Part shown: piece by piece, positions 1 to 64,000 of the stretch
Layout of the letters: every line of letters starts with the position of its first letter
How positions within the stretch are numbered: the first letter of the stretch is position 1
Assembly (NCBI GenBank): GCA_039033415.1
Contig: JBCCCR010000021.1
Location: 1-64,000 of the forward strand
Reading direction: 5' to 3'
DNA length: 64,000 nucleotides
From: Pseudomonadota bacterium
GTDB lineage: Bacteria; Pseudomonadota; Gammaproteobacteria; Xanthomonadales; SZUA-38
Translations under genes and position numbers: made by a program
Notes under the pieces: generated by a model
Told to the model about the DNA's origin: nothing
Databases searched by the model: none
Seen by the model: only the letters and a program-made list of their open reading frames with translations

Positions 1-219
1 ATCACGTTGCCAACGTGCGAGGAGATCCGCCTGCCGATGCAAAACGCAGGGGAGTCCCGTTTTGTTGTTCAGACGCAGGCTCTCGCCGACGTGACCGGCC
101 TGTATGACGTGGCGGTTATCGCCCGGGATGACGAGGGTCTAACTTCCCTGCCCGTGGTCACTCGCATCGAGCAGCTAGCCGGCGGGCTGCTGTTCTCGGA
201 TGGGTTCGAGGGAGAGTGA
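1..219 (+). CDS. C-terminal fragment of a secreted protein with SGFE-type tail
   Basis: The reading frame is open from the left edge to a TGA at 217-219, so this is the last 72 codons of a longer gene. The visible part reads as a beta-rich extracellular domain (an Ig-like or fibronectin-like end, with LYDVAVIARDDEGLTS). It ends in LLFSDGFEGE. The same F-x-[DS]-G-F-E pattern is at the C-terminus of the 1448-aa protein at 2173-6519 and just after the signal peptide of the protein at 1182-2168. The gene's function cannot be told from the fragment. The call that it is real rests on the coherent composition and the recurring tail. Confidence 0.7.
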   Translation: MTLPTCEEIRLPMQNAGESRFVVQTQALADVTGLYDVAVIARDDEGLTSLPVVTRIEQLAGGLLFSDGFEGE

Positions 220-872
220 GTCCTACAATGCATCCGTCGCCACGCAGGACAGCCACGCGAGGTTGTGCTAGGTAGTTGTCTACTGCTCAGATACACACCG
301 AGCCCTAGGCAATCGACGTGGAAATGCAGAGGATTGGCAGTCCGACCTGACACTTGGTCCTGGCCCCTGGCTTTATGGTGTTGGGCTGCTATACCACGAG
401 AAATCTCCGTCCCAACAAATGATGAAACTGTTCGTACGTGCCGCTGGAGAACATTGAAAAGGGCAATGTGGATCGCAGCTGTGATCGTTCCTGCAACCAG
501 CCCATAGGGTATGAATAACGACGTCCAAAATAGACCGTGAAGACTATAGGGCAAGAGCAAGTAGATGCCGAAGCCAGAAACAACCAGCTGCGTCAAAATG
601 GCGCTTGCCGTTGCCAAGGTTTGCCATCCTGCCAGAGGCGGCTCTCGCTTTTTTCGGCTCAGAAAATGGGCACTCGTCAAAATAATGCAGCTGACGGGCG
701 CCGACCATATCAGCACTGCCAACCCCAGGCAAAGCCAGCGGCCGACTTTTAGGCAATGGCCAGCAAGAGCAGCCGAGACTAAAAATCCAGCTAGCATAAC
801 GATGAGTGTTGTCAGCACTCCCGCAACGGCGAAGCGACAGCCGAACCGCTTGGTGTTTCTCGGCTGCATCAT
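69..872 (-). CDS. Possible small integral membrane protein (doubtful C-terminus)
   Basis: The first ~165 residues contain about four hydrophobic segments (near residues 12-38, 45-66, 88-110, 115-140) with charged loops such as SRKKREPP, which looks like a genuine small membrane protein. The remaining ~100 residues are arginine/serine-rich and lie partly antisense to the gene ending at 219, so they look like out-of-frame reading. Either the protein is shorter and a frameshift destroyed its end, or the whole frame is chance. I recognise no family. It has no operon partner: the next gene on this strand ends at 1182. Confidence 0.3.
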   Translation of the reverse strand: MMQPRNTKRFGCRFAVAGVLTTLIVMLAGFLVSAALAGHCLKVGRWLCLGLAVLIWSAPVSCIILTSAHFLSRKKREPPLAGWQTLATASAILTQLVVSGFGIYLLLPYSLHGLFWTSLFIPYGLVAGTITAAIHIALFNVLQRHVRTVSSFVGTEISRGIAAQHHKARGQDQVSGRTANPLHFHVDCLGLGVYLSSRQLPSTTSRGCPAWRRMHCRTHSPSNPSENSSPPASCSMRVTTGREVRPSSSRAITATSYRPVTSARACV

Positions 873-1181
873 TGCTGTGGATCATCGACGGCTGGCTGGG
901 CCAATCTCCCAGCCTTCCGAAACCGGCCACAGGAATCCGTCATTTGGCGCTGCTTGCTGCGCCCGAAACCGTTGTGTCCCGAGCATTTCTGGTCATTAAG
1001 CCAATCAAAGGCGCGCTCGCTCTAGCTGTTGCGGGACGTGCAATGTTCCGTTCGATTCAGCCCGAGACATTGGTGTAAACCCCAGTCGACCATTTTCAAA
1101 CATGATGGCTAACTGTGCCCAGACGACAGCCGCGATATCGGGATTTGAGTAAGCATCTTCGGTGTAAGGCCCTCTAGCAAT
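873..1181. other. Non-coding stretch, nothing recognised
   Basis: No convincing coding frame, hairpin terminator or operator was seen between the possible membrane protein and the secreted-protein gene that ends at 1182. Confidence 0.5.
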
Positions 1182-2168
1182 TCACCTTTCGATGAGGTCC
1201 CACTTAAGACTCCAAAGACCCCAGCTGTGCTTTAGAGAACGGCCATCGCTGCCGAACAGCGCGGTGTCTTTGTTGTAGGCAATAACGATGATGTCGCCGT
1301 CCTCCATCTCCCAGGATCCGGGAAGCGTTCCTATGTTGTTCAATGACGTGAGAGGCAGCCCGATGGTATATCCCGGTGCGCCCGTTCTCCCGGCGATCAC
1401 CGCCTGCTCGCTGATGTCGTAGACGAAGTAGTCGACAGTGCAGGAGATATTTCGGGGGTTCACGTTGACGGGTTCGAGGTGAAGATTCTCCAGCACTAGC
1501 TGGGTCTGTTGGTTCAATCCGTTGTTGGCAAAGGTAAAGCCGTTGGGAACGAACTCATAGTGCGTATTGCCTGGAAGGTTTTCGTCGGGTTGGTAGGTGC
1601 CGTCGGTATCGATCACAAGCACCAGAGCTTCCCCGGGTTGGCTTACGCGATCAGTACGGTTGATGCTATCGCCGCTGTCGGTTTGAACGGCTGAACTATC
1701 CACGCCAAAGCCAAGCTTGAGTCCTGAAAAATCCGCATGTCGATCAATCCGAATTCCATCATCGCCGCTCAGCCTTGACTCAACGTAAGTCTCGAAGCTG
1801 CCGTTTTCCAAGGCGGCCAGCGCCGCGTCTGAATCCCAATCTGCCACTCCGGAGAGGCGAAACCCAAAGGTGTCGCCTTCCAAACCACCCGTGAAAGTGG
1901 TCTGACTGGCAGGCACACGCGGGTTGGTATCTGCTTCGACCAACCTTGGACGATCACCGTACATCTGAACCTGCGTTTCGTGCCAAGCGTAAAGAAAGTC
2001 CAGATGTTCATAGGTTCGAATTGAATCTGAGCGCATGGTTATGGAGCCCGAATCAACACCCGGGTCGTCTGCCTCAAATCCGCTAAGGAACACCTCATCA
2101 GCAATTCCCAGAGGGGTAATGTCACTGGCTCCCATCAATGCGGCGACGGCAAAAAAAAGTGACCTCAT
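1182..2168 (-). CDS. Secreted protein of unknown function with SGFE motif after the signal peptide
   Basis: The frame is open further upstream, but the ATG at 2166-2168 gives a clean signal peptide (MRSLFFAVAALMGASDI) and lies 5 bp past the stop of the upstream gene, so I start there (328 aa). Directly after the signal region comes EVFLSGFEADD, the same short motif found at the C-termini of two other proteins in this window. The rest is beta-rich with several Asp/Gly/Asn turns and no recognisable catalytic motif. It is probably co-transcribed with the di-heme protein at 2173-6519 and exported with it. I do not recognise a family. Confidence 0.8.
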   Translation of the reverse strand: MRSLFFAVAALMGASDITPLGIADEVFLSGFEADDPGVDSGSITMRSDSIRTYEHLDFLYAWHETQVQMYGDRPRLVEADTNPRVPASQTTFTGGLEGDTFGFRLSGVADWDSDAALAALENGSFETYVESRLSGDDGIRIDRHADFSGLKLGFGVDSSAVQTDSGDSINRTDRVSQPGEALVLVIDTDGTYQPDENLPGNTHYEFVPNGFTFANNGLNQQTQLVLENLHLEPVNVNPRNISCTVDYFVYDISEQAVIAGRTGAPGYTIGLPLTSLNNIGTLPGSWEMEDGDIIVIAYNKDTALFGSDGRSLKHSWGLWSLKWDLIER

Positions 2169-2172
2169 CGCC

Positions 2173-5100
2173 CTACTCAAATCCACTTCTGAAGATTCGT
2201 TCTCGTTGTGGCCCACCGCCATCGAGCTGCAGTAGAAATGCCACCAAGGCGGTCGCATCCGCAGTGCTCAGATTGTAACGGCCGACCAGGTCATGCACCT
2301 GGTTGACCTCGCCGCCCCGTCCTGAGGACGACGACGGATCGAATAAGGCTTCCAGCGTTTCCGCTCTGCCGTCGTGAAGATACGGGGCCGACGCGTGGAC
2401 GCCCAAGAGAGTTGGCGTATCTATGCCCGAAAGGTTCTGGCCTAAACGATTGCCAGAGGAACTCTTCAACGTTCCAACGTCGTGCAACACTCCGGTCGCG
2501 CTATCGGTGAAGGCAGTGGCGGGGTTGTGACAACTGCCGCAGTCAAGGGCATCGAAAACCATCTCGCCGGTGCGACCCTCGTCCGTCAGGGAGCCGTCCA
2601 GACTCTTGAACGGACTCACCTCTAAGCTGCTGGCACCCAGGGAAGTGACGTAGGCCGCCAACGCGTCCAGGTCGCTGTTGCGGCCGGCGTTCGGACCTGC
2701 CAGAGAGCTTTCGACCTGCAGCGCATTGCCGTTGCCGTCCTTGATGAACCCAGTCCCGCCGAAGAAACGACGTATATCGATTTCAAAATCCTGGATCTCA
2801 TCAAAGTTGGCACTCCAATGAACCCGCCCGTGGGCCATGCCAGATCGGCCTCGGAGATTGGTTGTGTTGCGCAACCCCTCTCCTCGATCGGTAAAGTCCC
2901 ACGTTCGGCCGTCGTGGCCACCGTCTTGATGGCAGAGCGCGCAGCTTATGTAACTGCTTTGGCTCATTCGAGGGTCGGCGGCGTTATAAAATACCTGCTT
3001 CCCGCGAAGCACGTTGTTTCCAGGGCTTGTTGAAAGGCGTTCATTTGCCACCGTTGAAACGGTAGTAACAATAGGTTCGTTGCCAAAGCCCAAGCGTAGG
3101 CTTGATTCCAGATCAAAAATGGTCAGTGTTCGGCTGTTGAGGTTCTTGACGAACAGCCGTTGTGTCTCGGCGTCGAAGGCGAGTGCCTGCGGCGCAAGAT
3201 CTGTTGACAACACCGTGCTCAGCGAGCCGGAAAACATATCGAAAACCCGGATCTCGTTTGAACCCTGCAAGGCGACAAACAGGTAGTCGCCCAGCGGGGA
3301 GAATTGGAGCGCTGAGGGCTGTGAGGCATTGTCGATATCCAGACGGTCGGCAAATACCTCTTGCCGGGTAGTTAGATCGATTTTCGAGACGATGGAACGA
3401 GATGTTGTCTCAAAGGTCAGGTCATTTCCGTTTCTAAAGTCGCCCCGGTCGATGTTGTCCTTCTTCGATGCAACGTAGGCAAACCTGTTGTCGGGGCTGA
3501 TGGCTATGCCCGCAAGGTAGTTGGGCAGGCCCCGGCCCTCGTTGCCGGAATCCTCTGACGTTGTGTCTTTTTGTAAGGTCGCGGTGCTGTGAATAAGCGC
3601 TCCGTTTGTCTCGAATACGCTTACCTCACCGTGGCTGTCGGGCGAGACAAATCGGGTTACCCATAGCTCATCAACATCAGAAGGCGCCGCCATGGCTCGT
3701 GGCGTTTTCCCGACATCAATCAATTCCGCGGCTGCGGACGACATCGATATGCGTGCGATCTGACCGCTGCCCTGCAGGCTGACCCATGCGTCTTTTCCCT
3801 CGTTGTCGAAAACAACGCCATAAGGTCGGGAACCTGGAGGTAGGGCAATCTCATCCAGAAAACGCCCGCTTGTGGCATCCAATCGTTGCACCAAGTCGGA
3901 GTCGATGCAGGTCACCCAAAGTCGTCCCGTGGCGTCCAGAGCGACGCTTCGAGGGTCAATACAGACCGGGTACTCGCCAATCTTGCCCAGCGTTTCGCTA
4001 TGAACCGCCGTCACCGTATTGTTGTCAGGATTGACCGCCCAGACCGTTCTATTTGAGGTGTCGACCGCGAGCTGGCTGCTGTTTGTCGGAGGCTTCGTCG
4101 CGATATCGTTGACATCAGTTGCGGTGATCACGATGGATGAGGTCTTGGCGAATCGGCCCGACTCATCCCGGACCTGGACCTTAACCGTGTAGTGTCCTTC
4201 CGAGGCGTACTCGTGCGTCGTGTTGGGGTTAGAGCTCCAATCGGTTCGCGTCGATTCATCACCAAAATCCCAGCGATATTCGAGCGCTCCCAAGCCACCT
4301 GTGGCGGCCGTCGAGAAATTGACCGCCGCTCCGATTGGGGCAGGGTAGTCCGATGCGTTCATATTCACGATTTCGACCGGGGGCGGGTCGCCAGGCCCGG
4401 AGGTGGAAAACTCGAACTGGTATGGATGCATCACGTTGCCAGACACATCCGCGATGCCGTCCAAAAGCACGGTATAGGTGGTCTCCGGCAACAGCTCCTC
4501 GTCAGGGGTGAAGTTAAGAATGTCTTTGTCGTGGACGTTTAAGGTGCCTGGTACGTCCGCGCCGATCGGCGCGTTGCTTGGAAAAACGCGGAACGTTGAG
4601 GTATTGACGGTTCCAAGATCGAGGGTCTCATGGATGATGACGCCGATTCGGCTTCTTACGTGCTGGAATCGGGCATTGGCTGCCGGGCTGTGATAGTAAA
4701 CGCGCGGCGGGGTTCGGTCGGCCTCTGATTGGTGCGCGTACATTCGGAAACCGTAGGGCCGACCCTGCTCGGTGTTCTCGGCGGACGCAATCAAGTTACC
4801 CAGCGGCAGCATGTACTCGTGACCTTGCTCCGAAAAGACCGCGACCATCTCAGGGTCATTGCCGCTGTCGAGCGGCGTCATGAGATATTTCCCGTGGCCA
4901 AGGAACATGTAGTCATCCTGGAACTGCGCGTATCGCGTAGCGCCGGGCAGATCCCGGATGAACGATACTCGTTTGAGAAACGTTGGGTCCTCGAAGCTGA
5001 TAAAACCGGCGTCTCTAACCCTTAGGGCGTTCGGCAGCACCATAAAGTGCTTCCAGACTGCATACTCATAGCCGGGATTACCATCGTTTTCCCATGGACG

Positions 5101-6519
5101 CGGAGCCATGACGTCGAGCAACGCTGGATTCGACGGGTCGCTGATGTCGTAGATCGCCGCTCCGCGGGCCTGCCCGCGCAGACCGGAAACCAGCAGCAGG
5201 TTTCCAAGCGGGGTTGGAGTCGCCACAAAACCGTGCTCGCTTAGGGTCGCAATAGTCCTCCCCGTGCGAGCGTCGCTGATTCGAATGGAGGACCCGCCGG
5301 AGTATTCATAGGGGAGCACGCTAAGCCCGCGCGCGCCGGCTCGCCCGGTGTCGTATCCCGGCGGTTTTGAACCGAAAGGAGCGAGCGGGTCTCGAACGTT
5401 CAAGAACGAGTTGTTGTTGTAGTAGTACACCGACCCGGTCGGGTCACCCGATGGGACGAACGTCACGGCGGTATGCATTTTGCCGCCGATATTGGTGCTC
5501 GCTACGCGAAGCGGATTGAATTCGTCAGAGACGTCCCACACTGAAAACTCGCCGGCAGCGTCTCCCCGAGTGGTCATGTGCAGGAAGCCGTTGATGAAGC
5601 CCATGTCGACCGTCCGCGCCTTCATGTCGCTGGGGTCAACGAACACGTTGCTGTAATAGACAGCTTCGACGTCTGAGGATGGCCGATCAATATTGCGAAA
5701 ACCAGGGCCGGGCGGCACCTCGGGAATCTCGGGTCGGATGCCAGTCCACTTTTCGGTCAGGTCCTGCTGAAGGACAAATAAATCAGCCGCGGACAGCGGC
5801 TCATCAAACAGCATGACCTCACCAATCATTCCACGAAAGTGGTTGTCGGAGTTGCCGGTATGTCTGGCTTCGCCCAGGCGGTAGTTGCGGCCTTCTTGAA
5901 AGTCGATGTTGGATCCAACAGTGCCGGTCCTGGTACTTTGGTTTTTGGAATCCCACAACGTATAGGCGCCGCTAGCCGCGTCGTAGCTGATGCTGACGAC
6001 AGCGGTGTCACCGGGTTGAACCTCATAGCTGCCCGCCGTGATGACCGGATTGGTGAGGCGGATACCGATGAGGTTGTCCGCACGAATTTTCAGGTGGAAC
6101 CCAAGATGCGTCGTTCCCAATACAAACTGATCCCTGCCAATGAGCTCATCTACCGTGAAAGACACGATAATGGTGAATCCCTGGTTGCCCGCAGCGCTGC
6201 CCTGGAAGTTCAGGAAGTTGTCGGTTTGCTCCTGACTTAAAGCGATCAGATCGTTGCGATCGGAACCCATATGCAAGCCCGGCAACCCGCTCTCTGAGAG
6301 GATTGTGCTTGGATAGATCACGGCTCCACGCCCAGGCAGTGCGTCTAACGCGTTGTCCGAGAGGTCAATCAGACGGCTGACGGTCGAGTTGTCATCAGCT
6401 AGGACCACAGTGGCTTCGTTTGCTGCGTCAAAGTGCTGCACGGGCGCTGTTTGTGCGGTTGAAACCGACGAGGCGAACAACGATGCCGCGAAGAGCCCGG
6501 CCCAAGCTGTGTGGTTCAT
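2173..6519 (-). CDS. Secreted multidomain di-heme cytochrome c protein (LamG, Ig, PKD, beta-propeller)
   Basis: 1448 aa. Residues 1-22 are a signal peptide. Domains in order: LamG/concanavalin-like (about 25-255); LVIVD/propeller-like region (280-600); SbsA-type Ig domain (604-707, DRTPPRVYYHSP start); PKD domain (714-803, YRWDFGDES); YVTN-type seven-bladed propeller (815-1145); and a cytochrome c peroxidase-like di-heme module (1160-1435) with CALCH at 1193-1197 and CGSCH at 1327-1331. It ends in RIFRSGFE, the tail motif shared in this region. The di-heme part resembles MauG/CcpA-like proteins, which act in the periplasm or at the surface in redox chemistry. The LamG, PKD and Ig parts suggest binding to polymer or to the cell surface. 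The substrate is unknown. The next gene starts 5 bp after its stop. Confidence 0.88.
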   Translation of the reverse strand: MNHTAWAGLFAASLFASSVSTAQTAPVQHFDAANEATVVLADDNSTVSRLIDLSDNALDALPGRGAVIYPSTILSESGLPGLHMGSDRNDLIALSQEQTDNFLNFQGSAAGNQGFTIIVSFTVDELIGRDQFVLGTTHLGFHLKIRADNLIGIRLTNPVITAGSYEVQPGDTAVVSISYDAASGAYTLWDSKNQSTRTGTVGSNIDFQEGRNYRLGEARHTGNSDNHFRGMIGEVMLFDEPLSAADLFVLQQDLTEKWTGIRPEIPEVPPGPGFRNIDRPSSDVEAVYYSNVFVDPSDMKARTVDMGFINGFLHMTTRGDAAGEFSVWDVSDEFNPLRVASTNIGGKMHTAVTFVPSGDPTGSVYYYNNNSFLNVRDPLAPFGSKPPGYDTGRAGARGLSVLPYEYSGGSSIRISDARTGRTIATLSEHGFVATPTPLGNLLLVSGLRGQARGAAIYDISDPSNPALLDVMAPRPWENDGNPGYEYAVWKHFMVLPNALRVRDAGFISFEDPTFLKRVSFIRDLPGATRYAQFQDDYMFLGHGKYLMTPLDSGNDPEMVAVFSEQGHEYMLPLGNLIASAENTEQGRPYGFRMYAHQSEADRTPPRVYYHSPAANARFQHVRSRIGVIIHETLDLGTVNTSTFRVFPSNAPIGADVPGTLNVHDKDILNFTPDEELLPETTYTVLLDGIADVSGNVMHPYQFEFSTSGPGDPPPVEIVNMNASDYPAPIGAAVNFSTAATGGLGALEYRWDFGDESTRTDWSSNPNTTHEYASEGHYTVKVQVRDESGRFAKTSSIVITATDVNDIATKPPTNSSQLAVDTSNRTVWAVNPDNNTVTAVHSETLGKIGEYPVCIDPRSVALDATGRLWVTCIDSDLVQRLDATSGRFLDEIALPPGSRPYGVVFDNEGKDAWVSLQGSGQIARISMSSAAAELIDVGKTPRAMAAPSDVDELWVTRFVSPDSHGEVSVFETNGALIHSTATLQKDTTSEDSGNEGRGLPNYLAGIAISPDNRFAYVASKKDNIDRGDFRNGNDLTFETTSRSIVSKIDLTTRQEVFADRLDIDNASQPSALQFSPLGDYLFVALQGSNEIRVFDMFSGSLSTVLSTDLAPQALAFDAETQRLFVKNLNSRTLTIFDLESSLRLGFGNEPIVTTVSTVANERLSTSPGNNVLRGKQVFYNAADPRMSQSSYISCALCHQDGGHDGRTWDFTDRGEGLRNTTNLRGRSGMAHGRVHWSANFDEIQDFEIDIRRFFGGTGFIKDGNGNALQVESSLAGPNAGRNSDLDALAAYVTSLGASSLEVSPFKSLDGSLTDEGRTGEMVFDALDCGSCHNPATAFTDSATGVLHDVGTLKSSSGNRLGQNLSGIDTPTLLGVHASAPYLHDGRAETLEALFDPSSSSGRGGEVNQVHDLVGRYNLSTADATALVAFLLQLDGGGPQRERIFRSGFE

Positions 6520-6716
6520 AAAGGGAAGATCTCAAGAGGCAGCATATCGAAGACTAGCAATTTCGTCGCAGGTCGTTTGGTGGCGTACGTCACACTGAGC
6601 ACTTCCTCGCACTCCGTCACGTTTCTTCACAATTCCTCTCCGCCGGTAGGCGTTCCTTTTCGCGGGCTGAGACAAGCTATAGATCGTCAAAGCAGCGGTC
6701 AGGCAAGGAGAGAACG
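6520..6716. promoter_or_regulatory. Divergent promoter region between two secreted-protein genes
   Basis: 197 bp separate the divergently read genes at 6519 (minus) and 6717 (plus). A strong ribosome binding site, AAGGAGAG at 6705-6712, precedes the plus-strand ATG. No palindromic operator was seen. Confidence 0.4.
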
Positions 6717-8345
6717 ATGGACGGAATCGGCGCGAATCATATGCAGACCAGGCGCCGCTGGATACTGTGGGCGCTAGGCTGGCTCGCTATACCGTTGGCA
6801 GCTTCAGGCGACGTTGTCCGGTCCGCCGGTTGGCATCCCAGCTACGGCTCACCCCAATCGGCTCGTTGTGCTACGGAAACGGATGAACGCGGGATTTGCG
6901 CGGCCGGCAGCGCCTCTGGCAACAGCAACGCGGCAATCAAGGCAAGCGTGATTCAGCCCGGGGACCCTCTCAACATTTCGGGCATATGGTTCGATCCCAA
7001 CGCACCGGGAGACGGTTTCACCGTGACTCAAGGTAACGCCGGAATTGTCATTTATTTCTTCGGCTACGACGCACGAGGCGAGCGTCTATGGCTGGTTAGC
7101 GACGTCATTCAAAGCGGGGTCTATGCCGCTGAACCGGTCGTTGTTGAGGTGGTTGAGGGAGACAGCGGGACGTTTGCGGTGCCGGACTCGCCCGTCAACT
7201 CCTGGGGCATGCTGACGGTCACGGCCGAAGACTGCGAACGCGCCGAATTTGAGCTGGACGGTGTAGACGGCCGGAAAGTACTAAGCGCCGTGCGTCTGGC
7301 TGATGGCGGCTCGCCCTGTGAACAAGTGCCTCCGACAACGTCAGCGCTCCCGTTTCAGGAGCTATATGATCAGGGAGTTGACCGTTACTTGGGGGTTTTT
7401 ACACCCAATACGGTTCAACGCCTGGATACTGGCGTGACGGTCCACGAGTTTGATCAGGAAAGCGGCCCGCTGTGCTTTACCGGTAACCCCTATTCTGTTA
7501 GCACCCGACCGGGCGCTGGAGGCGCTCTGATGATTTTCCTTCAGGGCGGTGGCGCATGCGGGCCGGGCTCGTGCGGCGCTACCGAATCCACAGGCCCGGC
7601 CTTGCCAGCCATTGGTATCCTGGACTCGGCCGATGGCGTAAACCCCACCGCAGCTTACGATGTTGGTTATGTGCCGTACTGCGACGGGACACTGTTCAGC
7701 GGTGACAACGACGTGGACAGCGATGGCGATGGCGAGGCGGATCGTTTCTTTCGGGGGGTGCAAAACCTGTCAGCTGCGCTGGACGTCATTGCTAGAACTT
7801 TCCCCTCGCCAGGTAAAATCCTGCTGGCCGGCAACAGCGCAGGCGGATCGGGTGTGCATAACGCGTTGCCCCTAGTAAGGAAGCTTTACCCGGGAGTTGC
7901 AATCGAAGTCCTCAATGATTCTGGCGTGGGGGTTCTAGCGCCAGGTGTTATCGAAGAGCTGCTTGACTACTGGAACGCGTTTTCGTCTATTCCGTCCAGC
8001 TGCAGCGGGTGTATCGGGGAAGATGGGCACCTGACAGGCTACCATCGGTACCAGCTTGCCGAGGACAGGAACGTTCGAATGGGCTTTATCAGCTCCAAAC
8101 AAGACGAGGTTGTGGCAGTAGACAGCCTGATGATCAGCGGAGCTGCCTTTGAAGCAGAGCTATTGGAGGCGATGGCCGAATTGAGAGCGGCTTTTCCCGA
8201 TCGATTTCGAAGTTTGATCGCCGACGGCAACGAACATACGTTTATCCTCAGACAGTTCGATTATGCCATCGGGGGCACGACGGTTCGCCAGTGGGTGACG
8301 GATATGCTGGACGGCAATGCCGCATGGGTATCGATAAGCGACTGA
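6717..8345 (+). CDS. Secreted pectinacetylesterase/Notum-like serine hydrolase
   Basis: 542 aa. AAGGAGAG at 6705-6712 supports the ATG at 6717; a second ATG at residue 9 is possible. A signal peptide follows (hydrophobic stretch about residues 14-30). Residues about 85-200 form a beta domain opening with SGIWFDPNAPGDGF, a module I have seen on secreted proteins of Xanthomonadales. Residues 210-535 match the pectinacetylesterase family: an oxyanion region LQGGGACGPG near 275, nucleophile Ser374 in AGNSAGGSG, and likely acid Asp463 and His507 (NEHTF). The family removes acyl groups from polysaccharides, or palmitoleate in Notum. Here the true ester substrate is unknown. No SGFE tail is present. 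Confidence 0.82.
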   Translation: MDGIGANHMQTRRRWILWALGWLAIPLAASGDVVRSAGWHPSYGSPQSARCATETDERGICAAGSASGNSNAAIKASVIQPGDPLNISGIWFDPNAPGDGFTVTQGNAGIVIYFFGYDARGERLWLVSDVIQSGVYAAEPVVVEVVEGDSGTFAVPDSPVNSWGMLTVTAEDCERAEFELDGVDGRKVLSAVRLADGGSPCEQVPPTTSALPFQELYDQGVDRYLGVFTPNTVQRLDTGVTVHEFDQESGPLCFTGNPYSVSTRPGAGGALMIFLQGGGACGPGSCGATESTGPALPAIGILDSADGVNPTAAYDVGYVPYCDGTLFSGDNDVDSDGDGEADRFFRGVQNLSAALDVIARTFPSPGKILLAGNSAGGSGVHNALPLVRKLYPGVAIEVLNDSGVGVLAPGVIEELLDYWNAFSSIPSSCSGCIGEDGHLTGYHRYQLAEDRNVRMGFISSKQDEVVAVDSLMISGAAFEAELLEAMAELRAAFPDRFRSLIADGNEHTFILRQFDYAIGGTTVRQWVTDMLDGNAAWVSISD

Positions 8346-8509
8346 GTATTTCGAGACGCCAGGATTCTCCTCATTAATCGGCTGGACTCAGAGGCGAATA
8401 CTATCGGATACGGTGTGTGTCGCGGGTTGTGTCGGTGTACGATTCGATGCAGGAGAACGCTACCTAAGAGCAGGAGCTTAGGCTTGAAACGGCCTGATTC
8501 AACTTCAGC
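8346..8509. other. Short intergenic region before the two-component genes
   Basis: 164 bp with no recognised gene or hairpin. It must contain the promoter of the two-component pair, but no clear -35/-10 was picked out. Confidence 0.3.
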
Positions 8510-9214
8510 GTGAACGGTCACATACATGTACTGATGATTGACGATGATGTCAGCCTGACATCGTTGTTCAGCGAGTTTCTTGCCGCTGAGGGTGGATTTA
8601 CCTTTACCGCCCGTCATGACGGGAAATCGGGTGTCGAGACTGCGATTGGCCGGTCGTTCGACGTGATCATTCTCGACGTCATGATTCCGAAGATGAATGG
8701 CTTCAATGTGCTAAAGGCGATTCGAGAAGTCTCAGATACGCCAATCATCATGTTGACGGCTCGAGGTGACGACCTGGATCGCATTCTGGGGCTGGAGATC
8801 GGTGCCGACGATTATGTGCCGAAGCCTTGTAACCTGCGTGAGCTCGTGGCTCGAATAAGGGCGATCTTGAGGCGGGTTTCGGCAGAACCTCCTTCGAATG
8901 GCAACGCATCCAGGCTGGCCGTTGGAGACCTGGTGATGGAAACGGGCTCCCAGTCCGTTTTCGTCGGCAAAGAGCTCATCAATCTCACCGGCGCGGAGTT
9001 TCGGGTGTTGTGGGCGCTAGCCGAGGCGGCCGGTGAGGTGACCTCTAAAGATGTCATCGCGCGAAACGCGCTGGGCCGACGGATTATGGCCTACGACCGA
9101 AGTGTCGATGCCCACATCGCACGCCTACGAAAAAAGCTTGGGCCCCTTCCCAACGGGTTGCAGCGAATCAAGACGCTGCGCGGTCTGGGGTACCTGTACG
9201 TCACTGCTTCATGA
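8510..9214 (+). CDS. OmpR/CpxR-type response regulator
   Basis: 234 aa. The receiver domain (residues 5-120) has the acidic pair Asp11-Asp12, phospho-acceptor Asp56 (LDVMIPKMNG) and the conserved Lys in VPKPCNL. The winged-helix DNA-binding domain (about 135-232) has LTGAEFRVLWALAEAAGEV and the wing near KTLRGLGYLY. It starts with GTG at 8510; the next in-frame ATG is residue 9, too late to keep strand beta-1. The stop overlaps the kinase start by 4 bp (ATGA), so the two are translationally coupled. The domain make-up is close to CpxR, but the signal and the targets are not shown by the sequence. Confidence 0.93.
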   Translation: MNGHIHVLMIDDDVSLTSLFSEFLAAEGGFTFTARHDGKSGVETAIGRSFDVIILDVMIPKMNGFNVLKAIREVSDTPIIMLTARGDDLDRILGLEIGADDYVPKPCNLRELVARIRAILRRVSAEPPSNGNASRLAVGDLVMETGSQSVFVGKELINLTGAEFRVLWALAEAAGEVTSKDVIARNALGRRIMAYDRSVDAHIARLRKKLGPLPNGLQRIKTLRGLGYLYVTAS

Positions 9215-10548
9215 ATCACTATTTTCGCCGAATCATGTTTTCAGTTTGGTTGATTCTGCTGCTGGCCGCATTGGCGACGGTCGTCGGTGGCCGCTTCTTA
9301 AATTCCGCCAATGAGGGCTCCTCGCGGTACCACGCCGAAACGCTCGCGGTCATAACGAGAGACCTCCAAAAAACGCTCGACTCGGGTGAGCCCGCCGAGT
9401 CGCTGGCTGATCGTTTTTCCCTTGGATTCGAAAATTTCCTGGATATCTACATCATCGATAGCAATAGTCGAGATCTCATCGGACGTGAGTTGCCAGCTCC
9501 GGTAGTCGAGGTCCTAGACGATCCGGAACCATCGGGAGATGGACGAGTTCTTGTACATCCCGAAAGCGTAGACGGATACCGCGTGGTCGGCCTACTCGCG
9601 AGCCACCCCAGCCTGATACTGAAATCCCGCGATAGACCCCTGCTGTTTGTCTTGTTGTTCTTGGTCAGCGCCGTTGTTTCCTACGGATTGGCTCGGTTCG
9701 TTGTGCTTCCGATTCGCCACCTTCGGCAGGCTGGGAATCGAGTAGCCGCCGGTGATTTAAGCGTTCGAGTAAGCCATACCGTTCGAGGACGAAAGGACGA
9801 CATCGCCTTGCTTGCACGTGACTTCGACGCCATGACAGAGCGCATTGACCATCTGTTGAAATCTCAGCAACGCCTCATGCGTGATGTTTCCCACGAGCTG
9901 CGCTCGCCGCTGGCCCGGCTCCAGGCTCTCCAGTCTCTGGCTCGCCAGCGATTTTCCGGTGAGGACGACACGCACATTCTCGACCGGATGGACTACGAGT
10001 CTGAGCGGCTGAACGAGCTTATTGAACAGATTCTTTCGTTTGCCAGGCTCAACGCCAGTCAAGAAATTACAAGACAAACGACGGACATCTCCGATCTGCT
10101 CAAAACGATTATCGACGATGCGCTGGTAGAGATCGGGGACAACGATGTCGGCGTGGAGTTTCAGGGGCCGGAGCGTTTGACGCTACGGGTCAATGCGGGG
10201 CTGATACACAGCGCCCTGGAAAACGTTTTGCGTAACGCCGTTCGTTATACGCCGCAGGGAAAGTCGGCGCTGGTAACGTTAACTCAGTCGAACGAGTACG
10301 CCACCGTTGACGTTGAGGACCAGGGCCCCGGGGTCCCGGATGATGCGTTGGAAAAGTTATTCGATCCATTTTTCCAGGTTGATGAAAGCCGTTCGCCGCA
10401 GAACGGCGGCAGTGGCGTTGGCTTGGCGATAGCTCGTCGCGCCATAGAGCTTCATGATGGAAAGATCAGCGCGCTCAACCGCAGCGACGGCGGGCTTCTC
10501 GTTTCCATGAGGCTACCGGTGCAACCCGATTTTGTCGGAGCGTCTTAG
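9211..10548 (+). CDS. Membrane sensor histidine kinase (CpxA-like architecture)
   Basis: 445 aa. Two membrane segments (about 9-27 and 143-163) flank a ~115-residue periplasmic sensor of unknown ligand. HAMP domain 160-213. Phospho-acceptor His228 lies in RDVSHELRSPLARLQ. The ATPase domain has the N box ENVLRNAVRY (Asn338, Asn342), the G1 box DQGPGVPDD from 370, and the G2 box GGSGVGLAIARR near 399. All catalytic residues are present. It is coupled by ATGA to the response regulator at 8510-9214. Nearest genes are secreted hydrolases on the left and fur on the right. There is no direct evidence which of these it controls. Confidence 0.93.
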   Translation: MNHYFRRIMFSVWLILLLAALATVVGGRFLNSANEGSSRYHAETLAVITRDLQKTLDSGEPAESLADRFSLGFENFLDIYIIDSNSRDLIGRELPAPVVEVLDDPEPSGDGRVLVHPESVDGYRVVGLLASHPSLILKSRDRPLLFVLLFLVSAVVSYGLARFVVLPIRHLRQAGNRVAAGDLSVRVSHTVRGRKDDIALLARDFDAMTERIDHLLKSQQRLMRDVSHELRSPLARLQALQSLARQRFSGEDDTHILDRMDYESERLNELIEQILSFARLNASQEITRQTTDISDLLKTIIDDALVEIGDNDVGVEFQGPERLTLRVNAGLIHSALENVLRNAVRYTPQGKSALVTLTQSNEYATVDVEDQGPGVPDDALEKLFDPFFQVDESRSPQNGGSGVGLAIARRAIELHDGKISALNRSDGGLLVSMRLPVQPDFVGAS

Positions 10549-11367
10549 TCCTCAGTCCATTCGCCGACACTGGTACCGCGTCGGACAGGATGGGAGAGCG
10601 GACGTTGAGGCACAAGCTGACGGCGAAGAAATCGGCCGATGGTCAATCGGAATCGGTTGGTGAACCGGCGCCCCGTTACCAACGCGGGGGCGAAGTAGAA
10701 CCGATCACATTCGAAGCACGCCTTTACCTGGTCAAAAATCCCAGAATAGGGTGTGCCAATTTTGTGTCAAACAGGCTGTTTTTCTGTGTCGTTTGGCGTC
10801 GTGTTTCAGTGAGCGGCCGCCGCTAAACGGTTGGTTTTAAATTATTTATCTGACGGAAATCCGGGTTAGAGACGAGTCGCCGAGGTTAGCGAATGCTCTC
10901 TTCAGACAGTAACAGGCCCGAATTCCACAAACTCCCCCTGCAAGTATTAGTGGATTCACACCCGAAACTCCCCACAGTCCCTCACCAAGTGTCTTTGCGA
11001 TATGGTCGCCCGTCGTCAACCAAATGAGAATTACGAGACTAAGGCTTGCAGCCGAGATTGCTGTGCATTGCTCGAACCAAGCTCGTCCACTGCTACAAAG
11101 ACTCATTGGAGGTCAAACAGTCAGCAGACGGTCCAGTGACCCGCAACAATTGGGTTTCCAGGAAATCTGAGTTGCTAAAATGCTGGTGGCGAGCAAGCCC
11201 GAAGAAGCGTTCGCGTCCCTTGCCAAGGCCTCGGGGCTTTGTTGTCAGTTCCGTTTTGTGTGCGGTCGCACAGCGAGGTTTGTTAGAGTGTCGACGGCGG
11301 AAAAGTGCGCCTTAGTTCTTACGCCATTGCGGTCAAATAGCTAATCTCAATCGGAACACGACCCTCT
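10549..11367. other. 819-bp stretch without a supported gene
   Basis: Several short frames exist. One on the minus strand (10846-11106, 86 aa) has two hydrophobic stretches (SLSLVILIWLTT and LILAGGVCGIRACY), but it lacks a good ribosome binding site and a family match, so it is not called. A weak hairpin CCGAC/GTCGG lies just after the kinase stop. The promoter of fur must be in the last ~100 bp. Confidence 0.4.
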
Positions 11368-11772
11368 ATGCCCGACCGAAACGAACTGCGCAAAGCCGGC
11401 CTGAAGGTCACTCTGCCACGAATTAAGATTCTCGAGATACTGGCTTCGAGTGAAACCCACCATCTCAGTGCCGAGGATGTTTACCGCCGGTTGTTGGAGG
11501 TGGGAGAGGAAATTGGGCTGGCAACCGTCTACCGAGTGCTCAACCAATTTGAGGCGGCGGGTTTGGTGGTCAAACACGATTTTGAAGGCGACAAGTCCGT
11601 CTTTGAACTCGACACCGGTGCTCACCATGATCATATGGTTGATATCGACTCAGGCGAAGTGACGGAATTTTACTCTGAGGCCTTGGAGCGATTGCAGCGC
11701 GAGCTGTGCGAAGAGCGCGGCTATGAGCTGGCTGACCACACTATGGTGCTCTACGTCCGTAAGAAATCCTGA
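11368..11772 (+). CDS. fur: Ferric uptake regulator Fur
   Basis: 134 aa, the usual Fur length. The N-terminal winged helix (ELRKAGLKVTLPRIKILEIL, AEDVYRRLLEVGEEIGLATVYRVL) is almost textbook Pseudomonas/Xanthomonas Fur. The regulatory-metal residues His86, Asp88, Glu107 and His124 are all at the expected places (HHDHM at 86-90). There are no CxxC pairs, as in P. aeruginosa Fur, and only one cysteine (114). Fur-Fe(II) represses iron-acquisition genes. It stands alone on its strand, next to an AP2-domain gene, a putative sRNA and two TonB receptors that have Fur-like boxes. It may be the only fur or an additional copy; the window cannot say. Confidence 0.95.
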   Translation: MPDRNELRKAGLKVTLPRIKILEILASSETHHLSAEDVYRRLLEVGEEIGLATVYRVLNQFEAAGLVVKHDFEGDKSVFELDTGAHHDHMVDIDSGEVTEFYSEALERLQRELCEERGYELADHTMVLYVRKKS

Positions 11773-11886
11773 GATCGACCTCGGCACTAAAACGCCAACG
11801 GCCGGATAGGGCACACACGGTTGTAGTCCGGATGTCGTGCCTTGCTTACCTTCCATGCCGGTGGCCGCGGTGGGTTTATCAGTTCG

Positions 11887-12453
11887 CTAGGATCCCGCAA
11901 CGCTGTCAGCGTTGATCTCGATAGCGGCGTCGTCAGCAAAGTTCGAACGAACAGACCTTGGGGTGTCGGCTTTCCAATAAAATCCTTCGAGGGCCGTGAG
12001 CGCCTTGCTTCGCGCTGTTATAGCGAGCTCTCGGGCTTTGGCCTCGCCGTAGATTTTGACGGAGTAGGTTGCCCGACCATACTTACCGGGAACGGTGGGC
12101 CAGTTGGCTTCCCAGTAACTGTTCTCTCCATATGAGCCGTCGGCGCGACGATGGCGCTTGGTATAGCGACAAACCCCGGTAATGCCCGATTGATTGTTGG
12201 CCCGGACAATCTGCGCAAGTTTGTAGCGCGACATCGGTGCAACGGTCTCTACCAGATGGTCACGCCACTTTCTTGCCAGCTCAAGCGCCGTTTCCCGGCC
12301 CTCACACTTCTTGTCGTGGAAAGTCTTGACGTATTGTGTTCCGTCTCGTCTGAGGCTGACTCGCCAGCCGTAGCAGCGGCTTTTCTGATCATCAATCCGG
12401 CTTAAGCCGTACCAGCCATATTTGCCGAGTTCTGCGTTCGCGTCCTGTGACAT
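11887..12453 (-). CDS. Protein with two AP2/ERF-like DNA-binding domains
   Basis: 188 aa. Two AP2-like units are visible. The first (about 10-68) contains YGWRVSLRRDGTQYVKTFHD and a helix ETALELARKWRDHL. The second (about 88-158) contains SGITGVCRYTKR, SYWEANWPTVPGK, YSVKIYGEAKAREL and AITARSKAL. The three-strand plus amphipathic-helix pattern is that of AP2 domains found in bacterial, phage and homing-endonuclease proteins. No nuclease motif was seen, so a DNA-binding or regulatory role is inferred. A Fur box lies 48 bp upstream of its ATG (12501-12519), which predicts iron-repressed expression. It converges on fur. Confidence 0.8.
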   Translation of the reverse strand: MSQDANAELGKYGWYGLSRIDDQKSRCYGWRVSLRRDGTQYVKTFHDKKCEGRETALELARKWRDHLVETVAPMSRYKLAQIVRANNQSGITGVCRYTKRHRRADGSYGENSYWEANWPTVPGKYGRATYSVKIYGEAKARELAITARSKALTALEGFYWKADTPRSVRSNFADDAAIEINADSVAGS

Positions 12454-12500
12454 TCATTTGCTCCGGCATTGAGATTGTGAATAGGTGCACTCGATTATAC

Positions 12501-12519
12501 GCAAATAAGAATCATTAGC
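12501..12519 (-). promoter_or_regulatory. Fur box upstream of the AP2-domain gene
   Basis: GCAAATAAGAATCATTAGC matches 14 of 19 positions of the classical Fur consensus (GATAATGATAATCATTATC). It sits 48 bp before the start of the AP2-domain gene read leftwards. Binding is inferred. Confidence 0.7.
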
Positions 12520-12652
12520 GTTAGTGTTTGCGAAGCCTTTTTCGGCCGGAGATCCTAACTAGCCCGAAACAGGTGGCACCAGCTATGTCTGCAGCCTCGA
12601 ATCGCCGGATAGCAGCCTCCGACTATTCGCAAATGCCGACGCACCTTGACGC

Positions 12653-12690
12653 AAAAAAACCGGCGCGGAAGGGGAATTCGGCGCCGGCTA
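12653..12690 (-). terminator. Rho-independent terminator
   Basis: Reading the minus strand, a 7-bp perfect GC stem (CCGGCGC 12660-12666 with GCGCCGG 12681-12687, 14-nt loop) is followed directly by TTTTTTT (12659-12653). It ends the candidate small RNA; no coding gene on this strand stops just before it. Confidence 0.8.
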
Positions 12691-12780
12691 AGGTTGGCTG
12701 GCGGTCGCGATGGCAGTCCATGATCCACCATCGCTGATCCAACCTTGTCTTACATCTTGACGGGTTGCCACCGCCTCGAT
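12653..12780 (-). ncRNA. Candidate Fur-repressed small RNA (RyhB/PrrF-like role)
   Basis: On the minus strand a sigma70-like promoter overlapping a Fur box predicts a start near 12780. A hairpin followed by seven T predicts an end near 12653, giving an RNA of about 128 nt. Inside are two nested perfect stems: AAGGTTGG/CCAACCTT (12690-12697 with 12739-12746) and GCGATGG/CCATCGC (12707-12713 with 12728-12734). The 5' third is predicted unpaired and could hold the seed. Fur-repressed sRNAs of this kind (RyhB, PrrF, NrrF) silence iron-using proteins when iron is low. No sequence identity to those is claimed: this is an analogy from promoter, size and terminator. Confidence 0.6.
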
Positions 12781-12782
12781 AT

Positions 12783-12815
12783 GCAAATGATAATCATTGG
12801 AATTACGGTTTGCAA
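12783..12815 (-). promoter_or_regulatory. Sigma70-like promoter with embedded Fur box
   Basis: On the minus strand, TTGCAA (12815-12810), a 17-bp spacer and TATCAT (12792-12787) form a good promoter. The Fur box GCAAATGATAATCATTGGA (12783-12801) matches 14 of 19 consensus positions, with a 13-bp exact core AATGATAATCATT, and covers the -10 element, the classical layout for Fur repression. Confidence 0.72.
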
Positions 12816-13108
12816 TAAGGCATTGCGATACCAGCGGTCTTGGGGGCCAACCTTCACCTTGCCAACTCATAATCGAGTACCGCTTTCTATCCAATTGGGT
12901 GGCGATAGCATTATCTGACAATGTGTTTGCTCACGGTTTTTCTTGCTGATCCCCAAATGTCTGTTTTGAGGGGAAAGCCAGTTGAACCATGGCCGTGTGA
13001 TGCGGCAGGGCAGAGGCAGGTTGAGCAGTCGAAGAAGCCCGATACCGCTGCGCTTTCAACCCAACCCTATTGGAGCGTTATGGGCATGGAGACAACCAAT
13101 GCTATAGT
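12816..13108. other. Non-coding stretch, nothing recognised
   Basis: About 290 bp between the candidate sRNA promoter and the next Fur-like box. No supported gene or hairpin. Confidence 0.4.
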
Positions 13109-13131
13109 AAATGCGAATGAGAACTAATATG
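13109..13131 (+). promoter_or_regulatory. Fur-like box upstream of the decayed sigma factor gene
   Basis: Three adjacent hexamers AAATGC-GAATGA-GAACTA (13109-13126) fit the Fur hexamer-array model. The best 19-bp alignment (13113-13131) matches 12 of 19 positions. The ten bases AAATGCGAAT recur at 15957-15966 before the second TonB receptor. Confidence 0.5.
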
Positions 13132-13142
13132 GTTTATTAGAT

Positions 13143-13519
13143 TTGTTGTGCGAAGAGAACTGGGTGGACGACCCTATCGATGACTACCTTCAGCTGATAT
13201 CCGATACATCAATCCCCAGCTATTTGCGGAAGCTCGTCAGATTCATTGATCGCGCCAATGACGTGCTGCAGGCTATGGCCGAGAAGCTGCTCACTCGCGG
13301 CGGCGGCGTGGGTGATCCGCTCCGTTTTCTTGAAGGCTTTTTACGATACGGTTGGCGAGTTTCCGCTGCTGATGCATCGGTTTTTCAGCTAACCACTTCC
13401 AGGGTGACACCGAGCAGGAACTTGCGAGCTAGCACGACGTCCAGCTGTCAACGGTCGAGAAGCACCTGCGTTGCGCTCGCAGGCACTGTTTCCGATGTCG
13501 TTCTACCGATCTGATCTGA
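13143..13519 (+). pseudogene. Remnant of a FecI-type ECF sigma factor
   Basis: The first frame has a sigma region-2-like piece, YLRKLVRFIDRANDVLQAMAEKLL. The downstream part is spread over other frames: LKAFYDTVGEFPLLMHRFFS around 13334-13393, then from 13397 FQGDTEQELA, a TAG stop, and VQLSTVEKHLRCARRHCF, which is a typical region-4 helix-turn-helix of iron-responsive ECF factors, ending at TGA 13517-13519. Region 2/3 is shortened and at least two frameshifts and one stop are needed. It sits where an intact sigma factor would be: after a Fur-like box and before a TonB receptor. No FecR-like anti-sigma gene is present nearby. Confidence 0.65.
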
Positions 13520-13649
13520 TTGCCAGCTGCGTACGGTGGCGTCTGCCACTGTGCCCCGCAGGCGACATCGTCGCTTGAGCGAACCCATGGGGGCACCGTG
13601 CTAAACGATCTTTTCTAGGTTATTTTTTGATAGAGAACCCGGGTTACTA

Positions 13650-15734
13650 ATGATTCTATCGACCCAAAAAGACCTTACGCTGACCAAATTGCGGCGCGGT
13701 TATTCATTCGTTCCTTTGCTGGTTGTCCCTTACTTTTTAGTGGTCGTTTGTAGTTTCGCAAACGCTTCGGGCGTAAGGGAGGTCTTTGAGCCGCAGGCGT
13801 TTGAAAGGTTTGCTCCGCGCACGGCGCTGGATATGGCGCGCCAGGTACCCGGTTTCCCCATTGACGAAGGGGAGTCCGAACGCGGTTTCGGGCAGGCCGA
13901 CACGAACATCCTGCTCAACGGCAGGCGCATCTCCGGCAAGTCAAACGGGCCCGTTGACGCGCTGGGTCGGATACCGGCCGAGGACGTTGTTCGACTAGAG
14001 GTGCTGGACGGAGCGAGTCTGGATATAGGGGGATTGTCCGGGCAGGTACTCAATGTGGTCACCGCGACCGGAGGCGGAATCACGGGCCAATTTCGCTACT
14101 CTCCGGAGGGCAGAACCGACGACGCCCCCTTCCGCTGGGGCAATGGCTCGGTCGCGATTTCCGGTGGTAGCGACACAACGGAATGGACGCTCAACGTTGT
14201 CAGCAACCAGTCATCGAGCGGAACCGAGGGGCCTGAGCGGGTAACCGATGGAGCCGGCGCATTGATCGATTTGCGAGAGGAGCGCGCCGAAGAGTTCATT
14301 GACCAGCCGGGTGTTGCGGGCTCGTTGACGCGCGTCTGGGAGTCGGGCGAGGTATTGAATCTGTCGGCGGAAGTGAACTGGTTCATCTATGACTTCGAGG
14401 AGTTGTCTTCACGCAATCCGGTTGGCGGCATTGCGCAGACCCGCGAGCTTGTCGAGACGGAGGATGAGTTCAACTTTGAGCTTGGCGCTGATTATGAGTT
14501 TGGACTGAGAGATGGTCGCCTGAAGTTCATCGCACTACATCGGTATGAAGACAGTCCGACCGAGGCGCGAGTGCGGTTTGATTTTGTCGATGAAAGCGCC
14601 CCGGCGGGGACGGTCTTCAAACGCCGGGCGGAGGAAGCCGAGACGGTGCTGCGGGGTGAGTACACGCACAAAGCGCTCGGTGGTGATTGGCAGTGGGCTG
14701 CGGAGGGTACACACAACTACCTGGACATTGACGGCGAGCTGCAGGTGAGAGATGAGAGTGGGCTTTTGGTTCCCGCGGAGCTGCCGGGCGCCTCGTCCAG
14801 AGTCGAGGAAGATCGCGCGGAACTGACTGTGAGCTACAGCCAAACGTTGACCGAAAGACTGCAGCTGCAGTATTCCGTCGGCGGCGAGTACTCGGAGATT
14901 CGCCAGACGGGTTCCGGTGGCCAGATTCGAGACTTCATCAGACCCAAAGGGTTCGTTTCGGCAAACTGGGCTCCCTCGGATGCCCTCGACGTCTCATTGC
15001 AGCTCGAACGACAAGTAGGGCAGCTACGCTTTTTCGATTTTATCTCCTCGGTCAATATCAACCAGGAACGGGTCAACGTCTCCAACGTCGATCTGGTGCC
15101 GCCACAAAGCTGGATTCTGTCGCTACAGGCGCAGCGGTCGCTCGGCGACCTCGGGTCCTTGACGTTAAGCGCAAATTTCGAAGACATCACTGATATTGTC
15201 GATCAGATACCCATTGAAGGGGGCGGACAGGCACCGGGAAACCTGGACGCCGCTGAACGGTGGTCGGTTTCGACCAACGTTACGCTGTTGCTGGACCCGA
15301 TCGGCTGGCAGGGACTTCGGCTGGATGCGGATGCAAGCTATACCGACTCCGAGGTCGCCGACCCGCTGACCGGAGAGGTTCGCCCGATTACCGATGACGA
15401 CTACCTGGACTTTGAGGTGACCATTCGGCAAGACTTTTCGGGTTCCCCCTGGGCGGCGGGACTGGAGCTTTCTTACCGCAAAAACCGTCCTTCGATACGA
15501 CTCGATGAGACCAGTCTCTTTCGCCCGACGCGAGCGTTTTCCAGGCTTTTTATCGAGAACAAGGACGTCTGGGGAATGACGCTGCGGGGAAGCCTATCCA
15601 ATCTGAACGATCGCGGGCTCGATTTTTCGCGCACGATTTTTGCCGACCGGTTGACCGATACGGTCGATTTTCGCGAGGACAGGCTACGAGACTTCGGGTT
15701 GCTGATCGGCTTGGATATCGAAGGAAGTTTTTAA
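13650..15734 (+). CDS. TonB-dependent receptor-like outer membrane protein
   Basis: 694 aa. Signal peptide with hydrophobic stretch about 20-40. The plug region (about 50-150) has MARQVPGFPIDEG, the loop NILLNGRRISGKSNG, and RIPAEDVVRLEVLDGASLDIGGLSGQVLNVVT, which matches TonB receptor plugs. The remainder alternates short beta strands as in a 22-strand barrel and ends in GSF with a terminal Phe. No clear TonB box was seen. The substrate is not given; its place in the Fur island suggests iron or heme compounds. The ATG at 13650 has no good ribosome binding site, and a 10-bp palindrome AACCCGGGTT lies at 13636-13645 just before it. Confidence 0.88.
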   Translation: MILSTQKDLTLTKLRRGYSFVPLLVVPYFLVVVCSFANASGVREVFEPQAFERFAPRTALDMARQVPGFPIDEGESERGFGQADTNILLNGRRISGKSNGPVDALGRIPAEDVVRLEVLDGASLDIGGLSGQVLNVVTATGGGITGQFRYSPEGRTDDAPFRWGNGSVAISGGSDTTEWTLNVVSNQSSSGTEGPERVTDGAGALIDLREERAEEFIDQPGVAGSLTRVWESGEVLNLSAEVNWFIYDFEELSSRNPVGGIAQTRELVETEDEFNFELGADYEFGLRDGRLKFIALHRYEDSPTEARVRFDFVDESAPAGTVFKRRAEEAETVLRGEYTHKALGGDWQWAAEGTHNYLDIDGELQVRDESGLLVPAELPGASSRVEEDRAELTVSYSQTLTERLQLQYSVGGEYSEIRQTGSGGQIRDFIRPKGFVSANWAPSDALDVSLQLERQVGQLRFFDFISSVNINQERVNVSNVDLVPPQSWILSLQAQRSLGDLGSLTLSANFEDITDIVDQIPIEGGGQAPGNLDAAERWSVSTNVTLLLDPIGWQGLRLDADASYTDSEVADPLTGEVRPITDDDYLDFEVTIRQDFSGSPWAAGLELSYRKNRPSIRLDETSLFRPTRAFSRLFIENKDVWGMTLRGSLSNLNDRGLDFSRTIFADRLTDTVDFREDRLRDFGLLIGLDIEGSF

Positions 15735-15806
15735 CCCTCAAGCCATACTGACTTAACGCCTCGAGGTGCGCGACGGGTGCGGTTTAAAGAATCTAGGCCC
15801 CAGTTG

Positions 15807-15834
15807 CCCGCCAGCCCTGGCGTCGGCTGGCGGG
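15807..15834 (+). terminator. GC-rich hairpin after the first TonB receptor gene
   Basis: A 10-bp perfect inverted repeat CCCGCCAGCC / GGCTGGCGGG with an 8-nt loop lies 72 bp after the stop. Only two T follow it, so it is a weak intrinsic terminator or an RNA end-protecting hairpin. Confidence 0.5.
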
Positions 15835-15948
15835 TTCCTGGACCTGGCTGAAACCGCCGAAGGCGGAACCGGACCAGTCATTCCCGGTTTTTCTGGAGAG
15901 AGTCATCGACGTGCCATTCGAACGCCACCAGCATACCCATCAAAATAA

Positions 15949-15968
15949 ATTAATGCAAATGCGAATCG
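15949..15968 (+). promoter_or_regulatory. Fur-like hexamer array before the siderophore receptor
   Basis: TAATGC-AAATGC-GAATCG (15951-15968) is a run of three hexamers, with 11 of 19 matches to the palindromic consensus at best. It lies about 70 bp before the receptor start and shares AAATGCGAAT with the site at 13109. It is a weaker call than the boxes at 12501 and 12783. Confidence 0.45.
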
Positions 15969-16036
15969 GTTGTATTTAGATTCGTAATAAAGGTAGTATC
16001 TCTCCGGGAGCAGCGATTCAAATTTGGGAGATCACC

Positions 16037-18226
16037 ATGCCGACAAGAATTCTTTTGAGATCTACGCTTTGCTGTTTGCTGCCGTTGGCCGCCGCTTGGC
16101 CATCGATCGCGCAGGACCAAGGTGCGTCGCCAGAAGACGCAAACAATGAATCGGATGATGTCATCGAGGAGGTCATTGTTCGCGCTCGCGCCCAGCGGCT
16201 TTATCGGGTGCCTGCCTCTGACACGGGCAAACTGATCACAGAGCCGTTGGCGTCTTCGCAGCTCATCACCAGCATCAACGCCCAGCTGATTGAGGATCAG
16301 GGCGCTCGCGATGCCCAGGATATCTACCGCAATATCTCCGGCGTGACTGTGTTCAGCTATGCGGGCGTCACCGCACGCGGTTTTCGGCAAGAAGGCATCT
16401 TTTTTGACGGCCTGCGCGGTGATCCTTACATCAGCTTCGGCGTCCCGCAGCTCTTTAACATCGAACGGGTGGACTTTCTTAAAGGGCCCGCGGGGATGCT
16501 TTACGGCCCCGGGGCGCCGGGCGGACTGTTCAACTACGTGACCAAGAAGCCCGACGCAAACGCGGAAAACCGCCTCCGCGTTGTGGGCGGTAATCGCAGC
16601 CGCTTTGGCGCTGCGGTAGATCTCAACGGCGCGATCGGCACCAACGGCGCAGCGTGGCGCGCCGCAATTTTCCGCGAGGATCGAGACACGCCGCGATTTA
16701 ACTCCGGCGACGACGTGAGCGTTTACGATCTTGGCCTCAGCATTCCGCTTGGCAGCACCACCGAACTGGTGCTGCAGGCGACGCGCTACGAGCAGGATCT
16801 TGCCGGCAATCGGCTGCGGGGTGTTCCCGTTGACGACAGAGGCAACTTTCTCACCGATCGGCGTTGGAACCACAACGAGCCAACCGACTTTCTGAATCTC
16901 GAATCGGATGTGCTCCAGGCATCGCTTGAGGGCAGCATTGGCAGCAGCCTGACCTGGGACTTCAAGTTACGCTACAACGACTCCTCGCAGGCGCAGCAAT
17001 ACCACGAGCCTCGCGGACTGTTTGACGTCGACGGGGATTCAATCACGGATCTCACCGCCCGCGAATGGCGAGATCAGCTGCGGGAAGAAGAACAGATCAG
17101 CCTTGGCACCAACCTGGTCTGGTCCAAGAGCTTCGATGGTTTTGATAACCGCCTGCTGGCGGGCTTTGAATACTTCGATGGCCAGCTCGATTTCCTGGCG
17201 GGCCGAGCGCGAACTTCCGCCGCTTTTGTCGAACGATTTCTGGCCGGAAGTTCCTTGCCCTCGGACATCTTGCCGCTGAGCCTCCGGAATCCGCAATATG
17301 GACTGACCGATCCAGCGAGCTATGACACCGTGTTTTCGCCAGTCCGGGTGACGCAGCAGGAGCGCCAGGGGGCTTACCTCCTTAACGAGGCAACCTTCGG
17401 CAAGCTCATCTTGATCGGCGGCGTGCGCATTGACGACTATGAGGACACGATCGGCGCCGCCTCGTTTTCTGACAACGAAACCACCTTCCGCGCGGGTGCC
17501 GTGTATCGAATTCGCGACGACGTTTCGCTCTACGCTCAGTGGGCGGATAGCTATGAGCCGCAGTCCATCTCGTCGCAGAATCCTCAAGCCGGCGGCCCGT
17601 TTAATCCTACGGCTGGTGAGATGGTTGAGGCGGGCGTAAAGACCGAGCTGCTGGATGGGCGCTTACAGGCCAGCGCCGCGATCTATGAGATTGTTCGCCA
17701 GAATCTGCTTCAAGCCGATCCACTGGGTGATCCGGAGGGTGATGGCGTCGACAACTTTGTTTCGCTGGGAGAGGTCACCAGTCAGGGTGTCGAGTTCGAC
17801 CTGTCGGCTGACATCACCGAGGACTGGGTGCTGACTGCGTCCTATGCGTACAACAGCACGCGAATCACCCAAGACAACGGAGGTGGTGGTTTCAGCAACA
17901 GTGTCGGTGATCGCTTCGCCAATGCGCCGCGCAACCAGCTGGGATTCTGGACCCGGTATCAGATCGAAACGCCGTGGAATTCCGTGACCGCGTTTGCCCT
18001 GGGCGGCGACTACGTCGACGACCGGGTCAGCTTGAGCGGTCAGGCGGTCCAGTCTTACACCGTCTTTGACGCGTCGATCATCTGGGAGCGCGGTCCGTTT
18101 GAAGTCTTGGCTCGCGTCGAAAACCTGTTCGATGAAACCTACGCCGCTTCGGGCTTTATCGAGAGGACCGGGCACTTTCCGGGAGATCCGAGAACCTATT
18201 TCGTCGAACTCTACTACACCTGGTAA
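16037..18226 (+). CDS. TonB-dependent siderophore receptor (FhuA/FpvA type)
   Basis: 729 aa, the usual length. Signal peptide 1-26 (ends AWPSIAQD). A candidate TonB box lies in IEEVIVRAR (about 46-54). The plug (about 65-185) has SQLITSINAQLIEDQGARDAQDIYRN, TARGFRQEGIFFDGL, FNIERVDFLKGPAGMLYG and GGLFNYVTKKP, diagnostic of the ferric-siderophore class. The barrel ends with FVELYYTW, with the aromatic last residue used by the BAM machinery. GGGAG six bases before the ATG supports the start. A Fur-like array lies upstream. No siderophore synthesis genes are nearby, so use of foreign siderophores is plausible. Confidence 0.93.
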   Translation: MPTRILLRSTLCCLLPLAAAWPSIAQDQGASPEDANNESDDVIEEVIVRARAQRLYRVPASDTGKLITEPLASSQLITSINAQLIEDQGARDAQDIYRNISGVTVFSYAGVTARGFRQEGIFFDGLRGDPYISFGVPQLFNIERVDFLKGPAGMLYGPGAPGGLFNYVTKKPDANAENRLRVVGGNRSRFGAAVDLNGAIGTNGAAWRAAIFREDRDTPRFNSGDDVSVYDLGLSIPLGSTTELVLQATRYEQDLAGNRLRGVPVDDRGNFLTDRRWNHNEPTDFLNLESDVLQASLEGSIGSSLTWDFKLRYNDSSQAQQYHEPRGLFDVDGDSITDLTAREWRDQLREEEQISLGTNLVWSKSFDGFDNRLLAGFEYFDGQLDFLAGRARTSAAFVERFLAGSSLPSDILPLSLRNPQYGLTDPASYDTVFSPVRVTQQERQGAYLLNEATFGKLILIGGVRIDDYEDTIGAASFSDNETTFRAGAVYRIRDDVSLYAQWADSYEPQSISSQNPQAGGPFNPTAGEMVEAGVKTELLDGRLQASAAIYEIVRQNLLQADPLGDPEGDGVDNFVSLGEVTSQGVEFDLSADITEDWVLTASYAYNSTRITQDNGGGGFSNSVGDRFANAPRNQLGFWTRYQIETPWNSVTAFALGGDYVDDRVSLSGQAVQSYTVFDASIIWERGPFEVLARVENLFDETYAASGFIERTGHFPGDPRTYFVELYYTW

Positions 18227-18300
18227 CAGCACAACGGCACGGGCAGGGCTCAAGCTTTTGTACGGCGAAGTAGCGAGCACCATGCTCGTACCGTCGTGGA

Positions 18301-18726
18301 TTACCGCGCTCGGTCGCGGTGGCTTGACGTCGGCTCGAAGATCCAGCACCGGGAGGCGGGCGAAGCTGTGCAGGCTTCTACCTTTACCGCTTCGTCGCCT
18401 TCGTCGGACCAATGCGCCTCGGGTTGGGTCATTTCAACCCAGAGCCCGGAATTGAGCCGATAGCGCCAGCGTTCTAACTGAGCCGCTTTAAGGCGAAACG
18501 TCCTCGTAGTCTTCCAACGAGCCGAGGAAACGAGCTGAAACGGAGTGGGTTCTGCATCTGGAGCGGGTTCGGCCGCGTAGGTGATCTCCTTGATGCGCGC
18601 GGGCCCGGCCAGCGGCGTTAGCGCAAGGCTAATGACGATCAGCGTCATGGCCAGCCACCGCCACCAGCCCATGGCCCGCCAGGTCGAGAGAGCGACGTCC
18701 CGCCAGTAGTGTTTGCGCCCACTCAT
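18301..18726 (-). CDS. Small membrane-anchored protein of the PepSY operon
   Basis: 141 aa with one membrane helix (about residues 20-43) and a soluble part, probably periplasmic, with several Trp and Arg (LERWRYRLNSGLWVEMT). I recognise no family. Its ATG overlaps the stop of the PepSY gene at 18723-19895 by 4 bp, so the two are translated together and probably work together in iron or siderophore handling at the inner membrane. Confidence 0.75.
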   Translation of the reverse strand: MSGRKHYWRDVALSTWRAMGWWRWLAMTLIVISLALTPLAGPARIKEITYAAEPAPDAEPTPFQLVSSARWKTTRTFRLKAAQLERWRYRLNSGLWVEMTQPEAHWSDEGDEAVKVEACTASPASRCWIFEPTSSHRDRAR

Positions 18727-19895
18727 GACGTCGACTGTCGCGCTGCTGCGCGCCTGCCGCTGCGCCGGCGGTCAACGGTTCGGGTGCCATAGATGACAAC
18801 ACCGGTTAGCGACATCCCGAATAGGATCATGCCGAGCACAAACCAGGTGACGCGTACCATTAGGCCTATCCATCCTTCACCACCCCAGGTGCCAAAATGC
18901 AGCGGATCAGCGGCTTCGCCAATGCGTTGGTGTAAGCCGAGCGACTCGCCGTCATAGCTGCCTAGCTGCTTACCGCCCAGGTCCGTCCAAACAGCATTTG
19001 CCCGGTCTCGCACCAAAAGCGTCTGATCCTGACCCTGGATGACAAAAGCCGGAAGTCGCTCGGTCGGAAACCGAATCACCCGCGGGTTCAATGATGGCCG
19101 GGCCGCCCTGGCAGTTGCGATGGCCTTGTCAAGCTGGGAGCCGCTGGTACGACCTAGCTCTGCCGTTGACGGTATTGTCGGACGCGGCAAAGCTGGGGCA
19201 CGGGCGCCAAGGCTTTCGACCAGATACCAAACCGAGGTCAAAGCGATGATCAAGATAAACCAAAGCGTCCATAGCCCGAGCAGACGATGGAGGTCGCCTA
19301 ACCAAACGCGGCTGGAGAGGTTCCAACGAGGACGCTTCCCCCAGCCACGCCAGAATTTCTTGTAAACGACCAGTCCGGTGGCGACGGCCAACAGCAGTAC
19401 AACGCCGAGCGATGACACAATCGGCACGCCGATTTGTACCGGCATCATCAGATGTCGATGGGTCTGGCGGAGAAAGCGCTGCACGTTAAACCACGACGTT
19501 GCGCCGAGATAATCGCCGGTGTAGGGATCGACCCACAGCCTGACCCGCTCAGCCCATGGAGTGATGACCTGAATCTCGGTCGCAAACCACGGATCGTGTC
19601 GCTGGATAACGGTCGCAACCTCTCCTGCCACGCCGGCGGTAAGCGCAGCATCAAGCTGCTCACCCAAGGAAAGCCGCTGTGCGGAATCGGGGGCGGTGAC
19701 TCGCATTTGAGGGTTGAGTAACCAGTCGATTTCCTGCGCGAGCGTTGCGAGAGCCCCGGTCAGACTAATAAAGGCCGTAAGCACACAAAGCTTGAGTCCA
19801 AGCCACGAGTGCAGCTTGAACATCGATCGCCGGAAAGTTGTCGTTTTCTGATCGCCTTGCTTACTGGTGCTGACGGGCAGTGCGCTGGACACCAA
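18723..19895 (-). CDS. PepSY-associated TM protein (PiuB-like)
   Basis: 390 aa. Four membrane segments: about 33-55 after FKLHSWLGLKLCVLTAF, near 160-180, near 210-232, and near 350-375. PepSY-type periplasmic domains lie between them. The family is often linked to iron: members act as siderophore reductases (FpvG, PiuB types) or with TonB receptors. The start is TTG at 19893-19895 with GGAG upstream; GTG one codon later is equally possible. A good Fur box is 48 bp upstream (19943-19961), so iron repression is likely. Confidence 0.88.
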   Translation of the reverse strand: MVSSALPVSTSKQGDQKTTTFRRSMFKLHSWLGLKLCVLTAFISLTGALATLAQEIDWLLNPQMRVTAPDSAQRLSLGEQLDAALTAGVAGEVATVIQRHDPWFATEIQVITPWAERVRLWVDPYTGDYLGATSWFNVQRFLRQTHRHLMMPVQIGVPIVSSLGVVLLLAVATGLVVYKKFWRGWGKRPRWNLSSRVWLGDLHRLLGLWTLWFILIIALTSVWYLVESLGARAPALPRPTIPSTAELGRTSGSQLDKAIATARAARPSLNPRVIRFPTERLPAFVIQGQDQTLLVRDRANAVWTDLGGKQLGSYDGESLGLHQRIGEAADPLHFGTWGGEGWIGLMVRVTWFVLGMILFGMSLTGVVIYGTRTVDRRRSGRRAAARQSTS

Positions 19896-19942
19896 ACTTT
19901 ACTCCGCAGATGCTCTCAACGCGGGCGATTATAGCTCAAAAT

Positions 19943-19961
19943 GGTAATGAGAATCGTTCGT
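19943..19961 (-). promoter_or_regulatory. Fur box upstream of the PepSY gene
   Basis: GGTAATGAGAATCGTTCGT matches 13 of 19 consensus positions and contains the typical AATGAGAATCGTT core. It faces the PepSY gene that starts at 19895. Confidence 0.68.
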
Positions 19962-20076
19962 GATATTGCATCTTTTGGGTAGCAGTTGACTGACCGGCAT
20001 GTACGGATCGTCTTTGCCACGTTGATTGACGGGCTGGCTTTACGCGGGCAAACGGTCGGCCAACGCGGCGGCGCCT

Positions 20077-21153
20077 TTAGCTCTGTCGGCGCCGCAACCA
20101 AATCACCCAACCGGACCAGGCCAGCAGCAACGGCAGCAAACCCGCTACGGCAAAAAGGGCTCGGCCACCCTCACCAAAAACCTCGCCGGTATGCAGACCA
20201 AAATGGCTTCGTTCCATCCACACTGCCGCCGGCCCGTGTCGAGGATCGATCAGCTGAAGGATCTGCCCTGAGGTCGGATCAAGCGTAACCAGCACACCAC
20301 CTTTATACGGATCGGGGTTGCCGTCATAGGTCAGCGTTAGCACCAGCGGTTCTTCGCCCGTCAGCGGGAGCCCGGGTATCCAGGCGACCTTGCCGCCGCG
20401 AACGGCGGATTCCGCCGCCTGGATCAGTTGGCCAATCGGCTTTGGGGTACCCGACACCGGCTCCCGCGCTTGGTCAACGGACGTTTCACCTCCGAGAGCC
20501 GCCGTGGTAAGCGACAGCGATTGCGGGAACACCAGCAGTACGCCAGAAAAAGAGACCAGCAGCAGCGGCACGGCGGCCAGCAGACCGCCGACATGGTGAA
20601 GGTCGCCATGGCGAACTCTACGGCTTGCGCGCCAGCGTAGCTGAAGCGGTCTGCGAACCTTGAGCCTCGGCAACCAGAGATAGGTGCCGGTTGCCACGAA
20701 CGCCAACCCAAGAAAACCCAGCACACCAACAACCAGGTGGCCTGACGATCCTGCCCACAGACTAACGTGCCCGTTTGCAAGCCACGCGAGCACTGCGCTA
20801 AAGGTTGAGCCTTTGGTATCGCTGAGCAACTCAAGATCCAACGGGTCATAGTAGGCGAGGAACGAGCGTTGGCCGCCGGTCTCAGTCTTCTGCCTGGCCC
20901 ATACCTCGATCACGTTCCCGGTGTAAGCCGGAGCACCGACATAGGACACCCGCGTAGCGTCGCCATAGTCTCGCTGGACTGCCGCCGCAAGTCGGCCGTA
21001 ATTGGGCGGTTGGGATCGTTGCGGTATCGAGGCGTGCCACCACTGATTGAGATCGTGCCGGTAGGCGCAGAGCGTTCCCGTCGTGCAGACCAGGGTCAGA
21101 AGCAGACCGAGCGAGATGCCCGCCCAGCCGTGTAAGAGGCGAACGAGCTTCAT
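20077..21153 (-). CDS. PepSY-associated TM helix protein
   Basis: 358 aa, using the ATG at 21151-21153, which opens with KLVRLLHGWAGISLGLLLTL, the usual first helix of PepSY-TM proteins; the longer upstream frame is arginine/serine-rich and rejected. Four membrane segments (about 10-30, 128-152, 178-200, 330-350). HGDLHHVGG is the conserved His motif before helix 3, found in heme-binding PepSY reductases. It follows the DPP4-like gene by 43 bp and precedes the second PepSY gene by about 180 bp. The role is inferred as siderophore or heme-iron reduction. Confidence 0.87.
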   Translation of the reverse strand: MKLVRLLHGWAGISLGLLLTLVCTTGTLCAYRHDLNQWWHASIPQRSQPPNYGRLAAAVQRDYGDATRVSYVGAPAYTGNVIEVWARQKTETGGQRSFLAYYDPLDLELLSDTKGSTFSAVLAWLANGHVSLWAGSSGHLVVGVLGFLGLAFVATGTYLWLPRLKVRRPLQLRWRASRRVRHGDLHHVGGLLAAVPLLLVSFSGVLLVFPQSLSLTTAALGGETSVDQAREPVSGTPKPIGQLIQAAESAVRGGKVAWIPGLPLTGEEPLVLTLTYDGNPDPYKGGVLVTLDPTSGQILQLIDPRHGPAAVWMERSHFGLHTGEVFGEGGRALFAVAGLLPLLLAWSGWVIWLRRRQS

Positions 21154-21196
21154 CAGCTTTCTGCCGGCGGAATGACCTCTGGTCTCCGGCGGCCCA

Positions 21197-23506
21197 CTAC
21201 TGCGCTCTGCCAAGCTGGCGGTAGAAGAATTGCGTGATCGCGGTGACCGCGTACGCGTAGCGATCGCCGCGGCCCTGATGGGCGTGGTTGGTGCCGGGAA
21301 ACAGGACAAGTTGATACGGTTTACCTGCCTCGGCCAAACCGTCGAGCAGCTTGGCGTGCGTGGAAAAGCCAACGTTGCCATCGCTGGTTCCCATCACCAG
21401 CAGAAGTGGACTCACGAGCTGGTCAAGCTGGTTCAGGAGGTTTCCCGCCGCGTAGGCGTCGGGGTTGTCGGCTGGGCTTCCCACCACCATTTCGATCCAG
21501 GCAGCGTGGTCATGAAAATTATTTTCCGGCACGCTGGCAGAAATCGCTCGATAAAATTCCGGCGCCTCGATGCCCGATCGCAGTGCCATATAGCCGCCCC
21601 AGGAGTTGCCGTCGATTCCTAGCCGGTTCAGGTCCATCCAGGGGCGATCGGCTGCCAGCGCTTTCAGTCCAGCAACGTGATCCGCCACGACGCCTTTGGG
21701 CCAGCTTGGGACTCCTCGCATGTTGTATTCCCGCCCACGACCTGGTGTACCCGGTGCATCCATCGCCACCACGACAAAGCCTGCGCGAGCCAATGCCGCG
21801 AGCATGAGCTGGTACTCCGCCCCGGGATACGTGCTTTGGAAGCCGAAGTAGCCGCGCCCCAGGACCTGAGATTGCGGCCCCCCGTAAATCCGCTCGATCA
21901 CCGGATAGGAATTCCCCGGATCGAACCCAAACGGCTTAAACAGCACACCGTGCATTGGAGTCTCGCCATCGGATGCCATGACCACAAACGGTTCTGGCTC
22001 AGACCAGTCATCTCGCAAGGAATCGATAGTGGCGGTTGCGAGGACCAGCGGCTCTCCGGTTCCGTCGGCAGCCCTTAGCTCAATCCGCGGCGGTATTCCC
22101 AGTCCGTGGACCGTATCGATCAGCCATGTTCCGTCACTCGACAGCTCGGCATTATGAAGACCTGGGCCGCGTGTCAGCGTGACCGGTTTGCCGCGTCGGC
22201 CCAACTGGCCCTTGAGTAAGTGTCGGTTGTAGGGCCGATTAGCGTCGGGCTGCGCCGAAAACCAGAACTGTCCATCGTCGCTGATGCGGGCGATGTCGCC
22301 GGCTACCCATTCACCCTGTGTCACTGGTCCGATCAGTTCTCCGTCTCGACGATACCGGTACCAATGCGACCAGCCGGACCGGTCGGAGTACCAGAGAAAA
22401 TCGCTGCTCCCGGGAATGAACCTCAGATTGCGAATGCCGTTCCAGGGAAACTCCACGTAGCCATCGGAGCGGGATTCGGTGAGGACCTTGCGGGCTTCCC
22501 CAGACTCAGCATCTGCGGCCCACAGGGTCAGCTGCCGAAAGTCTCTGGTCGCGCGGTAAAACCAGATTTCCGAGCTATCGGGACTCCAGCCGAGAAACAC
22601 CGCGTAGTGGTCCTTGCCGCCGCCGACCGACACCGGCGTAAGGCTGCGGGACAAAACGTCGTAAACACAGAATTGCGTAATGGGGATCTGCTGTCCGGCC
22701 TTGGCCCAGTAACGAAAATCTTTAGTCTCTGGATGCAACGACAGCCAGTCCACAATCGGCCAGGCGGTCACCTTGGTCTGGTCGTGGGTGCGCAGCGCTA
22801 CCTTAGCGCTGTTGGGAGAGAAGGCCGGTCCAGCGGGCTCCATAATATCGGGCGCGAAATACCAGGGCACATCCTCGGTACCAGTGTCCGTGGCCTGGGT
22901 TAGCTGACCCGTTTGAGCGTCGCGCAGGGCCACATCGTGGTTGCTCAACGTCAGGATCCACCGGCCGTCAGCAGATTGTTCCTCACGGATCGCGTACTGA
23001 ATGGGAAACTGATTTCTTGCTACGCCGATCTGGTCGAAGCGTGCCGTGTTCGACAACGGAATCTCTCTGACCTGCCGGCTGTTGATTTCAACTTCATAGC
23101 GACGGTCTCCGAACGAGACGGTGAGTTGTTGTGTGTCAAAGTCGTAATCGAGCACTCGAATGCCGGGCGAATACCCCAAAGCCAGGTGCTGACCGATTAA
23201 CTCTCGAACCAGGTCAAGGTTCGCCAAGGGATTGCGGGAAACCGGTGTTGTGAGAACCACCTGCCAGATTGCCTGGGTAACACCGTGGTGGTTCTCGGCG
23301 TACCACATGGTTTTGCCGGCCTCAGGCCAGTGGACATCGAGGTCAGGGAGCTGAACCGATTCAGCCATCTGGTCAAGAAACTGTCGGGTTGCGGCCACAT
23401 CAAAGGTCGGCTTAATGGCGTCGGTGGCGCTGGCCTGGTTGAGCAGCGCTCCGGCGACGACAAGCTTGACGAGACAGCCACGCAAAAAGGTACAAACAGT
23501 CATCAT
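21197..23506 (-). CDS. Dipeptidyl peptidase IV-like S9 serine peptidase
   Basis: 769 aa. Signal peptide 1-27, so secreted or periplasmic. Residues about 40-500 form the DPP4 propeller; about 510-769 form the alpha/beta hydrolase domain with Ser635 in DGNSWGGYMA, Asp709 in MGTSDGNVGF and His741 in PGTNHAHQG. The S9B family removes N-terminal dipeptides, usually after Pro or Ala. It leads the minus-strand run into the PepSY gene. Upstream are two TTGTATACAA-like half-matches (23530-23560), so it may belong to the GntR regulon. It feeds the peptide side of the catabolic locus. Confidence 0.92.
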   Translation of the reverse strand: MMTVCTFLRGCLVKLVVAGALLNQASATDAIKPTFDVAATRQFLDQMAESVQLPDLDVHWPEAGKTMWYAENHHGVTQAIWQVVLTTPVSRNPLANLDLVRELIGQHLALGYSPGIRVLDYDFDTQQLTVSFGDRRYEVEINSRQVREIPLSNTARFDQIGVARNQFPIQYAIREEQSADGRWILTLSNHDVALRDAQTGQLTQATDTGTEDVPWYFAPDIMEPAGPAFSPNSAKVALRTHDQTKVTAWPIVDWLSLHPETKDFRYWAKAGQQIPITQFCVYDVLSRSLTPVSVGGGKDHYAVFLGWSPDSSEIWFYRATRDFRQLTLWAADAESGEARKVLTESRSDGYVEFPWNGIRNLRFIPGSSDFLWYSDRSGWSHWYRYRRDGELIGPVTQGEWVAGDIARISDDGQFWFSAQPDANRPYNRHLLKGQLGRRGKPVTLTRGPGLHNAELSSDGTWLIDTVHGLGIPPRIELRAADGTGEPLVLATATIDSLRDDWSEPEPFVVMASDGETPMHGVLFKPFGFDPGNSYPVIERIYGGPQSQVLGRGYFGFQSTYPGAEYQLMLAALARAGFVVVAMDAPGTPGRGREYNMRGVPSWPKGVVADHVAGLKALAADRPWMDLNRLGIDGNSWGGYMALRSGIEAPEFYRAISASVPENNFHDHAAWIEMVVGSPADNPDAYAAGNLLNQLDQLVSPLLLVMGTSDGNVGFSTHAKLLDGLAEAGKPYQLVLFPGTNHAHQGRGDRYAYAVTAITQFFYRQLGRAQ

Positions 23507-23529
23507 TGGCGACTCGGCATCGAATCAAT

Positions 23530-23560
23530 CCGTATACTAAACAGCTTGAAGTGCATACAA
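23530..23560 (-). promoter_or_regulatory. Two weak GntR-type operator matches before the DPP4-like gene
   Basis: CCGTATACTA (23530-23539, with the GTATAC core) and GTGCATACAA (23551-23560) match 7 and 8 of 10 positions of TTGTATACAA, the palindrome found next to the gntR gene. They lie 24-54 bp before the peptidase start. Confidence 0.4.
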
Positions 23561-23611
23561 AACCCTTGGGATGAAAAGACCCGGATTCGTAGGTCCTGGT
23601 TGATAGTTATT

Positions 23612-23631
23612 TACAGTACGATCATACTGTA
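23612..23631 (+). promoter_or_regulatory. TetR-type operator, copy 1
   Basis: TACAGTACGATCATACTGTA: two 8-bp arms around GATC with one arm mismatch. It ends 17 bases before the GTG of the propeller gene. The same 8-4-8 palindrome recurs at 33602-33621 and at 42719-42738, the last beside a tetR gene. It probably overlaps the start of transcription, as expected for repression. Confidence 0.8.
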
Positions 23632-23647
23632 AAAGCCCAGAGAATCA

Positions 23648-24634
23648 GTGAATAAGGAAGTAGCTTTGATTTACCAGCAGAACACGATTGGCGGTGATGT
23701 CGCGGTTTTTGATGAAACGAAAGTCTATAAGGAAGTCGGCCGACTCGATCTCGGCGGCAATTTCAAAGCTGATAGTGTCGCCCTGTCCGCTGACTATGGC
23801 GAGCTTTATGTCAACGGCTCGACTCGGATGCACTGCTGGCAGAACCCGCTGGCAGACAACGAGAGCGTGTTTGCTGCTTTTGACGCCCATACGCTGGAGG
23901 AGCGCTGGCGGGTGCCGCTGGTGGGCCAGGTGGAGCACTTTGCCATCAGTCCGGACCGTCGCTATGTCTACAACGCCCATTACGACCGAAAAATGGTGAG
24001 CCGAGTTGACACCCAGACCCAGGAGGTTACGCCGATCAGCATCGCCAACCTGGGTGGACACAAGGTAAGAGTCTCTGCCGACGGCACCCGTGTCTACGTC
24101 GGCTCTATCGTGTGGGGCTCGCTCGATGAAATCGACGCAGAAAAGATGAAATGGAAACGGCACCTCACCTTTGAAGACAACGTTCGCCCGTTTGCCCTGA
24201 CACCTGATGGGAAAACGGCGTACGTGCAGCTCAGCCGGTTCCATGGCTTCAAAATTGTCGATCTGGAATCCCTTAAGGTGACCGGATCTGTGGACCTGCC
24301 CGAGCTGCCCGCTGACCATCCGGTTTCTGAAGCGCAGTACCCGTTTACCAGTGACCATGGCGCGGAGATTACGCCTGATGGGCGTCACGCTATTTTTCTG
24401 GCAACCACCGGGCACTACGCAGCTGTCTACCGCCTTCCGGAGCTCGAACTGGTCACGACCATAGAACTCGGAATGCAGCCGAGCTATCTGACGGTGTCGA
24501 AAGACTGCAAGCTGGCATATATCAGCTGCCGGGCGTCCGGCGAGCTCTACGTCGTGTCCCTGGAAAACTTTGCGATAAAGCACGTGCTGAAAAATGTCGG
24601 GGCATTTCCCCAGCGGGTCTGCGTCGATCATTGA
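23648..24634 (+). CDS. YVTN-type beta-propeller protein
   Basis: 328 aa, GTG start at 23648 just after the operator. Six or seven short repeats with the pattern S-x-D-x-x-x-x-Y-V-x are visible (SPDRRYVYNA, SADGTRVYVGS, TPDGKTAYVQ, TPDGRHAIFLA, SKDCKLAYIS), which is a YVTN/lactonase-like propeller. No signal peptide, so probably cytoplasmic. The family includes lactonases and binding proteins; there is no visible lactonase active site that I can assign. It overlaps the next gene by 4 bp (TTGA), so the two products are likely made together. Confidence 0.82.
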   Translation: MNKEVALIYQQNTIGGDVAVFDETKVYKEVGRLDLGGNFKADSVALSADYGELYVNGSTRMHCWQNPLADNESVFAAFDAHTLEERWRVPLVGQVEHFAISPDRRYVYNAHYDRKMVSRVDTQTQEVTPISIANLGGHKVRVSADGTRVYVGSIVWGSLDEIDAEKMKWKRHLTFEDNVRPFALTPDGKTAYVQLSRFHGFKIVDLESLKVTGSVDLPELPADHPVSEAQYPFTSDHGAEITPDGRHAIFLATTGHYAAVYRLPELELVTTIELGMQPSYLTVSKDCKLAYISCRASGELYVVSLENFAIKHVLKNVGAFPQRVCVDH

Positions 24635-26028
24635 AGGCCGACGCCGCGCCAAACCCCATTCCGCAGGATGACGTCGCGCGCTGCGGGTTAAGCTGGGCGG
24701 CCAAAGTGGTTTGCTCGGGCGTGTTTATCACGGGCCGCGACCCCGGAGAGACGTTCCGGGCAAGCTGTGCGTGGATGGCTGCATCAGAGGAAATTCTCCA
24801 GGAAGCGACCGAAAACCGAAATGTCGCGGCGCTGATGAACCTGCCGGTAACGATCGAGGTTGACCACGAGCGCCGGGGCGTGCGGCTTGAGCTGGACGGC
24901 GTGGATGCGTACGCGTTTTATCACGCAGATCAGGGATCGGTGGTCTCAAGCAAACCGCACCCTGAGCTGGCTTTTGCGCCGCAGAAGTTGAAAAGAAACC
25001 CGGAAGCAGGTGTCTTTTCAGGTTCGGTCGAAGACCCCGATCCGATATTCCAGCCGGCACTGACCCGCGCCTTTAAAAACAGCTTTCAATTCACCAACGC
25101 ACTGGTTGTGGCGCATCGGGGCGAGATTGTTGCCGAAGCCTATGCTGATGGCTACGACGAAAACAGCCGCTTCGAGGCTTGGTCGATGGGCAAGAGCCTG
25201 GCTGCAACGCTGGTTGGCTTGACTCACCAGCAGGGGCTGATCGATCTCGATGAGCCGGCAGGATTCGCAGCCTGGCAGGCGCCCACCGACCCTCGTCGTG
25301 ACATCCGCGTGCGTGATCTGCTCAATATGGCCAGTGGCCTTGAGTTCACTGGAAGCTACGGTCGGTCAGAAGACCACACCGTCAAAGCCGAAAACGGTCT
25401 GTGCCTCGACCACACGTACGTCTATGCCGGCGGCGTGGACAGCTTCGAGTTTTCTGTCTCCAAACCCCTCGCGCATGCGCCGGGGACCAACGGCCGCTAC
25501 CGAAACTGTGACCCGCTGCTGGCCGTTGGGCTTGTACGCGAACGAGCAGCCGGTGGCGACGTGAAGGAGTTTCTTCATTGGCCGCAGCGGCATCTGTTCA
25601 ACCCCTTGGGTTGCACCGACATGGTGCTCGAGACCGACCCGTTCGGCCACTTTTTGATCTCCGGGCACGACTACGGCACGGCGCGCGACTGGGCCCGCTT
25701 AGGGCAGCTTTACCTTAACCGGGGCTACTGGCAGGGAAACCAGCTGCTGGCGCCGGAATTTGTAGACTTTGTCCAGACGCCTGCTGAGAAGGCGTGGCAC
25801 CACGATCCGTACTACGGCGGCTTTTTCTGCACCAACGCAACCGGCATTATCCCGACGCTGCCCAATGACGCATTCTGGATGTCGGGTGGCGGTCGGCAGC
25901 GGGTGATGATTGTGCCCTCCCTGGATCTGGTCGTTGTGCGGATGGGCCATATCGCGGGCTTTGTCTTTGATTTGGACAACACGCTCAACGAGGTCTATCG
26001 GGAAATTGCCGAAGCCGTGGCCGCCTGA
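24631..26028 (+). CDS. Serine beta-lactamase-fold hydrolase (class C/esterase type)
   Basis: 465 aa, TTG start overlapping the stop of the propeller gene. After an N-terminal segment with WAAKVVCSGVFITGR comes the penicilloyl-serine fold: Ser185-x-x-Lys188 (WSMGKS), Tyr290-x-Asn292 (RYRNCD) and a late SGGG motif near the third-motif position. The family holds esterases, amidases, D-peptidases and true beta-lactamases; the sequence does not say which. It is a paralogue of the product at 30790-32139, with the same N-terminal AAKxxCSGxFIxGR. A TetR-type operator controls this two-gene unit. Confidence 0.87.
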   Translation: MKADAAPNPIPQDDVARCGLSWAAKVVCSGVFITGRDPGETFRASCAWMAASEEILQEATENRNVAALMNLPVTIEVDHERRGVRLELDGVDAYAFYHADQGSVVSSKPHPELAFAPQKLKRNPEAGVFSGSVEDPDPIFQPALTRAFKNSFQFTNALVVAHRGEIVAEAYADGYDENSRFEAWSMGKSLAATLVGLTHQQGLIDLDEPAGFAAWQAPTDPRRDIRVRDLLNMASGLEFTGSYGRSEDHTVKAENGLCLDHTYVYAGGVDSFEFSVSKPLAHAPGTNGRYRNCDPLLAVGLVRERAAGGDVKEFLHWPQRHLFNPLGCTDMVLETDPFGHFLISGHDYGTARDWARLGQLYLNRGYWQGNQLLAPEFVDFVQTPAEKAWHHDPYYGGFFCTNATGIIPTLPNDAFWMSGGGRQRVMIVPSLDLVVVRMGHIAGFVFDLDNTLNEVYREIAEAVAA

Positions 26029-26065
26029 GCCATGCGGAGCTCGCCAAGCCGAGCATCGAAAACCG

Positions 26066-27343
26066 TTATCGCGCTTTCGGGACGTCTGACGCCGGTTTCA
26101 GGCGTTGTTCAATGGGATCGTGCATCAAGATGAAAAATGCGATCGCCAGGACCGTCAGCACGAAATTCACGAGAAAAAAGCCAAACCACCCAATCTGCGC
26201 CGCCAGCAGCCCAGAAGCGCCACCTGCAGCGGCAAAACCGAGAAACCAGGTGGATTGCTGGACCGTAAAGTCCGTCCCAACCTGGCCCTCAGATGCCCAG
26301 CCTATGCGAGCGGCATAAACCACCATGCGGATAGGCGCCGTGCAGAGTGCGCTGAAGAAAATGATGCCCATGACTACGGGGGTCGTGACCGCTTCCACAT
26401 GCGCCAGGTAAAGAAAGCCGGGTAACGCCATCGGTGCCACCACCAGCATTACCTTGGCCATCCGCTTTGGGCCGATTCGGGCGATCACCGGTGCCGCCAG
26501 TGCGAGTGAAAGCACGGCTCCCAGGCTGGCAGAAATGCCAATCACAATGCCGATTTGTGATAGCGAAAGTCCCTTAGAGCCGAGAAATGGGCCAATCACC
26601 GCGACCGGCATCTGCACGGTAAAGGAGACACAGAACACCACGGCCAGCACCCACCAGTTGGTCGACCGAGAGAAGAACGCCCGGAGGCGTGTGACGGGCC
26701 GAACGCTTGCGCGGTGATCGGCCGACCGGGCAGGCTCTCGTCGCAGCAGTACCGGCAGGCAGAACAGCAAGAATAGTCCGGCAGCACAAAAAAAGGCCGG
26801 CCGCCAGCCGAAGCGATCGGTCACATACAGGAGGCCGGCAAAGCCGATCAGCTGGCCAAATTCGCGGCCAAGCCAAATCAGAGAGGACCCAAGGCCGCGC
26901 TCTTCGGGCTTCAGGTTCTCAACGATGTATGCGTCCCCGGCGATCTCAAAAGTACTGTAGAAGAGCTGCTTGAGCATTAGCAGCCCGACGATCAGCGCAA
27001 GTGCCTCAAGGCTTGGACGCACCAATCCCACCGCCGCCAGGCAAAGCGCAACGCCCAGCGCGCAGGGCGCCAACCAGGACTTTCGCCAGCCGAACCGGAT
27101 CGAACCATGGTTATCTACCAGGGGCGCCCAGGTCCATTTACAGGCGGTCACCAGCAGAGGCAGGGTGAAGAGGCCCAGATACTCCAGCGGCATGTCGAGC
27201 CGACGCGTGAACACCGTTGGCACCATGACTCCGGTCAGCGTGTTGGGAAGGTCGTGGGCCATCATGAGCGTCATCAGCACGCCATATTTGCGCCAGGTTG
27301 CCCCGTCTCCGGGTAGCCGTAGGCGTTGAAGCAGAGCTGTCAC
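26066..27343 (-). CDS. MFS transporter, AmpG/FptX-like
   Basis: 425 aa with about 12 membrane helices. The loop between helices 2 and 3, PLVDNHGSIRFGWRKSWL, resembles the AmpG and RhtX/FptX signature, whose members import muropeptides or siderophores. It begins 3 bp after the stop of the beta-lactamase-like gene at 27347 and is the last gene of a three-gene minus-strand operon with a BAAT-type thioesterase. Import of an acylated or cell-wall-derived peptide fits that context, but this is inference. Confidence 0.85.
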   Translation of the reverse strand: MTALLQRLRLPGDGATWRKYGVLMTLMMAHDLPNTLTGVMVPTVFTRRLDMPLEYLGLFTLPLLVTACKWTWAPLVDNHGSIRFGWRKSWLAPCALGVALCLAAVGLVRPSLEALALIVGLLMLKQLFYSTFEIAGDAYIVENLKPEERGLGSSLIWLGREFGQLIGFAGLLYVTDRFGWRPAFFCAAGLFLLFCLPVLLRREPARSADHRASVRPVTRLRAFFSRSTNWWVLAVVFCVSFTVQMPVAVIGPFLGSKGLSLSQIGIVIGISASLGAVLSLALAAPVIARIGPKRMAKVMLVVAPMALPGFLYLAHVEAVTTPVVMGIIFFSALCTAPIRMVVYAARIGWASEGQVGTDFTVQQSTWFLGFAAAGGASGLLAAQIGWFGFFLVNFVLTVLAIAFFILMHDPIEQRLKPASDVPKAR

Positions 27344-27346
27344 TGC

Positions 27347-29221
27347 TCAGGCCTGAAAGGTCATCAGGGGTACCCAGCCGTTGACGGCAAACAGCGTCCA
27401 TCCGGATACCAGAATGAGTGCCGACGCGAATGCAAGCGGGCGAGCCGATAGTGGTTGCGTGCTCAGTGCTGCTCGCCAGAGCGCGAACACCGCCGCCAGC
27501 GGCCCCAGCAGGCTCAGCATGAGCAGGCCGATCGATATTGAACTCGGCCGACCGATCGCCACCAGCGCGTCCATGGGTGCGGTGAGCCCGAAACGAACGA
27601 AAAGCCACAGCAACATCGCCATGCTCAGGCCGCTGACCATCAAACCAAAGCTGGCGGTTCCGGGACGCTGCCAGCCGCGCGCCCAGTGACCCGCCCAGCG
27701 AAGGAGCCAGGCCAGTGTTGCACCGACCGCAATCAGGAGGGAGCCCACCAGAAGCCCGAAACGGCCGAATGCTCTTAGGCCGGAAATAGGTTCATAGGAC
27801 TCGTTGCCTACCAGCACGGTTCTGCCGTCTGGGTCCTGAACCAGCGCGTAGACCGGCTCAGGATAATCGCCGACGCGGAAAGTGGTTGGCGTTGTTGGAA
27901 TCAGATCAGCCGTTGGTTCGCCGGGTGCAAGCGGCTGCAGCCTTAGGCCTTCGTCGGTGGCCTCGAGCCGAACGGCTCCGAATACATGCCATAACCACGC
28001 TCGCAGTGGCATGTCGTGGCTGAAAGGCGCGTACCATCCTTCATACGTTCCCAGGCCCAGGTCCTTAGCGGGAATGGCAGGCACCGGTGTTGCCGGTGGT
28101 TCGTTACGGTAGAGGTACGCCCCCAGCAGGCCTCGCAGGCGCCAGCGCAGGCCGCCATCATCACCGTTGATGATCAGGGCAAAGCCGCGTCGGCCTCCTG
28201 GCTCGTAGCCCAGCCAGGTTTGAAAGCCCTCCGTGGAGCCGGTGTGGCCCCAGAGCAGGTGGCCATTTGCCGCGCTGAATTTGAAGGTACCCAGCGCGTA
28301 GCCGGTGCTGGCGACCCCCTGGCGGCCGGCAGCGGATTGTTGGGGTGCCCGCATTTGCTCCAGCCAGGCGTCTGCTAGCTGCAGTCCCGATCTGGAAGGT
28401 TCAGGTTCAGCGTACCAGGCGACCAGCTTTCCGAGGTCGTTGATGGTGGTCACCAGCGAGCCAGATGGGCGAATGGGCATGAGCCATGATTCAGATTCCG
28501 TCACCCCGTCGGGATGATAGCTGCTCGCCAGCGGCGGTCCATCATCCGGCGCGTTTCGAAACGTCGTCTGCTCCATGCCCAGCGCAGCAAATAGATTTTC
28601 CTCTACCCAGGTATCAAACGCGCAGGCACAGGCTTGCTCAATCGCCGCCGCTGCGAGGGTGTGTCCTGGGTTGGCGTAGCTGAAGAAAAACCCCGGCGGC
28701 CAGCGAATCGCCACCTTGCCACGCATCTCGCGGACGTAGCGGTTAATTGGGTAGTCCGGTTCGGAGGTGGCATATTCGTAGTAAGTGGATCCCTCAAGCC
28801 CGCCGGTGTGACCCAGCAGGTGACGGAGGGTCAGCGGGTGTTGTTCCTCCCAGGGGTTTTCCAGCACCACGTCGGGAGCCAGCCGGCTGATGGGTGCGTC
28901 CAGGTTCAGACGCCCCTCGGCCGCCAGCTTGATGGCAGCTAGGGTTGTCAGGTTTTTCGATAACGACCCGGCGCGCAGCCGCGTATCGGCGGTCATCACT
29001 CTGCCCGACGCCACGTCGGCGAGGCCGAAACCGCGGGCGAGGACCGCCTCGCCGTTTTCCACGACGACCACTGCCGCGCCTGGCACCGACGACGCTTCCA
29101 GCATGCTCTGGATCTTTGCTTCCAGATCGTCCAAATCGGTCGGCGATTCCTGAGCAAAAACGCAATCGTTAGCGGTACAAAGGCCGCACAGTAGCCAGAT
29201 TAACCTGCTCAACCGATTCAT
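27347..29221 (-). CDS. Membrane-anchored beta-lactamase-fold hydrolase
   Basis: 624 aa. Signal peptide (cleavage near 24, VFAQ). The catalytic domain (about 28-370) has Ser86-x-x-Lys89 (GSLSKN), Tyr182-Ala-Asn184 and His326-Thr-Gly328. A beta domain (about 385-480) follows, then four membrane segments in the last ~150 residues. This layout is known from PBP4*-like and esterase-like class C relatives. It works on the periplasmic face. The stop of the upstream thioesterase overlaps its ATG by 4 bp. Likely substrates are peptides or ester/amide-linked acyl groups, not necessarily beta-lactams. Confidence 0.87.
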   Translation of the reverse strand: MNRLSRLIWLLCGLCTANDCVFAQESPTDLDDLEAKIQSMLEASSVPGAAVVVVENGEAVLARGFGLADVASGRVMTADTRLRAGSLSKNLTTLAAIKLAAEGRLNLDAPISRLAPDVVLENPWEEQHPLTLRHLLGHTGGLEGSTYYEYATSEPDYPINRYVREMRGKVAIRWPPGFFFSYANPGHTLAAAAIEQACACAFDTWVEENLFAALGMEQTTFRNAPDDGPPLASSYHPDGVTESESWLMPIRPSGSLVTTINDLGKLVAWYAEPEPSRSGLQLADAWLEQMRAPQQSAAGRQGVASTGYALGTFKFSAANGHLLWGHTGSTEGFQTWLGYEPGGRRGFALIINGDDGGLRWRLRGLLGAYLYRNEPPATPVPAIPAKDLGLGTYEGWYAPFSHDMPLRAWLWHVFGAVRLEATDEGLRLQPLAPGEPTADLIPTTPTTFRVGDYPEPVYALVQDPDGRTVLVGNESYEPISGLRAFGRFGLLVGSLLIAVGATLAWLLRWAGHWARGWQRPGTASFGLMVSGLSMAMLLWLFVRFGLTAPMDALVAIGRPSSISIGLLMLSLLGPLAAVFALWRAALSTQPLSARPLAFASALILVSGWTLFAVNGWVPLMTFQA

Positions 29222-30567
29222 GGCGCAAACCTCCGCGAGTGGCGAGATGCCTGAGACACCAGGTGCTCACCTAAAAACTCGACCACTTTGCGCCACGCCA
29301 GCCGCGCGCCTTTCGCGTTTCCTTGCGGCGTACCGCCATAGTGAACAAAACCGTTTTCCACGCCTGAATAGCCTCCGCTCCAGTGCATGAGATGAGAAAA
29401 AGGGCGGGGATCGTTCGGCATCCCGATACCGTGTCCGGCGTCTGCGAGGTAAACCGCCTCAAAGGAGCCGCAGCCGCGGGCCATCTTCTGCTCTAGAGCA
29501 CGGCATGCTTTGGCAGAGGGCCATAGCCGGTCGTCTTCACCCGCCACTGCGAGCATGGGAATCCGAAGTTGGTTCACCGGTATGGCGTAGGGGCTGCTTT
29601 GGTCCTGTGCCACCCACACCTCCTGGAACTCTCCCCTGAACGCATAGCCTGGAGGTTGCTGCATCGCTTCAGCGCGACGCCTCCGTCGTTCAACATCCGG
29701 CGCCGCCAACGGTACTCCGGCAACCGGCGCGCTATCCAGGGTCCACATGGCCCGTGTTTCTGCCGCGAAGTCTTCTCCGGCGGCCATCTCGAAACCCGTA
29801 TTCACCAGATGGCTGGGCGCCCACGCGATGACGGCATCGAAAAGTTCGGGCCATGTTATGGCACTCAGCATGGCCGCTTCGGATCCCCGCGAAGCTCCCC
29901 AAATGCAGAGCGGCAGCGAATGGCGCTGCCGCAGCCAGTCGGCTGCGGATCGAAAGTATTCCAGCGGAAGGTTGAGGCCGGACCTGGGCAGACCGGGGTA
30001 CTGAAAATAAGCCAGCGCCAGTGCGGCGAAACCCTCCGCCGCGAGCGCGGCCGCGCGGCCGGGTACAACACCCCCTTCCGACCCTCCCAGCACCAGCACA
30101 CTGCCGCGCGCCGGCGTGTCGCGTGGTTCGAAAAGGAGCCCGTGAATAGGCCCTCCAAGCCGGGTGACACGTACATCCGGCGCCACGCGATGCCGCACTA
30201 GGGTTTGTTCCGCCTCGAGCTCACCCTGCCGCGCCGATACCCGATAAACCAGTGGTTCAAGTGGCCCGAGCTGCGGCCAAAGTGGCTCGTGCCGGCACAA
30301 CACCTCACTTAGATAGTCTCGCTGCGCCGGCTGCAGCGCCCAGTACAGGCCGCCAACATCGGCGCCGTCGTAGCTGCCCGTAGCCTCGTCCAGCCGGGTG
30401 GAGATGGCGTCGCCCGACGGAAGGAACGTGACGCTGCTGCACCAGAGTCGCTGCTCGTTATCGACGGTTTCGCAGCGCAGGCTGACGGGTTCGCCCGGCT
30501 TGAGCCGAATGAGAACTAACTCAGCATCTTCCTGCTGCAGGACCTGATCGGGTAATTTCAAGCGCAA
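29218..30567 (-). CDS. BAAT/acyl-CoA thioesterase-family alpha/beta hydrolase
   Basis: 449 aa. The N-terminal ~130 residues form the beta-sandwich of the bile acid-CoA:amino acid N-acyltransferase/ACOT family. The hydrolase domain has nucleophile Ser226 (GASRGSEAA), an acid Asp345 or Asp346 (AGEDDRLWP) and His379 (DAGHGI). A serine in place of the BAAT cysteine suggests thioester hydrolysis more than amino acid conjugation. No signal peptide. It is first in a minus-strand operon with the membrane beta-lactamase-like protein and the MFS carrier. Two degenerate GntR-type sites lie just upstream. It may release CoA from bulky or branched acyl-CoAs. Confidence 0.85.
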   Translation of the reverse strand: MRLKLPDQVLQQEDAELVLIRLKPGEPVSLRCETVDNEQRLWCSSVTFLPSGDAISTRLDEATGSYDGADVGGLYWALQPAQRDYLSEVLCRHEPLWPQLGPLEPLVYRVSARQGELEAEQTLVRHRVAPDVRVTRLGGPIHGLLFEPRDTPARGSVLVLGGSEGGVVPGRAAALAAEGFAALALAYFQYPGLPRSGLNLPLEYFRSAADWLRQRHSLPLCIWGASRGSEAAMLSAITWPELFDAVIAWAPSHLVNTGFEMAAGEDFAAETRAMWTLDSAPVAGVPLAAPDVERRRRRAEAMQQPPGYAFRGEFQEVWVAQDQSSPYAIPVNQLRIPMLAVAGEDDRLWPSAKACRALEQKMARGCGSFEAVYLADAGHGIGMPNDPRPFSHLMHWSGGYSGVENGFVHYGGTPQGNAKGARLAWRKVVEFLGEHLVSQASRHSRRFAP

Positions 30568-30600
30568 CAGAATGTCGTTCCAGGTGAGGTCATTTTCATA

Positions 30601-30631
30601 TTGTGTGCAATTTCACGCCAAAAATATACAA
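30601..30631. promoter_or_regulatory. Two degenerate GntR-type operator matches in a divergent promoter
   Basis: TTGTGTGCAA (30601-30610, 8 of 10 to TTGTATACAA) and AAATATACAA (30622-30631, 7 of 10) lie between the thioesterase start (30567) and the plus-strand hydrolase. They could serve both directions. Confidence 0.4.
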
Positions 30632-30789
30632 TTTGAACTTCCCCAGCCTGGTCGCCCAATACTCGCCGGGAATACTCTTACCTCAAAACCAGCGGAACAT
30701 GACCCATTAAGCGTCAAGACCAAATATCAGCCGACTACGCGCAGCACGCGGCTTCGACGCTCACGACAGCGGAGCAAAGTCTGCTCACG

Positions 30790-32139
30790 TTGGGGCTGGC
30801 AGCCAAGGCCATTTGCTCAGGCATTTTTATCTCCGGCCGGCCGCTGGAGCATCTACTCGGGACCACGGTTGAGGCGCGGCTGGAGGGTCAGCCGATTCAG
30901 TTTGCGATCGATGAAGCCGCCAAGACGGTTGAGGCGAGCTTGCCCGGCGGCCTTCGCCGACGTGCTGTGTTGGCCGGAGATCAGGGCGTGGTGCTGCTCC
31001 CCGTCGCCGGCAGCAAGATTTTTTTTGAGCCATCAAAGGTCTCGTCTCGCCTTGGCGTAGCTGACGAAACAGACTGGCCGCTTGGCGATGCCCATGCCCA
31101 GGCCAAAACCATCGACAGCGACTGGGATCAGGCGGGTCTGCAAAGCGCGGCTGCGATCGCCTTCGAAAGCCATCCTGAGTCTCAAACCGCGGCTTTGTTG
31201 GTTGCGCATCGGGGTCAGCTGGTGCTTGAGCGATATGGACCTGGGATCGATTCGTCAACTCAGCTTCAAAGTTGGTCCATGGCCAAAACGCTGACCGCTA
31301 TGCTGATTGGCCGCCTGGTGGAAAAGGGTGAACTGGCGGTCGATGAGCCTGCGCCGATCGCCGCCTGGCAGGGCAGTGGCGATCCGCGGCGGGCCATCAC
31401 TGTTCGCCACCTGCTGCAGATGTCCAGCGGGCTCGGGTTCAGCGCCGAATGGGCGCCGGACTACGACGCTGTTGACGGCTATCCCGATCACGCCTACATG
31501 TACAGCGCCGGCATCGACTGTTTTGCGCTGGCGCTGACCCGACCGCTAACCCAGCCACCCGGCACGCTGGGCGCTTACAAAAATGGCGACACGCTCATCC
31601 TCGGCTACCTGATTCAGCAGTACTGCCGAGAGAACGGCGAGGACTATTTTAGCTGGCCTCAGCGGGAGCTATTCGATCACATCGGCATACGCAGGCTGGT
31701 GCTGGAGCCTGACCCCTACGGTAACTTCATGTCCAGCGGCAATAACTTTGGTACTGCCCGTGACTGGGTGCGCTTGGGGCTGCTACTCCTTAACAACGGC
31801 GAGTTTGCCGGTCGGCGTTTGCTGCCTGAGGCGTTTTGTCGATTGCTGCGCGCGCCAGCCCCCGCCTGGGCGGGCCGTTACTGGACCGAACCCGGGCCGG
31901 ATGGCTGGGAAGATTCCATCTACGGCGGCCAGCTCTGGCTGAACCGCTATCCCCCTCAGGACGCGTGGCCGCTGCCCTCCGACGCTTGCTTTATGCTTGG
32001 CGTCGGCGGTCAGTACACGTTTGTTGTGCCGTCGCTCGACTTGGTGATTGTCCGTCTGGGTCACGTGCTTGGTGCGGACGGCACCCGGGGTTGTCTGCCC
32101 GACGTCCTCAAGAAAATTCTCAGCGCACGCCGTGGCTAG
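30790..32139 (+). CDS. Serine beta-lactamase-fold hydrolase, paralogue of 24631-26028; N-terminus uncertain
   Basis: At least 449 aa from the TTG at 30790. Motifs: AAKAICSGIFISGR at the N-terminus, Ser163-x-x-Lys166 (WSMAKT), Tyr263-Lys-Asn265, and a late GVGG motif. The frame stays open and sensible back to 30703 (SADYAQHAASTLTTAEQSLL) but offers only ATT, ATA and CTG there. An ATG at 30699 is out of frame by one base (ATG ACC CAT T AAG), so one extra T near 30708 may have cost the normal start. Downstream it overlaps the DUF3100 gene by 8 bp. The substrate is unknown; it is probably a peptidase or esterase. Confidence 0.83.
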   Translation: MGLAAKAICSGIFISGRPLEHLLGTTVEARLEGQPIQFAIDEAAKTVEASLPGGLRRRAVLAGDQGVVLLPVAGSKIFFEPSKVSSRLGVADETDWPLGDAHAQAKTIDSDWDQAGLQSAAAIAFESHPESQTAALLVAHRGQLVLERYGPGIDSSTQLQSWSMAKTLTAMLIGRLVEKGELAVDEPAPIAAWQGSGDPRRAITVRHLLQMSSGLGFSAEWAPDYDAVDGYPDHAYMYSAGIDCFALALTRPLTQPPGTLGAYKNGDTLILGYLIQQYCRENGEDYFSWPQRELFDHIGIRRLVLEPDPYGNFMSSGNNFGTARDWVRLGLLLLNNGEFAGRRLLPEAFCRLLRAPAPAWAGRYWTEPGPDGWEDSIYGGQLWLNRYPPQDAWPLPSDACFMLGVGGQYTFVVPSLDLVIVRLGHVLGADGTRGCLPDVLKKILSARRG

Positions 32140-32923
32140 CGTTCGACTCTTCTTTGCATTGCTTGTGTGTGTGGTTGCCGCTGAGCTGATCGGCATCGTG
32201 CGAATTCCCTTGGGCGAATTGACCATCGTCCTGCTACCGCTGGTGTTCGCGTTTGTCCTCGGTCTAATCCTGAACCCAAACGTCAACGCCCGGGCCAACC
32301 GCCTGTTGGACGATAACGCAGCGAAGTCTGCTGCCCGCCAGCTGCCGATTGCGGTGATGCCGCTGATTGCGTTTCTGTCCGCCTTTATAGGCCCCAACCT
32401 CGAGGAGATATCCGATGTGGGCGTTGCCCTCGTGCTGCAGGAACTGGGCAACCTCGGCACGATGCTGATTGCGCTGCCTGTTGCGGTAGTGGTTTTTCGC
32501 ATGGGCCGTGAGTCCGTCGGCGCCACCTTTTCCATCGGCCGCGAGGGCGGGTTGGCGTTCATCTACGGCCGCTATGGCGGCGACAGCCCGGAAGCCACGG
32601 GCGTCATGGCCGTCTATGTTTGCGGGACGTTTCTCGGCGCCGCCTTTTTTAGTTTTCTTCCGCCATTGATCGCCTCGCTGGGCTGGCTGGATCCGCGTGC
32701 GCTCGCCATGGCCTGCGGCACCGGCAGCGCCAGCATGACCGGGGCATGCTCCAGCGCGCTGGCGTCGAGTTATCCGGAGATGGCCGATCAGATTGCGGCG
32801 CTGGCTGCCACCAGTAATTTAATGAGCGGCCTTTCCAATCTGTTTGTGATCATATTCATCACCCTGCCGCTGACCGAGTGGCTCTATCGTCAGCTCACGC
32901 GGCGTCGGCCCACGCATGGCTGA
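32132..32923 (+). CDS. DUF3100 family membrane protein
   Basis: 263 aa from the GTG at 32132, which overlaps the previous stop by 8 bp. Seven or eight hydrophobic segments are visible, including LFFALLVCVVAAELIGIV, LTIVLLPLVFAFVLGLILNP and GTGSASMTGACSSALASSYPE, a Gly/Ser-rich loop like those of transporters. DUF3100 has no settled function; I infer a transporter. It overlaps the next small membrane protein by 8 bp, so the pair is likely one complex. The unit follows a hydrolase gene, which suggests uptake or export of its product. Confidence 0.82.
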   Translation: MASVRLFFALLVCVVAAELIGIVRIPLGELTIVLLPLVFAFVLGLILNPNVNARANRLLDDNAAKSAARQLPIAVMPLIAFLSAFIGPNLEEISDVGVALVLQELGNLGTMLIALPVAVVVFRMGRESVGATFSIGREGGLAFIYGRYGGDSPEATGVMAVYVCGTFLGAAFFSFLPPLIASLGWLDPRALAMACGTGSASMTGACSSALASSYPEMADQIAALAATSNLMSGLSNLFVIIFITLPLTEWLYRQLTRRRPTHG

Positions 32924-33401
32924 GCCGCGCAGATCCTTAACGGAGCTGTGGATGATCGGGCGGACCACCGGTCTCGTCCTGACGCTCACCTGGGCGGGAC
33001 ACCTCGGAGCTGCAGGTTCCGAACTAAGCTTCAGCGGTGCGTTGGCGGTGCTGCCCGGTCTGCTGCTCCTCGGTGGGGCAGTGCTGATTGGGTATGTCGT
33101 GGCCATTGCCATCCCAACGCGGCTGCCAGACCTGTTCTGGATTTCCATGGTCACAACGCTTGCGGGTCTGCCGTTTGTCCCTGGTTCCGAATGGTTTCTA
33201 AAAAGCCTTCAGCCTCTTAGGTTTGTTGCGATGATTACGCCAGTGCTGGCGTTCGCCGCGCTGAGTCTGCGTCGTCGCGAGGTGACGTTGTTTCGCGCCA
33301 CCGGTTACAAGATGATTCTCATATCCTTATTGGTCTTTTTGGGAACCTACTTCGGTTCCGCCATTGTGGCTCATGTAGCGCTCCAGCTGACTGGTTCCTA
33401 G
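32916..33401 (+). CDS. Small membrane protein, probable partner of the DUF3100 protein
   Basis: 161 aa with four or five hydrophobic helices (about 16-34, 38-66, 70-90, 95-115, 130-155). No family recognised. The ATG lies inside the last codons of the DUF3100 gene (8-bp overlap). Such tight coupling of two membrane proteins is common for two-subunit transporters; that is inference. 229 bp later comes the next transcript with its own operator. Confidence 0.75.
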   Translation: MAEPRRSLTELWMIGRTTGLVLTLTWAGHLGAAGSELSFSGALAVLPGLLLLGGAVLIGYVVAIAIPTRLPDLFWISMVTTLAGLPFVPGSEWFLKSLQPLRFVAMITPVLAFAALSLRRREVTLFRATGYKMILISLLVFLGTYFGSAIVAHVALQLTGS

Positions 33402-33589
33402 TGGGCCGCGTCATGCGGCGGATTTCCAAAACCTAAAACACCGTTCCTGCCGAGGCTGGCTGCCGAACACCGACTCGCGGTTTTGGTGCAGCAACACCTG
33501 GCTGCGCCGCCTGCTTGCTTGCAAACGACGATCGCATTGACCGGCCAGGCTAACTTCGAAATCTCCCTTGGATGCAATCGACTATAGGT

Positions 33590-33621
33590 TTGTATATTAT
33601 TTACAGTACGATCGTACTGGA
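33590..33621 (+). promoter_or_regulatory. TetR-type operator, copy 2, with an adjacent weak GntR-type match
   Basis: TACAGTACGATCGTACTGGA (33602-33621) has 8-4-8 structure with one arm mismatch and identical GATC centre to copy 1. It ends three bases before GAGGA, the ribosome binding site of the receptor gene (ATG 33631). Just before it TTGTATATTA (33590-33599) matches 7 of 10 positions of the GntR palindrome and also contains a possible -10 element. Confidence 0.78.
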
Positions 33622-33630
33622 GATGAGGAA

Positions 33631-36039
33631 ATGAGGCGATTCGCATTCATCGGGGTGGGCGCATTGCTGCCTCTTGCTGCGCTGGCGCAGGATCCAGCGC
33701 CGGATACGACAGATGGGGCACAGGAAGAGCTTCTGGACACCATCATTGTGCGTGGCGAGAAGATCGAACGGAGCCTGCAAGATACCGTCACCAGCGTTTC
33801 GGTGGTGACCCAGCAGGATATCCAGGACCTCAATATTGTCGATATCGAGGACGTGCTCCGGCGCGTTGGCAACGCGGGATTTGTAGCCACCGGCAGCGGC
33901 ACCAATGAGCAGTTCACCTTGCGCGGCGTGTCCTCACAGGGCGTAACGGCAGGGACGAACACGCCGGTCTCTACGCTTTATCTGGATGGTGCGGTGATCC
34001 CGAACCAGGCGGCTGGGGCGGCAATTTCCAACGCCTGGGATGTAACCCAGATTGAAGTGCTCCGAGGGGCGCAATCGACGGTTCAGGGCAGAAACTCATT
34101 GATTGGTGCGCTGTTTGTCCGAACGGCTGATCCAACCTATAGCTGGGGCGGCCGCGCACGCGCGACTTATGGCACCGATGGTAACTGGGAAACCTCGATC
34201 GCCGTCGGCGGGCCCCTCGTGGAGGACGAACTGGCGGTTCGTTTCACGGCCCAGCGCCTTGAAAACGATGGATTTGTGCGGCGCCTGGACGGCAGCAACG
34301 GGGACGAGGAAAGCAGCACTCTGCTCCGCGGCAAGTTACTTTGGGAGCCGGCGGGGATCCCTGGGCTCGAGTGGCGGCTGACGGCAACCTTAAGCGATGA
34401 GGACGACGGCAGCGCGCTGGTGTCTGCGGCTAACCCGGGCGATCGCATCCAAATCACCGACGTGGCGGCAGACATCGAGCGCGATCTTGCCGTGTTCAGC
34501 AGTGAACTCAACTATGAAATCAACGATCAATGGATCTTCACGTCCCTGAGCTCCTACGCGGATCTCGAAACGGATGAGATCAATGACTTTGATGGCCTAC
34601 CGGCGCTGGGCTTGCCGATAGCCCCGACTCGTCTGGATCGGCGGGACGAAAAGGACTGGCTGCAGGAGTTTCGTCTCCAGTTTGACAACGGTGACAATCT
34701 GCGTGGCCTGTTTGGTTTCTTGTACGCCGAGCGTCAGGCGAATGCTGCGACCCAGGTCAGCCAGGTATTTCCCGTCCCTCCGCTAGACCTTCGGCTGCTG
34801 GGACTGGATCAGGTATACCTCGGAGCCCTAGGTATTCCTACGCCGCCGACCGTGCCGTCCAATCTCGCCGACCCGCTGCTGCTCGGCACCTTTTTGCCGT
34901 TGACCACCGATTTCACCTTTGCACCCAAGTTCGACACGCTCGCGCTGTTTGCGGATGTGGAGTTTGACCTGACCGATCAGTGGACGGTTTCAGCGGGCTT
35001 CCGCTATGAGCAGGAGGACGCCAGCTTCCGAGGCACTCAGGTCAATCGGCTTCTGGAACAATCCGACATTCTTGCCGTGACGAGCGGTAATCCTGGGCTT
35101 GCGCCCGCGATCGCGCAGGGGCTTGGCGCTCTGGGAATCCCAGGCCCGCTCGCAGACGCGGCTGCGGGACCCATCGCAGGCTTCTATCCCGCCTTTGCTC
35201 AAGGGGCGCTGGCAGCGGCCTTTGGCAATCCTGACCCCTTAGGATTGGTCGATATCAGCCAGGAGGACGATTTCGATGTCTTCCTGCCGAAGTTTGTCGC
35301 CCGCTATGAGGTGAATGACGACATGTCGCTCGCGTTTTCTGCGCAGCGCGCCTATCGGCCTGGGGGGCTGGGTATTAATCCAGTCCAGTCTTTCATTTAC
35401 TCAGTCGATACCGAGTTTGCCTGGAACTATGAACTTGCCTTTCGCAGCACCTGGATGGATTCCCGAATCGTGTTCAATGCCAACCTGTTCCTGATCGACT
35501 GGGAAGATCAGCAGCTGGAGGTGCAGCTGACCCCAACGCCGCAGGATACGGTAGTGCTCAACGTCGGGGAGAGCGAGCTCTGGGGACTGGAGGCGCAGCT
35601 TTCTGCGCGCGTTACCGACAGCCTGCAAGTCTTTGGCACGCTGGGGCTGCTGGACACGGAGATTACGGACGATGCCCGGATGCCGGGGACGATTCCGACG
35701 GGGAACAGCCTGGTCGGAAACGAGTTTGCGTTTGCGCCCGATCTTACCGCCAACGTTGGCTTTACCTACAATCCGGTCGGGCGCTTTTCTGCAACGGTCG
35801 ACGTCAACTATCAGTCTGACAGCCAGCCTTTGCTGCCTAACTTTATCCTCGGCCGTGAAAACGATTCGCGAACGACGGTCAACGCGCGGTTGGGCTACGA
35901 CTTCACAGAGTTTTCGGTGTTCCTATTTGGCTCAAACCTGCTGGATGAGGACTACTTCGTCAACGCGGAGGCCGCCGGCGGCGCGGTGGTCATGGGCGAC
36001 CCCCGCGTCGTAGGTGCCGGCGTCACGCTGAGTTGGTAG
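33631..36039 (+). CDS. TonB-dependent receptor (controlled by the TetR-type operator)
   Basis: 802 aa from the ATG at 33631 (GAGGA six bases before); the longer upstream frame would run through the operator. Signal peptide 1-20 (LPLAALAQ). TonB-box-like LLDTIIVRGEK about 30-40. Plug (about 45-165): SVSVVTQQDIQDLNIVDIED, FTLRGVSSQGV, VTQIEVLRGAQSTVQGRNS. The barrel ends in GVTLSW. It is a close paralogue of the receptor at 37725-39830 (both have NxNxFxxDWEDQQxEVQL in the barrel). It overlaps the D-aminopeptidase-like gene by 7 bp, so the imported compound is probably that enzyme's substrate or its source. Confidence 0.92.
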   Translation: MRRFAFIGVGALLPLAALAQDPAPDTTDGAQEELLDTIIVRGEKIERSLQDTVTSVSVVTQQDIQDLNIVDIEDVLRRVGNAGFVATGSGTNEQFTLRGVSSQGVTAGTNTPVSTLYLDGAVIPNQAAGAAISNAWDVTQIEVLRGAQSTVQGRNSLIGALFVRTADPTYSWGGRARATYGTDGNWETSIAVGGPLVEDELAVRFTAQRLENDGFVRRLDGSNGDEESSTLLRGKLLWEPAGIPGLEWRLTATLSDEDDGSALVSAANPGDRIQITDVAADIERDLAVFSSELNYEINDQWIFTSLSSYADLETDEINDFDGLPALGLPIAPTRLDRRDEKDWLQEFRLQFDNGDNLRGLFGFLYAERQANAATQVSQVFPVPPLDLRLLGLDQVYLGALGIPTPPTVPSNLADPLLLGTFLPLTTDFTFAPKFDTLALFADVEFDLTDQWTVSAGFRYEQEDASFRGTQVNRLLEQSDILAVTSGNPGLAPAIAQGLGALGIPGPLADAAAGPIAGFYPAFAQGALAAAFGNPDPLGLVDISQEDDFDVFLPKFVARYEVNDDMSLAFSAQRAYRPGGLGINPVQSFIYSVDTEFAWNYELAFRSTWMDSRIVFNANLFLIDWEDQQLEVQLTPTPQDTVVLNVGESELWGLEAQLSARVTDSLQVFGTLGLLDTEITDDARMPGTIPTGNSLVGNEFAFAPDLTANVGFTYNPVGRFSATVDVNYQSDSQPLLPNFILGRENDSRTTVNARLGYDFTEFSVFLFGSNLLDEDYFVNAEAAGGAVVMGDPRVVGAGVTLSW

Positions 36040-37628
36040 CGCGAGGGCACAACCTGGGAGACGCGCTGGAGGCCGACGCTCGGAATTTGCTGGGACCGGC
36101 CCTTGCGGGTGGTGGGGGCGCCGCTATCAGCGTCTCTCAACAAGGGCGCATCAGGTTATCGAGCGGCTTCGGGTGGGCAGATACGGAGACGGCACAGCCG
36201 TTCACTCGCGACACGCGATTTCGCATCTGTTCGGTCACTAAACAGTTTGTCGCAACACTCATTGCGCTGGCGGCGCAGCGCGGCCTGCTCGATTGGGATC
36301 AGCCGATGGCAGATCATTTGCCCGCTTACCGTGACGATGAATGCCAGCCGACGCTGCGCCATCTGGCCAGTAACCAAAGCGGCATCTGTGACTATTGGTG
36401 CCAGGCGATGCTAACCGGTGCGACGGCCGATTCGACGTTTCGTAGCGAGGACGCACAGCGCCTGCTGAAACCGCCGCTCAGCTTTATGTTCCCGCCGGGT
36501 TCCGCGTTTGCGTACAGCAACACCAACTTTGCGCTGCTGGGTAATGTGGCGGAGCGCGTCTACGGTCAGCCGCTCAGCGAGATCCTCAGGGACGAGATCT
36601 TTGAGCCGCTGAAGATGAATCGCAGCTTGCTGGCTCCCGTTACGAGCGCGAAACTCGAGGGCCTGGCAACCGGCTATGAATACGCACCGGACGGCCGCCG
36701 AGTTCCGTGCACGGTCGATATCGAATGGTTTGGTGATGCGGGTATCGTCAGCACGCTTGCGGATCTGGAACGTTGGAACCAGGTCTTCGAAGAGCCGGAA
36801 CATCCCTTAAACGCCGCGGTGCGTTCGCTGACGGAACCCCTCCGATACACCGACGGGCGTGTTGCTCCCTATCGGCTGGGGATTCGGGTTGGCCAGCTCG
36901 ATGAAGACACGACTGAAACCCACCACGGCGCGCTGCGCGGTTGGCGCATGGTTCGCCTGCGCCTCCCTGATCAAGCCTTAAGTGTGCTGGTCCTGTTTAA
37001 CCATATGTCTGACCCAGGGCCTATCGCTGAAAATCTGGCGCGGCTGGCGCTGGGGCGGTCAGTTCGATCGCCGGAACAAACGGTGATGGGCGATTCGAAG
37101 CGGTGGTTCTCTTCCAACCAAAAGCTGCTTGTGGGGATAGGTGAGCAGCACAACCGCCGTGAGGTCTCGTGCGGCGGGCGCACCGACAGACTGTTCGCTA
37201 CGGACGATGCGTTAGTTTTTGAGTCCCCCAGCCGGGACGTTGAGCTGAGTCTTACCAAACCGCCTTCACTGCTTTACCGGGCGGATAACCATCGTTTGTC
37301 GTTGGAGCCAGTCGTGGAGACGCCGGCTGACCGCTATGACTATCTGGGCAGCTACCACTCCCCGAAGCTGGATACGACTGTCCTTGTGGAGTTCGATCGG
37401 ACGATTCGATTCCTGGGTCCTCTCGGCAGTACACCTGCGTTAAAGGTCATACCCGTCAGCGAAGACCTGTGGCTTCTGCCCTGCTACCGAGCGCTAGACC
37501 ATCACCCCCCGGGAGAATTCACGCTCAAGTTTGAGCGCACCGGTCAACGCGTCACCTCCCTCAGCATCAGCTGCTGGCTCGCCAGGTCAGAGGTGTTTGT
37601 TCGCCGAAGTGGAGATGCTGACGACTAA
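36033..37628 (+). CDS. D-aminopeptidase-like serine peptidase (DAP, S12 family)
   Basis: 531 aa, near the length of Ochrobactrum DAP. Catalytic Ser67-x-x-Lys70 (CSVTKQ), Tyr161-Ser-Asn163 and His298-Gly-Ala after His297 (HHGALRGW). In DAP the Ser-Tyr spacing is 91 and the Ser-HxG spacing is 225; here they are 94 and about 230-231, and the His-x-Gly element replaces the usual Lys-Thr-Gly. Two C-terminal beta-barrel-like regions (about 345-531) fit DAP domains B and C. DAP releases N-terminal D-residues from peptides. No signal peptide was seen. The TTG start at 36033 lies inside the receptor's last codons. It may instead be an esterase of the same fold. Confidence 0.8.
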   Translation: MVARGHNLGDALEADARNLLGPALAGGGGAAISVSQQGRIRLSSGFGWADTETAQPFTRDTRFRICSVTKQFVATLIALAAQRGLLDWDQPMADHLPAYRDDECQPTLRHLASNQSGICDYWCQAMLTGATADSTFRSEDAQRLLKPPLSFMFPPGSAFAYSNTNFALLGNVAERVYGQPLSEILRDEIFEPLKMNRSLLAPVTSAKLEGLATGYEYAPDGRRVPCTVDIEWFGDAGIVSTLADLERWNQVFEEPEHPLNAAVRSLTEPLRYTDGRVAPYRLGIRVGQLDEDTTETHHGALRGWRMVRLRLPDQALSVLVLFNHMSDPGPIAENLARLALGRSVRSPEQTVMGDSKRWFSSNQKLLVGIGEQHNRREVSCGGRTDRLFATDDALVFESPSRDVELSLTKPPSLLYRADNHRLSLEPVVETPADRYDYLGSYHSPKLDTTVLVEFDRTIRFLGPLGSTPALKVIPVSEDLWLLPCYRALDHHPPGEFTLKFERTGQRVTSLSISCWLARSEVFVRRSGDADD

Positions 37629-37635
37629 ACCTGAT

Positions 37636-37666
37636 TCGTATACAAAAATATTAAATTTGTATGCGA
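37636..37666 (+). promoter_or_regulatory. Tandem GntR-type operators before a TonB receptor
   Basis: TCGTATACAA (37636-37645) matches 9 of 10 and TTGTATGCGA (37657-37666) 8 of 10 positions of TTGTATACAA. Their centres are 21 bp apart, two helical turns, which suits binding of two dimers. The receptor starts 58 bp further. Confidence 0.65.
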
Positions 37667-37724
37667 GAGTTGTTCGGAGTAGCATCAGAATGCGAACGAT
37701 TCCCATTGAGTACAGGAGCTGACC

Positions 37725-39830
37725 ATGCCTCATCAACCGAATCCGCCCGCTCTAGCGGGTATTTTGCTCGCCCTATTCACCGTCGACGGCGCCGTTGCGC
37801 AAGATGACGGGACGCTAGATGAAATTGTGGTCTACGGCGAAAAGTCCGCGAAGACCCTTCAGGACACTCAGGCCAGCGTTGCCGTTATTACGGCGGACGA
37901 TATCGTGCAGCGAGATATTCAAAGCTTCCGGGACGCATTTCGGCTGTTTGGTAACGTGATTGATGCCGACTGGGCTGACGCCGGGTTTGTCATCCGTGGT
38001 GTGAATAGCGAGGGCCTGACACCGGGCGGGCAACCGCTGGCGGCGATTTATCTCGACGGCGCCCAGCAGACGGTTCAGGGGGCCCGACGAGGCGGGCGTG
38101 GTCTTTGGGACGTCCAGCAGGTCGAGGTGTATCGGGGCCCGCAGTCCACCTTAAGTGGCCGCGCTTCGTTGGCAGGCGCGATCTATGTACGCTCGAAGGA
38201 TCCCACTCAGGAGTGGGACTTCCGGGCGCGGATTACGGGCGGATCGGACGATAATCGGGAAGGCGCTATCGCTTTCGGTGGACCGATCAACGACATTCTG
38301 AGCTTTCGCATTGCCGCTGAATACCAATCCCGGGAAAGCGATCTGAACTATCCGGGCTATGAGCGGTTCGTTCGCTTCGATAACTTTATCGAAGATGAGT
38401 ACAAGAATATTCGCGGTAAGCTGCTGGCCGACTTTGGCGACACGCGTGCGCTGTTGACGATCTCCACAGCCGAGGACTCACCGCTTTACGACGATATTGC
38501 CGGCCCGGGTCTTGGCTTCGAATATAGCGAGCGCCGCGGTGATCTGAACGCCTCACTGCCGTTTTTTCAGGAAAACCGTGAAGCTGACAACGATACGGCT
38601 TCACTGGAAATCACCCATGACATGGGCGGGCCGCTGACCTTCACGTCGCTCACCTCCTACAACCAGACAGACCTTGAGGTGCCCTCCATCAACGAAGGTA
38701 CGCCGGGCGAGGTGTTTACGACGCTGGGGTTTGATGACCAGGAACTGATCACCCAAGAGTTTCGACTCAACAGCGACGGGGAACGCAACTGGGTAGCCGG
38801 CTTTTACTATTCTCAGGAAGACACCACCAGCTTCCGTCGCCGCTCGACCTTTTTTGGTGGCGGCCGGGAGGACGTTTCCAATCAGACCTTCGATCTGAAG
38901 AACTACGCCCTGTTTGGCGAAATCAACTGGCCGTTTGCCCGGGACTGGACCGCCGTTGTTGGTGGCCGCATCGATCGGGTTGAGACAGACGCCGACATCA
39001 GCTTTTCGCGGGATAATTTCAACCCGGAGGCGGCCGATATTTTTGTGACCGGTCGTTCAGAAGCCAATGAGACAAATTTCTTGCCCAAGGTTGGGGTGGA
39101 ATGGGAGTTCGCGGACGACCGCTCCCTGGGGCTGACCGTTCAGCGTGGTTTTCGCATTGGCGGCGCGGGCGTCGACTCTGTTGACGGTACGCCGTTTGAA
39201 TTCGATGCCGAATACACCTGGACGACGGAGCTGGCCTACCGCAGCGTGATCGCTGACGGTCGAGCGACCCTCAACGCGAATGTGTTTTATACCGACTGGG
39301 AAGACCAGCAGGTAGAAGTGCAGCTTGTACCCGGCGACTTTACCTCGGCGGTGACTCTGAACGCGGGCGAATCATCGCTCTATGGCGCTGAGCTGGAAAG
39401 TCAGATCACCTTTTCCGACAGCCTGACGGGGTTTGTCTCGCTGGGGCTGCTGAACACGGAGTTCGACAGCTTCGTGAGCACCGCTGGCGATTTTACGGGC
39501 CTCGACTTTCCCGAGTCGCCCGACCTTACCCTGGCCTTCGGGCTGGATTACAACCACAACAGCGGCTTTTTCACCGGCTTCGACGCCAAGCACGTGTCGG
39601 AATATCTGGCGCGCGACCTGCAAAACGCGCCGGTTGATGAGGTGGGCGATTACTTCGTGGTGAACCTTCGAGCCGGTTACCGCAACGATCGCTGGACGCT
39701 GACGGTATTCGCCGACAATGCCTTTGACGAAGAGTATTTCGTCTATCGAGATGTGATCGGCGACTTCGACTGCTGCGCCTCGCTCGGGCTGCGCCGGCTC
39801 ACCGGCGCCACGCTCACCTTCAACTACTGA
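37725..39830 (+). CDS. TonB-dependent receptor, paralogue of 33631-36039
   Basis: 701 aa. AGGAG ahead of the ATG at 37725 supports the start. Signal peptide 1-25. TonB-box-like DEIVVYGEK, then plug SVAVITADDIVQRDIQSF, FVIRGVNSEGL, VQQVEVYRGPQSTLSGRAS. The barrel contains LNANVFYTDWEDQQVEVQL, nearly the same as its paralogue, and ends in LTFNY. It carries the GntR-type operators while its paralogue carries the TetR-type operator, so the two may take up related compounds under different signals. It converges on the DUF819 gene and overlaps it by 11 bp. Confidence 0.92.
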   Translation: MPHQPNPPALAGILLALFTVDGAVAQDDGTLDEIVVYGEKSAKTLQDTQASVAVITADDIVQRDIQSFRDAFRLFGNVIDADWADAGFVIRGVNSEGLTPGGQPLAAIYLDGAQQTVQGARRGGRGLWDVQQVEVYRGPQSTLSGRASLAGAIYVRSKDPTQEWDFRARITGGSDDNREGAIAFGGPINDILSFRIAAEYQSRESDLNYPGYERFVRFDNFIEDEYKNIRGKLLADFGDTRALLTISTAEDSPLYDDIAGPGLGFEYSERRGDLNASLPFFQENREADNDTASLEITHDMGGPLTFTSLTSYNQTDLEVPSINEGTPGEVFTTLGFDDQELITQEFRLNSDGERNWVAGFYYSQEDTTSFRRRSTFFGGGREDVSNQTFDLKNYALFGEINWPFARDWTAVVGGRIDRVETDADISFSRDNFNPEAADIFVTGRSEANETNFLPKVGVEWEFADDRSLGLTVQRGFRIGGAGVDSVDGTPFEFDAEYTWTTELAYRSVIADGRATLNANVFYTDWEDQQVEVQLVPGDFTSAVTLNAGESSLYGAELESQITFSDSLTGFVSLGLLNTEFDSFVSTAGDFTGLDFPESPDLTLAFGLDYNHNSGFFTGFDAKHVSEYLARDLQNAPVDEVGDYFVVNLRAGYRNDRWTLTVFADNAFDEEYFVYRDVIGDFDCCASLGLRRLTGATLTFNY

Positions 39831-40926
39831 GCACTCGACTGATCGCAACACCCAGAAAACTGGCGACTACGTAGCCGAACACGCCGCACAGCACCGCGGG
39901 ACTGACGAGTCCCGGCCAACCCCGACTCGCCGCCATGCCGGCGGCGGGCGCCGGACCGAGCACGCAAGCGTTGGAGGCGACAATCAGGTACTCCAGAGGC
40001 CAGCCGAAGAGTCGCCCGGCAGCACCGAGAATGATCGCGTGAAGTACAACAATCACTGCCGCAAACGCCAGGAGCTGCATCGCTGAACCGGTGAGTGCGC
40101 CCAGGTCTGCACCTGCGCCGATGACAAAAAAGAACGGTAACAGGAGCATGGACCCGATCGGAAAAGCACCCGACATCGCGGCAGCCTGCCGGGGAAAGAG
40201 CGTCGCCAGGACCACCGTAAGCAGCGTAATCCACAGGAGCTGCATGGAGTAGCCGCCGCTGGCCCAGTCGAACAGGTAGCCCAAACCGCCGATCACGCCA
40301 GCCGCCACCAGCGCCAGGAAAGTACCCGGCGACAGAACTTTAGCCGCTGGCTGTTGGTCTTGGGTAACGGTTTCGGCGTGTACACCGCCCCGCGCAAACC
40401 AGCGGCCTAGAGCCTCATTGCCCGCCGCGACACCAAGCAAACCGAGGTAAATCACGCTAATCACGTTGTCGGCTGCCAGCGCCGCGCCCAGCGTGTCCGA
40501 AGCGGAAAATCCGGTGAGCTGACTGACGGAGACGAAATTCACCGAACCGCCGATGTAGGTGGCGGCAAAAACCCCGGCCAGCGCTCCTTGCTCTGGGCCC
40601 AGGGACATCAGGGCCGTCGCCACGATAACGCCAACCATGGTTGCAACGGCACCGGTGCAAAAAACTACGAGAAGGCGTCCGCCGTCGCGAGCAATGCGCT
40701 TTAGGTCCGCCTGAACGAGGAGCAGGGGAATGGCAAGCGGCACCAGGAAGGCTGCCGCCCACGTATAGCTGGGGTGCCCATGGGGAACGACATTCAGATT
40801 GGCGAGCAACGCGGCCAGGATCAGTACCACCATGATGGGGGACAAGAGCTTTCCGATCCGAGTTTTCCCGAGCTGCCAGCTTAAGCCGCAGGTGGCGAGC
40901 ATCATGATCGGCACTGCCCAACCCAT
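39820..40926 (-). CDS. DUF819 family membrane protein
   Basis: 368 aa using the ATG at 40924-40926, three bases after the stop of the racemase-like gene; a GTG 14 codons earlier is possible. About ten to eleven hydrophobic helices. A characteristic AGVFAATYIGGSVNFVSVSQ loop and a second polar one NACVLGPAPAAGMA mark the DUF819 family, which has no proven substrate and, in my recollection, often lies near dipeptide epimerases and peptidases. A transporter for a peptide or organic acid is inferred. It is the last gene of the tetR operon. Confidence 0.85.
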   Translation of the reverse strand: MGWAVPIMMLATCGLSWQLGKTRIGKLLSPIMVVLILAALLANLNVVPHGHPSYTWAAAFLVPLAIPLLLVQADLKRIARDGGRLLVVFCTGAVATMVGVIVATALMSLGPEQGALAGVFAATYIGGSVNFVSVSQLTGFSASDTLGAALAADNVISVIYLGLLGVAAGNEALGRWFARGGVHAETVTQDQQPAAKVLSPGTFLALVAAGVIGGLGYLFDWASGGYSMQLLWITLLTVVLATLFPRQAAAMSGAFPIGSMLLLPFFFVIGAGADLGALTGSAMQLLAFAAVIVVLHAIILGAAGRLFGWPLEYLIVASNACVLGPAPAAGMAASRGWPGLVSPAVLCGVFGYVVASFLGVAISRVLSS

Positions 40927-40928
40927 GC

Positions 40929-41978
40929 TCAGGTGTCCGGGTTCAGCGCAGTCACCTTGATTGGACACGCGAGGGTCCGCTGACCCGGCTCCCCACGCGG
41001 CACGCCGCGGTGGCGCATTTGCGGGTCGGCAAAAGCCTCCTCAAGATTGAGGACCGGCGTTGCGCAAGCATCGATGGTCAGCAGCCGCTCGGTCCAGTAG
41101 TCCCGCGGCTGGCTCCGAAATAAGTCGGTCAGTGCAGCGCGAAGCGCCGCACCCTGCTCACCCCGCCCGAGGGGCAGCTGCATCAGGTCCGGTCGCTCCA
41201 CCGCCTGGCAAAACGCTAGCCAGAACTTTGGCTCGAGCGCGCCGAGGGCAAAACAGCGCCCGTCGGCACAGACGTAAACGTCGTAGTTTGGCAGGCCGCC
41301 GTTTAGCGCTTCGTCCCCGCGCCGCGGGATTTCTCCTGACGTATTCCAGCCAGCTACCGCCACGGACAGCAGGGCCATGGATGCGTCGGCCATGCCAACA
41401 TCCACGTGACTGCCCTGACCGGTCGTTTTAGCTTTCAGCAGCGCTGAAACGACGCCAAGCGCAAACGTCAGGCCCCCGGCGGCCTGGTCGGCAAGCTGGA
41501 TGTTGATGAGGGAAGGCCGCTCCTGATTGCGCCCAAACTGATCCAGTGCGCCGCTGAGCGCAAGGTAGTTCAGGTCGTGCCCGGCGCGGTTCCGATAGGG
41601 GCCTGTCTGACCGTAGCCGGTGAGCGAACCGAGCACGAGGGCCGGGTTGATCTTGTGCAGGGCCGGCAACGCGAGGCCCATCGCCTCCAGTACGCCCGGG
41701 CGAAAAGACTCCAGCAGCGCGTGGGATTCGGCAACCAGCGCACGCAGTTCTTCAAGACCCTCTTCCGAACGAAGATCCAGCGACACAACGCGCTTTTGGG
41801 AGTTAAGCAGCTGGTACAGCGCGGGGTTGAGGTTCCGCGCGTAGTCGCCGTTCGGTCCGGACTCCACCTTGATCACCTCGGCGCCCAGACTGGCCAAGTA
41901 GTGCGTGGCGAAAGGCCCAGGCAGCAGCCGGGTAAGATCGACGATACGAATGCCGGACAGAGGGCCAGCGTTGGTCAT
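40929..41978 (-). CDS. Alpha-methylacyl-CoA racemase-like CoA-transferase family III protein
   Basis: 349 aa. The signature NRAGHDLNYLALSG holds His134 and Asp135, and Asp164 is in QLADQAAGG; the His-Asp spacing of 30 is the same as His126/Asp156 in mycobacterial MCR. This separates racemases from formyl-CoA transferase types, which use a nucleophilic Asp. The family interconverts 2R and 2S 2-methylacyl-CoA esters so that the S form can be oxidised. It overlaps tetR by 4 bp (ATGA) and lies opposite an acyl-CoA dehydrogenase of the branched/long-chain type. This points to a methyl-branched substrate. Confidence 0.85.
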   Translation of the reverse strand: MTNAGPLSGIRIVDLTRLLPGPFATHYLASLGAEVIKVESGPNGDYARNLNPALYQLLNSQKRVVSLDLRSEEGLEELRALVAESHALLESFRPGVLEAMGLALPALHKINPALVLGSLTGYGQTGPYRNRAGHDLNYLALSGALDQFGRNQERPSLINIQLADQAAGGLTFALGVVSALLKAKTTGQGSHVDVGMADASMALLSVAVAGWNTSGEIPRRGDEALNGGLPNYDVYVCADGRCFALGALEPKFWLAFCQAVERPDLMQLPLGRGEQGAALRAALTDLFRSQPRDYWTERLLTIDACATPVLNLEEAFADPQMRHRGVPRGEPGQRTLACPIKVTALNPDT

Positions 41979-42643
41979 GACTGGCCCTGGTCGCCGGGCC
42001 AGGCAGGCCGGGGCGGTTTCTCGGGGAGCTCATTGCGCAGCTTTAGCTGGCTCGACATCATTTCGATCCACAGAGAGATAAAACGGTCAAAGTAATCGGG
42101 CTGGTCTGCCAGCGGCAGGTCCATGGCCATGCCCCGAAACAGCCACTGTGTCAGCATCACCAAGTCGGCCGGATCCTGTGTTCCCTGGCCTTCAAAGTAA
42201 TGTCCCGCGGATTGGCGCAGCGTGGTGACGTAGGCCATCGCTAACGGGTGAAAGATTCGCGCGAGCGTGTCGTCGGAGCGCGAGGCCACCGCGAGTTCGA
42301 TGAAGATGTCCGCTTCCGGTTGCTTGAAAACGTCCTGCCACGCCGCCCGGAACATCCGTGCCAGGGTCTCGCGTTCGCCAGAGGTGCTTTGTGTCGCCTT
42401 TCCGAGCCGGCGATAGGCTGCTCGCATCAGCTGCTCCGCTGCATCGCGAAAAAGATCGGCCTTGCTGGGGTAATGATGCAGATAGGCGCCGCGGGATACC
42501 CCTGACTCTGCCAAAACTCGACTGACGGTCGTGCCGGCGTAGCCGTGCTGCTGGAGGCAGCGCAACGTGCCCTGGATGATCTTTTCACGCGTCTCTCGAC
42601 TTCGCTCGGCCTGAGTTCGACCGGCGGGTTGGCTTGCCGACAT
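41975..42643 (-). CDS. TetR-family regulator of the acyl-CoA genes
   Basis: 222 aa. The ATG at 42641-42643 has an excellent GAGGAAAG ribosome binding site; the longer frame runs through the operator and is rejected. The DNA-binding domain (about 10-65) has TREKIIQGTLRCLQQHGYAGTTV and SGVSRGAYLHHYPSKADLF, the canonical TetR helix-turn-helix. The ligand domain is not assignable. The palindrome at 42719-42738, in the divergent promoter shared with the acyl-CoA dehydrogenase, is its most likely operator. The same palindrome occurs at two other promoters, 9 and 19 kb away. The ligand may be an acyl-CoA. Confidence 0.92.
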   Translation of the reverse strand: MSASQPAGRTQAERSRETREKIIQGTLRCLQQHGYAGTTVSRVLAESGVSRGAYLHHYPSKADLFRDAAEQLMRAAYRRLGKATQSTSGERETLARMFRAAWQDVFKQPEADIFIELAVASRSDDTLARIFHPLAMAYVTTLRQSAGHYFEGQGTQDPADLVMLTQWLFRGMAMDLPLADQPDYFDRFISLWIEMMSSQLKLRNELPEKPPRPAWPGDQGQS

Positions 42644-42718
42644 GTGCGTTCTTTCCTCTACCTTTGCCCGAAGCGTCGCCATCATACCGTTGACCGCACT
42701 GCCGGGATTGCGGAATAA

Positions 42719-42738
42719 TACAGTACAACCGTACTGTA
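42719..42738. promoter_or_regulatory. TetR-type operator, copy 3, in the tetR/dehydrogenase divergent promoter
   Basis: TACAGTACAACCGTACTGTA has two perfect 8-bp arms and a 4-bp centre. It lies 76 bp before tetR and 11 bp before the dehydrogenase ATG, so bound protein could block both. Confidence 0.88.
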
Positions 42739-42748
42739 AATAAATTCG

Positions 42749-43891
42749 ATGCTTCCACGATCCCTGTTTTCTGAAGAACACGACGCTTTTCGCGATAGCT
42801 TTCGCCGGTTTCTCGATGAGCGCGCTGTACCGAAGCACGCCAGCTGGGAGGCGCAGGGCCATGTGGATCGCGAAATCTGGCGTGAGGCCGGCGAAGCGGG
42901 TGCGCTGCTCACCGCTTTGCCTGAATCGGTCGGCGGCTCAGGTGGGGATCGACTGCACAGCGCCATTGTGCTGGAAGAGGTTGCCCACAGCATGTCCAGC
43001 GGACTCGGGTTTTCGGTGCACTCCGACATTGTCGCTACCTACATCCACAAATACGGCAGCGCGGCTCAGAAAGCGGCTTGGCTTCCCAAAATGGGATCGG
43101 GCGAATGGGTCGGCGCCATTGCCATGACGGAGCCTGGCACCGGGTCGGATCTTCAGCGCATCGCCACCACGGCGGTCAAAGAGGGTGACGAATACGTCAT
43201 CAACGGCAGCAAGACGTTTATCACGAACGGCTATCACTGTGATTTGGCCATCGTTTGTGCCCGCATTGATGACGGTAGCAAGACCGAAGGCAACAACATT
43301 ACGCTGTTTGTCGTGGAATCGGCCGCGCCGGGGTTTTCCAAAGGCCGGACGCTGGACAAGCTGGGCATGAAGGCCCAAGACACGGGTGAGCTGTTTTTTA
43401 GCGATCTCCGGGTCCCGGCTGATCACATCCTAGGCAGTCCAGGTATGGGCTTTCCGATTCTGATGGCAGAGCTTGCCTGGGAGCGACTGATGATTGCGGT
43501 CGCCTGCGTGGCCGGTGCCCGCCGGGCCTTTGAGGAAACCGTGAAATACACGCGGGGCCGTGAGGCGTTCGGCAAGCCGCTGAACCGCTTCCAGAACACC
43601 CGCTTCAAGCTTGCCGAGATGAAAACCGAGATTCAGCTTGGCCAATGCCTCGTGGACCGATGCCTTGGCCTGGATCTCGAGGGCAAGCTGCCCATCGACG
43701 CCGCGGCCAGCGCCAAATACTGGACCTCGGAAATGCTCGGACGCGTCGTCGATGAGTGTGTGCAGCTGCACGGTGGTTACGGCTACATGATGGAGTATCC
43801 GATCGCCCGCTGCTATGCCGACGCGCGGGTGCAGCGCATCTACGGCGGCACCTCGGAAATCATGAAGGAAATTGTGGCGCGGTCGCTCTGA
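42749..43891 (+). CDS. Acyl-CoA dehydrogenase, long/branched-chain (LCAD) type
   Basis: 380 aa. FAD/acyl-CoA motifs IAMTEPGTGSDL (about 124-135), FITNGYH (157-163) and YGYMMEYPIARCYADARVQRIYGGTSE (344-370). The position of the MCAD catalytic Glu reads Gly (IYGGT), while FEETVKYTRGREAFGK (261-276) supplies Glu262/263 on the helix used by LCAD. Members of that type accept long and branched acyl-CoAs. The first step of beta-oxidation is thus covered. It heads the operon with thiolase, FadB-like and SCP2 proteins. The ATG has no clear ribosome binding site and lies 11 bp from the operator. Confidence 0.92.
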   Translation: MLPRSLFSEEHDAFRDSFRRFLDERAVPKHASWEAQGHVDREIWREAGEAGALLTALPESVGGSGGDRLHSAIVLEEVAHSMSSGLGFSVHSDIVATYIHKYGSAAQKAAWLPKMGSGEWVGAIAMTEPGTGSDLQRIATTAVKEGDEYVINGSKTFITNGYHCDLAIVCARIDDGSKTEGNNITLFVVESAAPGFSKGRTLDKLGMKAQDTGELFFSDLRVPADHILGSPGMGFPILMAELAWERLMIAVACVAGARRAFEETVKYTRGREAFGKPLNRFQNTRFKLAEMKTEIQLGQCLVDRCLGLDLEGKLPIDAAASAKYWTSEMLGRVVDECVQLHGGYGYMMEYPIARCYADARVQRIYGGTSEIMKEIVARSL

Positions 43892-43912
43892 CCGGCTAAA
43901 AGGGAGACTCTC

Positions 43913-45124
43913 TTGCACGCATATATTATTGACGCGCTGCGAACCCCGCGTGGTCGCGGCCGCGCTGACGGCGCGCTGAATGAAGTGCCGCCAGCCCAGC
44001 TGGCCGCAGGCGTTTTGCGCGCGGTCGCCGATAGGCATCACGTCGGCGCCAACCAGGTTGAGGATGTGGTGCTGGGCATCGTTGAGCCGATCGGCGACCA
44101 GGGAGGGAATCTGACTCGCATCGCCGCACTTGAGGCTGGGCTGGGCGAAGACGTTGCCGGCATGCAGATCAACCGCTACTGCGCTTCCGGCCTTGAGGCC
44201 GTTGCGACCGCCGCCAGCCGAATTATGGCCGGCCAGGCAGACCTCACGATCGGCGGCGGCGTTGAGTCAATGAGTCGGGTGCCGATGACCGCGTCCGGAA
44301 TTCCGATGGCGCTCGACGCCGATCTGGCAATGCCTCACTACATCGTGCCCCAGGGTATTGCGGCGGACCTGATGGCGACCAAATTTGGTTACAGCCGAGC
44401 CGACGTGGATACCTATGCTGCCGCTTCGCAGCAACGTGCCGGGGAGGCGTGGTCAGAACGCCGCTTTGATCGTTCTATCGTGCCGGTGCTCGACGAAAAC
44501 GGACTCACCGTGCTCGACCGTGACGAACTCGTGCGGCCGGACACCACGCCAGAATCACTGGGTCGCCTCAACCCCGCGTTTGTCTTGATGGGTCAGATGG
44601 GCGGAATGGATGCCGTGGCCATTCAGAAACACCCTGACGTCGAGCGGATCGAGCACGTCCATACCGCCGGCAACTCCAGCGGCATCGTTGACGGCGCAGC
44701 GGCCGTTCTGCTGGCCTCCGAAGCGGGCGCCAGCCGGCTCGATGCGAAGCCCCGGGCTGTGATTAAGGGGTTTACCGTCATTGGCACCGAGCCCTGCATT
44801 ATGCTGACCGGCCCGGAGTCTGCGACGGAACGTCTTCTGAAACGCCTCGGTATGGCGCCGAGTGACGTTGATCTCTACGAATTGAACGAGGCTTTCGCCG
44901 CGGTGGTACTGCGCTTCATGGACGAGCTGTCTCTGGACCATGACCGAGTCAACGTCAACGGCGGTGCCATTGCGATGGGGCATCCGCTGGGCGCCACCGG
45001 CGCCATGATTCTGGGCACGCTGCTCGACGAGCTTGAACGACGGGACCTCGAAACGGGCCTTGCGACGCTTTGCGTCGGCGGTGGGATGGGCATCGCTTTG
45101 GTGATCGAGCGGGTGGCGTCGTGA
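43913..45124 (+). CDS. Acetyl-CoA acyltransferase (FadA-like thiolase)
   Basis: 403 aa from the TTG at 43913 with AAGGGAGA six to fourteen bases before it. Catalytic Cys90 (NRYCASG), His357 ([14 protein letters not shown]) and Cys387 (LCVGGGMG), with NEAFAA in between; all are in place. It cleaves 3-ketoacyl-CoA with CoA, releasing acetyl-CoA or, for 2-methyl substrates, propionyl-CoA. The stop overlaps the next start by 4 bp (GTGA). Confidence 0.94.
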
Positions 45125-47277
45125 ATAGGCCGGCGATTACAACGGAGACGGTTGACGGCGTTGGCGTCCTGACCTGGGATGATCCCAACCGGCCGGTGAA
45201 CTGCCTGTATCGTGACGTGCTGCTGGCTTTTGACGAAGCCCTGGCGGCCTTGCTGACAGACGACGCTGTGAAGGGCGTGGTGATCACCAGCGGTCAGGAC
45301 AAGTTTATCGTCGGCGCGGATATCTCGGTGCTCACGGAGATTCGCAATCTACCGCCAGAGGAAATCCTTGCGCAGAATCAGGAGTTGACGCAGCTGTTCC
45401 GGCGGATGGAAACCCAGGGCAAACCCCTGGTAGCGGCGATCAACGGCGACGCCTTGGGGGGAGGGCTCGAGCTGGCCATGGCCTGTCACGCCCGCGTGGC
45501 CGCTGCGGATGTGCCTCTGAAGATGGGGCTACCGGAGGTAATGCTTGGCGTGTTGGCCGGTGCCGGTGGCACACAGCGGATGCCACGGCTGATCGGCGCG
45601 CAGGAGGCGATCAAGGCCATGACCAGCGGTGCCAATATCCGGGTGGAGAAGGCGCTGAAACTGGGGCTCATCGACGCTGCGGTCGATCGCGACGCGCTGG
45701 TGAACCGCGCTGCAGAGATGATTCGCGCCGGTGAGGTGAAGCCCAAGCAACCCTGGGACCAGCCGGCCTGGCGGGCTACGCCCGAAGTTGATTCGCCGGA
45801 ATGGGTTCAGACGTTTGGCGCTGCGGTGGCGCTTGTGCGTGGGCGAACGCACGGCAACATGCCGGCCCCGCAGGCGATCCTGAGCTGCGTCTATCAGGGG
45901 CTGCAGCTCCCGATCGACAGCGCGCTGAAATACGAAGGCCGGCAGTTTGTGAAGCTGGTCCGGTCCGACGTCTCCAAAACGATGATCCGCACGCTGTGGT
46001 TTGCCCGAAATGAAGCCAACAAGCTGGGCAAACGTCCTCCAGGAATTGATCCGTCAGACCTTAAGGAGGTCGGTGTCCTGGGCGCCGGCGTAATGGGGGC
46101 CAGCATCGCTATCTGTGCGGCGGAGGCCGGCATGCGTTGCTGGCTGGTGGATGTGTCGCAGGAGAACGCGGAAAAAGGGAAAGACTACGCTCGAGACTAC
46201 TGGCAGCGCCAGGTCAAGAAAGGTCGGCTTGCCAAAGCAGCTATGGAAGAACGCCTGGAACACATCCGGCCGACCGCTGACTATGCCGACCTCAAGAACG
46301 CCCAGCTTGTCATCGAAGCGGTTTTCGAAAACCGCGAACTCAAGGCCAAAGTCACCGCGCAAACCGAGGCGGTCACGAGCTATCAATCGGTCTTTGGTTC
46401 CAACACGTCAACGCTGCCGATTACGGGGCTGGCCGACGCCAGTCGGCGGCCCGAGTCGTTTATCGGGATGCACTTTTTCTCGCCGGTGGAAAAGATGCCG
46501 CTGGTGGAGATCATTCGGGGCGAAAAGACCGACGACCGGGCGACGGCGGTGGCGATGGACTTTGTCGCCGCCATCGGGAAGACACCCATCGTGGTAAACG
46601 ATGCCCGCGGCTTCTACACGTCGCGCGTGTTTGGCACCTATGGGCGCGAAGCGTTTGAAATGCTTCATGAAGGCATTGCGCCGGCGTTGATCGAGAACGT
46701 CGGCCGCTCGACGGGAATGCCCATGGGGCCATTTGAGCTGATCGACATGATTGGGATCGACACCGCGCTCAAAATCTACGAGTCGGCGCGCGACGAGCTC
46801 GGCCAGGAGGCTATGGAGGCCCAGGGTGAAAACTTCTATAACCTCGACCTTCTGAGCTGGATCGTCAACGATTCGGGCCGCCCAGGCCAGAAAGCGGCCG
46901 CCGGCTTTTTTGATTACGATGGTCGCAAGACGGCTCGCCTCTGGAGCGGCCTGACCGAGCGTTATCCCGGTACGGTGGCTAACCCCGATACAGAGCATCT
47001 GAAGAAGCGCTTTCTTCATATTCAGACGCTGGAAACGCTGCGCTGCATTGAAGAAAACGTTGTCATGGCGGCTGATGATGCCGATATCGGGAGCATCCTG
47101 GGCTGGGGCTTTGCGCCGCACACCGGCGGGGTCATTAGCTACGGCGAAACCCACGTCGGCTGGCAGAGATTTCTCGCGGACTGCGAGCAGTTTGCGGCGT
47201 CCTATGGCCGCCGCTTTGAACCGAACGGCCTGCTGCGGGAGCTCGCGTCCGGCCAACGACAATTTTTCAACGATTAA
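45121..47277 (+). CDS. FadB/FadJ-like enoyl-CoA hydratase and 3-hydroxyacyl-CoA dehydrogenase
   Basis: 718 aa from the GTG at 45121. The hydratase/isomerase part (about 5-190) has the oxyanion elements [10 protein letters not shown] and [15 protein letters not shown], and [18 protein letters not shown]. The NAD-binding part starts at about 318 with [14 protein letters not shown], and the catalytic region has SNTSTLPI and [15 protein letters not shown]; the helical C-terminal domains follow. It does hydration and oxidation of enoyl-CoA. It forms a complex or pathway with the thiolase before it. Confidence 0.94.
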
Positions 47278-47294
47278 CGCCAAGGAAGAAGAAA

Positions 47295-47591
47295 ATGCTA
47301 GCGGATCTGACCCGTAAGGTGGAGAACAAATTTCAAAGCTCGGACGCCCTGACTCGATCAGTGAAGTTTGATCTGGGTGACGACGGCGTTGTGGTGATTC
47401 AGCCGGACGAAACGCCGGCCGTGCATAACAACGCCGTAGATACCGAATGTACGATTACCGTGAGCGCTGATGACCTGAACGACATGGTTGACGGCGAGCT
47501 GGACGCCGCGAACGCCTTTATGATGGGTCGCATTCAGGTGACCGGCGATATGGCGGTCGCCGTGCAGCTTAGCTCGGTCATGAAGGGTTAG
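47295..47591 (+). CDS. SCP2 sterol-carrier domain protein
   Basis: 98 aa, a stand-alone SCP2 domain with the usual length and the pattern VVIQPDETPAVHNNAVDTECTITVSADDLNDMVDGELDAANAFMMGRIQVTGDM. GGAAGAAG lies just before the ATG. SCP2 domains bind long-chain and branched acyl-CoAs or sterols and present them to beta-oxidation enzymes. It is last in the dehydrogenase operon, 17 bp after the FadB-like gene. Confidence 0.9.
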   Translation: MLADLTRKVENKFQSSDALTRSVKFDLGDDGVVVIQPDETPAVHNNAVDTECTITVSADDLNDMVDGELDAANAFMMGRIQVTGDMAVAVQLSSVMKG

Positions 47592-47651
47592 CTTTCATTA
47601 GCATGGTCGAAAGATCATTCCCCTGCTCGGGGAGACCGGCTCATTTCGACA

Positions 47652-49223
47652 CTACGTCAGGTCGATCACCGACTTGGGTAACCACGGCTCGTAACGCCGC
47701 CAGTGATCGATGCTGCTCTGGTACATAGGCTGACGAACCTGCCAGCGGCTGGGCGTATTCACCAGCCGCTCCGTTTGGTGAAAGCTCATTACCCGCTCAT
47801 CCCAGGGAAGTCCGCAGTGCGATAGCAGTCGTTGGACCTCCTCATCGGGTTTCGAGACCAGCGACTCGTAGCGAAAGGTTGCCAGCCGAAGCTCAGGCAG
47901 ATGTTCCTGCCAAAACGCCATCAGGTTGCGATACAGCTCAAAGAACCCAACGAAGTTTTCGGGGGTGGTGCGGAATCCCTGCAGCGGCGCCGAAAACTCC
48001 GTGAAGTAGTTGGATACGAAAAGGGCACGGGGGTCCCGGGACAGGTGGACCACGGGCGCCCCCGGGAACAGCACGTGAATCAGGCCCAGGTAGATGAAGT
48101 TGAAAGGAAGCTTGTCAACGAAGATAGGTTCCTCAACCCCTCGGCCGGCCCCGTCGATATATGCCTGGGCCAGGCGCTCGCGGACTTGTGCCTTCAGGTT
48201 TTCAATCCCAGCAGGATAAGGTGCGCTGGCGCCGAACGTCGGGAGCCGACTGGCGAGCTGGGGTATCAGCGGCGACTCGCCCACGCCCGTCACCTGCGGA
48301 TGGCTTGCCAGAATCTGTTCGACGAGCGTGGTGCCACTTCTCGGTAGCCCAATGACAAAAACCGGTTGCGGGCCTGGACCTGTCTTGCCGATTGGGCCGT
48401 TCCAACCGCCGGCCTTAACCGACGCCTTGAGCTGACTACACTCGTTATGCAGCAGCTGCAGATCGAAGCCGCTTTGGCGGGCCAGCTGCTGATTGGCCCG
48501 CTGAGCATGCGCAAAAGCCTTGTCGTAACAGCCTTGCTGTTCCCAGGCCCGGGCCAGCGCAAAGCGTAGCCGCGTGTCGTGACTGCCAGGCTGTGCTCGC
48601 TCCAACAGTGCTTCAGCTCGCTGCACAACCGCCGGCTCTGGCGTGCCGCCCCGCATTTTGAGCAGGGCAGCGAGGGCGCCCGGGTCGTCGGGGTTAACGG
48701 CTAGTGCCTCCACCAAAAGCTGACGGGCCTCATCGAAGTGTCCGCGAGCCGTTTCCAGGTTTGCCAGGTGCACCCGGGCGGCCACCGTCTGCGGATCCAG
48801 TTCGATCGCCTGGGCAAAAGCTGACGCGGCCTGGTCCGCCTCATTTAAATCTCTCAGTACGAGCCCGAGGTTGGCGGCAACGCTGGCCATTGGCCGCAGC
48901 GCCAGCGCCCGCTGATAGGCATCCGCCGAGTCGTCAAGCCGCCCCAGCCGGCGCCACGCACCCCCCAGGTTGTTCCAGCTTTCGAAGTCCTCCGGGTAGA
49001 GCTCGATGGCGCGCTTGAGGGGGGCGATAGCCTGGTCGGGGCGTTTGGCTTGAAGCAGGAGTTTGGCCAGATCCGAGTGGACCGCGGCCGGTGCGCCCGG
49101 AATACGAGCCATCTTATGCATGGCGGCCAGCGCCGCGCCGAGGTCGCCAGCGCGCAGGCTAGCGGCTACGTCGCGGCGCAGGTTGCGACTGGCGTCGGCA
49201 AACTGGGCGCTCAGGCCGTCCAT
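47652..49223 (-). CDS. TPR-sulfotransferase fusion protein
   Basis: 523 aa. Residues about 10-250 are five to six TPR-like helix pairs (LKRAIELYPEDFESWNNLGGAW, YQRALALRPMASVAANLGLV and others). Residues about 285-520 are a sulfotransferase domain with the PAPS 5'-loop VFVIGLPRSGTTLVEQ (Gly292-Thr299) and a 3'-phosphate motif HLSRDPRALFVSNYF. It transfers sulfate from PAPS to an unknown acceptor; no signal peptide. It follows the receptor gene by 48 bp on the same strand. TPR-sulfotransferases next to TonB receptors are a pairing I have seen often; its meaning is unclear. Confidence 0.88.
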   Translation of the reverse strand: MDGLSAQFADASRNLRRDVAASLRAGDLGAALAAMHKMARIPGAPAAVHSDLAKLLLQAKRPDQAIAPLKRAIELYPEDFESWNNLGGAWRRLGRLDDSADAYQRALALRPMASVAANLGLVLRDLNEADQAASAFAQAIELDPQTVAARVHLANLETARGHFDEARQLLVEALAVNPDDPGALAALLKMRGGTPEPAVVQRAEALLERAQPGSHDTRLRFALARAWEQQGCYDKAFAHAQRANQQLARQSGFDLQLLHNECSQLKASVKAGGWNGPIGKTGPGPQPVFVIGLPRSGTTLVEQILASHPQVTGVGESPLIPQLASRLPTFGASAPYPAGIENLKAQVRERLAQAYIDGAGRGVEEPIFVDKLPFNFIYLGLIHVLFPGAPVVHLSRDPRALFVSNYFTEFSAPLQGFRTTPENFVGFFELYRNLMAFWQEHLPELRLATFRYESLVSKPDEEVQRLLSHCGLPWDERVMSFHQTERLVNTPSRWQVRQPMYQSSIDHWRRYEPWLPKSVIDLT

Positions 49224-49271
49224 CGTGACCCGCTTCGCCAGATCCCGGAACGGGGCCGAACTCGGCCAAAG

Positions 49272-51500
49272 CTAAAAGCGATAGGAGACGGTACCGTAAA
49301 GCGCTCGGGTTTCACCATAGCCCCAGCCGGCAAAGCCGGTGCCGAGGAACTGAACGAAATATTCCTCATCGGTGAGGTTTCGCACGCCGATCTGTGCTCG
49401 GACCTGGTCTTTCGGCTGGTAGGTGAGGTTGGCCTCAACCAGCGTATACGAATCGATTTGAAGGCTATTGTCGTCGTTGACCCACTGCGTGCCCACGTAG
49501 CGGGCGCCACCGCCCACACTGAACCCATCCAGGCCGCCCAGCGGCGGCAGCTGGTACTGGACGAATATGCTGGCCAGATTGTTTGGGGCGTTGGGTATCT
49601 CATTGCCGACGAGACTGTCATCGGTGAGCTCTTTCGTCACCTCGGTGTCAAGGTATGAAAAGGTGGCAATCAAATCCAGCCGTTCTGTCACCGCGCCGAT
49701 CACTTCAAGCTCAACGCCTTCATGATCCTGGGAACGGGTAGACGGACTGGCCAGTACGCCGTCGCCGACAACGGACGCCACGTCGTCGCGCTCGATGCTG
49801 AAGGCGGTAATGCCAGCGCCCAGCGCACCATCGAAAAACTCACCCTTCAGGCCAACCTCCAGCTGGGTGCCGGTTTCTGCTGGAATTGGTTGGCCGGCGT
49901 CGTCGTTGACGTTGGTAGGCAGGAAGCCCTCACTGTAGCTGGCGTAGCCAAACACCCCGTCGGTGACCTCATACACCAGGCCGGCGCGGAAGATCGTGTC
50001 GCTGACGTCTCCGCTCACATTCACATCCCGGCTGGATCCGAAGGGTCCGCCTGAGCCGCCGTTGTTGATTCCCGTCTGATCAAAATCCTCCGATTCGTAG
50101 CGCGCGCCGAGCAGAAGCTGCAGGCGGTCGGTCGGACGGAGCACAACCTGCGCCGTAAAGGCCAGATTTTCTTCGTTGCGCATGCTCTGATCCCAGGGGA
50201 AAACGGGCTGAACGGAAATCGGAATATCGCCCACACCGAAGCTCGTCGTTGGGGCCAAGATGTTGGCGAACTGGGCAAAAAAGGTGCTCGGATCCTGGAG
50301 CTGGTAGTTCTCCGTAATCTCCCGATCGCGGTACTCGGCGAGCAGGATAAAGTCGTTCTCGCGACCGAACGCGTCGAACTTCCCGGTCAGCGCAAGCTCG
50401 GTGAAGTAGGTTTCGAAGGTGTCTTCGTCATCGTAGGTGTACCAGAAGGCGAAAGGGCCCGGAACGCCAAAGCCGAACGCCTCGGGTCCGCCCAGACCCA
50501 GGAAACTCACAAACCGGTGGCGGCGTTCAGTTTCAGCGTAGCCCGAGGTGATTCGTCCCGACAGAGAATCATTGAATCGGTGCAGGACCCGGCCCGTAAT
50601 ATCTCGGTTGTCATAGTCGTTGAAGCAGCCTTCCACAAAAGAACAGCCGTTCCAATCCGAAGGAATAAAATCTGGGACCGACCCATCGCGATAGTCCTGG
50701 GAAAACAAGCTTACGGGATCGGCTTCGCCAGACTCGATGCTGGCGTCAATCTGCAGCTGGGTATTCTCACCGAAGTCGACGTCCAGGGCGAGTTTGATCG
50801 GTGTTTTTTCCAGTCCCTCGCCGTCCCGGAAACCATTGCGAGTCTCATAGCCCAGCCCGCCGTAGCCCCGAACCGTTCCCGATTCGTTGAGCGGACCGGA
50901 GTACTCGAGTTCGAGGCGGTGCGCGCTGAACGAACCGCCGCGGTAAGAAATATCGATTTCCCTTTCCGCGCTGGGTCGCCGGGTGATGATGTTGACCGCG
51001 CCACCGTAATTCAGGGTGCCAAGAACAATCGAGGTTGGCCCACGCAGGTACTCGATGCTGCTCACGCCCAGAAGGTCGCGATCAACGTTTGATGCAATCG
51101 GCAGTCCGTTTAGGAGCACACCCTCCGCCACGCTCAGATCAAAGCCGCGCGCGTTAAATCGGTTGTCAAAGCCGCCATAAGAGCCTTTGTTCACGTAGCC
51201 GGGCACCAATCCAACGGTGTCCTCCAGATCCAACGAGCCGGTCAGTTCGAGTATGTCGTCGGTGAGTACGGTAATCGCTTGAGGCGTCTCGACGATCGGC
51301 AGATTCAACTTGGTCGAACTCATGGCGTTTCTGGGGCGGAAGAATTCAGCCCGTTCCGCCACCACGACGACTTCCTCAATGAGTTCATCTTCGTCCTGCG
51401 CGATGGCAGAACTCCCAACGGCGAGGAGGGCAGCCCCGGCAGCGTGTGAGCCGGTTCGTAGGGAACGACGGATGGCCTGGCAAAGAGTGGAGACTTTCAT
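49272..51500 (-). CDS. TonB-dependent receptor (siderophore-like class) in the GntR regulon
   Basis: 742 aa, starting at ATG 51498-51500 with GAGGG ahead; a TTG 24 bases earlier is less likely. Signal peptide 1-34 (AVGSSAIAQD). TonB-box-like EEVVVVAER. The plug has PIVETPQAITVLTDDILELTG, NARGFDLSVAEGVLLNGLPI, VSSIEYLRGPTSIVLGTLNYGGAVNIITRRP, like siderophore receptors. The barrel ends in GTVSYRF. Upstream is a perfect TTGTATACAA, so it joins the D-amino acid genes on the same strand more than iron genes. The plug class shows only architecture, not substrate. Confidence 0.92.
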   Translation of the reverse strand: MKVSTLCQAIRRSLRTGSHAAGAALLAVGSSAIAQDEDELIEEVVVVAERAEFFRPRNAMSSTKLNLPIVETPQAITVLTDDILELTGSLDLEDTVGLVPGYVNKGSYGGFDNRFNARGFDLSVAEGVLLNGLPIASNVDRDLLGVSSIEYLRGPTSIVLGTLNYGGAVNIITRRPSAEREIDISYRGGSFSAHRLELEYSGPLNESGTVRGYGGLGYETRNGFRDGEGLEKTPIKLALDVDFGENTQLQIDASIESGEADPVSLFSQDYRDGSVPDFIPSDWNGCSFVEGCFNDYDNRDITGRVLHRFNDSLSGRITSGYAETERRHRFVSFLGLGGPEAFGFGVPGPFAFWYTYDDEDTFETYFTELALTGKFDAFGRENDFILLAEYRDREITENYQLQDPSTFFAQFANILAPTTSFGVGDIPISVQPVFPWDQSMRNEENLAFTAQVVLRPTDRLQLLLGARYESEDFDQTGINNGGSGGPFGSSRDVNVSGDVSDTIFRAGLVYEVTDGVFGYASYSEGFLPTNVNDDAGQPIPAETGTQLEVGLKGEFFDGALGAGITAFSIERDDVASVVGDGVLASPSTRSQDHEGVELEVIGAVTERLDLIATFSYLDTEVTKELTDDSLVGNEIPNAPNNLASIFVQYQLPPLGGLDGFSVGGGARYVGTQWVNDDNSLQIDSYTLVEANLTYQPKDQVRAQIGVRNLTDEEYFVQFLGTGFAGWGYGETRALYGTVSYRF

Positions 51501-51535
51501 CGTTGCGCCCTCAAGTGTGTTCAATCAGGCAAAGA

Positions 51536-51545
51536 TTGTATACAA
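51536..51545 (-). promoter_or_regulatory. Perfect GntR-type operator before a TonB receptor
   Basis: TTGTATACAA, a complete 10-bp palindrome, lies 36 bp before the receptor start. It lies in the 154-bp gap after the dgcN-like gene, so the receptor and sulfotransferase have their own promoter. Confidence 0.8.
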
Positions 51546-51654
51546 AATATGGTCCAATGCATACGACAAAATTCGGCGAGACACCATGCCGGGCATTTCC
51601 GGTACGGTCGGTCGGGAATCGTAAAGTAAGCTGCCGGGCAGTCTGAAGCGCGTT

Positions 51655-52659
51655 TCAGAGGGACTGCACAACCTGCGCGAGCTTTGCATCGCCGCCGCGC
51701 CCGGGGTCAGCACAGGGCAGGCCGGTCTCATCTTCCAATTGACGGAGATAGACGGCGGATTCGGTTTCGGTCATCTCCGAAGTGTTGACCGATATCGCCA
51801 CGCAGCGCGATGTAGGGCAGGTGAGTCGGGCCGCGTCCCGATAGGCATCGAGGCAGACGTCGACGGGAGGCAGCGGGCGTTTCGTGCCGATCATGTGCCG
51901 GCGCGTGGCGTGGTGACACAAGATAAGCGCTTCCGCCTGGGCGCCGTGAACCAAGCCGAGCGTGACGCCGGCAAAGGAGGGGTGAAACAGTGATCCTTGA
52001 CCTTCGATGATGTCCCACCGATCGGCCACCCCCGCGGGCGCGAGCTGTTCAGCGGCGCCGGAGATGAAGTCGGCGACCACGGCGTCGACACAAATGCCTG
52101 TGCCGGCGATCAGAATCCCCGTCTGGCCGGTCGCACGGAAAACTGCCGGTACGCCGATCTTCTCGAGTGCCCGCGTGAGCGCCAGCGAGGTGAACATCTT
52201 GCCAATGGCACAATCAGTGCCGACAGTCAGCAGGCGTCGGCCGGGGCGCGGTTCACCTGATCCGACGGTCAGCGGTTCGTCGTGATGGCGAACGTCCACC
52301 AGCCGGCGTCCGGTCCGTGTCGCAACGTCGCGCAACCCCGGATGGTCGGTCAGCCGCTGGTGCAAACCTGATACGAGGTCGAGACCGGACTCCATCGCCT
52401 CGGTCAGTGCGTCAATCCACGACGGGTCGAGGTAGCCCCCGTGATTCACGACGCCAATCACCAAGGCTTTCGCGCCCTGGCTCGCGGCCTCCTGGGGGTC
52501 GAGGTTGGGTAAGCCCAGGTTGACCGCGTCGGGCTTGAGCCGATACTGGCCCACGCACCAATCCGGCCGCCAGTGAGCCAGGCCGCCGGCGGTCTTGGCC
52601 AGCGTCCGGGAGGTGCCATCACCCAGAAACAGCAGATAAGGTGGCTTCAGATCGTGCAT
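51655..52659 (-). CDS. dgcN: DUF1611 protein, homologue of D-glutamate N-acetyltransferase DgcN
   Basis: 334 aa from the ATG at 52657-52659. P-loop-like VGTDCAIGKMFTSLAL (146-161), a ligand region RATGQTGILIAGTG (175-188), and IIEGQGSLFHPSFAGVTLG, all diagnostic of DUF1611. In marine Proteobacteria DgcN is known to acetylate D-glutamate, after which DgcA racemises N-acetyl-D-glutamate. The dgcA-like gene ends 7 bp upstream, and together they form the end of an operon with a D-aminopeptidase. Older annotation for this family is NAD-dependent epimerase. The exact D-amino acid is not proven here. Confidence 0.82.
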   Translation of the reverse strand: MHDLKPPYLLFLGDGTSRTLAKTAGGLAHWRPDWCVGQYRLKPDAVNLGLPNLDPQEAASQGAKALVIGVVNHGGYLDPSWIDALTEAMESGLDLVSGLHQRLTDHPGLRDVATRTGRRLVDVRHHDEPLTVGSGEPRPGRRLLTVGTDCAIGKMFTSLALTRALEKIGVPAVFRATGQTGILIAGTGICVDAVVADFISGAAEQLAPAGVADRWDIIEGQGSLFHPSFAGVTLGLVHGAQAEALILCHHATRRHMIGTKRPLPPVDVCLDAYRDAARLTCPTSRCVAISVNTSEMTETESAVYLRQLEDETGLPCADPGRGGDAKLAQVVQSL

Positions 52660-52666
52660 GGCAACG

Positions 52667-53662
52667 TCAGCCCCACAAGGTTGGTGATGCCGGATAGATC
52701 CGGGCGCCGTCGAAGCGCATAGGGGGCGCTTCGTCTTCCGCAAGGTTCAGCGGGCCGTCGAGATCGACATAGCGACAGCGCTGTCCCACCAGGTGCGCCG
52801 GCGCCATCGCCAGCGATGATCCCAGCATGTTGCCGATCATCAGCTCAAACCCCCGCTGAGCGGCGGCCTCGGCCAGCGATATTGCCGGACCCAGCCCTCC
52901 ACACTTGTCCAGCTTAATATTGATCATCTGGTAGCTTCCGGCCAGTCTCGGTAAGTCGGCTTTGGCCTGGCATGATTCGTCGGCGCATAGCGGAAAAGGG
53001 AAGTGCAAACCTGCGAGCGCGTGATCATCGTCGGGATGCAGCGGCTGCTCCAGCATGGCGACGCGGGCATCGATAAGGGTGTCCGACAATGACTCCAGTT
53101 CGTCGCGGCTCCACCCGCAGTTGGCGTCGACAATCAGTTCGCTGTCGGGATTGGCCTCACGAACCGCCGCAATCCGATCGGCATCCTTTGCCGTTCGCCC
53201 GAGCTTGAGCTTCAGTACCGGCCAGCCCAGCAGCGCCTTTGCGTGACGAGCCATAATGTCGGGCTCATCGATCGATACGGTGACAACCGTATTCAGCGGC
53301 TGCGGTTCCGGGCAATCTAGCAGTTGATGCACCCGCATCCCTGAAAGCTTGGCGTTCAGATCCCACAGTGCGCAGTCAAGCGCGTTGCGAGCGCCGCCCG
53401 GTAGATCGAGGCTTTCGACCCAGCCTGGCTCCAGGGCATCCGCGGGTAGCTTAGAACCCAACGACCGGACTGCGGTGCAAAGATCTTCGGCGGTCTCAGC
53501 CCGATAAAACAAGGGTGCACCCTCACCTCGGCCCAGGTGGCCATCCCGGGTAATCGCTACCTGCAGTACCGCCATTTCGTGCCAGGTGTAGCCGGACACT
53601 TTGAACGGTTTCCGCATCGGCCACCGCACCACGGCGGGTTCAACGCTGATGCTCGCCGTCAC
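52667..53662 (-). CDS. dgcA: Enolase-superfamily epimerase, DgcA / dipeptide-epimerase type
   Basis: 331 aa. Catalytic Lys151-x-Lys153 (LKLKLG), metal ligands Asp179 (VDANCGW), Glu205 (LEQPL) and Asp228 (CADES), and Lys250-x-Asp252 (INIKLDKCGG). This is the muconate-lactonising subgroup seen in L-Ala-D/L-Glu epimerase. Next to a DUF1611 gene the better reading is N-acetyl-D-glutamate racemase. It overlaps the M55 peptidase gene by 4 bp (ATGA). Either function acts on D-glutamate or D-residue peptides. Confidence 0.85.
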   Translation of the reverse strand: MTASISVEPAVVRWPMRKPFKVSGYTWHEMAVLQVAITRDGHLGRGEGAPLFYRAETAEDLCTAVRSLGSKLPADALEPGWVESLDLPGGARNALDCALWDLNAKLSGMRVHQLLDCPEPQPLNTVVTVSIDEPDIMARHAKALLGWPVLKLKLGRTAKDADRIAAVREANPDSELIVDANCGWSRDELESLSDTLIDARVAMLEQPLHPDDDHALAGLHFPFPLCADESCQAKADLPRLAGSYQMINIKLDKCGGLGPAISLAEAAAQRGFELMIGNMLGSSLAMAPAHLVGQRCRYVDLDGPLNLAEDEAPPMRFDGARIYPASPTLWG

Positions 53663-54489
53663 TGGAGCGGCCCCAGCGCAATTACAAAGCTTAAGAATCG
53701 GCTGAGTTCCTCAACCGACCGAGCCTCGAAGTGAATTCCCAGCGCGTGATTTCGCTCGACCTGGGGCAGCAGCTCAAGTAGTTCGGGCACCGCATGCTGC
53801 TGGAAATCGATCTCAAGCGTGACCGGCTCCTCAAGCATAAACGGCCGAAACGATCGTCCGCTGGAGACTGCGGCCGCCGCCTCACCAGCCTTTTCCGTAA
53901 GCTCCCGGCAAACGGCCGCGGGTGTACGTGTGCGGGCGCTATAGCGGCCGTGCGCCTCTTTGGTTACAACCGTCAGCACGTCTGGCAGTAGCTCCTTCAC
54001 GTGCTGGACATAAGCCTGATCGCCGCTGGCAAGAACGACCGGTACGCCAAAGTTCGCGGCGATCGCTGCGTTGACGGTGGTTTCGCTCGCCACCGCGTTG
54101 TTAACACGAACCTGGGTGATCATCCGCCCGGCAAAAGTGTGGGCCAGGGTAGCCGGATGATGCTGAGCACCGCCATGGTGGCCAATCAGCATCGCCATGT
54201 CGTAGGTACCATGCTCGATGCCCTGCATCATGGCCCAAGGTCGGGGCCAGTGCCGGATCAATTCGACCCCGTCGGGAAGGAGGTCAAGCAGCAGATTTTG
54301 GCCGTTTCCGTGAGAGTCGGAGACGACCACCTCGGTGACACCGGCATCCATGGCGCCGCGGCATGCCGCCAGCACTTCTTCGGTCATCCATCGGCATGCC
54401 CGTTCGTATTCGAAGCCATCCTCAAGGGTTTGGGCGGTGGACACCACGCCAGCAATTCCTTCAATGTCCGCAGAAATGTAGAGACGCAC
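53659..54489 (-). CDS. dppA: M55 family D-aminopeptidase (DppA-like)
   Basis: 276 aa, the family's length. Zinc ligands Asp8 and Glu10 (SADIEG), His60 (SDSHGNGQN), His104 (GHHGG) and Glu136 (VASETT) match Bacillus DppA Asp8, Glu10, His60, His104, Glu133. It releases N-terminal D-amino acids from short peptides in the cytoplasm. It is first in the operon dppA-dgcA-dgcN, with a perfect TTGTATACAA operator 45 bp upstream (54534-54543). Together with the DAP-like gene it is the second D-aminopeptidase of the locus. Confidence 0.9.
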   Translation of the reverse strand: MRLYISADIEGIAGVVSTAQTLEDGFEYERACRWMTEEVLAACRGAMDAGVTEVVVSDSHGNGQNLLLDLLPDGVELIRHWPRPWAMMQGIEHGTYDMAMLIGHHGGAQHHPATLAHTFAGRMITQVRVNNAVASETTVNAAIAANFGVPVVLASGDQAYVQHVKELLPDVLTVVTKEAHGRYSARTRTPAAVCRELTEKAGEAAAAVSSGRSFRPFMLEEPVTLEIDFQQHAVPELLELLPQVERNHALGIHFEARSVEELSRFLSFVIALGPLQ

Positions 54490-54533
54490 GGCTCCTCCCT
54501 AAGTCCACAAAAGTGTATTTGATTAAGCTTTTT

Positions 54534-54543
54534 TTGTATACAA
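54534..54543. promoter_or_regulatory. Perfect GntR-type operator in a divergent promoter
   Basis: TTGTATACAA lies between dppA (minus, start 54489) and the enoyl-CoA hydratase gene (plus, start 54554). At 64 bp the whole gap is short, so one bound dimer could affect both. Confidence 0.82.
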
Positions 54544-54553
54544 TCGAAGGTTC

Positions 54554-55351
54554 TTGGAAAACACTGGACGGGCTGTGGGACAAATTCGGCAGGAGCGGGA
54601 GGGTGGAATCACCCGAATCATCCTCAGCAACCCTGGAAAGCTGAACGCCATGACTCGCGACATGTGGGTGTCCTTTGGCGACCTGTGGCTCGAGCTCAAC
54701 GAGGACGATTCCGTTCGCTGCATCGTGGTCACCGGTGACGGTACGCGGGGCTTTTGCCCAGGGAACGATATCAGCGAGTTCGATCGATTCCGGTCTGACG
54801 CTGCCAAAGCGCGGGTGTTGTCTGAGGTCATGAACCGGGGGCGCAACGCGATGTTGGCCTGCCCGCATCCCATTGTTGGACAGATTCATGGAGCGTGTGT
54901 CGGCGGGGGGTTAGAGATTGCAGCGATGTGCGACATGCGTATCTGCTCGAGTGCAAGCCGCTTCGGCGCGCCGCTGAACCGGCTTGGCCTGACGATGGCG
55001 TACGAGGAGATGTTGCCGATCTGGCGGATCACTAACCGGGCCACGATGTTTGAGTTTCTGGTCGAAGGCCGAATCATTGAGGCAGACGACGCGTTGCGGC
55101 GTGGACTGGTTAACCGAGTCGTGCCGCCAGAACGCTTGGCGGAGGAAGTAGCGGTGTGCGCACAGGCGATTTCGGAGGGTCCACCGCGCGTCCACCGCTG
55201 GCACAAGAAGTTCTTCAATCGACTGACCTTCGATCCGGCGCTGACGCAGGCGGATATCGACGAGCACTATCTCAGCTTCGAAACCGAGGACTATCGAATC
55301 GGCTACCGCTCGTTTCTGGATAAAACCAAGCCGGAGTTCACTGGCCGATGA
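54554..55351 (+). CDS. Enoyl-CoA hydratase/isomerase family protein
   Basis: 265 aa with a TTG start at 54554 (a GTG at 54575 is an alternative). Crotonase fold with oxyanion-hole elements GFCPGNDISEFDRF (about 70-84) and HGACVGGGLEIAAMCDMR (about 113-130). LTMAYEEMLP stands where many hydratases have a Glu, so the exact chemistry (hydratase, isomerase or lyase) is open. It overlaps the CoA-transferase gene by 4 bp. It is GntR-controlled by position. Confidence 0.87.
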   Translation: MENTGRAVGQIRQEREGGITRIILSNPGKLNAMTRDMWVSFGDLWLELNEDDSVRCIVVTGDGTRGFCPGNDISEFDRFRSDAAKARVLSEVMNRGRNAMLACPHPIVGQIHGACVGGGLEIAAMCDMRICSSASRFGAPLNRLGLTMAYEEMLPIWRITNRATMFEFLVEGRIIEADDALRRGLVNRVVPPERLAEEVAVCAQAISEGPPRVHRWHKKFFNRLTFDPALTQADIDEHYLSFETEDYRIGYRSFLDKTKPEFTGR

Positions 55352-56601
55352 CCAAGCCTGGCGATCAAGCGGGACCTCTGGCCGGTATGAAGGTGCTCGA
55401 GCTGTCGCACGTGATGGCGGGCCCGACCTGTGGACGGCTGCTGGCTGATCTGGGCGCGGATGTCATTAAGCTGGAGCGCCCCGGCGGTGAGGACAGCCGG
55501 CGGATGGCGCCGCCCTGGCAAGGGGACGAGGCGGCAGGCTATCTCATGCTGAACCGGAACAAGCGCGGGATCTGCGTTGATCTAAAAAAGCCCGGCGGCC
55601 TCAAGGTGCTACTCGATCTGGCCGCCCGATCAGATGTGCTGCTGGAGAACTTTCGCAAGGGCACGCTGGATCGGCTGGGCTGCGGCTACGAGGAGCTGCG
55701 AAAAACCAACCCTGGGTTGATCTACTGCGAGATTTCGGGCTTCGGCCGAACCGGTCCCTACGCCAACCGCGGCGGCTTTGATCTGGTTGCGCAGGCGATG
55801 AGCGGCATTCTGAGCGTTACCGGTGAAGGGCCTGGCCGGCCGCCGGTGAAAGCTGGCGTGCCGGTCGGGGACGTTGGTGCCGGCATGTTGGCGGCTATCG
55901 GCATCCTGGCGGCGCATGCGGAGCGACAAGCCACGGGCCTTGGTCAGCGCGTTGACACTTCTCTGCTCGAAGGGTGCCTGTCGTTTATGGCCTGGCCGGC
56001 GGCAACTTTTTTTGCCAACGGTATGGACACCGTTCCCATGGGCACGGCACACCCGCTCGACGCTCCTTATCAGGCCTTTGAGTCCAGCGATGGCTGGCTG
56101 ATTGTGGGCGCGGCCAATCAGGCAAACTGGCTTCGGTTGCTGGACGTTATCGGACGTCAGGAGCTGGCCGAGGACCCCCGGTTTATCGACAACCCCGATC
56201 GCGTGGAGAACCTGCAAGCGCTCATCGAGGTTCTCGAGCCGGTTTTCAAAGAGCGAGGCACCGCTGACTGGGTCGCGCGCCTAGACGCCGGCGGTGTCCC
56301 GTGCGGACCGATCAATCGAACAAGCGACATGCTGCAGGACCCGCATGTTGCTGCACGTCAGATGATCTGCGATGTAGAACATCCGGTCCTGGGCAACGTG
56401 AAAACGATGGGCAGTCCAATCAAGTTCTCCAATCACGACGACCCAGCGCTGACCGCTGCGCCATTGCTCGGTGAGCATACCCGGGAAGTTCTAGCTGAGC
56501 TTGACTATTCTGCTGAGACGATTGATGGGCTGCTTCGTGACGAGGCAATCTTTGCTACCGATACTACCGATCCGGTGGTTACGCTGGCGCAATCAAACTG
56601 A
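55348..56601 (+). CDS. CoA-transferase family III (CaiB/BaiF)
   Basis: 417 aa. The N-terminal ELSHVMAGPTCGRLLADLGADVIKLERPGGED is characteristic. The nucleophilic Asp is in VPVGDVGAGMLA (about 175-183), as in formyl-CoA transferase, unlike the racemase-like relative at 40929-41978. It moves CoA between carboxylic acids, activating a carboxylate without ATP. It is coupled by ATGA to the enoyl-CoA hydratase and overlaps the convergent gntR gene by 23 bp. Confidence 0.9.
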   Translation: MTKPGDQAGPLAGMKVLELSHVMAGPTCGRLLADLGADVIKLERPGGEDSRRMAPPWQGDEAAGYLMLNRNKRGICVDLKKPGGLKVLLDLAARSDVLLENFRKGTLDRLGCGYEELRKTNPGLIYCEISGFGRTGPYANRGGFDLVAQAMSGILSVTGEGPGRPPVKAGVPVGDVGAGMLAAIGILAAHAERQATGLGQRVDTSLLEGCLSFMAWPAATFFANGMDTVPMGTAHPLDAPYQAFESSDGWLIVGAANQANWLRLLDVIGRQELAEDPRFIDNPDRVENLQALIEVLEPVFKERGTADWVARLDAGGVPCGPINRTSDMLQDPHVAARQMICDVEHPVLGNVKTMGSPIKFSNHDDPALTAAPLLGEHTREVLAELDYSAETIDGLLRDEAIFATDTTDPVVTLAQSN

Positions 56602-57250
56602 TGAAGTCCAGGACGCTGTCGGACACGACGTGGGTATGGTCGCGCATGCGGCGTTCCGCTTCTTGCTCATCGCCTGCCAAAATCGCGTCCAACACCGCTT
56701 GATGCTCCTCGAATGACTGACTGGTTCGCTGAGCCTGGCGCAGCTGCCGGCGACGGTACGCGTTGAGCTGGCGAAATAGCCGGTTGGCCACCTCCGCCAG
56801 GACCTCGTTCTGGGTTCCTCGAAAGATGTGCCGGTGAAACTCCAGACTCGCATCGTAGTACTCGTTGGCCGATTCGGGTTTCGCGAGTTCAGCGTAGCCT
56901 TCGTGAACATGCTTGAGCTGAGCTTTCTGCTCATCGGTCATCCGTCGTGCCGCCAGGCGCGCGCAGATCCCTTCAAGTTCTGACATTGCCTCAAACATCT
57001 GAATGAGTCGTGTGACCGGCACCTGCGCCACGACGGCACCACGCCGCGGCCGCATCTGCGCCAGACCGCTGGATGCCAGGTGACGCATCGCCTCCCGCAC
57101 CGGCGTTCGTGATACGTCGAATTGATCGGCGATTTCCTGCTCGTTCAGATGGGATCCAGGCGCTCGCTTTCCACTCACAATCTCATCTTCGATCGCCTGA
57201 GCGATGCGCTGGCTGTGGGTCAGTGCTTCTGCACTGTCAAACTCGTCCAT
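56579..57250 (-). CDS. GntR-family (FCD/FadR-like) regulator
   Basis: 223 aa from the ATG at 57248-57250 (CCGAGAG ahead); a GTG at 57289 would add 13 residues. The winged helix (about 14-75) has PGSHLNEQEIADQFDVSRTPVREAMRHLASSGLAQMRPRRGAVV. The FCD ligand domain (about 85-215) has metal-binding candidates in EFHRHIF and DHTHVVSDSV. Operators of FCD regulators typically have the form T-N-G-T-N3-A-C-N-A; TTGTATACAA fits and lies 55 bp upstream (57305-57314). It is probably an autoregulated repressor of the locus, with an acid or acyl ligand. Confidence 0.92.
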   Translation of the reverse strand: MDEFDSAEALTHSQRIAQAIEDEIVSGKRAPGSHLNEQEIADQFDVSRTPVREAMRHLASSGLAQMRPRRGAVVAQVPVTRLIQMFEAMSELEGICARLAARRMTDEQKAQLKHVHEGYAELAKPESANEYYDASLEFHRHIFRGTQNEVLAEVANRLFRQLNAYRRRQLRQAQRTSQSFEEHQAVLDAILAGDEQEAERRMRDHTHVVSDSVLDFISLIAPA

Positions 57251-57304
57251 GAAACTCTCGGCAACTTTTTTGCCAGTATAACCTTGCACCTATCCGATGA
57301 ATGT

Positions 57305-57335
57305 TTGTATACAATAGCGATCATTTCGTATCCAA
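57305..57335. promoter_or_regulatory. GntR operator in the gntR/oxidoreductase divergent promoter
   Basis: TTGTATACAA (57305-57314) is perfect. TCGTATCCAA (57326-57335, 8 of 10) follows with centres 21 bp apart, the same spacing as the tandem sites at 37636-37666. Confidence 0.82.
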
Positions 57336-57346
57336 AGAGTGGTGTG

Positions 57347-58351
57347 ATGAAAGTCGCGACTTATCAGGATCACGGCAGTCCGGAGGCGCTTCACGTTGCT
57401 GATTGGCCCGAGCCGGACCTGCCGTCAGGCGAGGTCATGGTGAGAGTCGAAGCGGTCGCGCTGAACGGTTTCGACCCCATGATGCTGGCCGGTTCGACCG
57501 GCCTTAAGGTACCGATGCCCATGGTGCCCTGCGGGGATTTTGCCGGTCGCGTTTGCGCGCTAGGGAGTCAGGTCGATACCCCGCTCAAGGTCGGCGATCC
57601 CGTCACCGGATTTCCCATGGTTCCCGACCGAGGCATGCTTGGTGAAGTCACCCTGGGAGCCGCCAGGGAACTGATCAACATGCCGCCGGACTGCCTGATT
57701 CCGATCCCCGACGGCGTGACGATGACCGACGCCGCGGCGCTGCCTGTCGCCTACGGTACCGCGTTACGAATGATGGAAACCCGCGGCAAGATCAGCCGGG
57801 ATGAGCGGGTTCTGGTTCTTGGCGCAACCGGTGGCGTGGGCGTTGCCTGCATTCAGCTGGCGAAGGCCGCCGGCGCTTTTGTGGTGGCCTGCGGTCGAGG
57901 CAGCAAGGCAGCCGGTCTGACAGCGGTGGGCGCTGACGACGTGATCGATACAGCTCAGGACGACTTTTTTATCGCCGCGCGCGAACGTTACGGCAAGCCC
58001 AGCTATGACGGGAGCGGAGACGGTGGGTTCGACGTCGTAGTGAACTACATCGGCGGGGACACCTGGGCGCCTAGCCTCAAGCTGTTGCGGCGGCATGGGC
58101 GGGCACTGGTGTGTGGCGCCACGGCCGGTTTTAAGCCAGAAACTGATCTGCGCTATCTCTGGAGCTTCGAGCAGCACCTGATCGGCTCCAATGGATGGAC
58201 ACCGGAGGATCAGCAGGAGCTGCTTAGACGCGTGGCGGCGGGGACACTGACACCTGTCGTGCACCAGATACGCCCCATTGAAAAGATCTCGGACGCGTTC
58301 CAGGAGTTAATCGACCGCGAAGTGTTCGGCAAGTCGGTGCTGACGCTATGA
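57347..58351 (+). CDS. Zinc-independent quinone oxidoreductase / enoyl reductase-like MDR protein
   Basis: 334 aa from the ATG at 57347; the longer frame runs antisense through gntR and is rejected. MDR fold with VLVLGATGGVGVACIQLAKAAGAFVVACG (nucleotide-binding, about 160-188) and no structural-zinc cysteine cluster. The family reduces quinones or 2-enoyl compounds with NADPH. Overlaps the thioesterase gene by 4 bp. First gene of a six-gene... in fact five-gene run ending at 62541. Confidence 0.88.
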   Translation: MKVATYQDHGSPEALHVADWPEPDLPSGEVMVRVEAVALNGFDPMMLAGSTGLKVPMPMVPCGDFAGRVCALGSQVDTPLKVGDPVTGFPMVPDRGMLGEVTLGAARELINMPPDCLIPIPDGVTMTDAAALPVAYGTALRMMETRGKISRDERVLVLGATGGVGVACIQLAKAAGAFVVACGRGSKAAGLTAVGADDVIDTAQDDFFIAARERYGKPSYDGSGDGGFDVVVNYIGGDTWAPSLKLLRRHGRALVCGATAGFKPETDLRYLWSFEQHLIGSNGWTPEDQQELLRRVAAGTLTPVVHQIRPIEKISDAFQELIDREVFGKSVLTL

Positions 58352-58764
58352 CCGCCTGGAGCCGAGAACGCCTGCAGGCGCTGCTGGATGCGTCGCCCTA
58401 CATTCGGGGCCTTCAGCTAACGGTGGCCGATATGGACGTTGAGGCGGGTTCGATCAGTTTACGCATGCCGGCCTCCCCGTCGCTGATGCGCAGCGAAGAC
58501 GACGACATGTTTCACGGTGGTCCGGTGGCCGGCCTGATCGACACGGCAGGAGATCTGGCCGTTGCGCTGCGAGTGGGCGGCGGTGTGCCCACGGTCAACT
58601 TTCGAACCGACTATCTTCGCCCGGCAACCGGTGCTTTCCTGATGGCCCACGCCCAGGTACAGAAGGTCGGTCGGCTACTGTCGGTGGCGGACGTCACGGT
58701 GCGCGATGAACGCCGGCGCGTGTGTGCACTGGGGCGGGGAACTTACGTTTCTCAAACGGGCTGA
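58348..58764 (+). CDS. PaaI-like hotdog thioesterase
   Basis: 138 aa. The hotdog motif FHGGPVAGLIDTAGDLAVALR (about 55-75) carries the general-base Asp, and NFRTDYLRPATG marks the second half. The family hydrolyses acyl- or aryl-CoA thioesters, often to rescue CoA. ATGA overlap with the oxidoreductase and TGATG overlap with the ligase. Confidence 0.88.
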   Translation: MTAWSRERLQALLDASPYIRGLQLTVADMDVEAGSISLRMPASPSLMRSEDDDMFHGGPVAGLIDTAGDLAVALRVGGGVPTVNFRTDYLRPATGAFLMAHAQVQKVGRLLSVADVTVRDERRRVCALGRGTYVSQTG

Positions 58765-60260
58765 TGCTATCCAAGAGTTCAAGCAACCTGGCGGATATTG
58801 TCTGGGGTAATCGCGATTCGGAGCAGATTGCTCTGGTCGATGCAGGCCCGGATACGATTAACTCGCGCCTGAGTTACGGCGACGTGCAGCAGGCAATTCA
58901 GTCTTTCCCGAAGGAATTTCGAGGGAAGAGCGGGCTTGAACCGGGGCACCGTGTCGCCGTCGTGGGTAAAAACCAGTCCGCCCACGTGCTGGCGAGCTAT
59001 GGCTTGATGCACGGCGGTTACGTCGCGGTCCCCGTCAATCTCCAGCTCTCACACGAGGCGCTGGAGCACATCTACCGGGTCTGCGACATCGCCGCGACGC
59101 TCGCCGACCGAGCCGGTCTGGAAGCGCTGCCCGCTAGTCTCGCCTCATCAACTCGTCTGCTGGCTCTCGATGAGCCCACGTTTTACGCCGGTCGGGAACC
59201 GCGGCCCGCAACCCAAGGCGGTGATGATGAGGCGGTCGTAATGTTCACGTCGGGCTCCACGGGCCTGCCGAAGGCGGTGCCGATCACTCACAACGGATAC
59301 CTTTGGGCCATGCGGCAGTTCGCCGATCTGATCGACAGTCTCGCCGGGCAGACAGTGTTGGCGGCTGCGCCCTTGTTTCACATGAACGCGCAGTTCCACG
59401 TGCAGGCTGCGCTGGCAGGCGGAGCAACGGCGGTGGTCATGCGGCGATTCGAGGCTGGCCGGTTTCTGGAGCTGATCGTGGAAGAGTCGGTCACCCGCGT
59501 AACCGGAGTACCGACAATGCTGGCGCTGGCGGTGCGGGAGGCTGACCGCCGCGGCGTCAGGCCGATGCGGCACGTCCAATCAGTGGCCATGGGGTCTGCA
59601 CCCCTCAGCGAGGCGCTGGTTCAAGAAGTAAAGAGTCTGTTTCCGGAGGCGGTTATCAGCAACGGCTACGGCACAACCGAAACGGGGCCCGCCCTGTTCG
59701 GTGCTCACCCCGACGGCATACCAACACCGGTGCAGTCTATCGGCTACCCGCTTGCTAAGGCCGGCTGGGATCTGCGCGACGGCAGCGACAAGAGCCAGGG
59801 TGTCCTCTGGGTCAAACATCCAATGACGGCCACAGGCTATCTGGGCGATGTGGCCCAGACCGAAGCGGCCTTTCGCGATGGCTGGTACTGCACCAAGGAC
59901 CGGATGGTTCGTGACGAGGACGGATTTTTCTATTTCGACGGCCGCGCTGACGACATGTTTGTGTGTGCGGGCGAAAACATCTATCCCCAGGAGGTTGAGC
60001 GGCGAATGCTCCAGCATCCGGCCGTGAGGGACGTGGCCGTCGTGCCGGTGCCGGACGAGCTCAAGGGGTATCTGCCCGTCGCTTTTGTCGTGGCAGAAAA
60101 CACGGACGAGGCCACACTTCGCGACCACGCGCTGCGCACAGGGCCGGCCTACGCGCACCCAAGAGCCGTCTATTTTCTTGATCAGCTGCCGCTCGGTTCG
60201 ACCAACAAGGTGGATCGCCAGAAGCTGCAACGCCTGGCGGAGCAAACGTTCCAGCGATGA
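58764..60260 (+). CDS. AMP-dependent acyl-CoA ligase 1
   Basis: 498 aa from the ATG at 58764, which shares one base with the preceding stop. ATP motif FTSGSTGLPKAVPITH (about 168-183), NGYGTTETGP (about 302-311), DGWYCTKDR, and the late GRADDMFVCAGENIYPQEVE. The acid Lys for adenylation is in STNKVDRQKLQ. It activates a carboxylic acid with ATP and CoA. The acyl specificity cannot be read. A second ligase follows with 4-bp overlap. Confidence 0.9.
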   Translation: MLSKSSSNLADIVWGNRDSEQIALVDAGPDTINSRLSYGDVQQAIQSFPKEFRGKSGLEPGHRVAVVGKNQSAHVLASYGLMHGGYVAVPVNLQLSHEALEHIYRVCDIAATLADRAGLEALPASLASSTRLLALDEPTFYAGREPRPATQGGDDEAVVMFTSGSTGLPKAVPITHNGYLWAMRQFADLIDSLAGQTVLAAAPLFHMNAQFHVQAALAGGATAVVMRRFEAGRFLELIVEESVTRVTGVPTMLALAVREADRRGVRPMRHVQSVAMGSAPLSEALVQEVKSLFPEAVISNGYGTTETGPALFGAHPDGIPTPVQSIGYPLAKAGWDLRDGSDKSQGVLWVKHPMTATGYLGDVAQTEAAFRDGWYCTKDRMVRDEDGFFYFDGRADDMFVCAGENIYPQEVERRMLQHPAVRDVAVVPVPDELKGYLPVAFVVAENTDEATLRDHALRTGPAYAHPRAVYFLDQLPLGSTNKVDRQKLQRLAEQTFQR

Positions 60261-61906
60261 CTGCCTGGAAACAGTGGTACCGGGGCGATGAGGACGCGTA
60301 CGAGGGGCGCTGTAAAAACAGCATCGAGGAAATCCTGGCCGAGGCTGAAGCGGATCCAGGCGAGCGGCCGCTGATCACGACGCTGCTCCCCGGCGGAATA
60401 GCCGGGCAGGTGAGCGGCGTGGAATTTGCCCGTCAGAGCCGACGTTTTGGATCCTACCTGCGCAGTACCCTCGGATTGGCCTCGGGGGAAGTGATCGCTA
60501 TCCAGGCACCTAACTGTCTTGGCTACGCGATTTGCGCTGTCGGTGCGCTGCGGGCCGGGCTGGTGGTGAGCAACATCAATCCACTCTACACGCCAACCGA
60601 AACTCGAACGCAGCTGAAGGACTGCGGCGCTGAGACCCTGGTGTTCTGTGACCTGTTTGCCAATCAGGTCATGGAGGCGTGCAAGGGCACTCCCGTAAAA
60701 CGATGGATCGCGATCTCCGTGACGGAGGGATTCTCCTGGCCCAAGAGGACGCTCGTTCGGCTGATTCTGCGCGCCAAGCGTGAACTTCCGAAGCCGATTT
60801 CAGCCGCCGTAAGCCTGACCCACATTGTCCAGTCCGCTTCCGGTGAACTCCCCGAGGAACCCTCCGTGCTCGATACGGCCATGCTTTACCAGTACTCCGG
60901 AGGTACGACAGGTCGCTCCAAGGGCGTTGTGATCACCAGGGGCAACCTCTTCAGCAACCTGTCTCAAGGCACAAGCCTCTGTCCCGAAGTTGTGGCGAAG
61001 CGCGGACGCACATCGCTGCTGGTGATGCCGATGTATCACATGTTCGGTCTGTACATGTGCCTTGCTACGATGATGACCGGAGGTCACCTCGTTCTGGTGC
61101 CCAATCCGCGCCCGCTGTCTATCCTGAAGGTGGCTTTTGACCGTTATAAGCCGGACGTATTTCCCGGGGTCAACACACTGTTTTTGAAGTTGATGGAAGA
61201 GCCCTGGTTTCAAGCTAATCCGCCGGCGCTGGAATTCACCCCAACCGGAGCGACGGCGTTGGATCCGGAGGTTGGGGAAAGGTGGGAGCAGCTCACCGGG
61301 AGCTTTCCGGTTTGCAACTATGGTCTTACTGAAGCGACGACGCTGCTGACGTCCAATCCGGCAGATGGTCGACACCGCAAAGGCAGTGTCGGCATCCCGC
61401 TGCCTGGGACGACGGTGAGTATCCTCGACGTCGACGGCAGCGAAATGCCGACTGATCAGCCCGGCGAAATCGTTGCCCGAGGACCCCAGGTGGCTGCCGG
61501 CTACCTGAATCGACCGGACGCTGATTCGGATACCTTTGCGCTGCAGGGGCTGCGCACCGGCGACATCGGCTATCTGGACAAGGACGGATACCTTTATATT
61601 GTCGATCGCAAGAAGGACGTGATTTTGGTCAGCGGATTCAACGTCTATCCGATCGAAGTGGAGACGGCCTTGAACGAACATCCTGGGGTTCTCGAGTCGG
61701 GAGTGGTCGGTCACCCCTCACGAGACAGCGGGGAGAAAGTTGTGGCCTATGTGGTCCTGCGGACGTCGGCAGTCGCTTTCGACGAGTTGGACGCCTGGTG
61801 CCGCGAGCGACTCGCCGCTTACAAATGCCCAAAAGAATTTCATCGGTTGGACGAGCTGCCCAAAACGCCCATCGGGAAAGTCCAGCGGCGGGCCCTTCGC
61901 TCGTGA
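60257..61906 (+). CDS. AMP-dependent acyl-CoA ligase 2 (FadD-like)
   Basis: 549 aa. YQYSGGTTGRSKGVVITRGN is the ATP motif (about 212-231), NYGLTEATT (about 354-362), GDIGYLDKDGYLYIVDRKKDVILVSGFNVYPIEVE the core motif, and PKTPIGKVQRRALR the C-terminal Lys. Closest in feel to long-chain FadD. It overlaps the previous ligase by 4 bp and the VOC gene by 4 bp (GTGA), so dose is linked. Two different ligases in tandem suggest two carboxylates, for example the side chain and a degradation intermediate. Confidence 0.92.
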   Translation: MTAWKQWYRGDEDAYEGRCKNSIEEILAEAEADPGERPLITTLLPGGIAGQVSGVEFARQSRRFGSYLRSTLGLASGEVIAIQAPNCLGYAICAVGALRAGLVVSNINPLYTPTETRTQLKDCGAETLVFCDLFANQVMEACKGTPVKRWIAISVTEGFSWPKRTLVRLILRAKRELPKPISAAVSLTHIVQSASGELPEEPSVLDTAMLYQYSGGTTGRSKGVVITRGNLFSNLSQGTSLCPEVVAKRGRTSLLVMPMYHMFGLYMCLATMMTGGHLVLVPNPRPLSILKVAFDRYKPDVFPGVNTLFLKLMEEPWFQANPPALEFTPTGATALDPEVGERWEQLTGSFPVCNYGLTEATTLLTSNPADGRHRKGSVGIPLPGTTVSILDVDGSEMPTDQPGEIVARGPQVAAGYLNRPDADSDTFALQGLRTGDIGYLDKDGYLYIVDRKKDVILVSGFNVYPIEVETALNEHPGVLESGVVGHPSRDSGEKVVAYVVLRTSAVAFDELDAWCRERLAAYKCPKEFHRLDELPKTPIGKVQRRALRS

Positions 61907-62541
61907 AGCTCGACCATATCATCCTGGCATGCCCCGACCTTGAAGCGGGGTGCGAAGAGGTAAAGCGCCGCCTCGGCATCGAGCTGGTGACTGGGGGGCG
62001 ACACGAGAACATGGGCACCCACAACGCGCTGGCCGGCTTGAATCAGGGCGCTTATCTTGAGCTTCTGGCACCAGACGCGAAAGGAGTCAGCACTGGGCTG
62101 GCTCAAAAGCTGCGCACGCTGGGGGGCGTGACGCTGTATCACTGGGCTGTCTCACACCCTCAATCGGCGCCGCTTTCCAGGGTCGATGGCATTCTGCCGG
62201 AAAGCTGGGTCCCGGGTCGCCGGAGGCTGTCCGACGGGTCTGAGCTGACGTGGCATCTGATGTTTCCCCAGTCTGACCTAGGCGCTCTGGTACCGTTCTT
62301 TATCGACTGGGGGGACACCCCATCACCCGGAAAACAACTGGAGGCATCGGGGCGACTCGCGGCAATCAGGCTCAGGACCCCTCGTGCCAATGTGCTGGCA
62401 GCTTGGCTGAAGCCGCTGCCTCAAGTACAAATCGAGGAAGCCGCTCAGGGCTCGTGGAGCATCGAGTTGATCAGTGGTGCGGAACGCTGGTCATTAAGCA
62501 GTGTCTCAGACCACCTCGAGGGTATTCAGTCATGGCACTAG
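61903..62541 (+). CDS. VOC/glyoxalase-like domain protein
   Basis: 212 aa starting with the GTG at 61903 (LDHIILACPDLEAGCEEVKRRLGIELVTGGRHENMGTHNALAGLNQGAYLELLAP). This is the Glyoxalase_3-like half of the VOC fold, with His at residue 4 and Glu near 52 as metal-ligand candidates. Reactions in the superfamily range from isomerisation to dioxygenation; the sequence does not decide. It is the last gene of the oxidoreductase-thioesterase-ligase-ligase operon. Confidence 0.82.
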   Translation: MKLDHIILACPDLEAGCEEVKRRLGIELVTGGRHENMGTHNALAGLNQGAYLELLAPDAKGVSTGLAQKLRTLGGVTLYHWAVSHPQSAPLSRVDGILPESWVPGRRRLSDGSELTWHLMFPQSDLGALVPFFIDWGDTPSPGKQLEASGRLAAIRLRTPRANVLAAWLKPLPQVQIEEAAQGSWSIELISGAERWSLSSVSDHLEGIQSWH

Positions 62542-62583
62542 CGCTGCAGGTTTGACAGGCTTTCACTACCAGGATCGGGCCAG

Positions 62584-64000
62584 CTACAGTTCTGTCATCT
62601 TGGATCGAAGTTTCGAATCCGCGTTTTGCAGCTCGCCCGGGAAAACTGGCGCAAGCATTTCCGGTGCGTGAACGTGATAACCCTGAGCAAAGTCGGCGCC
62701 CAGTTGTGTGATGGCGTCGAGGATGGAAGCCGATTCGACGTATTCGGCGACGGTTCGAATACCCATCGTGTGGGCAATGTCGATAATGGACTTCACAAAC
62801 ACGCGGTCAGTTTCATCTTGCACGATATCTCGCACGAACATCCCGTCAATCTTCAGATAATCCACCGGCAGGTGTTTTAGGTGCCCAAACGAGGACAAAC
62901 CGCTGCCAAAATCGTCCAGTGCAAACTCGCTCCCCAGCGCCTTGAGCGCCGTCATCAGTTCGCGTGCGGCGCCAATGCTGCGAATGACGGCCGTCTCGGT
63001 AATCTCGAAATTCACCATGCCTGGCGGGAGCGGGGATTCCTCCATCATATGCAGCAAAGTCCGGCAGAATTTTCGATCTCCGATGCTCGCACCCGACAGA
63101 TTGACCCAGTATCGACGATGCTCAGCACCTACCGTTCTATAGATATAAAGCGATCGCAGCAGATTGCGCACCACCCACTCATCAAGTTTGCTGCTTAAAC
63201 CATAGCGTTCCGCCGCCGGGAGGAAAGCCCCCGGCAAGACCAGGTCCCGCTCGTTGGTGTTGCGAAGCCTTAATAAGACTTCAATTCTCTCAGGCTCTTT
63301 GCTGCGCGGCTGAAGCGGGATGATGCGCTGCCCAAAAAGCGCAAACTGATTTTGATCCATGGCGTCGCCGAGACGCGCAACCCAGCGCATTTCCCCACGT
63401 TTGGCCTCGACCCGATCGCTTGCCCCCTTCACCAGGTGTACCTGATTGCGTCCCGCCTCCTTGGCGGCATAGCAAGCCGCGTCAGCTAGCTGCTGCAATT
63501 CTTCGGGATCCTTGCCGTGTTCCCCGACCGGAACCAGGCCAATGCTCACGCCGACGCGGAACGTGTCCGAGTTCCAGTGAAACGCATACTCTGAGATTCG
63601 AGTACAGATCGATTCAGCGATTGAAGCCGCGCGTTTCTCTGGGCATTGGTCCAGGAGAATCGCAAACTCGTCTCCCCCTAAACGGGCTACCAGATCACCT
63701 TTTCGGACGGACTGACGCAGGAGTTCGGCGACGCAGCGAAGAAGCTCATCACCCGCAGCATGGCCGCTGGTGTCATTGACGACTTTGAACTGATCCAAGT
63801 CCATGAACATCAGGAACGCGGACTTGTTTTGTGTTTCGTCGCACAGCTTCCGAAGGCTAGCTTGAAACGCCCGTCGATTGTGCAAGCCGGTGAGCTCGTC
63901 GAAATTTGCGTGATACTTCAGCTTGTCGGTCAGCACAGACGCCTCAGTGACATCCTGAATCTGAATAACGGCGAAGCGAAATTCGCCTTGGTCATTGCGC
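62584..64000 (-). CDS. GGDEF-EAL c-di-GMP protein, 5' end beyond the window
   Basis: The frame is open to the right edge, where EFRFAVIQIQDVTEA looks like the end of a PAS domain. GGDEF domain: LTGLHNRRAF, then RKGD (an I-site RxxD) five residues before GGDEF, so an active, feedback-inhibited diguanylate cyclase is plausible. EAL domain: EVLLRL in place of EALLR, VNLSG, FEITET, DDFGSGLSSFGHL, YLKIDG and AEYVES, so the metal residues are largely kept. It is convergent with the VOC gene (42 bp apart). The relation to the catabolic locus is unclear. Confidence 0.92.
   Translation of the reverse strand, partial: RNDQGEFRFAVIQIQDVTEASVLTDKLKYHANFDELTGLHNRRAFQASLRKLCDETQNKSAFLMFMDLDQFKVVNDTSGHAAGDELLRCVAELLRQSVRKGDLVARLGGDEFAILLDQCPEKRAASIAESICTRISEYAFHWNSDTFRVGVSIGLVPVGEHGKDPEELQQLADAACYAAKEAGRNQVHLVKGASDRVEAKRGEMRWVARLGDAMDQNQFALFGQRIIPLQPRSKEPERIEVLLRLRNTNERDLVLPGAFLPAAERYGLSSKLDEWVVRNLLRSLYIYRTVGAEHRRYWVNLSGASIGDRKFCRTLLHMMEESPLPPGMVNFEITETAVIRSIGAARELMTALKALGSEFALDDFGSGLSSFGHLKHLPVDYLKIDGMFVRDIVQDETDRVFVKSIIDIAHTMGIRTVAEYVESASILDAITQLGADFAQGYHVHAPEMLAPVFPGELQNADSKLRSKMTEL

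Follow-up and report, generated by a model that had tools for sequence, protein, structure and literature searches.

A 41-kb gene block of an uncultured bacterium that resembles one jointly controlled pathway for peptides with D-residues and an acyl part

The window, by which we mean the whole 64,000-nt stretch of DNA analysed, contains a 41-kb block of 32 genes from an uncultured bacterium, reaching from 21.2 to 62.5 kb. Gene families were assigned with Pfam/NCBIfam profiles and their equivalog cut-offs, and those named in a preliminary description of the locus were recovered, with one carrier corrected as described below. A FUR-family gene, TonB receptors, and two PepSY_TM genes are found just upstream of the block. 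Its genes are the following:

21197..23506, minus: S9/DPPIV-like peptidase with a GNSWGG serine motif (Pfam) and bacterial DPP4 relatives; N-terminal hydrophobic stretch read as a signal
23648..24634, plus: beta-propeller protein without signal, 64% identical to a Parvularculaceae cluster copy
24631..26028, plus: S12 beta-lactamase-fold hydrolase (PF00144), SMGK; distant relatives Lsa45 and 6-aminohexanoate-dimer hydrolases
26066..27343, minus: MFS carrier of RhtX/FptX or AmpG type
27347..29221, minus: S12 peptidase (PF00144) with SLSK and SYAN motifs, an N-terminal signal-like stretch and 4 hydrophobic C-terminal segments
29218..30567, minus: BAAT/acyl-CoA thioesterase-like alpha/beta hydrolase (Pfam)
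30790..32139, plus: S12 beta-lactamase-fold hydrolase (PF00144), SMAK (Pfam)
32048..32923, plus: DUF3100 membrane protein (Pfam), whose start may be later
32916..33401, plus: small membrane protein of no family (Pfam scan, hydropathy)
33631..36039, plus: TonB receptor 1 (Pfam/NCBIfam)
36033..37628, plus: D-aminopeptidase-like DAP, S12 (PF00144) plus domain B (Pfam; 1EI5, 252 bits)
37725..39830, plus: TonB receptor 2 (Pfam)
39820..40968, minus: DUF819 membrane protein (Pfam), with a counterpart in the relative L025
40929..41978, minus: family III CoA-transferase (Pfam)
41975..42685, minus: TetR regulator (Pfam); the mechanical reading frame extends to 42862, the likely start being near 42685
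42749..43891, plus: acyl-CoA dehydrogenase, nearest solved relative long-chain-specific
43913..45124, plus: thiolase (PRK08242, above cut-off)
45070..47277, plus: FadJ/FadB-type multifunctional enzyme (profile match)
47295..47591, plus: SCP2-family lipid-carrier-like protein (50.9 bits), absent from the preliminary description
47652..49223, minus: TPR-sulfotransferase, on the strand of TonB receptor 3 and 48 bp downstream of it
49272..51500, minus: TonB receptor 3 (TonB-siderophore model, above cut-off)
51655..52743, minus: DgcN-like protein (DUF1611), 453 bits, just under the equivalog cut-off of 480
52667..53662, minus: DgcA or L-Ala-D/L-Glu epimerase-like protein, 381 bits, just under the equivalog cut-off of 400
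53659..54489, minus: M55 D-aminopeptidase (PF04951)
54554..55351, plus: enoyl-CoA hydratase (Pfam)
55348..56601, plus: family III CoA-transferase, nearest solved relative succinate-hydroxymethylglutarate CoA-transferase
56579..57289, minus: GntR-FCD regulator (Pfam), proposed reader of operator B
57347..58351, plus: MDR-type quinone/acryloyl-CoA-reductase-like protein (Pfam/NCBIfam)
58348..58764, plus: hotdog thioesterase (Pfam)
58722..60260, plus: AMP-forming acyl-CoA ligase (Pfam)
60257..61906, plus: AMP-forming acyl-CoA ligase, top models long-chain FadD, below cut-off
61798..62541, plus: Glyoxalase_3 domain protein (Pfam)

On the peptide side, DAP combines the S12 domain with domain B (PF07930, E 3e-21) and contains the SxxK and Y-x-N motifs as SVTK and YSN, while its score against the PRK13128 equivalog (311 bits) is below the cut-off of 443. 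The M55 protein carries D8, E10, H60, H105, and E136, which we take to be the metal-ligand positions, and scores 156 bits against the DppA equivalog (cut-off 430). The segments and signal-like start of the membrane S12 peptidase were predicted from hydropathy, its structure model (pLDDT 37) being unusable. The propeller gave a better predicted model (pLDDT 80.8), whose fold comparison matched many propellers and indicated no function. The S12 fold also comprises esterases and amidases, which was counted against a D-peptide reading, and PF00144 is common in this genome (45 matches). Nevertheless, four such genes in 41 kb stand against 0.29 expected under random placement (Poisson P ~2e-4). On the acyl side, the dehydrogenase matched the long-chain type among its solved relatives with 402 bits, followed by an unspecified bacterial enzyme (384) and the rest below 260.

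Two operators recur in the block, A being a TetR-type palindrome at three promoters and B a tandem of GTATAC boxes at six, two of which are weak. The nine sites are:

23532..23558, plus: operator B, tandem GTATAC boxes with a 15-nt gap, S9/propeller divergent promoter
23607..23636, no strand: operator A, TetR-type palindrome with 1 mismatch, in the divergent promoter shared with B at 23532..23558
30603..30629, plus: operator B, weak copy in a divergent promoter, outside the matrix training set and of rank 6 in the window
33597..33626, no strand: operator A, containing a perfect 16-bp palindrome (33604-33619); the likely ATG of TonB receptor 1 follows after 11 bp
37638..37664, plus: operator B, before TonB receptor 2
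42714..42743, no strand: operator A, in the gap separating tetR from the acyl-CoA dehydrogenase gene
51538..51564, plus: operator B, before TonB receptor 3, with an extra box 21 bp upstream on the plus strand
54515..54541, plus: operator B, one full and one weak box, M55/hydratase divergent promoter
57307..57333, plus: operator B, gntR/MDR divergent promoter

The exact operator A form CAGTACNNNNGTACTG occurs at 2 places in the 6.42-Mb genome, both within the window, and the exact operator B form TTGTATACAA at 3, all within the window. As the reversed control of TTGTATACAA has 2 genome places, it is the position of the sites that stands out and not their number. For operator A, CAGTACGATCGTACTG with up to 3 mismatches gave 3 matches in the window against 0.15 expected. 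A looser pattern, AGTACNNNNGTACT with up to 2 mismatches, gave a weaker result, 13 against 7.81, a count reached by 5 of 100 shuffles. The tandem B pattern has four of its five genome places in the window (reversed control 2), where the 15-nt gap is the only one among gaps of 8 to 29 that gives a match. With a matrix built from four B sites, another two cluster promoters came out at ranks 6 and 7; the 10 best places all lay within promoters of the cluster. Taken by itself, the 6-mer GTATAC shows no enrichment in the window (7 occurrences, ~9.6 expected from composition), and what appears distinctive is the full motifs, their spacing, and their position rather than the hexamer itself.

By our reading, every transcription unit between 21.2 and 62.5 kb appears to have A or B upstream; directly before the TPR-sulfotransferase gene neither site was seen. 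Both operators are present in the promoter at 23.5-23.6 kb. TGTATACA-type palindromes, candidate sites of an FCD regulator, occur at cluster promoters including that of gntR itself. The FCD regulator Atu1419 has the published site ATGTATACAT (PMC7797058, in excerpt); this site and operator B have in common a 10-bp palindrome around TGTATACA, whereas the boxes in the window are paired, 21 bp apart, at several promoters. The pairing of TetR with A and of GntR-FCD with B is a proposal, under which the 23.5-23.6 kb promoter would answer to both. That shared operators join the peptide and acyl-CoA halves, as had been claimed earlier, is strongly supported by these genome-specific sites, and joint regulation of the two kinds of genes is, as far as DNA motifs can indicate, well supported.

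The block has the look of a single pathway under joint control, which would import a D-residue peptide, cut it, and oxidize its fatty part. We lean towards reading it as a regulon dedicated to the catabolism of some peptide-type compound from outside the cell, one that bears D-residues and a long or branched acyl part. TonB receptors 1-3 would take up the acylated peptide across the outer membrane, cleavage in the periplasm would fall to the S9 and membrane-anchored S12 peptidases, and the MFS, DUF819, and DUF3100 proteins would carry the pieces inward. The cytosolic S12 hydrolases, DAP, and M55 may then release the D-residues, DgcN/DgcA converting D-Glu to L-Glu. The acyl part would be handled by the ligases, CoA-transferases, and BAAT/thioesterase-like protein and oxidized with SCP2, acyl-CoA dehydrogenase, hydratase, FadJ, and thiolase. 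No family assignment in the cluster names the substrate; D-residues of the D-Glu and D-Ala type seem the likeliest.

The receptors and the carrier could also mean that foreign acylated peptide siderophores are taken up and broken down as a source of iron and carbon. All three receptors match siderophore models (one above cut-off), the carrier described earlier as AmpG-like scores higher with RhtX/FptX (142.9 vs 121.8 bits, neither model at cut-off), and the upstream FUR-family gene, TonB receptors, and PepSY_TM genes would fit. However, TonB siderophore models match other receptors as well, and no Fur-box-like sequence was seen by eye in the cluster promoters inspected, so that we regard this explanation as improbable.

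The catabolic regulon reading also draws on other genomes, among which the full gene set is rare. The only close gene set was found in a Parvularculaceae MAG of another class (L025), where 12 of the 32 cluster genes, peptide and acyl-CoA ones, are kept together. Its TetR ortholog scores 145 bits (next 28), and an A-like site, noticed on reading the gap between tetR and the dehydrogenase gene and then scored with a matrix, reached 15.9 against a maximum of 11.8 in 60 simulations. No clear shared operator emerged from the direct repeats in L025, and inspection of L025, L018, and a further eight M55 loci turned up no B-type TGTATACA site. In searches of 337 and 321 genomes, the nearest relative of FadJ was the L025 cluster copy (868 bits; next 726 in the 337 genomes, own paralogue 697). 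SCP2 lies there beside the propeller and S12 genes, compared with its position after FadJ in the window. The one TonB receptor at the L025 locus is distant and lies beyond a CobN gene. No clear L025 counterpart was found for 20 of the 32 genes: S9, BAAT, the second cytosolic S12, DUF3100, DAP, DgcN, both CoA-transferases, the single hydratase, GntR, MDR, thioesterase, ligases, glyoxalase, sulfotransferase, and the small membrane protein are among them. This covers all GntR-side acyl genes, for which the operators would provide the tie to the peptide genes. Joint inheritance of both halves is supported by this one relative and the affinity of FadJ. Misbinning of either locus was considered and disfavoured: the tetranucleotide correlations of the cluster halves were 0.59-0.72 with same-contig flanks and 0.67-0.70 with contig C46 of the own genome, compared with 0.40-0.55 with the relative (own contig C7 was lower, 0.45-0.49).

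Closer genomes gave a different picture. The same-family genome G003, in stretches where DgcN and DgcA had given matches, has two DgcN-DgcA-S12-TonB-receptor clusters, and beta-oxidation genes are absent from the stretches read, which indicates that a D-peptide module can exist without an acyl part. These clusters count against a general peptide-acyl link; being distant, not orthologous to the window cluster, and silent on its operators, they left our confidence unchanged. In the same-genus genome G001, DNA comparison of 36,033-56,000 (20 of 41 kb) matched only the acyl-CoA-dehydrogenase, thiolase, and FadJ stretches, and the marker propeller is absent. M55, tried as a marker, is present in two of 61 relatives and in six of 369 class genomes, one of the six being that of the window. 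Acyl-CoA genes rarely accompany M55 loci in general (7 of 56), which counts against the joint reading, and a contig scan with DAP as query returned no relatives. It might be argued from the G003 modules and from the abundance of S12 genes that two unrelated catabolic units are neighbours by chance, which we consider quite improbable given that the shared operators are confined to the window and both gene kinds cluster jointly across classes. The earlier single-pathway interpretation, which was to fail if relatives separated the halves, is partly supported, by joint control through the operators and by joint inheritance in L025; with G003 the relatives give a mixed answer. One substrate bearing both parts is still something we infer.

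The window's own genome has a second cluster, in which DUF1611, an enolase-superfamily enzyme, M55, S12, and a TonB receptor occur together with a hydratase and BKACE; this mixture likewise favours the regulon reading. The second cluster also contains 3-hydroxyisobutyrate-dehydrogenase-type genes. Like the pairing of M55 with an Ala/Glu-epimerase-type enzyme, the CoA-transferase of succinate/glutarate type, and the G003 clusters, these and the BKACE gene would suit the catabolism of murein or non-ribosomal D-residue peptides without lipid, the acyl-CoA genes finishing amino-acid skeletons (branched-chain acids, glutarate). We consider this unlikely, as such a route would not need SCP2, a long-chain-type dehydrogenase, a FadD-like ligase, or thioesterase-like proteins.

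Known systems resemble parts of the block. The dpp-ykf murein-peptide operon of Bacillus subtilis shares with it the M55 D-aminopeptidase and Ala/Glu-epimerase-type enzyme; the window cluster adds acyl-CoA genes, and no ABC importer, S66, or NlpC/P60 was found among the cluster ORFs scanned. Microcystin contains D-Glu and D-Ala, and in its degradation MlrD is a carrier. According to excerpts of the literature, MlrB of the mlr clusters belongs to the penicillin-recognizing family (PMC11070527), and one published cluster tabulates a gene called mlrC as M55/DppA-like (PMC9505733). Sphingomonad mlr clusters, as excerpted, have an S12-type peptidase as well, whose substrate is a peptide that contains D-residues and the acyl-type residue Adda. 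The window cluster differs by its beta-oxidation genes, its TonB receptors, and its two regulators with their operators; neither an MlrA-type nor an M81 (MlrC) family was found among the ORFs scanned. As in the D-glutamate route, whose dgcN is described in part of PMC12363236, the DgcN-like and DgcA-like genes are adjacent, although here they sit with M55 under operator B, adjoining lipid-oxidation genes. The membrane S12 peptidase recalls ClbP (PMC9889268, in excerpt) and, likewise from partial sources, D-stereospecific resistance peptidases in its domain and in its predicted signal-like start and hydrophobic C-terminal segments (four predicted, three helices in the excerpted ClbP). Its distant ClbP matches would allow detoxification of lipopeptide or D-peptide antibiotics instead of feeding, an explanation that we find very improbable: it matches other S12 enzymes better, and three receptors, carriers, and oxidation genes indicate feeding. 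Another difference from the ClbP system is that no biosynthetic genes were found among the ORFs scanned.

Combined queries on the cluster among open-licence papers found no paper. It is possible, and we put it forward tentatively, that the regulon represents a previously undescribed, transferable, dual-regulator pathway that would import one class of acylated peptides with D-residues, be they lipopeptides or Adda-like peptides, and oxidize it fully, the lipid carrier and beta-propeller acting on a peptide-lipid intermediate. Acylated D-residue peptides are products of many bacteria and cyanobacteria, and to our knowledge few complete routes for consuming them have been described. The operators of the cluster are defined, the propeller provides a specific marker gene, and each step has candidate enzymes, which makes it possible to test what microbes feed on these compounds.

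All gene types proposed for the cluster at 21,197-62,541 in the preliminary description were recovered by ORF calling and family searches, together with an additional SCP2 gene, but its AmpG-like label for the carrier needs correction: the RhtX/FptX siderophore transporter model scored best and AmpG second, both below cut-off. The SxxK motifs are retained in all four PF00144 beta-lactamase-fold hydrolases (S12), the S9 protein carries a GxSxGG motif, and M55 retains the expected metal ligands at what we take to be the ligand positions. Hydropathy places four hydrophobic segments near the C-terminus of the 624-aa S12 peptidase, whose N-terminus reads as a putative signal. Features referred to by position are:

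11368-21381: what looks like a distinct iron block, with a FUR-family gene, TonB receptors, and two PepSY_TM proteins
23648-24634 (+): beta-propeller protein gene
47,295-47,591: SCP2 gene
47652-49223: TPR-sulfotransferase gene, directly after TonB receptor 3 on the same strand

Two predicted operators connect the peptide and acyl-CoA sides. A repeat search revealed a 23-nt repeat in two copies 10 kb apart, which contains the palindrome CAGTACGATCGTACTG (operator A); a third copy lies in the gap that separates tetR from the acyl-CoA dehydrogenase gene. With up to three mismatches, CAGTACGATCGTACTG has 3 matches in the window versus 0.15 expected, a looser core pattern being far less striking (13 versus 7.81). 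Exact CAGTACNNNNGTACTG occurs twice in the whole genome of 6.42 Mb, each time inside the window, and is absent from four other genomes searched. Operator B, paired GTATAC boxes, was recognised on reading the cluster promoters; when gaps of 8-29 were tried, matches appeared at gap 15 only, in four promoters. Genome-wide, four of the five matches to this tandem pattern lie in the window (reversed control: two). The genome contains TTGTATACAA three times, never outside the window (reversed control: two), whereas G001 (same genus), G002, G003 (same family), and G042 contain it at 0, 2, 5, and 4 places, respectively. A matrix built from the four B sites ranks, after these, a further box at 51,514, followed by two weak copies (30,603 and 54,515); when each training site was left out in turn, it ranked 4 or 5.

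Promoters with A or B lie at 23.5 (both), 30.6, 33.6, 37.6, 42.7, 51.5, 54.5, and 57.3 kb. By our reading of gene order every transcription unit of the cluster is covered, the unit at 30.6 kb by one weak B copy alone, and the sulfotransferase gene could be transcribed from the TonB receptor 3 promoter. Since the published FCD regulator Atu1419 binds ATGTATACAT (PMC7797058), B would most naturally be read by GntR-FCD, and A by TetR.

Of 391 named loci scanned for M55 relatives, 80 were retained, including L025 of a Parvularculaceae MAG (Alphaproteobacteria), in which ten counterparts are packed into about 17 kb.

Counterparts in L025 (identity)
DUF819 37%, propeller 64%, S12 57%, MFS 60%, membrane S12 42%
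M55 53%, DgcA-like 48%
FadJ 57%, thiolase 61%, acyl-CoA dehydrogenase 59%

The SCP2 gene (35%) follows FadJ in the window but in L025 precedes the propeller and S12 genes, immediately 5' of the former. Adjacent to the dehydrogenase gene is a TetR ortholog (37% identity) that scores 145 bits, the runner-up among the loci compared reaching 28 bits. The gap separating the two genes holds an A-like site with a score of 15.9, whereas 60 first-order simulations never exceeded 11.8; L025 showed no B-type TGTATACA site. Thus, 12 of the 32 cluster genes have a clear counterpart there, and the remaining 20 have none in L123, L025, and L124 (about 59 kb), where DAP and the second cytosolic S12 match only already-counted S12 proteins or a remote S12 relative. 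The L025 cluster is flanked on its right by a gene for CobN and, beyond it, by genes for a TonB receptor, an amidohydrolase, ornithine-cyclodeaminase-, PALP-, and sortilin/BNR-type proteins, and another S12.

The propeller is rare: in the relative's class a clear ortholog was found in one of 385 genomes, that of the relative itself (463 bits, next genome 108; some match at E 1e-3 in 65), and in the window's order in one of 398 at E 1e-12, the window's own. For the window FadJ, the L025 cluster copy is the nearest match at 868 bits, ahead of 726 for the second best among 337 genomes; its own paralogue reached 697 and the next 681 among 321 genomes, with at most three candidates scored per genome. 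Composition argues against misbinning and very recent transfer, each cluster being closer to its own genome than to that of the other; an exception is contig C7 of the window's genome, with a low correlation.

Acyl-CoA-type genes, recognised by their similarity to proteins of the window or of C7, occur at 7 of 56 M55 loci (named, at least 12 kb, with 24 of the 80 dropped as shorter), four of them also with S12 genes; they rarely accompany M55, which counts against a general link. The window's genome has 45 PF00144 matches; three other genomes have 36, 35, and 25. G003 holds two DgcN-DgcA clusters, L162 (G003:C38; S12, S12, DgcN, DgcA, TonB receptor) and L163 (G003:C130; S12, TonB receptor, S12, DgcN, DgcA). 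Neither contains beta-oxidation genes, the sole acyl-side match being a protein of MDR type, which scores 87 bits with its window counterpart; D-peptide modules therefore exist without the acyl side, and the mixed cluster is a variant. Two ORFs at L163:12154-15116 look M81-like by reading only.

A second, different D-peptide cluster of the same genome, on C7 (L018:335-18966), comprises M55, DUF1611, an enolase-superfamily enzyme, BKACE, a hydratase, a TonB receptor, another S12 protein, TetR, a class III aminotransferase, an amino-acid permease, and a 1247-aa S15-S12 fusion whose C-terminal part contains hydrophobic segments. A similar cluster in a Woeseiaceae MAG (L027:1646-16231) has, in succession, a TonB receptor, MFS_2, S12, a choloylglycine-hydrolase-type protein, M81, M55, and BKACE, with C7-like aminotransferase and permease. 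One stretch of an Emcibacter MAG (L030:3472-16569) encodes an AMP ligase, M19, a TonB receptor, M55, M81 (MlrC type), S12, a gamma-glutamyltransferase, and a hydratase.

The nearest solved relatives are D-aminopeptidase 1EI5 for DAP, DppA for M55, an unnamed enolase-superfamily protein and L-Ala-D/L-Glu epimerase for the DgcA-like protein, long-chain acyl-CoA dehydrogenase for the dehydrogenase, succinate-hydroxymethylglutarate CoA-transferase for the CoA-transferase at 55348-56601, and, weakly, acyl-CoA thioesterases 4 and 2 for the BAAT/thioesterase-like protein. As a set they agree with a predicted substrate that is a D-residue peptide bearing a long or branched acyl part; murein peptides alone would leave the lipid side of the cluster unexplained. 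Candidate compounds include acylated siderophores, lipopeptides, and Adda-type peptides. Combined literature searches, over a limited set of papers, returned none; the parts are known, and to the extent of these searches their joint regulon is undescribed.
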